Assembly: GCF_000004825.1 (NCBI RefSeq) | Contig: NW_008805085.1 | Coordinates: 248,001-312,000, forward strand | DNA length: 64,000 nt | Direction of reading: 5' to 3' | Source: Heterostelium album PN500 | Taxonomy: Eukaryota; Evosea; Eumycetozoa; Acytosteliales; Acytosteliaceae | Shown: in pieces, positions 1 to 64,000 of the stretch | Position numbering within the stretch: position 1 is the stretch's first letter | Layout: the number at the start of each line of letters is the position of its first letter | The notes under the pieces: generated by a model | Seen by the model: the letters and a program-made list of their open reading frames with translations, nothing else | Database searches by the model: none | What the model was told of the DNA's origin: nothing | Made by a program: the position numbers and the translations under genes

Positions 1-1281
1 CATATCTTTGGAAAGATTAAGAATAATTCGATGTTGGAGGAATTACTTTCGCATGCAGAGGGTAACAATGCTATCATTTCTAGGATGAAGAAGATTCTCT
101 CACCTTTCTTCTTGAGAAGACTTAAGTCAGAGGTATCGTTGGAACTAAAGCCAAAGGAAGAGACTATAAATCGATGCAAGCTCACCGATGTTCAAAGTAA
201 ATTCTATGCTGATCTCGTTGCACGCAGTAAGAAGCAATTGGAAGCACGTTTAGAAGCAAAGCAAGACGCAAAAGATGCCAAAGAGAAAGCAAAGCAAGCG
301 AAATTAAAAGCAAAAGAATTGTCGAGAAAGAGAAAATCATCAAAGACAATAGATGTAGATGATGAAGAAGTAGAGGAGGACGACGAAGAGGAAATGTTGG
401 ATTTGGATCAAATCGACTTGGTAGATGAAGAAAAGAAAGGAAAGAAGAAGAAGGAGAAAGCATTGACCACCAATCAAATGATGACAAATCTATTGATGGA
501 GTTGCGAAAGATCAGTAATCATCCGTTGTTGTGCAAGAATTTCTATTACAAAGACGAGCAAATACGTGAAATCAAACAGATTCTCCGAATGAACGACAAT
601 GAATTCATTGGATACACTATGGAGGAGATGGATGAAATCTTCTTGGATTACTCTGACTATGAAATTCATTGTATTGCACAGAATCAGACGAGAAACCTCT
701 TGGAGAAATACATCATTCCCGATACTTTTATTGTGGAGTGTTCTACAAAGTGTTTGAAACTCAATGAACTCTTGGATGCCGAGAGAAAGAAGGGTAACAA
801 AGTTCTGGTTTTCTCGATGATGACCAGAGTTCTCGATATTCTCGAGGAGGTGTTGTCGATGCAAGACATATCGTTTTGCCGTCTCGACGGTACCACTCCG
901 GTGAACGATCGTCAGGACATCATCGATCTATTCTCTGGCGACAAAACCATACCAGTGATGTTACTCTCGACGCTGGCAGGTGGTCTCGGTATCAATTTGA
1001 CTTGTGCAAACGTTGTTATCTTCTACGATATCTCATTCAATCCTCAGGTTGAGAGACAGGCCGAGGACAGAGCACACAGACTCGGTCAAGAAAAGACAGT
1101 CTACATCCACAGAATCATCGTAGATGACTCTGTTGACAACAACATCCTCGAGATGTCCACAACCAAGAGAGAACTCAATGACTCTATGCTCGAAGAAGGT
1201 TCATACGCAGCGGCAAACGACAACAATTCCAAATTGGAATCTAAAAAGATTGTTAAACTCTTAACATCTATTTTAGCCTAA
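1..1281 (+). CDS. SNF2-family chromatin remodeller, Fun30/SMARCAD1-like (C-terminal part)
   Basis: The frame is open from base 1, so the gene starts upstream; 426 residues are visible. The first 60 residues are the end of the SNF2 ATPase lobe (ILSPFFLRRLKSEV, then LKPKEE). A lysine/glutamate-rich insert follows at about residues 75-150, then the C-terminal helicase lobe at about 245-385 with LLSTLAGGLGINLT and QAEDRAHRLGQ (helicase motifs V and VI). The segment SDYEIHCI, followed by a conserved spacer before the second lobe, resembles SMARCAD1/Fun30 more than SNF2, ISWI or CHD proteins, from memory of those families. The family slides and evicts nucleosomes in heterochromatin maintenance and DNA-end resection. 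No introns are seen in the visible part. The acidic stretch DDEEVEEDDEEE is typical low-complexity insertion. Family confidence is high; the subfamily is inferred. Confidence 0.88.
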   Translation, partial: HIFGKIKNNSMLEELLSHAEGNNAIISRMKKILSPFFLRRLKSEVSLELKPKEETINRCKLTDVQSKFYADLVARSKKQLEARLEAKQDAKDAKEKAKQAKLKAKELSRKRKSSKTIDVDDEEVEEDDEEEMLDLDQIDLVDEEKKGKKKKEKALTTNQMMTNLLMELRKISNHPLLCKNFYYKDEQIREIKQILRMNDNEFIGYTMEEMDEIFLDYSDYEIHCIAQNQTRNLLEKYIIPDTFIVECSTKCLKLNELLDAERKKGNKVLVFSMMTRVLDILEEVLSMQDISFCRLDGTTPVNDRQDIIDLFSGDKTIPVMLLSTLAGGLGINLTCANVVIFYDISFNPQVERQAEDRAHRLGQEKTVYIHRIIVDDSVDNNILEMSTTKRELNDSMLEEGSYAAANDNNSKLESKKIVKLLTSILA

Positions 1282-1672
1282 AATATATATTTAAATAAAA
1301 AAATTATTTACAAAAAAAAAAAACTAAAAACAAAAAGGTAATCGATTACTTTATCTATTTATTAATTTGTTGATGAATCATTAACTCGGATGATGCATCG
1401 TCATAACAAATTACCGAAAAGTTGAGAACAACATTACCATCATGATGATATAAGATTCTAAAAAAAGAGGTAGTGAGTCAACCCGCCAAAAAACAATACA
1501 CCACTTTGACTTTTTTATTTTATTTTTTATAATTTTTAAATTTAATAATAAATGATAAACACATTGAACAACACCAATGACCAATTTAATTTAACTTTTT
1601 TTTCTCAATTTAATCATTTTTTATTTCTAAATTTAAACAAATATATAATACAAAACTTTTTTTTAAACAAAA
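1282..1672. other. intergenic, no gene seen
   Basis: A+T-rich spacer between the SNF2 gene and the small membrane-protein gene. It has T-rich and A-rich tracts near 1500-1550 and 1585-1670 that suit a dictyostelid promoter and 5' leader. No RNA gene or repeat was recognised. Confidence 0.6.
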
Positions 1673-2023
1673 ATGTCAGTCATCAGATTAGTTTTGTGCT
1701 CATTCTACGCAGTTTTTGTAACATTGCTCTCTGCAGCAACTCTTAATTTATCTGTCATTGGATGGAATCATTTAGTAGAAGTCAGTATTCAATTCAGTAG
1801 AAGTAGTTCATTATTATTTACTAACCAAAACAAAATTTTAAATACATAGTTGTCAAAACCACATTTAGATACTAAATTGATGGCCATTCCAGCCACTTTT
1901 ACTGCATTCAACTTGACCCATATTCTTTTATTCGCCATCATCATGGTTCTCCTTGCCACTGGAAGCAAATTGAGCTCCGTTCAAGCTCCAACTCAAGTTA
2001 CATACGCAAAGAAGTCAAACTAA
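1673..2023 (+). CDS. small two-helix membrane protein, unknown function
   Basis: Two exons, 1673-1780 and 1850-2023, give a 93-residue protein; the intron has a GTCAGT donor and a TAG acceptor. The start has a good context (AAAAATG) after an A/T-rich leader. Two hydrophobic segments, at about residues 4-30 and 50-74, flank a short polar loop, and the C-terminus is polar and basic (TYAKKSN). I do not recognise the family. The size and topology suit a small ER or mitochondrial membrane-complex subunit, but that is speculation. The intact frame across a plausible splice junction and the ordinary coding composition of the second exon (C-ending codons) support a real gene. Confidence 0.65.
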
Positions 2024-2126
2024 AAATAAATGATAAATAAATAAAATAAATTATTAATTATAAAAAAATAAAAACAATTTGATATCATTATCATTAATTA
2101 TTATGATTTAAATAAAATATTTAGTG

Positions 2127-4447
2127 TTATTTTGAAAGTATATAATTTAAATTGACCAATGGTGATACTGGATCGGTTGAAATTAGACTGGCAGCAGCAC
2201 ATTTAGTTCCGATTGCCATTGATTGCTGAAGTGTTTGATTGTTGATGATCGACCAAATGATGCATCCCACCATTGAGTCACCGGCACCTGTTACATCGAC
2301 GAGCTCTTCATCTTTGATATTGGGTGCATCGAAATGTTGGCTAACGAGTGCATTGTCGTTCGTTTCTTTGTTGAGTGACATCACAAAAACACCACTCTTA
2401 CCGAATTTAACAAAGAGTGTTTGCATTCCTGCCTCCAAAAGAATATTTGAGTGTAACTCGATCGATTGTACTGACTTGTCTTTATGGTTACTCTTATCCA
2501 CCTCTCTACAGAGTTGTTCTACCTTCTTTGAGTTGCTCACTCTCAAACAAACTTTCTTTGACATCTCCAACAGTTCATCTACATTTGGCGAACTATAGGT
2601 AATCATTGGAATAATATCGACGCCTGCTTTCTCGCTTGACAGCATTGGAATCGACGATTTCGGTACGGAAGTTGGTTCGAAAAACATTGGAATTGCGCTT
2701 TCCTTTGCCAGGGCTGCCAGTGAAACCATTGTCTCCAGTGGAATGTTGGCATCGAAAACAATCATCTTACTTTTTCTGATTTCCTCTTTAAATTGGGCAA
2801 TGTAATCGGGTGTTATCTTTTTGAAGATATCCATAATTGAAATGGCGACTTCCAAATCACCGACTTCGTTCATAATTGCATTGTAGGTAGCTGTTGATGA
2901 TCCACTGACTCGCTTTACTCCATCGGTTGAGATATTGACCGAACGGAAATGATCGTATATGATATTGGATTGTACATCATCACCGACCATACTGATAAAC
3001 AAAGTCTCCAATTGCAATCGACTGATAATCTCTGCAACGTTCTTACCAACACCACCAACTTTTATATTCATTACACCTGGATTCGATGTCTTCATCTGTA
3101 GAGCATTATTTGGATGTGAAATTAAATCAATAACAGCACCTCCAACAACTGATATCACTGATTGTTTTCTTGTTGTAGTAGTAGTTGTTGTTGCTGTTAC
3201 TTCTTTATTTTGACTAGTTGTTGTTTGTTGATTATTATTACTATTCTTTAATTTTGATAGTTCAACAGCAATCAATGCTCCAACTTTTGCATTCTCCTTT
3301 ATTAAATGAATATCTAAAGAACAAAAACAACAATAATATTAATAACTTAACTTCATTCAATACTGTTTTTTCTCTTTTTATCAACTTACTTGATTCTAAT
3401 GATTTTCCACCAGTTAATTCATTTACTCTTTTCAATAGGAAAGGTGTTATCTCTTTGCCAGCCACTTTAAGTGTTTCCGCTTCTTTTACAGCTTGTGAAA
3501 TCGATTGGTCGAAATCGACGGTCGATGGGAATATGTTGGGTACGGTAATGACGATACCACTGTTGAGTTGAAGTCGATGATTGGCATCGATTACCTTTGC
3601 ACACTCGAGATAGCTATCGAGACGATTCGGTGTTTTAAACTCACTCTTTGGTGTGAAGAACGATGGGAAGTAGTCGGAACCCAACGTAATCACGGTGACA
3701 CCCTGAGTCTCGAGATACTCGAGAGTCTTACCGATGTCCAGTATCGATTTGACACCGGCCGACACCACCGTTATCTCGTTCTTACCGAGCTCTGTCAGAT
3801 CGGCAGAGATGTCGAACGACTCTTCGGCACCGCGATGCACTCCACCCAGACCACCGGTAACAAACAGCTTGATACCGACGAGATTCGCAATGAAAATGGT
3901 TGCCGAGACAGTGGTGGAACCTGTTCTATCGGGTTGAGCCAACACCAGCGCGAGATCACGTCTCGATGTCTTTATCGCTGCTTTGCCAACCGACGACAAA
4001 TGGTGAAGCGATTCTTTGTCGAGACCAACTCTTATAGTTCCATTGATGAGTGCAATCGTCGCCGGTATTGCACCATTACTACGAACAATATCCTCTACCT
4101 CCAAAGCTGTTTTATACTATCAAAATAATAATAATAATATTAGCGTTAATATAAGATATTAATTTAAGAAAATGTACATTTATAATTTATGTTATACATA
4201 CATTTTGGGGGTATGGCATACCATGTGAAATGATTGTAGACTCTAGAGCAATCAGTGGTAATCCTCTTGCAATTGCATCTTTAACTTCGTCACTGTAAAT
4301 AATGAACGATTCTAAACTAATTGATCTCTGATTTTGATTTTGATTGAATATTGTTATCGATGAGCTATGATCAGCAATTCCATAAAACAATTTGTAAATC
4401 AAAACCAAAAAGAAACCTATTGACATATATTTAATTGTATCTGACAT
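2127..4447 (-). CDS. bifunctional pseudouridine-5'-phosphate glycosidase / PfkB-type pseudouridine kinase
   Basis: Three exons (4447-4202, 4116-3390, 3313-2127) encode 719 residues. Residues about 50-330 match the pseudouridine-5'-phosphate glycosidase (YeiN/IndA) family: [15 protein letters not shown], then the [13 protein letters not shown] lysine segment and GSTTVSATI. Residues about 365-719 are a PfkB/ribokinase-fold kinase with the anion-hole and catalytic motif DVTGAGDSM near the C-terminus. Fusion of kinase and glycosidase is known in several eukaryotes. Together they phosphorylate pseudouridine and split the phosphate ester to uracil plus ribose 5-phosphate. The splice junctions restore conserved blocks (HGMPYPQN joined to [21 protein letters not shown]). 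An N-terminal hydrophobic helix (about residues 8-24) precedes the enzyme, which is unusual and suggests membrane anchoring or organelle targeting. The gene is divergent from the HAP40 gene, 281 bases away. Confidence 0.92.
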
Positions 4448-4728
4448 CTTTTGATTCGATTCGATTTGATTGGTTGTATATATACACCACTATCTATCTA
4501 TTAAACCAATCAATTTAAATAAAGTCGATAAACTCGAGTTGAATCTTCATCTTGAAAACAAAAAATAAAAATAAAAAAAATTATTGTTTGTGAACAAAAC
4601 AAAAATGTAATGCTTATTTTTTGATCATCATATCCAACCAAATTAAGTGGATTGTAATATGTGTATATAAAATTGTTATTGTTGTTTTGTATTTATAGTG
4701 AGATATATTATATAATTAAATATAGAGA
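4448..4728. promoter_or_regulatory. shared divergent promoter region
   Basis: The 281 bases between the start codons of the glycosidase/kinase gene (minus) and the HAP40 gene (plus) must hold both promoters. The region is A+T-rich with A tracts near 4560-4580. No specific factor site is recognised. Confidence 0.5.
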
Positions 4729-4855
4729 ATGAGTCATTTAATAGATTCATATAAATTAATTTCAAATAAATTAAAGAAAAAGTAATATCAACAACAACAA
4801 TAATTATAATAATTGGTTGAATACATATATATACTTACAAGATGATTTTATAAAC

Positions 4856-4886
<31 letters not shown>

Positions 4887-6058
4887 GAAAGTTCCCTTTA
4901 AGGAAACCAAACTATGCAGAAGCTATAGATCAATATGCACAGATTATGAATTCATTCAAGAGAGAAGGTAACTTGATGTATGCTGCATTCTGTTGTCTCT
5001 CAATAGGTAGATGTGAACAAGCAATAAAAAACTCTTCATCTGCAGAAGCATCTTGTTTTATTGATTCAGGTATAATATATAGTTATAAAATTAATAAGTA
5101 AAATGTCTAACTAAATCATTATATATATATATCAAGGTTATTTAATATGGGAAAATGAAATAAAAGCATTCGATAATGATTATATTAGCTTTGAAGAGAA
5201 TGTAACAGAAGCAATCAATTGTTATCTTTTAGCAATAAAAGTATGTAGCAGGTGTTTACTATTTACCTATATTTTGATTACTTACTTATCATATGATATG
5301 ATGTTCTAGATATATCAAAATTATAAGAGATTCAGTATAATGGGTACATTATTCTTTGAGTTGGCAACAATACTGAAAAAACTAAGAAAGTATGAAGAGA
5401 GTGCAGAGTATTTCAATAAAGCAGCAGAGATTATGCGAACAGAGAGTCCTATCACCGCGATCAATTCACTAAAAGAAGCGATTCAGTGTAAGATATTGGA
5501 GTGTGACTATAAGGGGGCATGCGACCTGCTGGATACCATCGTAACGATAGCATTAGAGTCGATGCCACAGGAGAATCGTTTGAATCAAACTATAATGGTG
5601 AATCACGAGCAATATGAAAATCACAGAGTGCCATCGTCGATCAGTCTATCGCTCTACCCGTATGCACTGATAGAGGCACGCGTCTCGCTGATACTACTGT
5701 ACATCCTACAGGACTCATTCCTAAAGTCACAGTCGCATCTCGGTAAGCTGGTGAACGATATCAACGACAATGAAGGTCAATCATCTGATCTCACCGATGA
5801 AACGATTGCACTCTTAAACAATCTATTAGTAAGTAACATATATACTTTATTCAAGTGTAAACAAAACAAAACAAATAACTAATCAACAACAATTTTAATA
5901 ATTTATTTGTTTATTTTTTTTATCATCACCAGATGGCATGTGAAAGAAAAGAAATAAATGGTTTACAAGCAATACAAAGAGAACTATGGAGTTCACTGAC
6001 CGATATGCAAAACGATATTTTACAAAGAATTTGGTGTGCCAATAAAATGTTACTTTAA
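4729..6058 (+). CDS. hap40: HAP40 (F8A, huntingtin-associated protein 40) homologue
   Basis: Five exons (4729-4781, 4888-5069, 5137-5240, 5310-5828, 5933-6058) give 327 residues, close to human HAP40 (about 370). The start reads SYKLISNKLKKK, then FPLRKPNYAEAIDQYAQI, which parallels the human YRLVSNKLKKRFLRKPN start as I remember it. The end, MACERKEINGLQAIQRELW, parallels the human C-terminal helix. The body is a TPR-like helical solenoid (FNKAAEIMRTESPITAINSL). HAP40 binds and stabilises huntingtin as an obligate partner. All junctions keep frame. Intron 1 contains an (ATT)n run at 4857-4885. The identification comes from remembered sequence rather than a search, but the N-terminal block is distinctive. 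Confidence 0.88.
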
Positions 6059-6363
6059 TTTAAAATAATGATTATATTCATTCATTCAATTGATTGATTG
6101 GTTGGTTGGTTTATTAATTTTAAATTTAATCACTATTCTTTCTCTGGGGAGAATCTCAATTAGAAATTTTATACAATCTGGGGGAGATTGGAATAAGTCT
6201 TTGCAAAAACAAAAATAAAATTAAAAATAAAACAATTTTTGTAGATCTTTTTGTCTGTCAAATCAAAAAAAAAGGTTATAAAAACATTTTCTTTTATTTC
6301 TTTTTTGTTTAATTAATATATATATTTATAGTTTTTTTTTTTTAAATAAAAACAATATTAAAA
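6059..6363. other. intergenic, no gene seen
   Basis: A+T-rich spacer downstream of HAP40 and upstream of AP-1 sigma, ending in T- and A-rich tracts just before the ATG at 6364. Nothing else is recognised. Confidence 0.6.
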
Positions 6364-7073
6364 ATGGTATGTTACTTTTGTTGATGATGAAGACGATTGT
6401 GGGTATGAATAAAAACTGACAGATATTATGATAGATTCATTTCTTTTTAACATTCAATAGACAAGGTAAAATGAGGTTGTCAAGATGGTACTCTACCTAT
6501 TCACCGAAAGAGAAGAGTAGATTCACAAAGGAGATCGCTGGTCAAGTACTGAGAAGACGTGAAAAAGATTGTAACTTTATTATTTGGAAAAACTATACAT
6601 TGGTCTACAAGAGATACGCTAGCTTGTTCTTTTTAATGGCAATAGATAACAATGATAATGAACTAATCACATTGGAGCTAATTCATCGTTATGGTATGTT
6701 GTTAGTTAATATATTATCAACAACTTGTTAATTTCAAATCAAATCAAAGTTTATTTATTAATAATAATGCTTATATTTATAGTTGTAATATTAGATATGG
6801 TATTTGAAAATATATGTGAAATGGATTTAATCTATGAATTTGAAAAGGTAATATAATAGCATACTCTATAATAATAATAATAATAATATATTAACTTTAA
6901 AATATTTATATCAATGATAACATTAATAATAGGCATATTGTTTGTTGGATGAATATATATTGGGTGGTGAAATGCAAGAATCTGGTTTATTAGAGGTGGT
7001 AAATTCATTAACTGGTGGCGAGAAATGGGAAAAGGCTATGTATATCAATGAAGCTATATCAAACAACTTCTAA
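6364..7073 (+). CDS. AP-1 clathrin adaptor complex sigma subunit
   Basis: Four exons (6364-6366, 6435-6693, 6783-6847, 6933-7073) encode 155 residues, the usual size of a small adaptin. The first coding exon is the ATG alone, followed directly by a GTATGT donor; exon 2 opens IHFFLTFNRQGKMRLSRWY, the conserved longin-fold start. Further family blocks are YKRYASLFF, NELITLELIHRY, then ENICEMDLIYEFEKAY and the LDEYILGGEMQE loop. ELITLELIHRY and FEKAYCLLDE favour AP-1 over AP-2 (NLAYLEAIHNF). AP-1 sorts cargo between trans-Golgi and endosomes; sigma helps bind dileucine signals. The C-terminal tail (LTGGEKWEKAM) is not recognised. Alternatives are AP-4 or AP-3 sigma, which fit less well. Confidence 0.9.
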
Positions 7074-7628
7074 ACTTTAATATAATAATAATAATAACAA
7101 TAACACAATAAGGACTGTGATGTTTACTATAGCATTCCTCTATAGAAAGTATAATATGACACGTTCGCATGAGCATTTCACATATCACAGCACCCCATAT
7201 TACAAATAAGTATTCATTTAGTGAATACTGCATCCTATGCTGTGATCAATCTTATTTTGTAAATCATATAAAACAACAACAACAACAACAACTAAAACAA
7301 CTACATTACTTCAAAAGAGATGTAATAACACAATATATATAGAATTTAAATAAGAATAAAATTTTTTTGTAACTTTTGTGTGAGTTTACCAAAAATGGCC
7401 AATTTCAGGATGAAAGACCACCAATCAAAATTTATTAATAAAAAGAAATTAAATTTTCAATTCCTTAATTGTGTGTGTTCACTTTATTTTAAAACAATGA
7501 TAAGTTATATAATGATTATACATGTAAATAGCATTACAAAAGCGAACTATTTATTGTTCATTTTTCATTAAAGTTTTAAGTAAGAAGAATATATACATAG
7601 ATAACAAAAAGAAAAGAATAAGAATACA
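7074..7628. other. intergenic with short inverted repeats
   Basis: No convincing gene. Between 7110 and 7245 lie several short self-complementary segments: CTATAG twice at about 7132-7145, CTGTGAT/ATCACAG arms about 70 bases apart, and a perfect 8-base stem AGTATTCA/TGAATACT at 7209-7229. The remainder is A+T-rich leader for the FMO-like gene. Confidence 0.5.
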
Positions 7629-9182
7629 ATGAATCCTAATAGAACTGTAGCTATTATTGGAGGTGGTCCTGCAGGATTGGTCAGTTGTAAATCGGCATTA
7701 GAGGCGGGTATGCTGCCAACACTCTTTGAGAAGAACCGAGACATTGGTGGAGTATGGTCGAAATCTAGTGGCTTTGTTTGGGACAGTCTCAGAGTCAACT
7801 TTGCCGTCTATGCAATGGTCTTCTCTGATTTCCCTTGGGAGGCAGATTGGCACACCGGAAACTATCCTCCACACGTACAGCTCAGCCAGTATCTAGAGAG
7901 ATACGCCAATCACTTTAACCTCATGAAACACATCAAGTTTAACTCCACTGTCACCAGAGTGTACCAGGCGCCTGGCAGTCAGAGATGGACTGTCCAATAC
8001 AACCAGGATCAGAGTGAAACATTCGACTGTGTAATTGTTGCCAGTGGCAAGTTTAATAATCCACGTACCCCTAATATTCCAGGAATAGAGTCATTCACTG
8101 GAACCTATATTCACAGTAGGGAATATAAGAATCGACAACAGTTCAGAGGACAATCGTTTCTGGTGGTAGGAGACAACCATAGTGGTGCAGAAATATCAGC
8201 GGATTTGGCAGGGAATCACGATGATGTATCCGTCACCCAATTGATGAAACGTCCGAAATGGATCATAAAAAGAGAACAACCGAGATATCTTTTGGATCCG
8301 ACAAAGGAACCTGCCGTCGAAGAGGAAGAAGCACCATCGAAAGAGACCGTTCCCTACGAATTTATTCTCTATTGTAGAAAATCTATTGACTATGACAATG
8401 AGAAATACAAATCTCCTGAGGAACGATTCATACACAAGAACGAATGGCTCTCAAAGCTTTGTAGTAAACAACAAACCAATGAGAATCTCCGCAAACAACT
8501 TCCAATTCAAGATACACCGTCCTATACGATATCCGATGTCTACACTGACCTAGTCTTGAAAGGACGCATCACCATTGAAAGATCAGAAGTCATCAGAATC
8601 GATGGAAAAACAATCCACTTTTCCAAAGGAGAACCAAAGCAGTTCGATCACATTATCTTTGCAAACGGGTACTCCTATGAAATTTCATTTTTGGATAAAG
8701 ATCTACTGGAGGATCTCCACTATGATCCGTCGAACCGACTCATACCGATTGCTCTTCACAAATCGGTGTTTCCACCTACGAAATGGCAGAATATTGCTTT
8801 TGTTGGCTGGTATGTTGGTGCTCTCTTTCCGGTGACAGAACTTCAGTCGCGTTGGGTATCGCAGGTACTCTCACAACAGATGAGTCCGCCAACCAGTGAG
8901 CAAATCAACGCTGGCATACTTGATGAGCTCGCCATTCGAAAGAATCGGTTCAATCTGAGACTCCCACATGCAAACATGGTGGTAATGGCCGATAAGATTG
9001 CCTCGCAATTCGGTGTACTTCCAGATTTCGAGAGAATCAAGCGTGAAGATCCCGATCTATACAAACTAATCTACAACAACTTCTCATCGCCTGCAATCTA
9101 CCGACTGTCAGGTCCATATTCAAAGCCAGAACTTGCCAAACAAATATTATCAAACATCAACAAACAATTCTATGATATCTAA
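7629..9182 (+). CDS. flavin-containing monooxygenase-like protein
   Basis: One exon, 517 residues. An N-terminal FAD-binding Rossmann motif, VAIIGGGPAGL (about residues 8-18), is followed by FEKNRDIGGVW, and the FMO signature FTGTYIHSREY lies at about 157-167. The expected second nucleotide-binding turn is VVGDNHSGAEIS, where the usual GxGxxG/A is altered (an N replaces the second glycine), so NADPH binding may be non-standard. FMO-type enzymes oxygenate nitrogen- or sulphur-containing small molecules using FAD, NADPH and oxygen. No signal peptide or C-terminal membrane helix is obvious, unlike mammalian FMOs. The start ATG follows an A-rich context. No flanking gene suggests a substrate. A related Baeyer-Villiger-type or N-hydroxylating enzyme cannot be excluded. 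Confidence 0.85.
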   Translation: MNPNRTVAIIGGGPAGLVSCKSALEAGMLPTLFEKNRDIGGVWSKSSGFVWDSLRVNFAVYAMVFSDFPWEADWHTGNYPPHVQLSQYLERYANHFNLMKHIKFNSTVTRVYQAPGSQRWTVQYNQDQSETFDCVIVASGKFNNPRTPNIPGIESFTGTYIHSREYKNRQQFRGQSFLVVGDNHSGAEISADLAGNHDDVSVTQLMKRPKWIIKREQPRYLLDPTKEPAVEEEEAPSKETVPYEFILYCRKSIDYDNEKYKSPEERFIHKNEWLSKLCSKQQTNENLRKQLPIQDTPSYTISDVYTDLVLKGRITIERSEVIRIDGKTIHFSKGEPKQFDHIIFANGYSYEISFLDKDLLEDLHYDPSNRLIPIALHKSVFPPTKWQNIAFVGWYVGALFPVTELQSRWVSQVLSQQMSPPTSEQINAGILDELAIRKNRFNLRLPHANMVVMADKIASQFGVLPDFERIKREDPDLYKLIYNNFSSPAIYRLSGPYSKPELAKQILSNINKQFYDI

Positions 9183-10257
9183 AATAATAATAGAACAAAA
9201 ATAAATTGTAAATATATAAACAAAAATGTAATATAAAATTAAATTACAACATATTTTTATTGTGAATGAATGCTCATAATCATAGTTGTTACCCAATCAC
9301 CTCAGATGTTGTGATCAGTTTGTATTTTTCGTTCCCGAGATCCTCTGACAAACTAAATGCATTTCCGACAACTATTTTTTTTTAATTAATTTATTTATTT
9401 TTATAATTTTTATTTTTGTTTTGTTTTTTTTAAAAATAAAAACTGCACAGTAATTAATTATTATTAAAAATTAAATATAGATAAATCTGTAAGATCTTTT
9501 AAATATATTTCATTGTCAACCATACACATTACAAAAAAAAAATAGAAAAATTATAAAAAAATTAAGTTCTTAAATATTAAAGTTGAAAAGGCAAGTTACT
9601 TGCATTGAAAGGATTTTTTAATTTTTTTCTAATTTATTTTTTATTTTGTTTTCCTTGAAACTATTAAATATATAAATAATTCAAATCAATTCAATTTAGT
9701 TTTTTTTTTTTTTTTTTTGTACTTCGATTGTATTTGAACACCTCATCTTCAAACAACAAAAACAAATCTTTAAAAATTATTTTAATTAATTAATTAAATT
9801 AAAAAAAAATAGAAAAAAAAAATATTTAATTGTTAAAGAATTTAAAAAAAAACTTGTGGTTATAAAATAAATAAAATAATACCGATAAGTTGTAATTTTT
9901 ATTTTATTTTGTTTCTCAAGTTTAGTCACACAACAACAACAGTAAGCAGTAAGCAGTAAGCAGTAACAAATCATTGCCCTACATTACATAGTAACATAAC
10001 AAAATTTAATATTAGTTTATTATATTACTATATCAGTGGTTCTTTTCTTTTCTTTTTTTTTTTTTATTAATAATTATATATTTTTAATGTCAGTCAATCA
10101 AACTAAATCATCACAATTAAATATTATTATCAATAACAATCAAAATCAAAAGGTACTTTCAACAGCTAGAGAGTTACGATTCAATCAATAGATAGATATA
10201 CATACAAAATCATAGTTAGTTAAATTTAATAGTCACAGTAAAGCAAAACAAAACAAA
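9183..10257. other. intergenic, no gene seen
   Basis: About 1.1 kb of very A+T-rich DNA with a T17-18 tract near 9700-9718 and other homopolymer runs. A small tandem repeat (AGTAAGC, three copies) lies at about 9940-9962. It probably contains the promoter of the phosphatase gene. Confidence 0.55.
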
Positions 10258-13200
10258 ATGGCTTCGAGCAACTATAATCTTTATACAGTTAACAGTAGAA
10301 GTACAACATCTCCACTCATTCCACAGGAATACTATGCCAACTATCAGATGCCATCTTCACTTTTAGGTAAGATCCCAATTGCTCAGCATATAAATAAATA
10401 ATGGATGAATGAATGGAATAGGAATAACAAAACTAGATCAATCTCGACTCAATATACATCTATATCTTCATTTGCTTATTGAACGAACACCAACAACAAG
10501 TAATCACTCATTTACTCGTATCATATATCAGGATTATCATTATATTGATAGTAATTGATAATGAAACAAAACAAAACAAAGCGAACATACAAACAAACAA
10601 AAACAGATAAACTATAGCTCATTGGTAGTTTTAAATCATTGTCATGATAGTTTTTTTTATTTATTTATTTATTTTGTGTGAAAGAGTTTCAATCATGGAC
10701 ATACTTCTTCTATGTAACTACTCTATCACTTTCTTTCTCTTTCTCTCCCTAAACAATAATACATTCACCAGTAACATGAATCTATCTCACCACCCACCCC
10801 TTGTATTTCCAAACCAAGAAAATTTTATTTATAAACCAAAATTTAAAATAAAATATAAATTATCTTCACAAACAAATAAAACCGTATTAAGTATTTTCAA
10901 CGAGTTCCCACTATGTTTATATAATTACTGATAATTCTAGTCTTTTTTTAAAATATATCACTTCCACACACCACATCGCAATATAACCTTATATGATCCT
11001 TTTATTACATTCATAATGTTTATCATGTATTGTATGTAAATCATCAAATTCAATACTATAGTAATTGTTATATAATCATTTATTTCCATAGGTAATATAG
11101 TATGTATGGTCCATAGTATAGGAATATTGTTTGTTGTTTTTAGAAAGTTTTTTTTTCCTTTGTCAATTTAAATTAAATAAATATATAACTCATTAAAATG
11201 TTTAAAACGGTTTTTTTGTTTGATATTTGTTTATTTCCAAATGTGTAATTTTAATAAAAACTGTAACCGCACATCATCAATGTCACTTTAAGATATATTG
11301 AATGTTCAACCAACGGATTTGGTCTGTGAAATTTCAAAAAGCGTCACCATCAATCGTCATTTATTATAACTACATAAAACAAGAACCACACACTCTCTTT
11401 TTTTGTTCTTTATTTTTTTATATTAAAAGATGATTTGCTATCTCGAGCATCCTAACTTCGCCCCCTATCAACAACGCACATCCAACCCAAAAACAACTTG
11501 TTCTTACTTTTGCTATTCACACACACGCTGTCTTTTAGCTATTGCTAAAGAATGGGTACCACCAATGGTTATACATCAGGCACTTTTGTTTGTCTGACAT
11601 TTGCACTCTCACCCCACCAACATATCAATCAAAAAAGTACCTCAAAAACTAACCCCCAAAGAGACCACCAACCCATTTTTGTAATTTTAAAGATTTTATT
11701 TTAAAATGTGATTTATTTATTCTTTTAGTTTTTATTTTATTTTAAAGTGGCAATGCACTTCATTTATATTATTTTGGTTCGATATGGTAAACTCATCATA
11801 ATGATCAAAATCAAACACCCACTCTCACACACTCACACTTTTGATTTATTGTATTTCAATCACAATACTGTTGTTTTTGGATTCTTTCCCATTTTTTTTT
11901 AATTAATTACCCCACCCCCTATATATAAACGTTCAAAATGCTTCGAGGAATCAAAATGATTCAAGAAGCACCAAAAACATATTCGAATTTCTCGTTAAAA
12001 TCAATAGTTGGAATTTAATTTGTGCGATTCTTTTTTTTTGCAATTTTTTTTTTTTTTTTAACCACAACAACTATTTGTGTAACCCACACAAAGCAAACAA
12101 AAACAAATCAGAAATTTTTTGCATCTCACTACACATTAATCTCATTCTCACCCACCACTTCCACTTCCACCCCACTGTTTCTCTCTGCAGCAAACTCCAA
12201 TCCAGAAACAAACAAAAAGAACCACACCTACTGGTCTTAACTAACCCTGCATCTCTATATAATTTTTAATTTTTCATTTTTCAAATTTTTTTAATTATAA
12301 CTCAATCTATTTGTTTTCTGTTGTTTTTTCACCATATATTACACTAAAGATATATTTATCATTTTTTATATTACTATTTATTTAAATAAATCAAATTTGA
12401 TCCAGACAACTTTTAATATTAAAAGTTCAAAATTACTCAAAACCACAATAATAATAATAACAATAACCACCACCGCCAACACCACAACCATCATACAAAC
12501 TCTATTTAGTAACCACCATCTATATATTCTTCAAATCCAATCATCATAATAATTAGAATATATTTCCAAATTGTTATTCTACAACATTAATAATATTAGC
12601 AGGAACCAGTAATAGCCAACAGTTGCAATAATTTGAGTTTAAATAGAATAATATAATTCTATTTTTCAAAAAACGATCAAATTTAGAATTTACAAGCTAT
12701 TATTTATTTATTTATTTATTTTATTTATTACTTGTTTAAATTAAATTGTCAAATTCAATTAATTTTAATAAAGATATAGTAAATTCCAATATATATTTAT
12801 AATTATATTATATTATATAAGAAATCAATCACCATTCAACAATACACATAAACTTCACTTTTTGTTTAGTCAACTCAGAACCATTTCCCCTCTTTCAAAA
12901 GCAAACCTTGCACATTTCCCAGTCTTCTTTGCAAAACAAAAAAGGTCGTTTTAAATATTTTTAATTTTTGTCAAAATTTCAACGCTTCAGTTGTTGATTA
13001 AAAAAAAAATTTAGCAAGATGTATCTTACAAAACAACCCTCTCATTCATGTATGTTGCCAATAGTTTTTAATATTTTATTTGGTTTCGATCAATAAGCAC
13101 ATTAGGTTGTATGATTTTTGCTGCTCAAAAGTCATCATAACAATCTATTATGTAAAAAAAAAAAAAAAAGATCACTTAAAATATAATATATAATAGAGAT

Positions 13201-13284
13201 TTATATTTATTCAATATAATTTCAAAATACTCACACAATTTTCTTCAATATTTTCTCTCTCTTCCTCTTTCTCTCTGTTTGTTT

Positions 13285-13318
<34 letters not shown>

Positions 13319-14962
13319 AAAAAAACGAAAATAATAATATCTCACTCATTCCAACAACACACTCACATATTTATTTACAAATAATAATCAAATTACAATT
13401 AATAATTTTAATAATTAATTATTATTTTATTTTGAATTCAAATACATATATTTTTATTCTTCATCTCAATTTTTGGTGATAATTTATCAATTGCTTATTA
13501 TAAAATAATAATAATAATCACAGTCAATAGAAATATTCCATTCAATCATCCAATTCACCAATCTTATCTTATTAACCCTCATTGCACAACAGGATCTTTA
13601 AGTAAAACAAAGTTAGACGACATCAACAACTCTAGCACCACTACAACCTGTTCAACTTCTACCACTACAACTTCGACTCTAGCAGACAGCATCGAAATGG
13701 ATGATATTAATACCTTTGAGATCAAAACCTCTAACATTAGAGATCACATTAACAAATTTGTTTATAACCATGGAGTTGAAAAGGAATTTAATGTAAGTAA
13801 TCAATTTATCTTTGATTAATGAATGTAAACATTCATATTAATTGATCATTGCATTAATCAATAAAATATTCTATACTATAGTATATTGAAAAGAAAACAG
13901 AAAAGGAAATTTTACATGGAGACTTTAAAACAGCATTAAAGGAGGAGAACAAGATGAAGAATAGATATAGTAATGTTTTGCCACGTGTGTATTTGCAAAC
14001 AATTTGAAAAAAAACAAAAAAAATAATCTTTAAACTTCATTGACTAATTTCATAATCATTGTGTAATCATATTATAGCCGAACAATATAGAGTACCAATT
14101 TCAGTTGATTCCGATGATGAAGATGCAACCGATTACATTAATGCAAGCTATATTTCCGATCAGTATAGCAAGGAGAAGAAATACATTTGCACTCAGGGTC
14201 CACTTGAAAACACTTTTAATGATTTTTGGAGAATGGTTTGGGAGGTAAAGAGCAACGTAATCGTAATGCTAACGAGAGAAGAAGAGAACAACAAGAAAAA
14301 GTGCGACAGATACTGGATTGAAACTGGAAGCAAGGATTACGGAAACTATAGATTACATTTTGAAACAGTTATTACTCTAAATGAGCTGATACAGAGATAT
14401 TTTGTTATTGAGAATATTGAGGTATGTTTCTTTCTTTTACATATTTTGTTGATTGGTTTCTCTAACTAACATTTTAAATCTTTTATTTATTTAGACAAAA
14501 GAAAAAAGAAAATTAGTTCACTACCAATATATTGCTTGGCCAGATCACGGTACTCCAGTTTCTATTAAAGGATTTTTAAGTTTAATTCAAGCAGTTGATA
14601 AAGATGTAAAAACAGGTCCAATTATTGTACATTGCAGGTATGTTTTATCTTTAAAGGCATCAATAGCTTTATCATCACTCTTTACTAAACTTGTATATCA
14701 TTAATATAGTGCTGGTATAGGAAGATCAGGTACTTTTTGTGTTGTTCATTCAGTAGTTAACTATATAAAGCTGTTAGATTTTAAGCCAGATTGCCAAATC
14801 ACTTTAAATATTCCAAAGATAATTATTAATTTTAGAAGTCAAAGACCTGGAATGGTTCAAACAAAAGAGCAATATAGATTTTGTTATTCGGCTATTGCTG
14901 AGGGAACCAGTCTGGAGCAACTACGCAAGGGCAGGAGATCACTCTCTTACTCAATTAATTAA
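10258..14962 (+). CDS. classical protein tyrosine phosphatase
   Basis: Six exons (10258-10366, 13593-13792, 13882-13984, 14078-14421, 14495-14637, 14710-14962) give 383 residues. The C-terminal 270 residues are a PTP domain with all canonical motifs: KNRYSNVLP (about 127-136), DYINASYI, the WPD loop (267-269), the P-loop HCSAGIGRSGT with catalytic Cys299 and Arg305, and the Q-loop RPGMVQTKEQYRFCY. It should therefore be catalytically active on phosphotyrosine. The N-terminus is Ser/Thr-rich and looks disordered. Intron 1 would be about 3.2 kb, exceptional here; its donor (GGTAAGAT) and acceptor (CAACAG) are good and phase is kept. An alternative is that translation starts at the ATG at 13698 in exon 2 from a nearer promoter. 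No membrane segment is seen, so it is probably cytosolic. Confidence 0.9.
10367..13592 (+). other. apparent 3.2 kb intron of the PTP gene, C-rich/G-poor
   Basis: The stretch has no convincing coding region on either strand. The plus strand is A+T-rich but its remaining bases are visibly more C than G, with many CACA, CCACC and CTCTC clusters (e.g. 11456-11680, 12130-12190, 12460-12500). A run of about 32 A lies at 13286-13317. It may be intron, a promoter of a shorter transcript, or both. Confidence 0.55.
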
Positions 14963-15373
14963 ATTATTATATAAATCAAAGAAAAAACAACAACAATAAT
15001 AATAATAGCAGCACCACCACAAACAAATAACCAACTTATACATTTTAATCACCAGAAACAAACATCACAGTATTATCAAGTAGTAATAGTAGTAAATCCA
15101 ATGATTTGTACAGACACAATATAATTTAAAATTTAAAACACATAATTTTTCTAAACACCGAAAAACCAAACTCTTTATTATTATTATTTGTTGTTAATAT
15201 ATTCTCGATTTATTTCTTTCGTTATTAGAATGCTGTATGACAAGGTTTGTTTTATTTAATAACTTGACATAACACACATGTGGAGATCGATTGTGTATAG
15301 TTAAATATTTGTGTGAAAATTTTATTTTTTTATTTGTGTGATTTTCAAAATCAGGATTGTCAAGAAAATTTCA
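14963..15373. other. intergenic, no gene seen
   Basis: Spacer between the phosphatase and the N-rich protein gene, with an (AAT/CAA)-rich 3' UTR-like part to about 15120. No RNA gene or repeat element is recognised. Confidence 0.55.
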
Positions 15374-16525
15374 ATGACAACACCAAATAGGGTGAAAATA
15401 AGCTTGATACTCAATTGCAAGTATAGAGAATTTACAAAACTATTAATTCTTTTTGAAGATGTTTTAAAAATTAATAATATGGATCCTATAGAAAACTTTA
15501 ATAATAATTCAACAAAGAAAATAGGATTACAAGATTATAGTGATTTATATTATAATGTTTCATTAAATGGAAAGAACGAAGGAGAATTAGATTATTATAC
15601 AATCAATAATAAATCAGATGTCTTTGAAAATGAATTAGATAAAAATAATACTTTGTTTATACACCAAAACAATATTAATGGTGAATTTCTAAATAATAAT
15701 AATACAAATTCTTTAGTTAGTATCATTGATAGTTTCGAAATTCAAACCAACAATGCAACATCAAAGATTGAAAATCTAGCACTAAATAGTCCAGACCCAA
15801 CAAAAGTTGGAAATAAAGTGGAGGAAAATAAAGAAGGAACTAAATTAAATAAAAGAATAAAGGTAGGATTTTATTGACATTATGAAATAATTATAATTTA
15901 TAATTAATATTTATTGTTTGTTTATTAGAAACTTAAAAGAGAAATAAAATTAAGACAAAAGTTATTGGATAAAGCAGTTTCAAAGAAAAAGGATGTAAAA
16001 GTAATTTCCAACAATGAAGATAATATAGGGTAAGTTTTTTTTTTTTTTTAAATATTTTTTCTTTTAGTTTTCTAACAACATTTTTTTTATAGTAATGGAT
16101 TGTTACCTCTGCCCTCAAAGAATATATTATCCTATTCAATGCCAATGGTGTTCCCATCAAGTGAACCAAAAGTAATTAGTGAACAATATGTAAGTTTAAA
16201 TCAATCTGCACCTGTTGTATTCAGTCCAACGGGATTATCAAATCAGCATACAGTTCTTCCTTTATCTCCATTGATTACAATTCAATCAATGTCAAATGTC
16301 CAGAATTTTAGTCCAAAAACTAAACAAGGATTATTGCCAAATCCTTATATCAATAGAGTCCAACCTATCTATCCTTATTATTCACCATACCAAAATCATA
16401 GATCTGTTAATACTTTCTCACAACAACATCATTACCACCATAATTATCAAATGCAAAAGATTCAACAACAGCAGCAGCTGACACAACATATAGCAAGCCA
16501 AAGAATTGACTACCAAAAGAAATAA
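15374..16525 (+). CDS. Asn-rich protein of unknown function
   Basis: Three exons (15374-15862, 15929-16029, 16093-16525) give 340 residues with intact frame over two good introns. The protein is rich in Asn, Ser and Gln. A basic stretch at about residues 155-185 (KLNKRIKKLKREIKLRQKLL) might form a short helix; it recalls a basic region but no leucine zipper is evident. The C-terminal half is rich in Pro, Gln, His and Tyr and looks disordered. The start is uncertain: the next in-frame ATG is at 15480 (MDPIENF). The stop lies only 37 bases from the stop of the convergent Twinkle gene. I do not recognise the family and infer no function. Confidence 0.6.
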
Positions 16526-16562
16526 AATTGTATATATAACTATAAATTATTTACAAAAGTAT

Positions 16563-19038
16563 TTATTGAGTTGTATCGTTTTGTTGATTTGTCAGTGTAG
16601 ATGGATCAAGTTCTGTAAATCTACAACTGTCTTGATTGAATATCAATGGAATAGTTCCAGTAAATCCGGTGAATCTATTTTTCTTAATATCCATATATCT
16701 ATAATTCTTTCCACTCTGCATAATAATAACATTATCCGCTTCCTATCAGATTTGAAAAAATTTATTAGTATAAAATACAAGTGAATAAAATGAAAATTAT
16801 AAGTATAATACATACTTGAGTTGCTTTTGCAGTACCAAATATATCGCTGATATTCAATGGTGTATCGGCATCCAACTGTTTTCTTGGGTGAATGACAAGT
16901 GTGATGTGAACATTCTTTTGAGTCGCAAACTTTCTTAATTTCTCTATGGATTCGTCCATTGTTTCGAATCGTTCAATTGCTTTTGTTTGACCGCTCAGCA
17001 TGAATTGCAAATTGTCCAAGATGATATGCTCAACATCATGTACGTAGACAGCATATTCCATTGCATCCAAAACCTTGTCGACTTGAGTAGAACCAAAGAA
17101 ACGCATGAAATACATTGGAAGTGCTGCGAAATCATCGGCAATCTTATTATAGTTGTCTACATGCTGTTCTAAATCTACACCTGCGTATTGTCCCATCATC
17201 TTCTTTGCTAGTCTCGAGACCTTGATCTCGAAGCTTCCCCATAGAGTTCGTGTGCCCTGTGTGGAAAAGTCTAACGAGAGCTGTGAAAGAAGCGTTGTCT
17301 TTCCAATACCAGTTGGACCAGAGAAGATTGTCAACTCTCCTTTTCTGTGTCCTTTCAGCAGCTTATTGAAAGTGGGGAACCATTGACTTTTGACGCCATT
17401 GACCGACGATGGGTTTCTCAGTTCACTGTGGATCGATGCTCTGACATCTGAGAAATCACAAATCTGGTCATGCGGGATATTAGATGCGGATTCCAATATC
17501 TTGTTCAGATCTCTGCCTTGAAGAAGTGCGTCGTTTGCATCCTTTGGTCCGTTGTCTTCACCCTGTTTGGTGCGCACAATGAATGTACGTTGGATACCCA
17601 GCTTCTCTGCAAACTTGGCTGCACCCTCCTGACCTGGAATATCGTCATCCATCCAGAGATAGATCTTTTCGAATCGCTCGAGCAACGGTAACAGTGCTAT
17701 CGGTAATGAGTTTGCACCGTTTGGCAGAGAGATAGTTGGTTTTCCAGTGGATTGGTAAACAGCCATCGCATCGTATTCACCCTCTGTCAGCACTATCTCT
17801 TTTGCATCGAGAGGTACAGTGTGCCAACCAAAGAATCCCCACTTGCCACCCTTTGGCTCGATTCTCTGAAGTGCCTTTGATTCCAACGCTCTCAATTTAC
17901 AACGATGGGTGATAACATTGCCCTTCTTATCGAGATTGGTCCAAGGGAATGTAATACATTTCTGTTCTTTCCATGAATCATCAACAAAGAACGATTGTGT
18001 TGTAACACCGATATTATAAAGTTTACATACATCCAGAGACAGACCTCTCTCACCTGCACCTTTACCTGTTAATCTTTGACTATTTAATTTATATAAGTTT
18101 AGCAATTGCTTGAAGTTAGAAACAGAATATAAACAATAAATCTAGAATATACATACATAACATCAGGATGATTATCTAATTCATGAGCGTATGTAGCCAT
18201 TCTTTTAATATCAGCAATGGTAGTTGTGATTTCCTCCTCTGCAGGTGTAGAAGTTGCAGAACTAATCTGTTTCATTGACAAGTCACCAAGATTTGCCTTA
18301 AAATCGAACCAAGAACCCTTGTTTGAGCAACGGAAACAGTTGTATCCACTTGTCTCTCTAGATATATAGAGTTTCCAAAGATTATCTAGTTTACCTTTAG
18401 TGTCTGGACATAATGGACATTCTTTAACAATGATCTATTATAATATTATTGGATATGAATATATTTAATTATAATACTATTATAATATCTATATTTACCT
18501 CTTGACCAGATATTCTATATTGTAATTTCTTTCTCTCTAAATATTGCAATACTTGTTCTTCATTTACTTTATAATAAGATGATACAAATGTATTGCTATT
18601 ACTATTGCTATTGTTATTGTTTGTTAGTTGTGGTGGTGGTGTTGATTTTATTGTCGTTGTCGATGATGATGTTGATGTTGTATTTGATTTATTATTTAAT
18701 TTATTATAAACTCTATTTCTAATTTGATTAATATCTATTGGTGGTGTAGTAGTAATATCATTGTTTGGTATATTTGTTTTAAAGTTTGATTTTATGTTTT
18801 GTATGTTATTGTTTGTGATATTATTGCTGCTAACACTATTATTATTATTAGGAGTCGATGATATAACCTTTAACTTTGGTATCTTATTTATATTTGTGTT
18901 TGAAGTTGAATTTGTGTTTGATGTTATATTTGAAAAAGATCTAACATTCAATGATTTAATATTATAGTAGTGGTTTATGAAACCATTAAATAAACTACTA
19001 TTACTAGTAGTATGACTCTTGATACAAGATCGGATCAT
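16563..19038 (-). CDS. twnk: mitochondrial Twinkle-type primase-helicase
   Basis: Four exons (19038-18499, 18434-18162, 18108-16816, 16742-16563) give 761 residues. The start (MIRSCIKSHTT, then Ser/Asn-rich) suits a mitochondrial presequence. A complete zinc ribbon follows: C186/C189 and C213/C216 (CPLC and CFRC). The TOPRIM primase fold shows LTEGEYDAM (about 377-385) and WMDDDIPGQ. The RecA-like helicase has Walker A GPTGIGKT (about 535-542), a Walker-B-like HIILDNLQFML and the C-terminal EADNVIIMQ block. It unwinds mitochondrial DNA at the fork. Animal Twinkle has lost the zinc ligands, whereas here they are present, so primase activity is likely. Exon 2 must end at an atypical GTTATG donor to stay in frame, the only weak junction. 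The gene converges with the Asn-rich gene. Confidence 0.94.
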
Positions 19039-19375
19039 TTCTCAAAATAAATAGATAATAATTAAAATTAAAAATAAAATTACAAAAAAAAGTGTACGAT
19101 TTTTAAAAATTCATTCCTGGAATTAATTATAAATTAAATAATTTTTATATTGAATTAATCAGATAGATATATTATATTTATAATTGACAGACAACATTAA
19201 ACATTTTTAGTATTAAATTAAATAATAAAAGGTAGGGGTATTAATAAATTAAAAATTTAAGTTTGTTTTTGTTTTTTTGTTTTTTTTTTTTTGTTTTTGT
19301 ATCAGAAATGTGCCTCCCTCAAGATAACATGATCACCGCAATCATTTTTTTGTTTTATTTTCTATTTAAACGATA
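19039..19375. other. divergent intergenic region, no gene seen
   Basis: The 337 bases between the Twinkle start (minus) and the first tandem paralogue (plus) are A+T-rich with a long T-rich tract at 19261-19300. They presumably hold both promoters. Confidence 0.5.
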
Positions 19376-21343
19376 ATGGATATCAAAAAACTATTTTTTA
19401 ATGTTATAAAAATAAATCATTTGGCTCAGCTTATCTTTCATTCACCAATCAATGATAGTGATGCAACCTATCAAGAAAAAGTCCTATCGTTGAGCAAGTT
19501 CAAATACCATCATTGGACAGACCCAAAGGATATGATAGATCATGGTTACGTGTCACTATTGGTCGACAAGATCGAGCAGAAAAACATTATTCTTCAAACG
19601 TTTCAAAACCGATTGCCGTACATCTGTTTGAAGATCACTGACCTGGAGACTTTCAAAACCATTTACAACCAAACGAAAATTCAGTTTACATCATACAAAG
19701 ATCAGCACGATCTAATCATGAATATCGTACAGGCAGGCAATGTGGAGATTCTCAAACTATTTCTTGGCAATTCTGTCTTTGATCCTCTAAATGGTTACAA
19801 ATATATGTGGCTGGCTATCTCTTATGGTCATACGTCGATAGTGCATTACCTCTCTACGGTGAAAGGAGTTGAAATCAATTTCAGAATGATTCACATCCAC
19901 TATGAAAGTCGTGAAATAAGTGTATCATATATCATGAATCTTTGGGTGAACGACGCCGACAACCATTATTGTAGAATGCTGGAAACATTTAAAGCCAATG
20001 ACCAGTCTCATTTTTTAGAAAAATTGCACCATGAAATTAACTCACCTTATTGGTGTGATTTTCTAATTCTTGGAGATCCCTCTTTATATCGTCCAGGCAA
20101 ATACGGTGATATCGGTGATAGGAATAATATCAAATTACCATTGATAGTGAGACACCCAATCAATATTAGAATTCAACTGTTGGCAACGGTTTTACTCTAT
20201 GAAGAATCAGATTACTTTACCGATATCAACACTCGAATTTCAAATGTAATTGAAAGGACAAAAACAAAATATCCTCATCTACCAGAGACATTTGGAAGAG
20301 ACAACAATATTGAACACTTGTATTACATATATTTGGCATTGTTGTTTGATTGCCGACACAGATTCGAGCAATGTATTGACTTTACCAATGTCATTCCAAA
20401 GTTGATTGAAAGAGAGTTGGCATTGGCATCAAACGAACCTTCAGCCATTCAACAAACATTGAACAACCTATTTACCTACCTCAACAATGATCGGTCCTTT
20501 GCCTACAGTAAATATATTCTCTATAAAAAAAGTGAAGCCAATTTTATTCTTGTTACCGCCATCGGAGAGGTTCGTAAACTATATCCTAGGATTTTAGCTC
20601 ATATGATGAATGACAGGAATTTCGACGCGGCAATTGCAGTACAATTTGTATCATGGTATAAAAAACTAGATGGGTTTGTTCAGATTAATATAGAATTGGA
20701 ATGTGCAACAGTTAAGTCTTTGGAATTTGTTCTCACAAATCATTCACATCTCGATGAGGTCTACGGTTCATTTACTATTTCCACAAAGAGTCTGCGCCAT
20801 CTTCTTAACATTCCGTTTAATTGGCTGATAGAGAGGATCGATCACCAATTTTTGCAAAGAGTTTTATTCCCACGTTTATTTCAGAGTGCTGAATTTGTTG
20901 GCAATCTAAGTCATTTCGCGATCCGTTTGTTCTCATCACTACCTCTAGTTGGCATGGTTGATGTTGGTTCATTTGGATTTTCACATCACCATTTTTGTCA
21001 TCTGGAAGCGTTAGCAAACAACATGAATGGTTCATTCGGCACCAATCTGAATTCATTAGATCTCGCACTCTCTGGATCCATTGAGATCTATAGGCATCTA
21101 AAAAATTGTGAAAATGATAACTTTAAAAAGATTTCGCTACCGACAAACTGGGAGAGTGAAACCCTCAAAGCTATTGGTCAATATAAAGCATTGGCAACAC
21201 ATAAGGAGCTCTATGAAGCACTAACAGCAAATCCTAATAATAATCTTATAAACCACGAGCCACAAAATATAGATATGGATCCACATGCAGCAGCAGGAGC
21301 TCTACCACCAGACCCATCCGAATTTACTCAACTAGATCAATGA
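19376..21343 (+). CDS. tandem paralogue 1 of an unrecognised dictyostelid family, ankyrin-like N-terminal part
   Basis: A single exon of 655 residues. The N-terminal 180 residues contain ankyrin-like helices (IVQAGNVEILKLFLG; WLAISYGHTSIVHYLS). The rest is helical with no motif I recognise. It shares many blocks in the same order with the next gene: HHWTDPKDM near residue 45, GNVEIL, YIMNLW, YWCDFLILGDPS, then RHPINIRIQL and a block containing YIYLALLFDC. The acidic/proline tail (ALPPDPSEFTQLDQ) is absent from the paralogue. Length and layout resemble dictyostelid gene families known only by ankyrin-like repeats. No catalytic residues are evident. The ATG is preceded by a typical A+T-rich leader. 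Function unknown; expression could be developmental, but nothing in the sequence shows it. Confidence 0.7.
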   Translation: MDIKKLFFNVIKINHLAQLIFHSPINDSDATYQEKVLSLSKFKYHHWTDPKDMIDHGYVSLLVDKIEQKNIILQTFQNRLPYICLKITDLETFKTIYNQTKIQFTSYKDQHDLIMNIVQAGNVEILKLFLGNSVFDPLNGYKYMWLAISYGHTSIVHYLSTVKGVEINFRMIHIHYESREISVSYIMNLWVNDADNHYCRMLETFKANDQSHFLEKLHHEINSPYWCDFLILGDPSLYRPGKYGDIGDRNNIKLPLIVRHPINIRIQLLATVLLYEESDYFTDINTRISNVIERTKTKYPHLPETFGRDNNIEHLYYIYLALLFDCRHRFEQCIDFTNVIPKLIERELALASNEPSAIQQTLNNLFTYLNNDRSFAYSKYILYKKSEANFILVTAIGEVRKLYPRILAHMMNDRNFDAAIAVQFVSWYKKLDGFVQINIELECATVKSLEFVLTNHSHLDEVYGSFTISTKSLRHLLNIPFNWLIERIDHQFLQRVLFPRLFQSAEFVGNLSHFAIRLFSSLPLVGMVDVGSFGFSHHHFCHLEALANNMNGSFGTNLNSLDLALSGSIEIYRHLKNCENDNFKKISLPTNWESETLKAIGQYKALATHKELYEALTANPNNNLINHEPQNIDMDPHAAAGALPPDPSEFTQLDQ

Positions 21344-21731
21344 ATTAAAAATAAATCCAAATCAATGATTGGATGTATTGTTATATTTATATAAACTATC
21401 TACTGTTAAGTGAATACTATTTTTTGTCTTTTTATCAACAAGATGTGTGACATCTTTTTTGCTTAATCATTTAATGGATGAGAAATATAATTTTATTTTT
21501 CTTTTTTTTAAAATATCTTGGAGTTTGATTATTTTTTTGATTTAAAAATTAATTGATTAATTGTGATTTGATTGTGTGGAAAGATACATACAAAATAAAC
21601 CCACTAGAATTTTGTTTCGAAAAAAAAAACAAACTTAAAAATTTAATTCCTATGGATTACTTTGCTATTTCATATTGAGAGATGATTCTCTTTTTTTTTT
21701 TGTTCAATCTATTTATGTTCTCTAATTAATA
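21344..21731. other. spacer between tandem paralogues
   Basis: 388 bases of A+T-rich DNA with T-rich tracts near 21503 and 21692. It resembles the upstream region of the first paralogue in composition only. No feature is recognised. Confidence 0.5.
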
Positions 21732-23480
21732 ATGGATAATGAATTATTTAAAAGAGTTTTATTTGGAATCCAACCAATTAGAAGTATTATTTTTAATCAC
21801 ATTAATAATAACTTTGGTTTAATAGATGTTTATAAAAAGAAACTTTCTCTTGAAAAGTATAAACATGATCATTGGTCAAATCCAAAGGATATGTTAGAAC
21901 ATCATCATTTTAGATTATTATTGGAAAAGATTAAAAAAGAAGAAGTGAAAATTAATCCCAAATTAGTATCACTACTCTGTGAAAAAATAGATGATTTAGA
22001 CATTTTCAACTCATTTTATCATCTATGGAAAAATCAAGTTTCGACTCCCTCTCACGAACTAATAACCAAGATAATTGGAAAAGGTAATGTGGAGATACTT
22101 CACATTTTTAAAAATCATCTTTTTGGCCAGTCCGAGGATCGTTTAGAGGAATATATGTACCAAGCTTTTATAAATGGAAATGTTTCTATAGTCTATTATC
22201 TTTGGAAGAATGGCGTGCCAATCAACTACATAGGAATATGTGAGAGAAACCAGAGTCGTTCAATTGGAGTACCATACATTGTAAATCTTTGGCTTAGTGA
22301 TAGTGCATATGGTTTTAAGAGAATGCGAGAAATGTATAGTGTTGACAATCAATCGGATTTCTTTACAAATCTGTTGACAGAGTTTTCCAATAATAAACCG
22401 TACTGGTATGACTTTTTAGTTCTTGGAGTTCCTTCGATGTGGAATCTTAAGAATTATAAAGATGCCAGCCAATGGAAATCTACTCAGTTCGACCCAACTA
22501 TGCTTGAGAGACATCCGATAGCTATTCGTATTCAACTTGTGGAGACTGTTTTGCAGTATGAAAACAAAAATGTATGTGCAGATATTGTTATAGAACAAAC
22601 GAGACAGAGATGTGGAAAATATTTCGGTGGGATAGCTACGGATATGGAGCATATTTATCTCACACTCTTGTTTTCGTGTAGCTCCAATTTTACTAGTACC
22701 AAAGGATTTGATGGTCTAAGACATAGACTGATTGAAAGAGAGTTAGAATTGACAACTCACATGACAATTAATGATTCATTTGACTTTCTACATAATGACA
22801 TGGGTTGTATGCCATCTTTGGTGTACAGCAAGATCATCCTCTATTCAGACTTTGATCCACTATCTATTCATCCTGCTCTATTTGATGAACAATATCCAAT
22901 GGTGATAGTGGAGATATTAAGGGATGAGAACTTTAACTCTGTTAAAGCCACAGAGGTAATTCAGATGTACAATCCCGAGAGACCAATTGACCAACATACA
23001 AATCTCCAATGTTCAACACCAGATTCATTGAGGTTCGCCTTGCTCAAATATAAATACCTACAAACTGTATTTAGACATTTCACTTTGTTTGGTTTGGAAA
23101 ATCTTTTAATCATTGGGCTCGAATGGATTCTAAAAATCGATCATGTCATTCTTGGGGAGATATTCTGTCCTCGGGTATTTTATACCTCGGATATTTATGG
23201 CGATCTTGGTCATTTGATTGTCGAAGTAGTCTCCAAACTCAAATTATCAAATCAATTGGACCAAGGAAATAATATATACACCCACAATCACTATTTTTAT
23301 CTATCAGAATTTGCCAAACAATTTAGAAATCCAATCAGGGTTAGTGTTTCTACAGAGGAACTATCCTATTCAAGCTCTGATCAAATCTGCCAACTCTTAA
23401 AGAAACTAGAAAGTGGTGAAATGATTAAAATAGAACCTAGAGAATGGGAATCATTGGTAAACGAACATAAAAATAAATAA
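21732..23480 (+). CDS. tandem paralogue 2 of the same unrecognised family
   Basis: A single exon of 582 residues, in the same orientation 388 bases after paralogue 1. The shared blocks are DHWSNPKDM, GNVEILHIF, YIVNLW, YWYDFLVLGVPS and RHPIAIRIQL, all in the same order and spacing, so the pair arose by tandem duplication. Divergence is high by eye (roughly a third of residues identical in the best blocks), so the duplication is old. The C-terminal tail is shorter and ends in KIEPREWESLVNEHKNK. The frame is intact, with no stop or shift, implying both copies are maintained. Function unknown. Confidence 0.7.
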   Translation: MDNELFKRVLFGIQPIRSIIFNHINNNFGLIDVYKKKLSLEKYKHDHWSNPKDMLEHHHFRLLLEKIKKEEVKINPKLVSLLCEKIDDLDIFNSFYHLWKNQVSTPSHELITKIIGKGNVEILHIFKNHLFGQSEDRLEEYMYQAFINGNVSIVYYLWKNGVPINYIGICERNQSRSIGVPYIVNLWLSDSAYGFKRMREMYSVDNQSDFFTNLLTEFSNNKPYWYDFLVLGVPSMWNLKNYKDASQWKSTQFDPTMLERHPIAIRIQLVETVLQYENKNVCADIVIEQTRQRCGKYFGGIATDMEHIYLTLLFSCSSNFTSTKGFDGLRHRLIERELELTTHMTINDSFDFLHNDMGCMPSLVYSKIILYSDFDPLSIHPALFDEQYPMVIVEILRDENFNSVKATEVIQMYNPERPIDQHTNLQCSTPDSLRFALLKYKYLQTVFRHFTLFGLENLLIIGLEWILKIDHVILGEIFCPRVFYTSDIYGDLGHLIVEVVSKLKLSNQLDQGNNIYTHNHYFYLSEFAKQFRNPIRVSVSTEELSYSSSDQICQLLKKLESGEMIKIEPREWESLVNEHKNK

Positions 23481-23499
23481 AAAGAATAATAATAATGAA

Positions 23500-23546
<47 letters not shown>

Positions 23547-23920
23547 CAATAATAATAACAGTAATAATAATAATGACAATAATAATAATAATAATAATGA
23601 CAATAATAATAACTGTAATAATAATAACTGTGATCAGTTTATGGATGCATGTGCATGATGATCAATTGATTGTATGAAGAAACAATCCGTAAAAAATAAA
23701 CACGTAAAAAGATAAAAATTAAAAAAAATAAAAATTAAAAACCCATTTTTGAAATACCACCAGTGATTGATTGTTTTACACTTTTTTTTAAACAGTTATA
23801 ATCACTTTAATTCAACTGTTTTTTCATTTAAATAAATATTTTAATTCAATGATAGATTATTAGTAATAATAGGATTATTTATTTAATTCGAATTAAGTTT
23901 TATTTAAAAAAATAATAGAG
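23481..23920. repeat. AAT-type microsatellite and intergenic spacer
   Basis: A run of (AAT)n at about 23500-23545 passes into imperfect AATAATGAC/AATAACTGT units to about 23632. A+T-rich leader for the next gene follows. Apparent reading frames here (poly-Ile) are artefacts of the repeat. Confidence 0.8.
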
Positions 23921-24426
23921 ATGTCAACTTTATTACAAGGAACTAAAGAAACAAATATTGTAATTGATTACGACGGTAATAGCAGTGGAAATGATTTCGT
24001 AGCAAACCTGTTAAATCAGAGTAGCAATAGTAGTGCAGCTGCTGGCCAAGGTGTGTCGACGTCTTCATTTACATCATCGGTTACCACAGCAACCAACTCA
24101 TTTGTGGCCGCACAGAATCTAAATAGAGAAGAGAAGGTCTACAATCTAATGAAGATATGCGAACCACATATTGATCGTCTCTACGAGTGTGAAATGTCCA
24201 ATGGCATCAATAGCGATCTTTGTAATCAGTTCCAAATGAACCTACATAACTGCATGACTGGAAACCTTTGTCCAAGCGAACAGGAGCTTAAAGATGCCAA
24301 CTGCGACCAACTTCATCTACGCTTTGGTGGTATCGACCAATTGAATCGTTGTCTACAACTAAATAAACGTCTTAACAATTGTCTTGATAATTCACTCAAC
24401 ACAATATGGTCTACACCTCTTAGCAT

Positions 24427-24457
<31 letters not shown>

Positions 24458-24478
24458 GCAACAATCAACAACAAATAA
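23921..24478 (+). CDS. CX9C (CHCH-like) protein, unknown function
   Basis: A single exon of 185 residues. The first 65 residues are polar and disordered. A cysteine-rich helical part follows: C80-X9-C90 and C101-X9-C111 form a twin CX9C motif, followed by C117, C128 and another CX9C pair, C144/C154. Poly-Gln precedes the stop. Twin CX9C proteins fold as a disulphide-linked helical hairpin (CHCH) and many are imported into the mitochondrial intermembrane space by Mia40/Erv1; that location is inferred from the motif only. I could not match it to a named subunit. The stop is 56 bases from the stop of the convergent CLPTM1 gene. The extra third CX9C unit is unusual for this class. Confidence 0.72.
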
Positions 24479-24534
24479 TTGATTAGACAAACCCGTTAAC
24501 ATGTAAATAAAATATTAATATTAAAATTAAATTT

Positions 24535-26110
24535 TTATTCAGTTTTCTTTGTTTTGTTTCTCTTTCTAATGTTATCAACTGGATCACTGCTTGAAGAGTC
24601 TTCAGTCTTGTCAAGGGTTGTTCCATCTGAAACTTCTTTTTTCTTATCATTTTCGATAGCATCTGGAACTTGTTCGCCTTCATCTTCACCACCATAGTGT
24701 GATCTCTTATTGTCAACTGGGTAGATCCATCTTTGGTATAAATAAATAATGAAAACAATATCTAAATGAAAGAATAATAGAATTAGTTTGTTGTTTCATC
24801 GGTGTATTTAATGTATATTTATAAGATTATAAACATACCATCTCTTAAACAACTGAGTCTATGCATTAATGGCATCTTAATGATAAAGGCAAAGAGATCA
24901 TCGATAAAGGTGTTGAGTGCACGATACATAAACACCTTGAATGGCAAACGTGATACCGACTTCAACTTGTAGTTGATAAAGAGCTGTGGTGTCATCATGA
25001 TGAACTCAAAGGTGTATACTGTACGTACCAACGATGAAATCACCCAGGAGTACCATGACTTGTGTTCGTAGTTGTAGAGTGAGTAGATCGATGTACCGAT
25101 AACCAGTGGGAACAGAGCCCATGACAAGTACTTCATAGCCATATCGTCGTATTTCTTGGTCTTTGAGATGTAGTCATCCTTGTTCTTGAAGGAGATGCTT
25201 GGAATTGGACCGTTCCAGGTGACAGTGACAATCATTGCCTTACCAATCTTCCAGACCTCAATCAGGATACCCAGACCACTGCTAAAGAGAATCATATAAC
25301 TGGTATCATTGTCCAAGAGATAGAGGAATACAATCACCGAGCAGATTGCATGTAAAATGATAGTTCTAACCGATAGACCCTCCATCGATTTGTTATTCTT
25401 CCAGAATTGAATATCTAAATAGCGATTAATATTAGTATCTACTCTTCTCTCTTCAATCAAGTTTAAAATACAAACCATTCTTGAATGCTAAGAATTCAAA
25501 TACAGTGTGAAGAGTGGTGACTAGTGCAGTGAGAGCCAATAGGAATGGGCTTGTCTCTGTAAGCATCTTCTTAAAGTCGTCACCTGTTTCTTCGGTACCA
25601 CCGATCATCGATTGCATATCCAAAGACTTTTGCATCTGAATGTAGAGTTGCCACTTGAAAATACTGAGATGATAGTATGAGATAGCAAGACTTAATTCAC
25701 TGACAGTCTCATTCACCAGAGAATATTGATCTCTATATACCCAGAAATCATTCATATAAATAACAGGACTATATTTATCATTTGTAATATTTAATACTAT
25801 ATAATAGATTCAAATTAATTTAAAAGTTAGCATATATTGATAAATTTTGTTTAATTTAATAAGTTAGTTAACTTACAAGGTAAAATTTCGGGTGGCACTG
25901 AACCTGGTGAGTATACAGTATTATCAACAACGATATTGACAGTTAACGATGGTTTGTAATAGGATACCAAAATAGATTTGTCATAGGGTATCTCCTCTTC
26001 TTCATTCTTTTCATTGGATAATAAATTCTTTCCTTTTGGCTTTGGTCTTGGTGCATAGACAATCAATGCTAAATAAATAGATCTATTAGATGATTATAAT
26101 CTACTTATAA

Positions 26111-26164
<54 letters not shown>

Positions 26165-26749
26165 TTGACTTACGATGTATCGCATGTAATGAGAATTTAG
26201 AGTTTAATTTATTTTTAACCAAAACATGTGCAAATAGAGAACCATTGTTCTTCAATGACTCGGTAGTTGGGAATGTAATATTAGTTTCACGAGCGTTCGA
26301 TTCTTCCCAGTCATAGGTTAATCCACTTTCATCAAAGATTAACCAATCGTTAAATGATGAATTCGATTCTGATAAATAAATTTGTAATGTCTTTTGTAGG
26401 TATTATAATAAGTATTATTGTATAACTATGATAATATATAATAATAACTTGTAATATTTACATAAGGAGTTGAAAAAGACCATGTATTTCTAAGAGTTAA
26501 CTTTGATGCGGCAGCATTATTAATAATTGGTTCTGTTACGTTTGTTCCATTCAACAGAGTATTGTTGAGTACAACATTAGAACCAGTGTTACCACCACCA
26601 CCAAAGAATCGAGATGCAATCGATGAAAACATATAATAAAAGAGTAAGAATCTAATACCTGTCGAAAGCCATGTCGGTATTATACCACCAGCTGCTTGCT
26701 GTTGTTGCTGTTGTGGTTGAGCAGGTGCTGCTACAGCTGTATCTGCCAT
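24535..26749 (-). CDS. clptm1: CLPTM1 family multi-pass membrane protein
   Basis: Six exons (26749-26462, 26390-26174, 26068-25877, 25796-25476, 25414-24839, 24761-24535) give 606 residues, near the family's usual length. Diagnostic blocks are LIVYAPRPKPKGKNLLS, SVPPEILP, FEFLAFKNDIQFW, EGLSVRTIILHA, then YDDMAMKYLSWALFPL, MTPQLFINYKLKSV and NTFIDDLFAFIIKMP. Human CLPTM1 contains near-identical forms of these. An N-terminal transmembrane helix (about 28-45) and several helices in the C-terminal half are visible, plus Asn-linked glycosylation sequons in the large loop. CLPTM1 proteins act in the ER; they retain or handle certain membrane cargo. The charged C-terminal tail is cytosolic by homology. 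All five junctions restore family blocks. Intron 2 contains a GAT microsatellite beside the donor. Confidence 0.94.
26111..26163. repeat. (GAT)n microsatellite in CLPTM1 intron 2
   Basis: About 17 uninterrupted GAT units, making up half of a 105-base intron (26069-26173) and lying 10 bases inside its 5' splice site on the minus strand. Confidence 0.9.
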
Positions 26750-26992
26750 TATTTATATAATTAAAAAAGTTATATAAAATATGAAAATAATAAATAATTA
26801 ATTTAAATTTATTTATTTATAATTGGGAAGTCGTCTTTTGAATTTGAAAAATTGCAAAAAAAAAATTAATGAATCACCAAAAGATGTTCCAAAAAATCAT
26901 GGACAACACTTTGAAGTCGAAAGTACAAGAGATAGTTTTTTATTATATATCACCAAATAAATTAAATTTATTAATAAATAAACAAAATCATA

Positions 26993-28777
26993 TTATTGTT
27001 GCTTTATTGAATGTAATTCCTCTGATCTATCACTTGGAATAGCATGTTGTTTCATAATTCTAATGGTTGCCTCTTTTGCTTCTTCTTTATCCAATATTAT
27101 TAAATATTCTAAATATCAAATTAAAAGTGTTAATATTAATTTTGATCAAACTATAATAATGATAATAATATTTCATTTAAAAAATTTCATACCATTTTCA
27201 AGTGTGATAACTACATGTGGTTTTGTAGTCTCTTCGATCAATTGAACGAGATGTGCTAAATTTCTAATGGGTGTACCGTTTACTTTTTTAACTTCTGAAA
27301 ATCCAAAGGAACTATATCCATGATTGATTTTATCTATCAGAATCTGTGAAATGACCACAACTTGTGAGCTTGGTGATGTTATTCTTTCTATTTTTTCAAA
27401 TACACGTCTGTAGGTCAATGCCAAATCCTCTGCAATCTCTGTCAGGAATGGATGTGTCACCGGTGTGAAGACGAATCCAGCGTAACAGAAATAACTTGGT
27501 CGTTTGTCGTAGGTCTGATATGGTACCATTCTGTGTTGTGGCACCAGTGGCACCGATAGATCCATTGACTGTCCCTCACGGAAAACAGTGACATTGATTT
27601 TGTCGCCAATGAAATGTGAAGAGAGTAAATATTCATAGGTGATTCTCTCACGTCTCCTGAAAGCAATCGATCCATCGTTGGCGATGGCAACACCATTGAT
27701 ATGAGTGATAATGTCGTTTTTACGCAGTATGTCTTTGGCGGCAGACAGTGGATGAAGTTCGTTGACCAAGAGTCCAGTGAGATCCTTTGGTATTCCAAAG
27801 TAGGAGCGTGGCACCGAGTCCAAGTACTGCGCCATCATTCCAATCATTGGTTCACCTGTAAACTTTCCGTTCTTCTCGACGTCATTGAGGAATCGATTGA
27901 TAACCGGTGTTGGGATGATGAATCCAACCGAGCTGGCACCAGCCAGATTCTGGAATGCAATTCCGACGACTTGTCCACCCATAAGTGCCGGTCCACCAGA
28001 GTTTCCTGGGTTGATAGCGGCATCGATTTGAATAGAGAGCAGCTTACTCTCTGAATGTGCATATTGTTGAAGATCGATTCTCGAGACGACACCCTGTGTC
28101 ACACAGATATTGGATCCACCCGTTGGGAATCCTACAACCGTAATGGTATCTTGCAACTCTGGAATATCGCCAAACTCCAATGGATCGATTCCATCAAAGA
28201 ATGATTCATCTTCGACGGTGAGCAATGCCAAATCGTATTCATGTGCAATTCCCAATAGTTTTGCATGATATTTGTTGGGATTACCAAACTTGGTCAACAT
28301 TATACTGGTTTGGTCGGCAACGACGTGAGCATTCGTCAGAATACGCTTACCAGTAATAACGAAACCACTGCCTGTAACTTCACGCTGTGGTTTCATCTGC
28401 CATGGAGTATAGTGATTGGGTGACGATAGCACAGAGAATACCTTGACCACTGGATCCAGAAGTGGATCAGAGTTTCCAGGGTTGATCTCAAAGTATGCTG
28501 GTTTCGGCTCCAATGGTGGAGCAACCGGTTGTTCACTCACCGATTTCTTGTGAATAAAAGATGGTTCAATAGGTTGAGACAGTGGTTGTACATCTTCTCT
28601 CTGTTCCAAAAAATTAAGAGTTGTATCAACAACTACCGATGATTTCGATGTGGATGCTGCTGAACAAAACCAACGATTCAATTGTTTACCATTACTGTTT
28701 AGATAATATTTATTTGATTTTAAAAAACTACCATTACTACCTGCTCTATATAAATATTTTGAAATATTATTCATCAT
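26993..28777 (-). CDS. DEG/HtrA-family serine protease (DEG9/DEG10-like), probably mitochondrial
   Basis: Two exons (28777-27193, 27108-26993) give 566 residues. The N-terminus (MMNNISKYLYRAGSN, later RWFCSAAS) looks like a mitochondrial presequence. The trypsin-like protease domain carries His in ILTNAHVV, Asp in YDLALLTVED and Ser in NPGNSGGPAL, so the triad is complete. A PDZ domain follows (LTGLLVNELHPLSAA... HINGVAI), then a second PDZ-like region to the end. The last exon adds EYLIILDKEEAKEAT and HAIPSDRSEEL, blocks that match plant DEG9/DEG10-type enzymes as I remember them. Bacterial DegP lacks this tail. The role is degradation or refolding of damaged proteins. Localisation is inferred from the presequence; plant DEG9 is nuclear, so this needs care. 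Confidence 0.9.
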
Positions 28778-29721
28778 AATTTTGATTTTATTTACTATAT
28801 TATATTATTAATATATATATATTCTATGTTACTATTTACTAATGATACTAATTCGATACTAATACTAATGATTTGTATCTTTGAAACATCAACACTCTAT
28901 TAAAAAATAAAAAAAAGAGATGATACAATAAATCGAGTGAAGATGTAATGATGTAGTATTACTATTACTTTTTATAATATTATATGAAACAATGACAAAG
29001 TGTCAAGAAACAATGAAAGGTAACTGACAAGTTTGTAGTTGTTAAAAAAATAAATAATCAAAATCTAAATAAATCTAAATTTGAAACGAAAAACAATGCC
29101 GTATGATTTTGTCACCCAACTTAACTTACTATCGAATGATTTTTTGTCGTTTTTTTTTTTTTTTAATGAAAACTGGTTTTGAAGTTGGTTAATTTAATTA
29201 AATTGTAATTATCTAATTTTTTTTTTAAATATTTCAAGAGTTTTTTTTCTTTAATATTAATTCTAAATTCATTTTCCTGAGTCAACTTTTGGGACATTAG
29301 TCACCTTGAGAACCATTGATTAAAGATTGAACTCAAAATGATTGTCTTTTACGAAATAATTAACTTTAAATAAATCAATTGGAATCTAGAATAAGAGAAT
29401 AGAATCTCTAAAAGTAAAATCGCACAAAGAATCGATTTAAATAAAAGATGACTATTATTATTAAAGCAAAGACAATGAATTTATTGATTGCTTGTTCCAG
29501 AACAAATCTATGGAATCACAACAATAGCAAACTATTCTAGTGTAAAGAAATCATTTGAATATTTCATTTAATATATCATGTTTATAATTAATAAATAGTG
29601 TATTGGTTGTTTTTTTTTTATTATTGTAAATATGTATGTATAATATTTATTAATGTATAATTATTTACATCTTGTTTAGATTGTATGGGCAGCAAATTTG
29701 GTTGGAAGGCACTCTAGCAAT
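28778..29721. other. intergenic, no gene seen
   Basis: About 0.94 kb between the protease start and the 3' end of the heat-shock factor gene. It is A+T-rich with T tracts at 29150 and 29220. No RNA gene or repeat element is recognised. Confidence 0.55.
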
Positions 29722-30271
29722 CTAATAATACAAACCAAAATCCATTTGATTCAATTTCGTTGAATCTGTTGATTGGTTATTGTTGTTGTTGGTGAAAAAT
29801 GTATTATCTGGAGGCAGAATGGAGGAGATACTCAGACCGTTGTTATCGAGTGATTTATTTCTCTTGCCCAGGAAATCAGATGATTGATTCAACATGAGAT
29901 CGTTGTCCAATAGGAAGCTTTGAAGATCTTTAGCACTATTATCGTCAACGTTGATTGGCTCTTCTTTTACTGTGTAAGTTGGAATATAGTAGTTTTGTTG
30001 TTGTTGTTGTGTTTGTTGTTGTTGTTGTGGTTGATGTTGTTGTTGTTGTTGGATCGATGATTGATCATTGGTTGTATTACTATAACCATTGTTGGTCGAC
30101 AAAATAGAATTATTGGTATTATTATTATTAAAGTTATTCATATTTTGATTGGGTGTTGATTGCAATTGACTTAGTGACATCGATGGTTGTTGATTTTGTT
30201 GTGGCTGTTGCAATTGTGAGAACAACAATGTATTTAACAAATTATTTTGTTGTTGAATAGTTTGTTGTTGC

Positions 30272-30334
<63 letters not shown>

Positions 30335-31829
30335 GGTTGTGATTGTTGTTGTTGCTGTGGTTGTTGGAGTGTTTGTGGAATTGGTTGTTGCAATGTTTGT
30401 GGAGTACTCGATTGAGTAAGTATAACTTGAAGTGCAAGCAATTGTTGTGGAGTCAATGAATTGTTGTCTGGCTTGTTAAGGATTTGTTTAACCAAAGATA
30501 ACAAGTTGTTATTCACTCCACTTGCACTGTTTATACTATTTGATGAACTGTTGGTACTGCTTGGTTGTTCAGGAGTAGCAAATTGTGGTGGTGTTGCTTG
30601 TGATGGAGTCTGGTAGTTATTTTGGATACTTGGTGATTGTTGTGGTGAGAGTTGTTGTGGTGCTTGTTGTTGTTGTTGTTGTTGCTGTGGAGATTGTTGT
30701 TGTTGCTGTGGAGCATTGTTATAGTTAGTGAATTGGAATTGTTGTGGTTGCTGTTGCTGTTGCTGTTGAATTGGTTGTTGAAGTGCAGCGGCATTTGCAA
30801 GAAGATTGTTTTGGGTTGGTGAGCTATTTAAGCTTGCACCCGAGAGCTCGGCCAATATGCTGTTTTGTTTGCTCTGCAAAGAGTTTGGTGAGAATGGTGG
30901 TTGTTGTGCGTTGTTTGCTGGCTGTTGGGTGTTTTGGATGATAGAGTTGCCCAGTATGGCTTTGGTCAACTTTAATACACGGTCCATGAGATTCTGATGG
31001 GACTGTTGAAGATTCTGGAATGCAAATTGCAATTGTGAATGCGAATCTTGAAGTTGGCTGTGCGAGAATTTCAAGTCGGTGTACTCGGTCTGTTGTTTGT
31101 TGTAGTTAAAGATGAGATTCTGTACCACAGTGTTACTGGGGTCGAACTGTTCAGTGCTGAACTTGACGTCACCGATCGGCGACTGAGCGGGTGTCGAATG
31201 ACTAGAGTTTGGATTGACCGATTGCTGTGCCGATCCCGATGACACCGAGGGAATCGATATACTGGCGGGATAGGAAATCGGTTGTTCAAGGTCGTCGTCT
31301 TCGTCGGCGTAGGAATTTGATTGGGCGGCCGATGTTCTGTATTGATTTGGATTGTTATTGTTGACGGTCAACGATCTTCTTACACTCTTTCTTCTCTTGA
31401 TGTTAATCATTAAATCAGGTTGATGTTTCTTAAAGAAATCGTTGGCAAATTCAAATATTCTTGCTTGTGACTCTGATGACTCATGATCAAGCTCCTCATT
31501 CTGTGCTGATTTCTCATCGTCTACCTTGTGAAATCCATAAATATTTAATTGTCTAAAAAAATAGAATAAAAAAATAAAAAACAACAATTAGATAAACAAA
31601 TTAAATTATTGTGTTGTTTTATTCAAACATACCTAATAAAACTACAAAACTTTCCAGTCTTAAAGTATTTTGGTAACAATTTGGTTTCAAATTCAGCGCA
31701 GTTGGTTATTACAATACTTTCTCCGAGACGACCCCATCTTATAAGATGATTATTCTCTGTGGTCTCTAACATTTGAATTAAACTTTTAATGAATGGAGCA
31801 ACTCCATCTCTTGTCAATGCAGTGGACAT
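29722..31829 (-). CDS. hsf: heat-shock transcription factor (HSF)
   Basis: Two exons (31829-31633, 31552-29722) give 675 residues. The HSF-type winged-helix DNA-binding domain spans about residues 9-105: APFIKSLIQML, IRWGRLGESIVI, then LLPKYFKTGKFCSFIRQLN and IYGFHKV. The intron interrupts the recognition-helix region at a position common in HSF genes. KSVRRSL is a basic, nuclear-localisation-like patch. A heptad region at about 170-215 (FSHSQLQDSHSQLQFAFQNL) fits the trimerisation coiled coil. The remaining half is Gln/Asn-rich, with a run of about 27 glutamines encoded near 30260-30335, and ends LNQMDFGLYY. HSF trimers bind nGAAn repeats and activate chaperone genes. A GAANNTTC element lies about 1.1 kb upstream at 32918-32925. 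A Skn7-type factor is less likely because no receiver domain follows. Confidence 0.92.
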
Positions 31830-33189
31830 TGTTTGCTATTGATTATGTGTGTGTGAAAAATAAAAAATAAAAAAAGTGTAATTGAAAATTCTTTTTTACA
31901 AAACAAAATAGTATCTCTCTATTCTATTCCGTTCTATTCTAACAAAAATAAAATAAATAAATTTAATAAAATTATTAAACTTTACTTATATAAAAACCTA
32001 ATAATAGTAATAGAATGAAATTGTTAATTTAATAAAATTTAAATCAACAAATAAAAAACAAGAAAAATAAAAACAAATTATTTGGTGTTAGATTTTTGCT
32101 ATTGTTCTTCTTTCCTTCTTCTGTTTGTAAGTGAAGTGTGTGTTTTTGTTGTTGTGTTGTGTGTCTTATAGATGTAGATTTTGGTTGAATTGATATTGTA
32201 TTGGCAATTATATTTATACTACTTCTATATATATATATATATATATATAAAATAATTGTATTTAATTTGATCAAATTTTATTTTATTACTAAATTTATTG
32301 ATTTTATAATTTTATTTATTTTTATTTATGTTTACAACAAGAATGTGAATATCAGTTATGTGATAATATGTGTTGAAAATGAAAATAAGTTATTATTATT
32401 AACCAGAAATGAGACTACAATAAACTCGTAAAAATGTGTATTTATTGAAAAAAAAATTTTAATTTAAATATAATTAATTTATATTTATTTATTATAAATT
32501 TTTTTTTTTTTTTTTTTTTTTAAAGTTAAGGTTATTGTGTGTGCGCCCCTCAACAAAGGATTTTGGGTATTTATCAAAAATTTAATATCTAAAATGAGAG
32601 TTTGTATTTTTTTTTCATTTCATAAACTTTTTGTTGACCAAAGGAGCTGAATCACCACCGAATTTTTTGGTCATATCCATAAACCAAAAGTTTTTTTTTT
32701 TTTTTTGGTGAAGTTTGGGGGTTACAAGAGATGATTCTTTTTAAATTATGTTGACAGAATCATTGATGGAAGCTTTGCTAAAGTGATAAATTCTTCTATG
32801 GTCGATTTATTATTGTTTACATGATGGAATTCATTCAAAAAAATTTCGCAACTTTTTTAAATTATTTAATTAATTTTCGTTTTGATAATTACTCTGACTG
32901 TTGATGTTGTTGAGAGAGAACGTTCGGACCAAATGATTTTCGATCTTCAATAACCATTTCAAATTAATCAATCTTAATTACATAGTTAGTGCACTTACTT
33001 GCTCACTCATCACCATCACTCATGATGCCATAAATTCGATTTAATTGTATTGTTGTTCAAATTTCATGTCTCAAATAAGTTATACCCCCAGGTTTCGACT
33101 CATTGCCTAAACTATCATTAGTATTTTTTCATATTTAATAAAATCATTTTCATTGTTTTTTTAATTGTTTAAAAAAAAAAATAAATAAA
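31830..33189. other. intergenic, upstream of HSF
   Basis: About 1.4 kb between the HSF start and the edge of inverted repeat A. It includes a (TA)n run at 32225-32250 and T tracts at 32499-32521 and 32692-32706. GAACGTTC at 32918-32925 is a two-unit heat-shock-element-like sequence; its use is untested. No gene seen. Confidence 0.5.
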
Positions 33190-34872
33190 TAACTGTTATG
33201 TTCATTTATTGTACATCAAGTTTTGTTATTATTTTTAACACAATTGGTAATTAAAACAAAAAAAAGGTTAAGCTCTTTCACCTCTGATTCTTCTTGCCAA
33301 TTGCATATCTTTTGGCATGATGGTGACTCTTTTAGCGTGGATTGCACATAAATTAGTATCTAGATAAACATGAATAGATCAATCAAAATTAAATAGTTAG
33401 TTTATCTCCTCCAATGGATAATAATAATAATAATAATAATAATTATAGTAATTGATCAAATATATACATACCTTCAAACAAACCAACAAGATATGCTTCA
33501 GAAGCTTCTTGTAATGCCTGTATGTGTAAAATAATTAAGATTCAAAAGTATGTTAGTAACGTTAATATCATGATACAGCCAAAAAATAATAAATAAATAA
33601 ATAATTAATAAATAACATCAGCAATTGCAGATGATTGGAATCTCAAATCAGTTTTAAATTCTTGAGCAATCTCTCTCACCAAACGTTGGAATGGAAGTTT
33701 ACGAATCAACAATTCACTTGTCTTTTGGTACTTTCTGATCTCTCTGAGTGCAACTGTTCCTGGCTTATATCTATGTGTTTTCTTTATACCTCCTAATTAA
33801 TGTGATTGTATGTAAAATCATTTTTATAATTATAAAATAAATAATATTTAAAGTTATATTAATAAAATTAAATTTAAATAGATTCTAATAATAATATGAT
33901 GATAACGTTACCACTGATATTCAGATTGGCATTCTTGAGGTGTTCCATTGGTCCAGTCTTTTGTGAGATCATTCTTCTTGGAACTTTACCTCCAGTTGTT
34001 TTACGTGCAGTGTTCTTAGTTCTTGCCATTTTCAATATTTATTAAATTGGATATGTTGTTTAAAAATAATAAGTATGAAAGTATATTTATTTATTTATTT
34101 ATTTATTTATTTATATTTGTATGATTATATAATATTTTTGGAAATGAATGAAAACAACAACAAACAATCAGTATTTATAGTTGAATTGACAAGAAAATAT
34201 AAAGAATGTTTTCAATTTAAATACCAATAATTATTGTCAAATTGATCGATTATTATTTGGTTTCTTTTAAAATCCCAATCGCAATTCAACAAAATGATAT
34301 TACGCGATAGATCACATTAAATTCAACTAAAATTAATCATACAAAATCATCTCCAAACATATCTTTGAACTCCCCCAAAACCAATAATCAGCAAATGCAA
34401 AGATGAGCAAAGATATAATGGAGCATTATTTCCAATTAAATCATTTTATATGCAAAGTATTCAGAAATTTCCGATCCAACGACACTCTGGAAATATTGAA
34501 TATTCCATTCATTTCATTCAAAACTTTCTATCTGTAACATCAAATTTCTTTATTTCTATTTCTATAAATATTTCTTACATATTCCATCATTTCTTTTGGA
34601 ACAATGGAAATTTTGAAATTTTAAAAAAATTATACAAAAATATTTATTTCTACAAAATCATAAAACCAATATATCTTTTTATAAAATTATCCAAAACATT
34701 TAAAATATTTACAAATAAACTATAAAATATAACAAAGACTATAAAATAAATAGTTTTTATATTTATAATTAAATTCAATTTAAAAAAATAAATATATATT
34801 TAATTCCAAAAATATTATGTATCAAAAAAAAAAAATTCAAACTTTCTTAATAGTTGAAAATGAATATATAAA
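33190..34872. repeat. inverted repeat, copy A (with histone H3 variant gene)
   Basis: This segment matches the reverse complement of 56466-58152 over its whole length: H3 exons, introns, about 0.85 kb of upstream DNA and about 80 bases past the stop. In the upstream block 34440-34760 only a handful of differences are seen. The outermost 100 bases on each side diverge by small indels. It indicates a recent segmental duplication in inverted orientation. Confidence 0.93.
33268..34029 (-). CDS. divergent histone H3 variant, copy A (splice donor 2 altered)
   Basis: Four exons (34029-33912, 33792-33617, 33517-33472, 33359-33268) encode an H3 of about 143 residues. The fold region is near canonical ([74 protein letters not shown]). 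The tail starts [16 protein letters not shown], keeping K4, K9 and K14, but then diverges ([20 protein letters not shown]). It lacks the ARKS motif around K27 and is six residues longer. Exon 2 in copy B ends GCT before GTATGT; here a T is missing, leaving GATGTT. Splicing could still use GTTATT one codon later, which would add one Asp before ALQEA at the start of alpha-2. This is probably the functional copy, but the donor needs RNA support. The gene is flanked by HSF and the CBS protein gene. Confidence 0.85.
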
Positions 34873-35142
34873 TTTATGTTAAATTTATCTAGGTTAGGTT
34901 ATTAATTGTAAATAATTTGGACAAATTACACAACAACGTTACTGATCCAATTGTTTTAACACAAACAAAATACTTTTCTTATTTTGTTTTTTTAATCCAA
35001 AATACAAAAAAAAAAATTATTAATTGATATTGATTCTCACAATATTAAACTAACTTTTATAGATTTAAGACTTTATTGAAAATAGATTTCCTTAATAATA
35101 TTTAAAACATTTACAATCAATTGAATTTAAAATATGTACAAT
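34030..35142. other. upstream region of H3 copy A, mostly inside the inverted repeat
   Basis: Up to 34872 this is duplicated at 56466-57324. It contains a 91-codon open frame (34450-34725) kept in both copies, with changes that alter amino acids as readily as not, so I do not call it a gene. ATTT repeats lie at 34083-34112. From 34873 to 35142 the DNA is unique and A+T-rich; no gene seen. Confidence 0.6.
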
Positions 35143-36466
35143 TTATTGATCAGCAGTCAATGGTTTGTTTGATGATGATTGTTCAACTTCATCGGCCTCC
35201 ACCTGTAGGTACGGCTTTGATAGATCTCCCTCGAATATTAGTAGGTTAGGGTGGTTACTCATTGGCATTAGTTCTCCAATGAGATCACGCAATGTAATTA
35301 CTCCCTGGGTCTTGAACATGTTGTCAACAATATACACGCGATGAACCGATTTAGATACGAATATCTCCAAGATATCCTCTAAAGAGCTCTCCACCGAACA
35401 TGTAATCGGCTCTCTATCTATAAATTCAAACACAGGTTGGAACATTCTCTTCCAGTTCTCTCCATTCTTACCGATCTTCTTGATATCTCGAGATGAAAGA
35501 TTACCAACAAGAGTTCCATCTTCTTTAATAACAGCTACACCTCCAACACCCATGATTTTGATGAGCTTGAATGCATCGATTACCTGTTCGTCCTCTAGAA
35601 CCGACATTACATACTGGTTGGCTGCACTCATATCACCAACTTTTCGATAACGGCGACTTCCAAGTCTATCACAGTTCTCATAGACCCAATGGATTAGATC
35701 AAACTCTGTTATGATATCAATGATTTCATCTCTGTCATCAACCACAGCAATTCTATTAATTCCTTGCTTCGATAAAACTTCGAAAGCAGAGAACATTGTA
35801 GTACCAGGTGATAACTTTTGATACTTTATCGACTTTCCATAGGGATACTCTTTGCAAATCAAACATTATTAATATATTATAATTTGAAAGAATAATATCA
35901 ATTTTCTTTACTTACCCATTATTTTACTAACTTTGGTAGTTTTAAACTCTTCCAAGTCAAATAAAGAAGTGATTTTCTTTAAATGTCCTGTTTTATTTAA
36001 TTTAAAAAAAAAAACTATTAATGATTTGTTGGTCATTTTTTAATTTATCTACATTACTTTTTCCAACTTCGTCAACAATAAACTTAAGAATATCCAAAAG
36101 ATCAATCATTCCATAAAACAATTCACCTTGTTTTAGAACAGGACAAGATAAAATATTATTATTTAATAATTTCTAGAAAAAAAATTATAATTAGAAATTT
36201 TAAATAAAGAATAAAAAGAAATAAGTATAAGTCTTTACATTAAAAATACTATGGAGTGATTCATCCTTGTGTGTCACAACAATTTCTCTTTTGGAAGCCA
36301 ACTGTCCATCCAGAACTCTTCTTTTCTTATTTATTCCGGTATGCTCGAAACTCGAAATACTATTTTTTGTCAAAGACAAAATGAAATCATCAAATTGTTT
36401 ATCTCTTGATTTCTCTTCATTTTCATGTTTCCTAGTTCTCTTTGTTGAGGTTGTATTTTTTGTCAT
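35143..36466 (-). CDS. four-CBS-domain protein, AMPK/SNF4 gamma-subunit-like
   Basis: Four exons (36466-36239, 36172-36058, 35987-35916, 35849-35143) give 373 residues. After a charged, basic N-terminus (about 1-60) come four CBS repeats. Each ends with the Asp that contacts ribose in AMPK gamma: IDLLDIL, ITEFDLIHW, LSSRDIKKI and ITLRDLIGEL. The HRVYIVD element also fits gamma subunits. AMPK gamma senses AMP/ATP and controls the kinase complex that switches on catabolism. The N-terminal basic tail (KNTTSTKRTRKHENEEK) is not a known gamma feature and might direct the protein to the nucleus. Other four-CBS proteins (for example plant SnRK1-associated or IMPDH-like regulators) are alternatives; no carbohydrate-binding module is present. 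The start at 36466 is the first ATG of the frame. Confidence 0.75.
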
Positions 36467-36732
36467 CTTTCTTTCTTTATATAAATAATTATATCTTCAT
36501 AATTTGCCAAGTAATAAATTTAAATTGACAAATATTTTGTGCCAAAACAAAAATAAAAAAAATTTTGAAAAGTGAAAAAAAAAACAACAAACAATTTTTT
36601 CCTAATCAGAGGTTTCTAGATTAAAAGAACAAGTTGATTAATGTTATCACAATAATTATATATAATTATATATATGATAAAAATCTTGGTGTCAAAAAAT
36701 AAAAGTATGAATAAAAAATAAAAATGCAAGAC

Positions 36733-36768
<36 letters not shown>

Positions 36769-36881
36769 TATTATATCATAATTTAATATTATACTTTTAT
36801 GTTTTTTTAGGTTGTTTTTGTTGAGTTTTATGATTTAAAAAGGGATTATTATTATTATTATTAAAACTATAAAGACAACAT
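36467..36881. other. intergenic with T27 tract
   Basis: Spacer between the CBS gene start and the V-ATPase c gene stop. It has a TA-rich palindromic stretch (ATAATTATATATAATTATATAT) near 36652-36674 and a T27 homopolymer at 36737-36763. No gene seen. Confidence 0.55.
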
Positions 36882-37672
36882 TTATACGTTTGGTACTAAG
36901 TTGGTACCTGGGCAGTACTCGTCATCGACGGAGGTCAAAAGAATACCGACGATCAAACCGTAAAGACCCAAAGCTTCAGAGAAAATGAGAATAAGCATCA
37001 TAATAACGTACAACTTGGCTTGTTGACCGAAAGCACGGACACCAGAGTCACCAACAATACCAATAGCCATACCGGCAGCAAGACCACAGAGACCGACAGT
37101 CAAACCAGCACCGAGATCAGTGAATGACTTGAAGAGGGTGTAGTTCTTGTTTGGCTTAAGTTTACCAATGATAATGACACAAATAATCAAACCGTAAATA
37201 GCAATGACACCAGCGAAAATGACTGGAATGAAAGCTCTGATGACGAGATCTGGCTTCATGACACCCATATTTGAAATACCGACGGCTGACTTGGCAGTAC
37301 CGTAAGCAGCACCCATAACTATATATTTAAAGAAAAAAAAAATTATATGGAAAAAAAAAAAAAAAAGAATTAGATATTTATAAGTTTGTAGATTTACTAT
37401 AATAATTTATCTAATATATATCTTGTTGTTGTTGTTGTTTATATCAAACTATACTATTTATATTGCTACTATAGTTATGTATGATATATAACTATGTGTA
37501 TATATAATTATCTTATATTATTTATCTCTATATATTATTATTTGTTTTATACATTACCTGTGAAGACGAGGGCAGCAGTGACACCCATAGCACCGAAGAA
37601 TGGTGCATAGACTGGGCAAGCTGGAGTAATATAACGGACAATGGTGGCGAAAAGGGTAAGGAATTGAATCAT
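36882..37672 (-). CDS. vatP: V-type ATPase 16-kDa proteolipid, subunit c
   Basis: Two exons (37672-37558, 37318-36882) give 183 residues, slightly longer than the usual 155-165. Four transmembrane helices are clear. TM1 has [14 protein letters not shown] and the junction joins it to [17 protein letters not shown]2 is [20 protein letters not shown]3 is [22 protein letters not shown]4 contains the proton-carrying Glu in [16 protein letters not shown]. The protein forms the membrane rotor ring of the vacuolar proton pump, abundant in contractile vacuole and endosomes of amoebae. The N-terminal extension ([20 protein letters not shown]) is unusual in its IVRYI run but common in length. It lies head-to-head with the c'' gene 2.0 kb away. 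Confidence 0.96.
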
Positions 37673-39668
37673 TTTATATTATATATTTATTATATATATA
37701 TGATCTGTATAGAACCTGTGGTAAAGAAAAAAAGTTTTGAAGGTGAGTTCAAGTGTTCCAACAAGAAAGGCGTCAAGTGAAAAAAAATATTTTAGTGCGA
37801 GAGTTTGAAAAAAAAATTGAAAAATAAAAATTTAAAAAAAAACAGAAAAAAAAAATTAGAAAAAAATAAAAATAAAAATAAAAAATATGTCGTTGGAAAA
37901 AGTTTCGTTATTGACTTGAGATGATTTTTTATGTATCAGGGCTTCCAACCCTGGTTATTTTTATGATATTGGAAAAAAAAAACAAAACACAAAAAATCTG
38001 AAACAAAATTAAAAATAAATAAATTAAAAATATCATATGTATATATTGGTGTCTGTTTTGATTGACTGATTGATTGATTTATTACTGCTGTTGTTGTTGT
38101 TGTTTATTATATTTGTTTGATTGAAACTTTCTGACAATTTATTCCAATTCATTTGCAATCCATATCATTTCATATTTGTTAAGTTGACTATTTATGTGAG
38201 TTGAATTGTTATATTGAAAGATAAGATTTGCTGTATAAATGAATGATTCTGATATATGGCGATGGTTGAGTGATTAGGTGATAAATCTAATCTAATCAAT
38301 TCGTAAATCTTATCTTTTAGATATGTATCGGAGTAAAAGATATGTTATGAATGTATGATTGTTTGTGTTTATCTAAATTTTTTTTTTTTTTTTTATAAAC
38401 AGATTTACATTTGAATAAGAACACATTCAATAGCAATTGAATGTGTTTATTGTTTGTAACAATAACAAAAGATAGAAAATAAAATGCTGTTCTAGAGTTG
38501 TAGTTGATTGTTAGACAAATAAAATTGAATATGATATGATATGATTTGATTTGTTTCAAACATATTTGATGGTAAAAGAAATACTTGAAACTCTGTCTAA
38601 ATATCTATATTATCTATTTATCATACAAAGTCTATGCTTCAATTGCATATTTATATAATGATGTAATAATAGTTTACCTTTATATATGTTGTTTTGAAAA
38701 GAAGTGAAAAGGTGTGTGTAAAAGATAGAAACTATATTTATAAATATATATTTATTAGTTATATATTTATTCGATTAGTCGAGTAATAGTAATAGACAAA
38801 ATGACCAGACAAACAAATTTGGAGTTTTATATCACTCACTTTATTTATTAAATATTGCAAAACGCCTGGGCCAGTGTAGGAAAGCTAATTTTGTGAGTGT
38901 TTAAAAAAATAATTAAAAAAAAAAACAAAAAAATATTCATAAAATCAAAACAACCATTTTTTTTTTGCTTGTTTATTATTATTTTTTTTTTTTTTTGTGA
39001 ATGCGTTGTTTTTTTTGTTTTGTTGGTGTAATTCAACCTGGCTCGTAAAAATTTCGAAATAGTGTATTGTGGGGAGAGTTGATATGCCTATACGCCCTGG
39101 GCACATCAAAGAATATTTTTGTTTTTTTTCTGTCACTATCGATTATTATGAATTTTCCAATGATAAATACTCTTTTAAAAGTTCCGGCGATGCAATTTTT
39201 GAAACAATTTCTAACACTTGCTGTACTGGGGAGTGTTGATAGAGTTGTTGGAGACAAATTCAACCTGGTTAGACACTCGATAAGAGAAAAAAAATAAATT
39301 AAAACAAAAAAAAAACATGAGATCTACTTCTTTTCTTTCTCAATAAAAAACTAATATTATTAATAAATATCAAGTTTTTTTATTTTTATACTTGTCAGTC
39401 AGACCTCCCATATTAAATTATTGGTGCTGTTACCGTGTTCATACATTTCCAGCAACAACACGAAAACCAACATTAATTTTTAAAAAAAATTAAAAAAATT
39501 GTTGTTTTTTTTTTTTTCAAAAATTTTCAAAAAACAGACTAAAGTACAAAGTGGAAATAGATAATATTAGACTCTTGATTTTAGCGAATATACTTCTTAG
39601 CCTAAATTGTTAAATTAATTTAGTTGTAGCAGTATTAATATATATATATATAATAGATAGATTAAAAT
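37673..39668. promoter_or_regulatory. divergent intergenic region between V-ATPase c and c'' genes
   Basis: About 2 kb of A+T-rich DNA with no convincing gene. It must hold the promoters of both proteolipid genes. Around 39030-39275 two G-rich elements recur: TGGGGAGAGTTGATA (39069) with TGGGGAGTGTTGATA (39227), and TTCAACCTGG (39031 and 39259). Similar G-rich boxes bind factors in dictyostelid promoters, but the match is not exact. Confidence 0.5.
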
Positions 39669-40800
39669 ATGGATCAAGCACTTACATCTTCATCAGCTGA
39701 AGCTGCTAATTATTTCTTTGGTGGTTTCTTCGTATGTGTCGTTGTTAGATTTATCAAATCTTATCTTAACTATACTTTAAGAACTTAAATAATAATGATA
39801 GTAGTAGTAATAATAATAGTAATAGTTATAATAGTAGTAGTATAGTTAAATAATAATAAAGTTGATCTAATATATAGTTCACAACAGTAATCATAATAGT
39901 TTAAGTTCTTGGTATTTTAGAGAAGATTGTTGTTTCAACTAGTTACTAATTATATCTTATGTTTTGTTTGTATAGATTGCCACTGTAGCACCATCAACTT
40001 GGGCTGCCATTGGTTGTGGTCTCTCGATTGCTTTGTCAGTCGTAGGTTCTGCTTGGTATGAATCAATCACTCACTCACCATCACACACACGCATACACAT
40101 ATATAGGAAATATCAAAATAGTTATACTTTGAATACAGTCACAGATACAGCAAGAGGAAGAAAAAAAAAAACAAATAATATTATCAAAAAAAAAAAAAAG
40201 AGAGAAAATTATAGTTGTTTTTTTAATTGATCAATAGAATGGCAACAACAAAGAAAATAGAGAAAGATAGATTGTTTATATATTTATACATAGTAATACT
40301 AGATGATATTTCCATTGTATATTATAAAAATATTTAATAAAATATACTAACATTGTCTCGGTTCGTTATTATATGATTATAGGGGTATTTGGGTTACAGC
40401 TTCATCACTTATGGGAGCTGCAGTTGGAGAACCAAGAATTAGATCAAAGAACATTATTTCAATTATTTTCTGTGAAGCCGTAGCTATTTATGGTATTATT
40501 TTGGCTATTATCTTAAAGGGTCGTATGGAAGGACCACCAAATATCAGAGACCCAGCCGGTGATTACATGGCTGGTTACCTCATGTTTGCTTCAGGTATTA
40601 CCGTCGGTTTTTGTAATGTATTCTCTGGTGTCAGTGTCGGTATTGCAGGTAGTGGTTGTGCTCTTGCTGATGCTCAAAACCCAGTACTCTTTGTAAAGAT
40701 GCTTATTATTGAAATTTTCGCTGGTGCTCTCGGTTTGTACGGTGTCATCGTTGGTATTCTCATGTCTTCTTCAGTAACACTAGGTGCCAAAGTACATTAA
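39669..40800 (+). CDS. V-type ATPase 21-kDa proteolipid, subunit c''
   Basis: Three exons (39669-39731, 39976-40055, 40383-40800) give 186 residues. Features of c'' (Vma16) are a five-helix layout, the glycine-rich [23 protein letters not shown] loop with PRI/SKN, and an essential Glu in the middle helix ([14 protein letters not shown]). The last helix has [14 protein letters not shown], where subunit c has Glu, so this copy is c'' rather than c. The loop [12 protein letters not shown] is typical of c''. One copy joins the c ring of the vacuolar proton pump. The splice sites (GTATGT/TAG, GTATGA/TAG) are ordinary. Close linkage to subunit c could allow coordinated expression, which is inference. 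Confidence 0.94.
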
Positions 40801-41048
40801 ATCAATCACAACCAGCTTGGACGTCTCAAAATGAACAATCTGGAAATAATAATAATAATAATTCATAATAATTTAAATATATAAAACAAAATCTAAAAAA
40901 TTTAAACCAAAAAAAAAAAAAAAAAAAAAGAATAATAGTTTATAGATTAGATTCTATTAATTCATTTTTTTTTTGATTAGTTGATTAGATAGGATCAGAT
41001 TGATTAGATGATGATGAAAACAAAACAAATAATTTATTTAAAATTAAG
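40801..41048. other. 3' spacer between convergent c'' and Pex1 genes
   Basis: 248 bases shared by two 3' ends. It is A+T-rich with an A20 tract at about 40910-40929. No feature beyond the likely polyadenylation regions. Confidence 0.5.
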
Positions 41049-44000
41049 TTATGCAAGTGTTTGTTTCGGTCCTTCTTTCTTTTGACCTGTGACCGAACCT
41101 CTTTCTTTAAGGAAATTCTTATAGCTTTTGTTTATATTAATATTAGTTTAAACTTCATTATCTATTATAGCTAGTTATAATAATAGTCATTAACTTACAT
41201 TTTTTCATATCTCTTTCTTTCTGAAAGTGGAACTGATGGTGAAGAGTCAGCTAGCGCTGCATCAAAGTGAGCAAGTTTAATTAATGGTGGTTTGTCATCT
41301 TGATTCTGTTTGTTCTTATCATTTGAATCTAGATTTGAATCCGATTGTAAATATTGTTGTTTAATCTCATCGATCTAGAATTAATTTAAATATTTTTGTT
41401 GATGTTAGTAGTCATGAATTCATTGTCAACAATAATTATTTTGTTACTTTTTTGAGTAGTTTCGATCTTTCTTCCATTGTCATTGGTTTCTCAGCTGATA
41501 TATTGTCTTTGTTGTTTGGTTGAAATATAACAATGTTTGATCCATCGACATTATTGGATTCCTTTGACGCTTGTTCCTCTCTTTCTTTCTTCTTTCTCTC
41601 CTCACGTTCCTTCATGAATTCATGAATGGCCTTTAGTTGTGAGTTGTACATGAGAGCTCTTAGATCGGTACCGGTATAGTGTTCTGTTTTCTCAGCGAGT
41701 GAGACGAGTGATACTTCCTGGAGGTCAATATTCATCTTGGCAGCCAACTTCTCCAAGATCTCCAGTCTTTCATGTTGCTCCGGTATGTTGCAATAGAGAC
41801 TCTTATCGAGACGACCGGGACGCAAGAGTGCTGGGTCGATTAGGTCCGGTCTGCTAGTGGCAGCGAGCACGTAGACACCGCGCAGTCCTTCGACACCATC
41901 AAGTTCAGTAAGGAATTGATTCACCACACGATCTGTAACACCGGTGCTATCGTGTCCTCTTCTGGGAGCAATCGAATCAAATTCGTCGAAAAACAAAACA
42001 CAAGGTGTTGCCGATGAAGCACGTGTAAACATATCACGTACTGCCTGCTCACTGGAACCAATGTACTTGTTTAACAACTCTGGTCCTTTGACAGAGATGA
42101 AATTCAAACCGAATTCACCGGCAATCGAAGAAGCGAGCATCGTCTTTCCGCAACCTGGAGGACCGTACAGCAGCAAACCGGAACGCATACGAATCGGTGA
42201 CGATTGGAACAGTCTTGGATATTTGGACGGCCATCCTACAGTCTCTTTCACCATAGCTCTAACATTGGCAAGTCCACCGATATCATTCCATTGCGCAGCA
42301 TCGGATTCATGCAGCTTCACACCCTTCAAAGTAATAGGAGTGTATCCTTCTTTTGCCTCCTTGATATATGCCAACTTGATATATTTCAATGAGCATGTCA
42401 GAGAGGAGGAGTTGTTGCTGTTGCTGTTGTTTGGATCGATCGAGTTTGAATAGTCATTCAATGAATGAATGGAAGCAATATGTATACTACGTTCAACAAG
42501 AGCTTCCACATCGATTGGTAGATATCCTTCGAGTGTCGATGAGAATTTCAAGAGATGTTTCTGGTTAGACTCTGGATCGTTTGGATCCAACTCGAGTTGA
42601 TGTAGTTTCAGATGAATCTTTAGAATATCGATACGTTCCTCTCTGGTTGGAGGTGGTATCTCAATGGTCATACCAAACAGATCGGGTGTTTGTATCTCCT
42701 TGTAGAGTACTTGTGTCGATTGAGCAGTGGCTACCATCACGATTGGGTGTTGCTGGTTGGAGGAGTCTGCAATTGCCAACTTCTTCAAAAATGATCCTAT
42801 TTGATCGCATCTTATTTTACTTCCTGGATCTTGTTCATTTGGATTCGGTAGGATTGCATCGAGGTCTTCGAACAACAGAATCGATGGACGTGAATTCTCT
42901 ACTTTTTCGAATGTCTTTGCTAGAATCTTTCTTATTTTCTCTACTTTTACTTCTTTTAACTCTGAACAATTTAATTTGACAACATCTATATAAATAATAA
43001 TAATAAAATATTAGTTAATTTCCCCTTAGCTATTATAAATTAATTGAATTGATTGGTATTTACATGCTAATGAATTTGAATTCGATGCTAAATAAGATGA
43101 TAGTGCAGTTGCAAGTAGTGTTTTACCACTTCCGTGTGGACCAGTGATAATGATTCCACCGAATCCAGGTGTACCAAGTCTTGTTCTAACAAGAGAATAG
43201 TCAGATCTCAACAATAGTGTCATATACTCTAATGATTCTTTAATCTTTTGTTGAATACCACCGACTCTATAAAATATATCACCAATCTCATAGAAATCAT
43301 CTAATTTCAAAAGTTTCTCTAATCTTCCTATATTTATATCAGTCATAAATGAATCTGCACCAACCATATACAATCCATAATTCATTTGATACTTATTACT
43401 ATTATTATCTATATTATTTGAATGTTGTTGTTGTTGTTGTTGTTGACTATTATTATTATTATTATTAATATTATTTTGATGTGAAGATGCAACAGCAGCA
43501 GATATATTATTATCATCTAATACACCACCTATTCTATTATTTATAGTACTGTTTAGATATGATGCAAAATCAGCTTTCTTATCTTTTGATTGTTGTTGTT
43601 GTTGTTGTTGTTGATTTTGTTGTTGTTGGTTAAATTGTATAAATAGATCGATGGTTGGTGTATTGTGTTTGGTAGATGGTGGAATAGAGAGGATCGATCC
43701 GTTCACCAATGGATATCTTGTGGATGACAAGAATTTAGCTGACCACTCGCGAACGATCTCTTTCAATACATGTGAAGGTAGAACCATTGATTTCGGTGTC
43801 TTTGCTGCAAATGGTATATGATTGCTTTGATAGATTACCTGGTGAAGGGTCATAGAGTGTATCGGACAGATCGGAAGTGAATGTGGTGGAATAAGTTTGA
43901 CACGCACCTTTGAGTTTATAAAGATTGAACTAGTCAATCTTTGATTTCTTCCAATCAATATATGTTGATTCGATCTCGTTTGTGAACTAATATAAACTCT

Positions 44001-45013
44001 AGCATATATAGATCTTGCACCACCAATCTTTATCTTTTGAGCACCATCACCATTATTATTGGTTTTGTTGTTATGATGATCATTTTCATCAATATTATCA
44101 TTATCATCATTAAACAAAGAATATCTCCTACTATTACTCTTATTATTACTATTCTTATTATTCTTATCACTACTATTGTTATTATTATTGTTATTACAAT
44201 TATCGATTGTAATTTGTACGATGTCACCTTCATTCCAATGGAATTGTTGTAATGATTGACTTGAGATGTAGATGGTTGTTTGTGAGGTGGTTGGATCAAC
44301 AGAGAGATCTTGTACGAGAAGAGTACGCGGTTTCAGTGATTCTGCGTTGTGTGTTGCTGTGGCAGCGGGTGCCGGTAGATTTCTAGGTTTTGGCGCGACC
44401 GCTATTTCCACTTGGTTCGTTAGTCTCACGATTTCACTGGGTGCAGTATCGACTATCTTTAGCTTGATTATGGTCGAATGGTGTATCCAAATCGGTACGA
44501 TCTGACCACGTGTCATTACATTCACTTGATTCAATATCTGTTGTTCCAAGTACTCTTGGTGAAGTTCCAATATCTCCCAGTCGTCGGAGGTGAGTGGTTC
44601 CACCTGTACCGACGTTGCCTGTGGTACCGATCCTATCTGTGCTTTCACGGTGACACGTGTATGATCTGCAATTCCAATGGCATCGCCAAGCTCTGCATTC
44701 ATCTCTATTGCATCGGGTCCACTCGACGGATCGGAAGCACCGCCCGACCACCCAACATTGATCTTCCTTTCCTTCTTTGTAGACTTGTCATACCAACTCA
44801 ATTCCAAAGTCAATGAATTAACAGAGATTGCATTTTTCTATACATATTTACAATAATAATAATAATAGTTAGTTTACTACACCTTTTGTTTTTTAAGGTT
44901 ATATTAATCATCATATGACTAACCTCTGCCAACAAGAAAAGAGAATGTACAATCTTTGGTGGTAAACAAACAAAGCAATTTGTACTATGTTTAAATGTTA
45001 CATATAATTCCAT
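41049..45013 (-). CDS. pex1: peroxisome biogenesis AAA ATPase Pex1
   Basis: Five exons (45013-44924, 44837-43064, 42985-41448, 41374-41199, 41124-41049) give 1217 residues, close to human PEX1 (1283). The N-terminal domain matches the family (VEPLTSDDWEILELH, PIWIHHSTII). A poly-Asn/Gln insert (about 210-420) is typical dictyostelid filler. AAA domain D1 has Walker A GPHGSGKTLLA and Walker B ILLFEDLDAI. D2 has GPPGCGKTMLA, VLFFDEFDSI and LLRPGRLD. The C-terminus, YKNFLKERGSVTGQKKEG ending TLA, mirrors the end of human PEX1 and supports the last two exons. With Pex6 it extracts Pex5 from the peroxisomal membrane. The donors after exons 1 and 3 (GTTAGT, GTAACA) are less usual but keep frame. 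Confidence 0.96.
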
Positions 45014-45246
45014 TATATAATTGTGGAGTAATTAATAATGATGTAATAATATTTGTATAATCATTTAAAAAAAAAATAATATTTAAAATTTTCATAAAAA
45101 AAAAAAAAAAAAACAAACTTTGTTGTTCAAACAAAAGTTTATAAAGAATTTTTTAAGCGCGATTATTATTTGTTGTTTCTTTTATTTGTTTTTTTTAATA
45201 TATATCAATATTTAATTGATAGTTATTGAAATAGTTATATAATTAT

Positions 45247-46938
45247 CTATTTTGTAAAGGTTTCGGTTATTTGTGTACATTTTTTGTAGAATGAGAAATT
45301 TAAGAATACAGAATTTACAAATCCGCAAAACGGTGTTGACTTGTCACCGACGATCAAGTACAAGTCAGCTGCTAATCTTCGGATTTCAAAGGTGAATGTT
45401 GTATCCATAAGATGTTTGTAGTCAAAACGTATGAGTTTAACTGTGTCTGGTATCGATTCAATACGACAGTAGCTAAAGAAACGATTCGATATAACGAGTA
45501 GTTCCACTGACGACGGTATGAGACCAGGCATTATAGGGTGATTGTAATTCGAGAGGTCAAGGTATTTCAAGGTGTTTGGAAACACTCCTTCCCTGACCAT
45601 CTGCGTACTATACTGATTGAAAGCAAACCATTCGATTCCCTTTGGAATCGACTCGATCCTAGAGTGATTGTACTTTGGTAAGACCAACTTTCGCACCGAT
45701 TTCGGAATGAAGTTGCTACCCTCTTTGATTACGGGGTTCATTCCTTCACCGAATGAAAGCTCTTCTATGGATTCCGGTAGTTTGTTTCTATGGTTGATTT
45801 GACGCACCGAACCGAGATTCAATATCTTGATGGACGTAGGTATCAAGGCAAAGTCGACATCGATACAGTTGAAGCCAAAGTCAAGCGAGGTCAGAGTCGT
45901 TGGAATTTCACCGGCCTGAAGTGGTGGTAAGGGTAAGGGTGTCATAAGCTTTGGGGCACTGAGAGTGACCGTTGTCACGCATTGCGGTAGCTCGCCGAGC
46001 GAATGTCTCGGTAGATTGACGATAGTCTCCAAACGGATGGACGGTAGCATCTCACGTGTAATCTGTTGTTGGAAATGATGATCGAATGTTATAGATCTTA
46101 GGTTTGGAGGCAGCGTTCCTACCGTGAGGAAATCATTGTTGATGTATCCGCTGTTCGAGAGATCGAGATGTTCCAACGACTCTGGTAGCACACCGATCTG
46201 GAGTGTCTTTGGGTTGGACATTGTCAAGCTAGTCAAGTTTGGCGGTAGACAGCCAGGCTGCAGAGGACAAATATTGTGATAGAATTTCAATGTGCGAATA
46301 TTGGGTGGCAGCGCACCAGGTTGTAAAACCTGTATGCAACGATTATATATAAAGGTATCAACATTCGATTTGGCAATTGCATCATAAATCAATTTCAAAT
46401 TGATATCATTATGTAAATAGAATAAGTTTACTGACTTTGGTATTGTAAAATAATCTTTAATTTGATCTAAAAAAAAAAACAATAACAACAACCAATCAAA
46501 GAAAAAATGTAAGATTTCTTTTCTTTCTTTAGATATATATAAACATTATATCTTTTTTATTAACATACCAAAGAATACAAAATAATCGTTTGTATTGATT
46601 TTAAATTTTGGAATGAATGATTTACTGATGAGATGAAGATTGGTACCATTGATTGCATATTTTAAACGTGTTTTAACAGCAAGATTTCTTGATTGTTCAA
46701 ATTGTTTTTTGAAGGAGATGAGACAGAATCCTTTGATATATTCAATCGATTGTACCTTGGGTAGTAATGAATTGTGATGATTCAGTGTAAGATAGCTATC
46801 CCTTTCATTGAGCCATCTCTTACACGTCAAAGCAAAGCATAATCTATCAATATCGAATTCAAGTAAATTTATGATATTTGATAACAAAAAATGAGGTAGT
46901 TGGACCAATCTATGTTTAACATTTACATTGCCTTCCAT
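45247..46938 (-). CDS. FNIP-repeat protein with F-box-like N-terminus
   Basis: Two exons (46938-46569, 46466-45247) give 529 residues. The first 45 residues (LPHFLLSNIINLLEFD, then CFALTCKRWLNERD) resemble the F-box-like start seen in many dictyostelid FNIP proteins. From about residue 165 on, repeats of about 22 residues carry the pattern Pxx(L/I)xxLxF: LPPNIRTLKFYHN, LPPNLTSLTMSN, LPESLEHLDLSN, LPPNLRSITF. FNIP repeats form leucine-rich-repeat-like solenoids of unknown ligand. With an F-box they may act as substrate receptors of SCF ubiquitin ligases, which is inference. The last 20 residues (NSVFLNFSFYKKCTQI) read like intron sequence, so a further 3' exon may be missing. The family is greatly expanded in dictyostelids; a second member lies at 58317. 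Confidence 0.85.
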
Positions 46939-47593
46939 ATATATAAATTTAATAATAGTAAAAAAATTAAAAAATTTAAATAAAAAAAAAAAACAAACAA
47001 AACAAAACAGTTACATTTTTTTTTTAAATTAAAAAAACAAAACAAGATTTTTTTTGATTCATTAGCACTAATTTAGGAATAACCATGTTTAATAACCAGC
47101 CTTTTTTTATTAATAATGTAGGTTTTGATCTTGTTTTGAAAATTTCTTGTTTGGGTAACGTAAATCTATTCTATTTTTACAAAATTGAAATTAACGTTTC
47201 ATAGATCTAAGAGTTCGAGAATACAATTTAATAACCATCAAAATACTATTAAAGGAAAAGAAAGAGTTGTTTCTAAAAGGAATTAAGTTCTTCTTTGTTA
47301 AACTTCGAAATACGGATGATGAACTTTTAAACAGACAACACAAATGCTGTTTAAATAGTTTGTTATAATATAAAAAGTAATACATAACTTCATCATGTGT
47401 GTTGAAATTCATTGCGCATACTCAGATTTCGCGGTATTTCTTTTATTTTGATTATTTCCTAACTATAATCAATATTGACACTGTTGGGAGAGGAGTTCAA
47501 TATGGTAAAGCAACCACACTCAACACAAAACTTTTTATACCAAAATACAATTTAAAAGTCATACTCACTCTCACGGCAACCAGTCATCACCAA

Positions 47594-48630
47594 GATGGTT
47601 TGGAAAGTTTCTTTCTTCTTTCAAACCATCTATTGTCACTGTGCTGTACTGTGTTCAAGTCGAAATTAGAAAAACCAATGATTGTTTATAGAATTATATC
47701 TAGGCGCCAGTTGATTGATATTTCCATTCAAGGTAGAGACATCCCCCCACTCTAAATGTGTCATCGATATGGTACGACATGTTGTTTATATAAAAAAAGT
47801 TTTCAAACTTCGAATTGAACCATGCAATCTACTGCGAATGGTAAGCATTAGTCTTTGTAACCCCACAGAAATTTATCTTAATTTTAAATCTATGTAAAAA
47901 TGTTTTTGTTTTTTTGATTTTTCTAAATAATGAATGGTTAACCGACAACATAAAATTACAAAAACAATAATTGTATCACCATCAAATTATTATTTTAAAC
48001 ACATTCAGACTAACAACAAATAGAAAAAAAATAATTAAATTTGGTGCGCACCAAAATGAACGATGATTGTAATATATATTATTCTTGGGTTGATGATTCG
48101 AAACTTGGTCACCCAGAAATGACCGTCATCTTTACTAAAGTGGTAATCTGTAACTATTGTTGGTATATGGGATTTTAGTATCGATATTGTGTTGTTTTTT
48201 ATTTCAAATTTTAACACACACAATCTAAGTTGGTGCACCTAAGAATAAAGAGAGACCCCCACTTCAAGGTCTCAATCACCTTTTTTGGTAAAAATCAAAA
48301 CTTTCGGTTATTCACACACATTGAGATAAAAAAAAAATTGGAAAAAAAAAAAAACAAACTAAATTTTTCTAATGAGTGGACAAATTTTTCAATTTTATTT
48401 TCCTTTTCTCATAGGTGGATGGTTTGATTAGTTGTGTAGTGTGGGAAGCTGTTTTTGGAGTATTTCCAGGGATATATTAGAGAGTTTTTATATTTCAGTT
48501 GGCACACACTGAGAGGCCTTTGTACTATACACTCGAGTGTGTACATTTCATAATTCAAGTCTCAACGAAAACAAAAGAAAAAAAAAACAAAAAAAAAGTT
48601 TATGATACTTCTGATCCTAATCGATAGGAT
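47594..48630. repeat. cluster of short palindromes
   Basis: Five self-complementary sites: GATGGTTTGGAAAG/CTTTCAAACCATC arms at 47594-47630 (one bulge), TTTGGTGCGCACCAAA at 48040-48055, GAGACC/GGTCTC at 48252-48273, ACACTCGAGTGT at 48529-48540, and ATCCTA/TAGGAT at 48614-48630. Each is read directly from the sequence; their function is unknown. Confidence 0.7.
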
Positions 48631-49860
48631 GCTTCCTATATATATAAAACTTTTGTTTGTTTAGATTTTCATATAAATATTTAACCACACACTACCTCTT
48701 AACGATCGTGTAGACCAACTGTAGAGAATATTAATATTTCTAAAAACAAATAACCTACACAGCTGACGATGAATTGAAACAGAAAATAAATGAATTAAAC
48801 AAGCAAAACAAAAAACATTTTTTAAAATATAATTATATATATTTATTAATTAATAATAATAAAATTGTAGTAATATTAATTAATTATTACTATTGTTTTT
48901 CATTTATTTCTTTTTCTCAAATCAATAATAATAATAATAATAATTAAATGACAAAAGTAAAATAATTAATTCTTAAAATCGATATCTATTCAAAGTAAAC
49001 ATTTTCCTTCATTTATAAAAAGATTAAATCTTTATATAAATTTAAATCTAATAATTAAGTTTTTCGTATTTTTTTAAAAAAAACTTAATTTGTAAATATT
49101 AAATCTTATAAGTTCACTTTAATATTAAACCGACCATCATTAAACAATATCATTTTTCATTGTATTAGTTAAAATATCTATATTTATTAAATATTAATTT
49201 ATATAGATACAATTTATAGTTTATATTAGCCAGAAAATATTTCTAAATTTCATTTAAAGTTTCATTATAAAAATTTTAAAAGATCCTATTTAATTATTTT
49301 TTATCGAGACACTTTCATTTTTTTTTCAACAATCATTTATATTATTTTTAAAGATACAACATTTTTTGGTAAATGAAGCAAATACTTATAAATTGTTGTT
49401 TTTTATTCATCTTTAATAATAATAATATCATTTTTATTACTCAATTTAATAAATCGCAATAATAAATTAGTTAAATCTATAGTTAGAGATTTAAAACCTC
49501 TTTCAATAACCAATCATAATCAAAGATACAAACAGTAATCAATTAAGATTTTTCCCGAATTTAGTAAGTATAATTTATTACATGACAAAAGTAATTGTTT
49601 TTTTTTATACTTTCAAATTGAAATTATTGGTTGATTTGTTTCTAAATTAATTAATTTAATTAAAAAAAATCTTTCTTTTTTTTTTTTGTTCATTTTTTGT
49701 TTTTTTTATAGTTTCAATTAATTTGAACCTTTTTAATTGTTTCTTTAGAAATAAACCAATAAAACTTCAACTCAAATCATTTTACTATTCAATTATAAAT
49801 ATTCAATTAATTTAAAGATTATAAAAAATTTCTTTTTTTACAAAAAACTATTATTATATT

Positions 49861-49900
49861 ATTTTATTTTATTTTATTTTATTTTATTTTATTTTATTTT
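49861..49900. repeat. (ATTTT)8 pentanucleotide microsatellite
   Basis: Eight perfect ATTTT units in a gene-free stretch upstream of the histidine kinase gene. Confidence 0.9.
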
Positions 49901-51504
49901 ATCCTTTTTATATTACTATAAAAGGTAATTTCTCTCTCTTTTTTTAGTAAAATTTGTTTAAACCGCCACCACCACCATCACCACCAAATAACAATTAGAG
50001 TGTAATGTGTGATCTTCATGATCTTTAAATTCATTGTCATTATTATAACCCCACTTTTTTATTTTAAAAAATTTGTAACAAACCAAAAAACAAAAAAACA
50101 AAAATTGACACTCATTGTCACTGCTCTCTATTCTGATAATAGTTCTTTTAACACCGCTATTTCACTTTCATGTTAAAGAAGGTGTGTGGATTAATGATTT
50201 AAAAATGTTGATGTTAAAGTCTATCAACAACATAAAACAACAACAAAGACAGCAGTCCCCGCCTACACTACTATACTATTAGTTCTCTAATAAGTTTCAA
50301 TCGAGACCTTACAAAATCATTTGAGCGAAATGAATCATCAGATTCTCATGTTGTTTTGTCAAACACGATTCTAAATTCAACAACAACACGCAACAACACA
50401 CAACACAACATAACACACAACTTCTCTATTAATTTTGTGTAGCAGAATGTTGTTGTTGTTGTTGTTGTTGTTGAATTTTTTGTATTATCTTTTGATAATA
50501 AGAATACAAAAATAATAAGAAAGACTAAAAAGATTTCCTTTTTAAGTAAAATAACCAATTCTGTTATATTTATTTTTAAAAAGAAAAAAACTAAATTTTC
50601 ATAATAACAACAACACATCAATATAATAAGCAAATCAACAATACGATAATGCAAATGACAACATCAACTGAATTAAAAAAAACAAAAAAAAACAAAAAAT
50701 AAATACTTTAAATTCTAAAGATGTAATCGATTGGTAACATTTTTAAGAGCTCTTTTTAAATATATATTTGCAATATCTTTATAACACATAAAAACAAAAA
50801 AAACATTATTATAAAAAAAAAACAAAAAAAATTAAAAAAACACAAAAACAACAACCATACCAAATTCAATACTGCAATAACAATTACAAAAATTCACAAA
50901 AAAAAAAAAAAACAACAACAACAAATAAACCAACACCATTAATCAATACAACAAAACTCAATCCAAATGCAGGACACTTCTTATTTATGCACCATTTTTA
51001 TACATCATCACTTTATAAATACAGCATTTAACATTAACAACCACAAAAAAAATTTTAATATTTAAATATTATTTCTATGTTCAGCGACAACCAACCCACC
51101 ACACACGCACGCACGCACACACAAGTATCTTATACAACATATATTTATCCTCCTTTATAATTTTACTTAAGTAAATTAATTCTCTCTCACTAGTTTGCTC
51201 TATGCGCTTGAAGTTTTGACACTATTTGGTTTGGTACGGTTGTTTGTATTTCATTTCTTTCCATTTGTTTTTTTTTTTAAAAATCTTACTTGATTCCATT
51301 CATTATTACATTTATTTGTTCTGTTCTGTTCCTTCCTTCCTTCCTTCTTTCCTCATCTGTTTTTACAGTTCTTATCATATCAACTCAGTTTCTTTTGTCA
51401 TCTTAAAATTGCTATATTAATTAATTATTTTAAATTTATCACTAACCTAAGAACCTTATTCTCTTTCTTTATTTTTTCCCTCATTTTTTTGTTCTTAAAC
51501 AAAA

Positions 51505-54500
51505 ATGAATTTATTGCATTTCCTGTCGATGTTTATAGATCGATTGGATATGATCGCACACCAAATGATTTTTGTCGACCTGCGCGATTGGATTACCTAC
51601 ACGGTGTTCGCCACTATTCTCTATTTTATAAGTAAACAACTGATACACTACTGTCTAAGTCATATATTTTTGAATCAACAACCAACTTCATTGGACATTG
51701 AATTCAACAACAACAACAACAATAATAATAATAATATAATTGATATAAATAATAATAAAAACAATAGTAGTAGTAGTAGTAGTAGTAATAGTAATGGATA
51801 TGGTTCTTCAGAGTCGACTCAATTAATACCAAATCCAATTTTGACAGAAGATGAAATTAAAGATCTAGAAAGATTGGCATCTTCTGACAAATTTCCATCA
51901 GTAACGCCACCACGCTCTCCAAATCCTCCATCTTTGACAAATTCTCAAACAAACATGTCGAACAAAACCAATAACAGTGAAATCTCATCAATTGTCAACG
52001 ATCCAATGGTTTTACTTTGCAATATATCTTTTGGAGGTGGGGTTATCATCGATCAAAATCTTCACATTGTTTTTGTACTGGAGGGAACCAAAGATATCTT
52101 TCCCGACTACCAACAACTCAACCAACAACACCCAAGCTTTCTTGAGCTCATTGAAGAGGACTACAGAGAGCAATTTGTACATTTTTTTCAGATATCAAAC
52201 ATACAACAACAAACCAGAATGATTAACAATAATAATAACAATCAATCGAGTCAACAACAACTCTCACCGCAACTCAATCGAGTCGATTCACTACATAACC
52301 TCAACCAACTTCATAATGAACCAATCATTCTACGTCTACAAAGTACTGGTTCGACATTCATCACCGTTGAACTTAAACTCACTGCTATCTATTACGACGA
52401 TGGTATCTACTATTTTTTGGTCACTTCGCGACATCGGTAGACACAACAAGTTGGACCAAGTTGTCTCTCAGCTGCAGAGTGCAGTGGTCGACGATGAATC
52501 GAAAATCGACATTCTCTCGCACATCTCTCATGAACTACGTACACCAATCTCGAGTATCGTTGCTTCGGTTCAATTGTTTCGTGCCACCGAAGTCACTTCA
52601 CTCCAACGTGAATATCTCTCGCTGATAGACTCATCGACTACCTCACTACTCGAGTTGATCAGCAACGTTCTCGACCACGACAAGATGGGTGCCGGCAAAC
52701 TTTTATTGAACACCGTCGACTTTAACCTATCCACACTCATCGAAGATGTCTGTGCCATGGTCAGTACACAAGCACTTCGCAAGGGCATAGAAGTAGCATC
52801 CTATATTTTCACACATTGTCCATTGAGTATTTATGGAGATCCTGTAAGACTTAGACAAATTCTACGTAAGTATACAAAAACAATTATTCTAAAAAAATAT
52901 AATCTAACCATCTATAATATATATATATTTATTGAACTAACATTATTTATAATAAAACCCATTCCAAAAAAAAAAAAAAAAAAAATATTAATGATATTGA
53001 TTGATTTGTTTTAAATTTTATAAAACAATTACAATTTATCAATATTGTATCAAAAATTTTAAACTTTTACATCAATGGTACTCGATACTCAATAACAATA
53101 CAGTGAATTTATTAAGTAATGGTATCAAGTTTACAGAAAAAGGTCAAGTTTTGGTGAGAGTTGAACCTTTGGAGGTATGTGATACAAGTTTAACTTTAAA
53201 GTTTGAAGTTAGAGATACTGGTATGGGTATTTCAAAAGAGAATCTTCCGAAACTATTCAAGAAATACTCACAATTCAATTCAAAGATGTCATCCGGTCAT
53301 GGACTAGGTTTGGCTATTTCAAAAGGTAAGGACATATATAATATTGATATAATTATAAATATCCAAGTTTAACAATTATTATTATTATTATTATTATTAT
53401 TTGTAATTCAGACTTGGTACAGTTAATGGGAGGAAAGATTTGGTGTGATAGTAAACCAGGAAATGGATGTTCGTTTTTCTTTACTTTGAAATTCGATACT
53501 CCTCAGAAACAACTACCATGTCCAGTTCCAAACTTTAACAAGTTGAATGTTCTCATTGTAGATCCAAATGAATCCATTCGTAGTGTGGTCACCGACTATC
53601 TCAGAGAGTGGAACTGCAAGACAGTGGAGACATCCGATGTAAGCAGAGCTATCAAAGAGATTAAATCTCGTAATGATGAGCATATCGAGTTGGTTATTGT
53701 TGACGTCGATAGTACAACACTAAAATCATTTCTAAAACTTAAAAGGATCATGGATATCGAGTACTCTGGAAAGATTGGCTTGATCATGATGTCAAAAGAT
53801 CGATCGATGGTACATGGTATCGGTGTTGGAAACACTTCAAAGCTGACCAAGCCAATACGTCAATCACATTTGGTCGCCTGTATCCTTGCATCGATGCCAG
53901 AGTATCATTTGCAATCACCCGAACTCACCTCCTCGATGCCATCCAACACTAAGAAGCTACCGATCAAAGCATTCGACTCCCAACCACTCTATGATTATTC
54001 AAAACTATCGAGCTCCTCTCATTATCAAAAAGAGTTTTCCGCCAAGAACCTTGCCACTTGTATACCACCCTATTTGAAGTCCGATTCAGTGTCACCACTG
54101 TCATCCGATAGTCTGGGTAGTTCCTCCGAGTCGACCAGCTCACCAGACTTTGAAAGTCGTGCAGGTGGTAGTCACGACAGCCCCAACAACAACAGCCAGC
54201 TTGGAATGCGCAGGGTCACTCGTAGACACTCTATAGATATTGTTACATTCGATCACATTCAAAACCGAAATGCCTCACAAATCCGCAGTATTCATGAGAA
54301 CAGTGGGCAACCAGCAATTGCTGATATCTCTCCTATTGTAAGTCCAAAACAATTCTCCATCGATCCAGCTTCGCAGCCGACAGCCAGTCCCCAAGATCAT
54401 CAATACTTTCATTACCGACAGTCATCTGCTCCCCATAGGTTAGTACGCAGTCCCTCACAATTTAGAATCGATCCAATGAGCAACATTCGTGGTAGTAACT

Positions 54501-55345
54501 TTAGTGATGGAAGCACCAACGATCATGATAGTATGGATTTTGGCAATGGGAGTAGCAGCAGTAATATATCACCTCCCCACATGGAGATCAATGCAACACA
54601 AGTAATTCCTCAATGCAAAGATTCTCACCAACAACAACAACAACAAACAAACCAACAGCAACAACAACAACAACACTCGTCAAATCAAAATACCAACGAA
54701 CCAACCATCCTAGTAGTTGACGATTGTTTAATCCATCTGAAACTTGTAAAGCGTGTACTTGAATCGTCGCTTGGATTGTCAGTGATATGTGTTGGATCGG
54801 GTGAAGAAGCACTTGAGCAATTCGAAAAGCACCAATTCGCAGCAATACTTATGGATTGCGAGATGTCCGGAATGGATGGATACACCTGCACCAAATTCAT
54901 ACGCCAAAGAGAAACCGAGAAGACAGTTGCATCGATTAAATCTGGGTTGACACCACACGTACCCATCATTGCGATGACAGCACATTCGCCCAACGATACA
55001 ACCAACCGTACCAAATGTATATCTTCAGGTATGGACGACTACATCACCAAACCATTTGAAATCGATCATCTACTTTCGATTGTCAAGAAATGGTTTGAAT
55101 TTTACAATGAACTAAACAGTCAGATGAACGAGCGAATTCAACGAACACATTTTACACCTCGAAATGATTCCGATACCGAATCAACATCATCACCCTCCGA
55201 TGAAGACTCCACCGAAGATACCAAAGGTAGTCTAGCCTCGGCAACCAAATCACCGAAATCATATAATCATATACAATACCTTTTACAACATAAGAAAAAA
55301 TCAAACCAACTTTACCAAAACAACCAACAAGAACAACACATATAA
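51505..55345 (+). CDS. hybrid histidine kinase with two receiver domains (apparent +1 shift)
   Basis: Exons 51505-52865, 53104-53325 and 53412-55345; about 1171 residues if one base in the T6 run at 52413-52418 is extra. The N-terminus has a hydrophobic helix (about 25-45), an Asn/Ser linker and a PAS-like domain (VGG region to LRDIGRHNKLDQ). HisKA has phospho-acceptor His in SHISHELRTPIS (about residue 342). The ATPase domain shows LLSNGIKFT, VRDTGMGIS and GHGLGLAIS. The first receiver (VLIVDPNESI, VIVDVDS, LTKPIR) is atypical. The second is canonical: VVDD, ILMDCEMSGMDGY, MTAHS, ITKPFE. It should autophosphorylate and relay phosphate toward an RdeA-like HPt protein. As written, the frame breaks after the PAS domain; the downstream motifs are intact, so a sequence error or recent mutation is likely. 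Confidence 0.88.
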
Positions 55346-55766
55346 TATCATCATTACTTCATCACAACACAAAACAACAACAACAACATCATCACGGTAT
55401 ACATTAACTAAAATTCACATTGTGTATAAATTTCTCACAATAAATGCTTAAATAATCATTTGGTTAATTACAAAGAGCTTGTAATGTACCAGAGTATTAT
55501 TTAATATCTCTCAATGGTCATCAAATGATCAATGTTGATATCGATTAATAATTATAATCTAGACTAATCGCTCAGCTTCTTTAAGCAGAAGCAACATGAA
55601 ATTATATATTAATATTGAACTCGATTTAAATTTGTTTTGATAAAAATACACTAGTGTATAATATATTTATTTATATTATCAACTAAATACTATTATTATT
55701 GTTATTGTTGTTGTTGATGCTGCTTGATTAATGATTGTTTATTACACAAAGATTGTAACGTTTTGT
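55346..55766. other. 3' spacer between convergent kinase and costars genes
   Basis: 421 bases, A+T-rich, with CAA repeats just after the kinase stop and an ATT/GTT-rich part near 55690-55720. No gene seen. Confidence 0.5.
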
Positions 55767-56085
55767 TTACAAAATAATGATGTCGACATTATCATGTACA
55801 CGTTGCAACAAGATTTCACCATCGTAGGTAATCAACTTCTTTCTCTTGGCAGCCTTCAATGTTCCAAGCAAGGCTTCGAATGTGTTTGCAACTACGATCG
55901 TATAAATAATGAGTAAATATGTTAACATCGATCACACTTTTCAATAATATTATGTGATACTTACCAATATCATCATTGAACAAGACACCATATTTAACAA
56001 CGATTTTACCATCTGGTCTCTTTGTACCGAGTCTTGTGATCTCTTCGATCAATCTGCTTACTTCTTCATCAACATTCATAGTCAT
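55767..56085 (-). CDS. cosA: costars family protein (ABRACL-like)
   Basis: Two exons (56085-55965, 55891-55767) give 81 residues, the usual length. The sequence MNVDEEVSRLIEEITRLG, DGKIVVKYGVLFNDD, then FEALLGTLKAAKRKKLITY and GEILLQRVHDNVDIIIL matches human ABRACL closely as I remember it. The fold is a winged-helix-like domain shared with the C-terminus of STARS/ABRA. In Dictyostelium, costars affects actin organisation and cell migration. The start could be either of two nearby ATGs, at 56085 or 56079; the second gives MNVDEE, as in human. The junction (G|GTAAGT...GTAG|TTGC) restores V-A-N-T-F. Highly conserved and easily recognised. Confidence 0.95.
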
Positions 56086-57324
56086 TTTTTAAATTATAAT
56101 AATGATTAAAAAAATCCATTTTCAAAGTTTTGTGTGGTGGAAATTTTTTTTTTTTTGGTAAAAAGGAAATTTTATTGATATCAATTTGAATTATTATTAT
56201 CTTTAAAACTATTTTTGTATTCACATATTAGTAGTATTTAATATTATTAAATAATTATATTTATAGTAACGTTATTGTTTGAAATTGCTTGTCATCTTTT
56301 AATTTTATGGACAAATTTTGGTTTGTGTTAAAAACAATAGGAATGTAATGTGATTGTATAGTATCAGTACAAAAATAATATTTTCATATTATCTATTTTT
56401 TTTTTGAATTATATTTATTATTTTTTAAGAAATCTAACTTATAACAATTGAGATAAATAATTATTTAATTTATATATTCATTTTCAACTATTAAAGAAAA
56501 GTTTGTTTTATTTGAAAAGTTTAAAAAATATTTTACAAGTTTTGGGGAATAAAATATAATTAGTTTCTTTATCCAATAAATTTAATGATAAGTATAAAAA
56601 CTATTTATTTTATAGTTTTTGTTATATATTATAGTTTATTTGTAAATATTTTAAATGTTTTGGATAATTTTATAAAAAGATATATTGGTTTTATGATTTT
56701 GTAGAAATAAATGTTTTTGTATAATTTTTTTAAAATTTCAAAATTTCCTTTGATCCAAAAGAAATGATGGAATATGTAATAAATATTTATAGAAATAGAA
56801 ATAAAGAAATTTGATGTTACAGATAGAAAGTTTTGAATGAAATGAATGGAATATTCAATATTTCCAGAGTGTCGTTGGATCGGAAATTTCTGAATACTTT
56901 GCATATAAAATGATTTAATTGGAAATAATGCTCCATTATATCTTTGCTCATCTTTGCATTTGCTGATTATTGGTTTTGGGGGAGTTCAAAGATATGTTTG
57001 GAGATGATTTTGTATGATTAATTTTAGTTGAATTTAATGTGATCTATCGCGTAATATCATTTTGTTGAATTGCGATTGGGATTTTAAAAGAAACCAAATA
57101 ATAATCGATCTATTTGACAATAATTATTGGTATTTAAATTGAAATCATTCTTTATATTTTCTTGTCAATTCAACTATAAATACTGATTGTTTGTTGTTGT
57201 TTTCATTCATTTCCAAAAATATTTTATAATCATACAAATATAAATAAATAAATAAATAAATAAATAAATATACTTTCATACTTATTATTTTTAAACAACA
57301 TATCCAATTTAATAAATATTGAAA
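56086..57324. other. upstream region of H3 copy B
   Basis: Unique A+T-rich DNA from 56086 to about 56465, then the inverted-repeat copy of the upstream region of H3 copy A. (AAAT)n lies at 57240-57270. No independent gene seen. Confidence 0.55.
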
Positions 57325-57897
57325 ATGGCAAGAACCAAGAACACTGCACGTAAAACAACTGGAGGTAAAGTTCCAAGAAGAATGATCTCACAAAAGACTG
57401 GACCAATGGAACACCTCAAGAATGCCAATCTGAATATCAGTGGTAACGTTATCATCAAATTATTATTAGAATCTATTTAAATTTAATTTTATTAATATAA
57501 CTTTAAATATTATTTATTTTATAATTATAAAAATGATTTTACATACAATCACATTAATTAGGAGGTATAAAGAAAACACATAGATATAAGCCAGGAACAG
57601 TTGCACTCAGAGAGATCAGAAAGTACCAAAAGACAAGTGAATTGTTGATTCGTAAACTTCCATTCCCAACGTTTGGTGAGAGAGATTGCTCAAGAATTTA
57701 AAACTGATTTGAGATTCCAATCATCTGCAATTGCTGTATGTTATTTATTAATTAATTAATTATTTATTTATTTATTATTTTTTAGCTGTATCATGATATT
57801 AACGTTACTAACACTTTACACATACATGCATTACAAGAAGCTTCTGAAGCATATCTTGTTGGTTTGTTTGAAGGTATGTATATATTTGATCAATTAC

Positions 57898-57933
<36 letters not shown>

Positions 57934-58152
57934 TATTATTATTATTATTATCCATTGGAGGAGATAAACTAACTATTTAATTTTGATTGATCTATTCATG
58001 TTTATCTAGATACTAATTTATGTGCAATCCACGCTAAAAGAGTCACCATCATGCCAAAAGATATGCAATTGGCAAGAAGAATCAGAGGTGAAAGAGCTTA
58101 ACCTTTTTTTGTGTATAAAAAAACAAAACTTAATGTACAACAAATAACAGTT
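56466..58152. repeat. inverted repeat, copy B (with H3 variant pseudogene)
   Basis: Reverse complement of 33190-34872; the two arms face each other across 21.6 kb of unique genes. Differences seen by eye include microsatellite length in introns ((ATT)n at about 57896-57950 here, shorter in A), scattered substitutions and the lesions in the H3 gene. The left edge lies within A+T-rich DNA and carries no recognisable target-site duplication. Confidence 0.93.
57325..58101 (+). pseudogene. histone H3 variant, copy B, broken
   Basis: Same four-exon layout as copy A: 57325-57442, 57562-57735, about 57838-57873, 58020-58101. Two lesions are visible. In exon 2 an extra C in CCATTCCCAACG (57660-57671) shifts the frame inside the conserved [12 protein letters not shown] segment and leads to an early stop. 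At the 3' end of intron 2 the acceptor reads ACATG, where copy A reads ACAGG, so the AG is lost at 57836-57837. The donor of the same intron (GTATGT at 57736) is intact here although altered in copy A. Exon 1, with the [13 protein letters not shown] tail, and the last exon are intact. It is a non-functional copy as written unless both differences are sequence errors. Confidence 0.85.
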
Positions 58153-58316
58153 TTTTTTTATTTAAAAAAAATAAATTAATAAAAAAATAAAAATAGATTT
58201 TATCATAAAAAATAAAGAAAAATTTGATCAAAAAAATTAAATAGCAGTGTTGTTCTATTTTTGATCACTTCACCCTTTGAAAGAAAATTAGTTTTTAAAA
58301 ATCATTTAAAATTACA

Positions 58317-60400
58317 ATGGTTTTATTAAATATAAATAGTAATAAAAATAATAATAATAATGTTGTATTGAACCTTGTAGATCTACCTTTTATCATTTTA
58401 AAAGAAATATTATCATTTAGATATGAATATACTATTATAGACTATATTTGTTTTAGTTTATCTTGTAGAAAGTTGTTTTATGAAAGAGATAGATATCTTT
58501 TATTTAACCCAGATCACCTGGTGATTAGAGATATCGATGCACTACCTAAATTCACATTAAACTCGTACAGATCCATCTTTCAGAAATCAATGAACAACCG
58601 TCAATCAACTAAAATGTTCATCAGTATGAGACGTTTTAAGAGTGACTTTGATGGTTATGACTATGACTATTATGAATATTTAGATGGTAGTGGTATGTAT
58701 ATTTATGAATGATAAACATTATTTCTATGATTAATAATATTAAACTTTTATTATAAACCATTAGATAATGACAACAATATAAAGATAGATCCAACTGTAA
58801 CAACTTTAAAATTTGATAGAGATGTAAAATTTGATTTACAATCTCTTATTGATTTGCCAACTTCAAATGTTAAAACACTGGATATCTGTGATAATCACAC
58901 AATCATTACGTGTGGATCGCTACCACACAGCTTGGAGTCACTTTTTCTAAATGATGTCATCGAGCAGAACTTCTTGAGAGTTGGAATTCTACCAAACACT
59001 CTGAGACATGTTGTCTTGCAGATCAAACAACCGTTGCCGCTCGGTGTTTTACCCGAGGGATTGCTCTCGGTGTACTACGACAATTACTCTGATAATGTAC
59101 CGCCACTCGAAGGTATCTTCCCAGAGTCTGTCACCAGTCTTGAGTTTTGGAGTAATTGCAGCCGACTCTCTGATTTCAAACTCAGCAAATTCCCATCGTC
59201 CTTAAAGACACTGATACTGCGATCGTACTCGTGCGACTTTCACGAGTTGCCACAGTCATTGACCAGCCTTCAGATGACTGGCGACTTCAAATTTTCAGAT
59301 CAGCAGCCAACTCTTAGCCATCTGTACAATCTCACTTCGCTTAAGGAGTTTCCAATCGAGTATATCGCATTGGTTCCACCATCGGTGACAACACTCTCGT
59401 TGTCTTCCACCGGCAAACAAGACCAGATCACCCTGTTCCAAGGAATGATTCCACCAACTGTTGAGTACTTGAAATTCTACACCATGTCCACGTTGAAGTT
59501 TGAACCGGATTGCATACCACCCAGTGTTAAAACACTAGATTTTGGATTCGCTTTCCACAATATTCAGTCGGGCAACGTTCCAAACACTGTCAAAGTGTTG
59601 CATCTTGGCTTTCATTTCAATCAGATTATAGAACCAAATGTGATTCCAGAGGGTGTTGAACATCTTGTTACAGGTGATGCTTTCTCTCAGACATTGACCG
59701 CAGACTGTCTACCAAAGTCACTACAAACACTGGTATTGGGTAACTACAAGACCCGATTGCAGCCTAGAGTGCTTCCTTCTTCTCTAAAGACGCTTCGCAT
59801 ATTGGAATATCCATTCAGCTTTGAATCAGGTGTTCTACCTTTTGGTTTGAAAAAGCTGAAAATCCACTCCTACTATCAGGATTACGAACATGATTTTACA
59901 ACCGATACTATTCCAGCATCTCTAGAGAAACTGAAAATCAAGCGTTACTCTGGAAAGTTTACAAACGATTGTATAGCACCATCACCATCTGAACAGCTCC
60001 CTGCCAACCTCAAACTATATTTGAATCACACCTACCTTAGAGAAAAGAATTCTTTGAAAAACATACCAAATTCAATTCACTCTATCTATCTAAAGTATGG
60101 AAGAATCAATGAGAGTACAATCTGCTTTAGAAGGTATAGAAACAATGACAACTTATTTATAGTGAATTCTATGCTTCAAGGTGGGTTTATTTATTTATAA
60201 TTCAAATACTCACATGTTGAGATTTCAATAAAAAATAATGTTTTGTTTGTTGTTATACATGTACATGTATATTTATAAATTTTAATTTTATATTTGTAGA
60301 GGAAGAGTCGATTTATTGACAACATTAGGTAAGGTTTTAATTCACAACTATTATACAATACAGCACAGTAACATTGATTTCAGGAGCAGTAAAGTGGTAA
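58317..60400 (+). CDS. FNIP-repeat protein with F-box-like N-terminus, second member
   Basis: Proposed exons 58317-58692, 58765-60180, 60302-60328 and 60384-60400 give 611 residues. The N-terminus (LVDLPFIILKEILSF, then ICFSLSCRKLFYERDRYLLF) is F-box-like. From about residue 165 to 560 follow many 22-residue FNIP-type repeats (LPHSLESLFLN, LPNTLRHVVLQ, LPEGLLSVYYD, PPSVKTLDFGF, PNTVKVLHLGF, LPKSLQTLVLG, LPSSLKTLRIL). The 3' end is the uncertain part. Splicing as proposed gives QGRVDLLTTLGAVKW using good sites (GTAAGG at 60329, TTTCAG at 60378-60383). Without the last introns the frame would end at 60200. A role as a ubiquitin-ligase substrate receptor is inference. It lies next to H3 copy B. 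Confidence 0.83.
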
Positions 60401-60717
60401 CAGAGTAGTTCTTATAGGAAAGTTGAATTTAATGCAAAATGTTTCCTTTCGAAATGGTTTAAATCAAAGAATTTCTCGATTTTTAGTTAGATTTTGATAA
60501 AGAACTGTTTTTTTTTTTTTTTTTTTTTTTTTAAGAAGTAAAAATTTATTTATTAAGTAATATATTGGGATGGTGTAAACCATCGAACTCTTACATTTGA
60601 AAAAGATGGTCCTAAAACAGGTTACAAAGTGCTGACAGAACCTTTAGTTTGCTCCATTTTTTTCAAATTTTCTTTCAAACCGCATGCGGATACATGATTT
60701 ATTAAAGGTTTTGGATT
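60401..60717. other. spacer with T25 tract
   Basis: 317 bases between the FNIP gene and tRNA-Ser, with a T25 homopolymer at 60508-60532. No gene seen. On the tRNA strand the first T runs after the tRNA are short, so the Pol III stop is not obvious. Confidence 0.5.
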
Positions 60718-60800
60718 CGACATCTGCAGGATTCGAACCTGCGCCCCCGAAGGGATTTCCTTAGCAGGGAAACGCCTTAAAACCACTCGGCCAAGATGTC
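60718..60800 (-). tRNA. tRNA-Ser (anticodon GCU)
   Basis: Read on the minus strand, the acceptor stem GACATCT pairs with AGATGTC and G is the discriminator base, as expected for serine. The D arm contains the A box (TGGCCGAGTGG). The anticodon stem TTTCC/GGAAA encloses CTGCTAA, giving anticodon GCU, which reads AGC/AGU. A long variable arm (CCCTTCGGGGG) marks a class II tRNA. The T arm GCAGG-TTCGAAT-CCTGC includes the B box. No intron. All stems pair without mismatch, so it looks functional. Confidence 0.97.
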
Positions 60801-61108
60801 TTTTTGAAACTTGAAAAGATTTTATTAAAGTCATTCGGATTTTTTGTTAAATTTTTTTAAAAGATGATATTATTGGATATTTTGACAAAAGTGGTGTTGG
60901 TTATGATTTATTTCACATTTAATATTTAAATTTTAATCTACTACCTTTTCAATTTCTCCAATGTTTCGTTCGCTTAAATCTATTAACAAATTAAAAAAAA
61001 ATTAAAAATATAAAAACTTTTTTCATAAACGCGAACCCTTTTTTGTTTTTCATATTACCAATTCACATTTGTATCACTAGATTGATTAGGTAGATAGATA
61101 GTAGAATA
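60801..61108. promoter_or_regulatory. region between tRNA-Ser and the zuotin gene
   Basis: 308 bases between divergent transcription units, A+T-rich, with a T-rich run near 61018. It serves as upstream region of both the tRNA and the zuotin gene. No specific element is recognised. Confidence 0.45.
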
Positions 61109-63034
61109 ATGGATTTAGTTGTATCAGTTGGATCACCTTCTACTGAATATTGGAAGGAAGGAGATCAAGTTCGAGAGTTCTACTATAGCAGTCTAGGTGG
61201 TTGGCCATGTATCAGATCGGTAGATCCAGTCGGTAAGGGTTTCGAATTCGTATGGAAGAAACTGCAGCGTAAGGAACACGATACCGGTGTCTATGAAGAT
61301 ATCAACCAAGCCGACGACGATGAAGACGAAGAGGACAACGTCTCAGATGAGCACTTCAATGCGCTGAAGGAAAAGTACAAGAACAAATCAAAAGACTGGC
61401 TCAAGGACATTGATCACTACGAAATCATGGGTCTTGGTCATCTGCGCTGGCGTGCCACCGAGAACGACATCAAGGTTGCCTACAAAAAGATGATTTTAAT
61501 TTGTCATCCCGATAAGAACGAAGGTGGAAGTGACGAAGCTTTCAAGACTCTCCAAAAGGCCTACGATGTCTTGGGTGATCCAAAGAAGAGAAGAACCTAC
61601 GACTCAAAGGAACCGTTCGACGACACATTGCCATCATCGTACGAGGCGGACCGTGGTGATTTCTTCAAGGTGTTCGAACCAGTGTTTGAGATGAACTCGC
61701 GTTGGTCTAGCATCCAGCCAGCTCCAAAGATTGGAAACATGGAGACACCATACGAGAAGGTCTTGAAGTTCTACGACTTTTGGTGGGGTTTCAAGTCGTG
61801 GCGTGACTTTTCGTTTGACGATGACTACGATTTGGAGCAAGCAGAGTCACGTGATGAGAAGCGTTGGATGGAGAAACAAAACGAAAAGAAGCGTTCCAAG
61901 TTGAGAAAGGACGAGTCTTCGCGTATCTTGGAGCTTGCCAACATGGCCTACAAGAGAGATCCACGTATTCTAAAGAAACAACGTGACGAAGAGCAAGCCA
62001 GACAACAAGCCAAGCAAGCCAAGATCGACGCCAAGCTCAAGGCACAAGAGGAGAAAGAGAGAGCGGAACTCGAAGAGAAACAACGTCGTGAAGCAGAGGA
62101 GAAGCGTTTGAAGGAAGAGGAACTCGAAAAGAAGAACAAAAAGAAAGAGGAAACAAAGATTATCAACCGTGCCAAGAATGGATTCCGTAAGCTTTGCTAC
62201 GGTCCACCAGAACCACTCTACATGCCATCGCCACCAACCATCGAGGAAGTCGAGTTCATCTGCGGTGAACTCTCACATTTGGAATTGGTTGAATACACTC
62301 AAGAGTTGAGTGCAATGGCCGCTGAAACCGAGAAGAAGAGGCAATCGTTCAAATCGAAATTCGAAGCTCTCCAAAGCGACAAGAAAGAACGTGAGAGAAT
62401 CGCCAACGACAGCAAGAAAGCCAAACAAGAGGAGATTCAAAACGATAGGCTGTGGACTGACGATGAGTTGTCACAGTTGGCCAAAGCCATTCAAAAGTTC
62501 CCAGCCGGTTGCCAAAACAGATGGGAGAGTATCGCCACTATGGTTCCAACACGTTCTCTCAAGGAGGTCATCAACAAAGCAAAGGAGGCGCAACCCACCA
62601 AGGCATTTGCCAAGCCAGCCGTTCAAACTACATCGGCCTACGAGAAGTTCAAATCAAAGGTTGGTGAGAAACCAATTGCTTCGGATCTAACTTCGAGACA
62701 AGAGATCGATCCAACTGCGCCAGCTGCCGTTGCACTCAAGGTTGCCAAAGAAGCTGCACCATCAAAGGAATCATCTACAACAACAACAACATCAACAACA
62801 GCAACATCAACACCAGCTGCACCATCAAAGGAATCATCCACACCCAAAGAAGATAAGAAGAAGGAAGAGCAATGGAGTGTCGATGAGCAAAAACTACTTG
62901 AAGAAGGTTTACAAAAGTTTGACAAATCACTTGGTGATCGTTGGGATCAGATCGCAAAGAATGTTGGAACTAAATCAAAGAAAGAGTGTGTTGCTCGTTA
63001 CAAATATTTAGTTGCTCTCTACAAATCAAAATAA
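61109..63034 (+). CDS. zuotin / DNAJC2 (MPP11) ribosome-associated J-protein
   Basis: A single exon of 641 residues. After an N-terminal segment (about 1-95) comes the J domain at about 110-185, with the family-specific start DHYEIMGLGHLRWRATENDI and the HPD motif in ICHPDKNEGG. The zuotin homology domain follows (DFFKVFEPVFEMNSRW, FYDFWWGFKSWRDF), then a long charged helix (about 280-350, Lys/Glu/Arg-rich) that in yeast contacts the ribosome. Two C-terminal SANT/Myb-like domains, at about 450-500 (WTDDELSQLAKAIQKFP) and 590-640 (WSVDEQKLLEEGLQKFD), occur in the animal and plant form and not in yeast Zuo1. It pairs with an Hsp70 (Ssz1/HSPA14 type) to assist nascent chains. The SANT domains also suggest the chromatin role described for ZRF1. 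Confidence 0.96.
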   Translation: MDLVVSVGSPSTEYWKEGDQVREFYYSSLGGWPCIRSVDPVGKGFEFVWKKLQRKEHDTGVYEDINQADDDEDEEDNVSDEHFNALKEKYKNKSKDWLKDIDHYEIMGLGHLRWRATENDIKVAYKKMILICHPDKNEGGSDEAFKTLQKAYDVLGDPKKRRTYDSKEPFDDTLPSSYEADRGDFFKVFEPVFEMNSRWSSIQPAPKIGNMETPYEKVLKFYDFWWGFKSWRDFSFDDDYDLEQAESRDEKRWMEKQNEKKRSKLRKDESSRILELANMAYKRDPRILKKQRDEEQARQQAKQAKIDAKLKAQEEKERAELEEKQRREAEEKRLKEEELEKKNKKKEETKIINRAKNGFRKLCYGPPEPLYMPSPPTIEEVEFICGELSHLELVEYTQELSAMAAETEKKRQSFKSKFEALQSDKKERERIANDSKKAKQEEIQNDRLWTDDELSQLAKAIQKFPAGCQNRWESIATMVPTRSLKEVINKAKEAQPTKAFAKPAVQTTSAYEKFKSKVGEKPIASDLTSRQEIDPTAPAAVALKVAKEAAPSKESSTTTTTSTTATSTPAAPSKESSTPKEDKKKEEQWSVDEQKLLEEGLQKFDKSLGDRWDQIAKNVGTKSKKECVARYKYLVALYKSK

Positions 63035-63419
63035 AAATAAAACTAATTCATATCGTTCAATGTGAGTCTCATTTAAATTTTTATTTTTCACTGCAAGCAA
63101 AAAAATGCTTATTACTTTTTTTGTTAAAGGTGGGAGCATTGTTGCGGGCTGCCTGATTGGTCAGCCCGCTCAAAAAAAAAATAAAATAAAAAACATTGCT
63201 TTGCTTTGCAAGAAAAAAAAAATTAATCAATCAAATCAAACAAATTTACGCTTTTTTTATTTTAAATTATCTATATATCTTTTGTTATTATGTATTAGTA
63301 AAATTTTGAAAGTCCAATCTAAATAGTAATTAAATATCTTAACACACATAAAGTTTATTATTATCTAGATAACGATAAACAAATATTTATTACATTTTTT
63401 TCAAAGAAAACAAAAAGAG
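63035..63419. other. intergenic with a GC-rich hairpin
   Basis: A+T-rich spacer except for a strong stem: GCGGGCTG (63144-63151) pairs with CAGCCCGC (63162-63169) around a 10-base loop whose CC/GG ends can extend the stem. A second pair, AATGCT (about 63105-63110) with AGCATT (63135-63140), lies just upstream. An A9-10 run follows the hairpin. Confidence 0.6.
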
Positions 63420-64000
63420 ATGCATGAAGATAAAAATGTTCTGATATCCAATATATTTGTATTGGTATGCTATATATTATCGTTTATAGGTTGTCTGACA
63501 GTGATAGTACATTACTGTTGGATACCAGTACTACGGAAAAGTGTATCAAATATTATATTATGGCCGACTCTTTGTATACTTGTTTCAATTTTAACGACTT
63601 TTCCAACTTTTATTTCACCATCTTTATCTTTGTATATATTAAGTAAGTAGAGTAGTATAAAATAAAATATCTATTATCCACAATTGTCATAAACTTATCA
63701 TACTAACAATCGTTTATAATCCTATAGGAAACACACCACTATGCTTTACACAAGCAGCAATCGTACAATTTACAATTTTAGCTAATTTCTTTTGGACATT
63801 AGCAATTTCTATAAAGTATGTTATGTTAATCACAATTGATTGATTGATTGATGGATGAAACTATGATAACTAACTACTAATGTTATTGTTTTTAGCTTAT
63901 TATTTTTATGTTTTTCACCATCAAAAGATTTAAAAAAGAATAATATATTATATCATATTGGATGTTGGGGCATCTCCATTCTGATAGTTATTTTGACTCG
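63420..64000 (+). CDS. cAMP-receptor-like GPCR (5' part)
   Basis: Exons 63420-63642, 63728-63815 and 63896 to beyond the window end; about 138 residues are visible. Four hydrophobic helices can be seen: ISNIFVLVCYILSFIGCLTV (TM1), NIILWPTLCILVSILTTF (TM2), FTQAAIVQFTILANFFWTLA (TM3, preceded by the Cys of the first extracellular loop in TPLCFTQ) and IGCWGISILIVILT (TM4). The W in TM4 and the FFWTLAISI arrangement resemble Dictyostelium cAR/Crl receptors (class E). A frizzled/smoothened-like receptor is an alternative, though the extracellular cysteine-rich domain it would need is absent before TM1. These receptors sense extracellular ligands such as cAMP. The ligand cannot be told from this part. 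Splice sites are canonical and frame is kept. Confidence 0.72.

Follow-up and report, generated by a model that had tools for sequence, protein, structure and literature searches.

Inverted copies of a histone H3-variant gene in Heterostelium album, apparently homogenized by gene conversion and both broken as assembled

Introduction

In Heterostelium album (Polysphondylium pallidum) PN500, whose genome assembly comprises 32.9 Mb in 39 contigs, two copies of a histone H3-variant gene (A and B) lie in inverted orientation on one contig, and both, as assembled, carry lesions affecting the same intron. The question raised by this locus is whether the copies are genes, young pseudogenes or intact genes disfigured by sequencing error, and what exchange, if any, has taken place between the two arms that carry them. 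The first-pass annotation of the window, the 64 000 nt stretch analysed here (C24:248001-312000), described near-identical inverted arms of 1.7 kb, and proposed either that gene conversion between them could restore each copy or that the lesions are assembly errors from collapsed repeats. Core histone H3 begins with ARTKxTARK, which includes lysines 4 and 9, and the CenH3 class is distinguished by a diverged fold with a longer loop 1.

Results

A and B represent the same H3-variant gene, with four exons each (Table 1), oriented outward and separated by approximately 21.8 kb. Inverted repeats I1-I5 pair positions 33259-34786 with 56568-58110 and are piecewise 97-100% complementary. Within a core of approximately 1.53 kb the arms are 98.7% identical: gaps excluded, 20 of 1506 aligned positions carry substitutions, and there are seven gaps, two of them adjacent. 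The arms are thus inverted, as first described, and near identical in this core, but the near identity does not extend over 1.7 kb: the arm ends are diverged, over ~120 nt at the promoter side and ~80 nt at the 3' side, and in steps of 100 columns outside the core identity is 83% and 65% on the promoter side and 61% on the 3' side. When the promoter-side edges are aligned locally, the best alignment has matches at 93 of 107 paired positions and contains many gaps. A DNA search with the 751 nt upstream of A (34050-34800) found, besides itself, only B and a copy on contig C12. An RNA gene in this upstream block was considered and rejected, the only Rfam match in the window at gathering thresholds being a tRNA at 60718-60800.

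Table 1. Coordinates of the arms, gene copies and lesions in the window
Feature	Position	Strand	Remarks
Arm A, homogenized core	33268..34786	-	Stop codon to ~750 nt upstream of ATG; from repeats, stepwise identity and site patterns
Arm A, promoter-side outer edge	34787..34907	-	Diverged homologue of B and C12; A-B or A-C12 score reached in 0/500 shuffles
Copy A exon 1	33912..34029	-	118 nt
Copy A exon 2	33620..33792	-	173 nt; bounds set by splice sites in the intact copies
Copy A exon 3	33472..33517	-	46 nt
Copy A exon 4	33268..33359	-	92 nt including stop
Copy A lesion, T of intron-2 donor GT absent	between 33618..33619	-	GT in B, C12 and the fourth copy (C24:1191505)
Arm B, homogenized core	56568..58101	+	From complementary pieces, stepwise identity and site patterns
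Arm B, promoter-side outer edge	56430..56567	+	Diverged homologue of A and C12; 0/500 shuffles; site pattern given in text
Copy B exon 1	57325..57442	+	118 nt
Copy B exon 2	57562..57735	+	174 nt, one more than A
Copy B lesion, CCC in exon 2	57665..57667	+	CC in A, C12 and the fourth copy; frameshift leads to early TAA
Copy B intron 2	57736..57827	+	92 nt; donor GTATGT intact, acceptor AG to AT at 57826-57827
Copy B intron 2, site of 19-nt deletion	57812..57813	+	Letters present in A and C12
Copy B exon 3	57828..57873	+	46 nt
Copy B exon 4	58010..58101	+	92 nt including stop

The genome-wide count of this H3 variant, for which the first-pass annotation had asked, stands at a minimum of four intron-bearing copies, namely A, B, one at C12:1464582-1466111 and a fourth, more diverged one at C24:1191505-1192153; at least two intronless H3 genes are also present, one each on C28 and C38, and all these counts from the genome search are lower bounds. 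In both the C12 and the fourth copy the intron-2 splice sites are intact and exon 2 has CC. The C12 gene encodes an intact protein of 142 residues, identical to that of A when A is read at the ancestral splice sites; the two differ by 18 synonymous and no nonsynonymous changes (dS approximately 0.22), a distribution with a probability of approximately 1e-12 without selection. The public gene model on C12 gives 116 aa ending in ...LFEDILD, as against the 142 residues supported by the DNA. Database H3 entries for H. album PN500 are PPL_09944, which we placed on C12, and a second H3 on C24.

The C12 protein resembles eukaryotic core histone H3 in that it aligns end to end with solved H3 chains (best E value 4e-66), residues 1-142 pairing with 1-136 of 8kcb_F (labelled Histone H3.1 / H3.2), which gives an H3-type fold over the full length. 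It differs from core H3 in a divergent N-terminal tail and in being six residues longer than the best-matching chain. Taken one by one, the C12 exons match PF00125 above its cut-off, and an ARTKxTARK-type start with lysines 4 and 9 is present in A, B and C12. The longer loop 1 of CenH3 was not found in the C12 alignment, where the fold region is gap-free against H3.1. Residues 1-58 gave 791 database matches; among the 120 matches listed, two are from H. album (100 and 74% identity) and the other 118 reach at most 66%.

The lesions reported at first pass were all found as described, and the statement that neither copy is perfect holds for the assembly. The intron-2 donor region reads GCTGATGTT in A and GCTGTATGTT in B and C12, so that A lacks the T of the GT that B, C12 and the fourth copy retain. 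In B the acceptor of the same intron is destroyed by a single G-to-T change at 57827 (ACAT/GCATTAC, against ACAG/GCATTAC in A and ATAG/GCATTAC in C12, the slash marking the start of exon 3), and exon 2 has CCC in place of the CC shared by A, C12 and the fourth copy. A further change, the deletion of 19 nt from intron 2 of B, had been overlooked; the distance from a putative TACTAAC-like branch site to exon 3 is 17 nt in B as opposed to 36 in A and 38 in C12. An 8-nt stretch of intron 2, ATTAATTA, is absent from A. Because the C12 and fourth copies have intact intron-2 sites and CC, the lesions of A and B are derived, and because each is private to one arm, none has spread or been repaired since it arose. 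As assembled, A and B both contain disabling changes relative to an intact homologue, as a pseudogene does. Left unspliced, intron 2 of A leads to a stop after ...SSAIADVIY. Rescue of the B frame by an AG 10 nt downstream was rejected, since the extra C already gives TAA in exon 2, and use of an upstream AG (57784-57785) as acceptor is disfavoured, this AG lying upstream of the branch-like site.

That both splice lesions fall in one intron is less of a coincidence than it appears, and is partly explained, because intron 2 is rich in A-B differences: its 92 bp hold six of the 18 A-B events counted over the 1462 bp of the inner core (post hoc binomial P 6e-4, adjacent gaps being counted as one event and the eight events nearest the promoter-side limit being left out).

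The history of the arms was approached through a three-way alignment of A, B and C12, in which variable sites that pair A with B were counted against all others. Such sites number 171 against 17 in the noncoding core and 17 against 1 in the coding core, as compared with 19 against 38 at the promoter-side edge and 18 against 22 at the 3' edge (Fisher tests against the noncoding core, 1.5e-17 and 5e-10, respectively), a contrast that is inflated by the derivation of the core limits from A-B identity itself and that involves AT-rich edges whose alignment is uncertain. Eight of the 26 A-B events fall in the 61 bp of core nearest the promoter-side limit, which is thus imperfectly sharp. At the promoter-side edge every pairing is nevertheless homologous, no score being reached in 500 shuffles (A-B 48.5, A-C12 42.5, B-C12 55.5). 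Homology is weaker at the 3' edge, where 1, 3 and 114 of 500 shuffles reach the A-B, A-C12 and B-C12 scores and where A-B is still the commonest pairing (18 sites, against 11 and 11). The switch in site patterns at the core edges, clearest on the promoter side, matches what is expected after conversion between old duplicates, and so lends support to the A-B gene conversion suggested at first pass. On the simplest reading of these patterns, A, B and C12 would have diverged from one another at about the same depth, with A or B later receiving its core from the other by copying. The promoter side speaks against a recent duplication in place of conversion, its two edges being homologous to C12 and about as distant from each other as from C12.

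Within the core, the exons have changed less than the noncoding sequence since conversion, with one substitution in 429 aligned positions as compared with 19 in 1077 (Fisher p 0.02); approximately 7.6 exon substitutions were expected and one was observed (Poisson P of at most one, 0.004). The single exon substitution is synonymous and derived in A, and is accompanied by one indel. Relaxed selection in the form of protein-changing substitutions was not found, either between A and C12 or among the exon substitutions between A and B.

Discussion

Starting from the homology of the copies, the conversion-like switch in site patterns, the derived state of the lesions and the identity of the C12 protein to that of A, we consider it probable that A and B are redundant copies, homogenized earlier and recently decayed, with the function held by C12. 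Our working hypothesis is that A and B are old dispersed duplicates of an H3-variant gene of H. album that now lie in inverted orientation with some 21.8 kb between them, and that ectopic gene conversion, well after the duplications, overwrote the 1.53 kb core of one copy, comprising the promoter side and the gene, with that of the other. Normal splicing of intron 2 would have been lost afterwards, in A through the donor and in B through the acceptor together with a shortened distance between branch site and acceptor, the exon-2 frameshift being an additional defect of B. If the lesions are real bases, as we presume, both copies would have lost function and would be pseudogenes, or close to it, of very recent origin, the loss being tolerated thanks to the identical protein made from C12. 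The conservation of the exons since conversion implies that the breakage, if real, is recent; either selection would have persisted through most of the interval, making the breaks very young, or some of the breaks may not be real. This conservation would fit equally well with continued selection on one copy or on both, the lesions then being sequencing errors.

The latter explanation, under which one or more of the lesions are errors of the assembly and at least one arm holds an intact gene, is possible although we regard it as doubtful. According to the published account (PMC5282741), dideoxy and 454 reads, together with a fosmid map, went into the P. pallidum assembly, and RNA-seq has revealed single-base errors in the dideoxy reference of D. 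discoideum. The change from CC to CCC in B is of the homopolymer type and is the most doubtful of the lesions, and the exons of A and B are otherwise conserved, as if both were still selected. Against this, three independent gene-breaking single-base errors in approximately 900 coding and splice bases would be unlikely if consensus error rates were ordinary (an estimate that is not read-based), the AG-to-AT change in B is a substitution, the T lost from A lies outside any homopolymer, and B has the 19-nt intron deletion in addition. The particular form of error put forward at first pass, collapse of the repeats, does not account for the lesions, because mixing of reads between the arms cannot create private changes, that is, bases missing from both the other arm and C12.

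A second alternative is that A is still a gene, in which the splice has shifted 3 nt downstream (GCTGAT/GTTATT) to give an H3 with one extra Asp. The resulting frame is open and encodes 143 residues with SSAIADALQEA, the Asp preceding ALQEA. We consider this unlikely, and the GTTATT donor that the first-pass annotation had envisaged would probably not help A. Thirteen of 14 strictly filtered introns start with GTA (intron 1 of this gene family accounts for three of the 14), and GTTATT occurs in two of 207 introns of the looser set, which is clearly overcalled (207 introns in 41 genes); the intron model was used mainly after strict filtering. These figures lean towards GTA, since the model derived its donor profile from its own calls. 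Read directly, the intact donors of the four copies, 11 in number, also all start with GTA. The extra Asp would moreover be inserted within helix alpha-2 of the histone fold, its position being taken from the alignment to H3 chains and from what we assume to be the limits of that helix in the H3 fold.

It is very unlikely that the arms form a reserve maintained by conversion, each broken copy being repairable from the other. The conversion-like pattern does extend across precisely this tract, and the splice lesions do sit at opposite ends of intron 2, so that repair of A or B through conversion may be possible. The lesions nevertheless stand unrepaired in the sequenced strain, several of them in B; the intact C12 copy removes the need for a reserve; and gene conversion is as apt to spread lesions as to repair them. 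A reversible on/off H3-variant cassette, in which conversion reshuffles the complementary intron-end lesions to yield at times an intact and at times a differently broken gene, is the most improbable of the readings considered.

Viewed as redundant, recently decayed duplicates, A and B invite comparison with two known systems. Like pairs of inverted gene duplicates kept alike through intrachromosomal gene conversion, for which the mammalian Y palindromes described in the abstract of PMC6790999 are an example, they are inverted arms on one chromosome with a near-identical bounded tract and older divergence outside it; unlike those palindromes, they have a spacer of ~21.8 kb and short arms of 1.5 kb, and both gene copies are lesioned as assembled. 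They resemble young pseudogenes in that a redundant duplicate carries lesions of splicing and frame while an intact paralogue exists elsewhere, but they are atypical in that each of two copies has been broken independently, at opposite ends of the same intron, and in that A so far has no protein-changing substitution. Among the literature titles and abstract openings covered, no report of the A/B pair was recognized. The pair appears to be real but ordinary, two converted duplicates that have both decayed as assembled.

If so, the locus illustrates clearly how inverted duplicates can undergo conversion and then be lost independently, within a histone family subject to very strong selection; if the lesions are errors, A and B would instead be two intact H3 genes homogenized by conversion. 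The copies listed here constitute a first list of H3-type genes for the H. album genome, in which two of the four intron-bearing copies found are not to be taken at face value.

As regards the surroundings of the arms, a Pfam scan of ten ORFs between and beside them gave matches for nine, the exception being 51499-52437. The neighbours include a CBS-domain ORF, an ATP synthase c ORF, two ORFs of a PEX1-like gene, two FNIP-repeat proteins, a response-regulator protein with a weak histidine-kinase match, an HSF-type protein and a trypsin/PDZ protein. At the frame break of the PEX1-like gene an ordinary GT...AG intron-like stretch can be seen by eye.

The C12 copy, an intact third intron-bearing H3-variant gene, yields a 142-residue H3 variant when its four exons are joined, yet the corresponding public protein, PPL_09944, comprises 116 residues; on this reading, PPL_09944 seems to be a truncated gene model. 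On arms A and B (the inverted copies in the window), the DNA lying upstream of each H3-variant gene matched C12 at 74% in a sequence search, with a better-matching block at ~34422–34522 in which 57 of 62 aligned positions were identical and 38 columns were gapped. No Rfam family matched this upstream region at gathering thresholds, and the conservation is perhaps that of a promoter.

Features located in this analysis
Feature	Location	Strand	Basis or remark
H3-variant gene, exons 1–4	G000 C12:1465348-1466101		Intact 142-aa reading
Upstream region, arm A	Window 34050-34800		DNA match to C12
Upstream region, arm B	Window 56568-57300		DNA match to C12
Intronless H3 gene	G000 C28:165214-165594		Unusual tail
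Intronless H3 gene	G000 C38:474714-475088		Unusual tail
Open frames L024, L026, L023	G000 C2:144327-147549		Three frames within ~3.3 kb; by eye
Open frame L028	G000 C9:1161050-1161316		By eye
tRNA-Ser (gct)	Window 60718-60800	Minus	

The two intronless H3 genes carry the unusual tails PRKHIGSKQAHKQTPVSQGG (C28) and PRKHLANKSASKYPSTSG (C38). The KSAP stretch known around K27 in other H3s is absent from every H3 protein read in this analysis.

Elsewhere in the genome, four open frames (L024, L026, L023 and L028) look by eye as if each encodes one protein with two apparent histone folds, the first H2B-like and the second H2A-like. H2B-H2A doublets have already been described for giant viruses, and for this reason the dictyostelid set merits a separate study. 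The alignment of L026, the sole frame of the four searched against the PDB, spans both folds of H2B-H2A chains (best E 1.2e-14).
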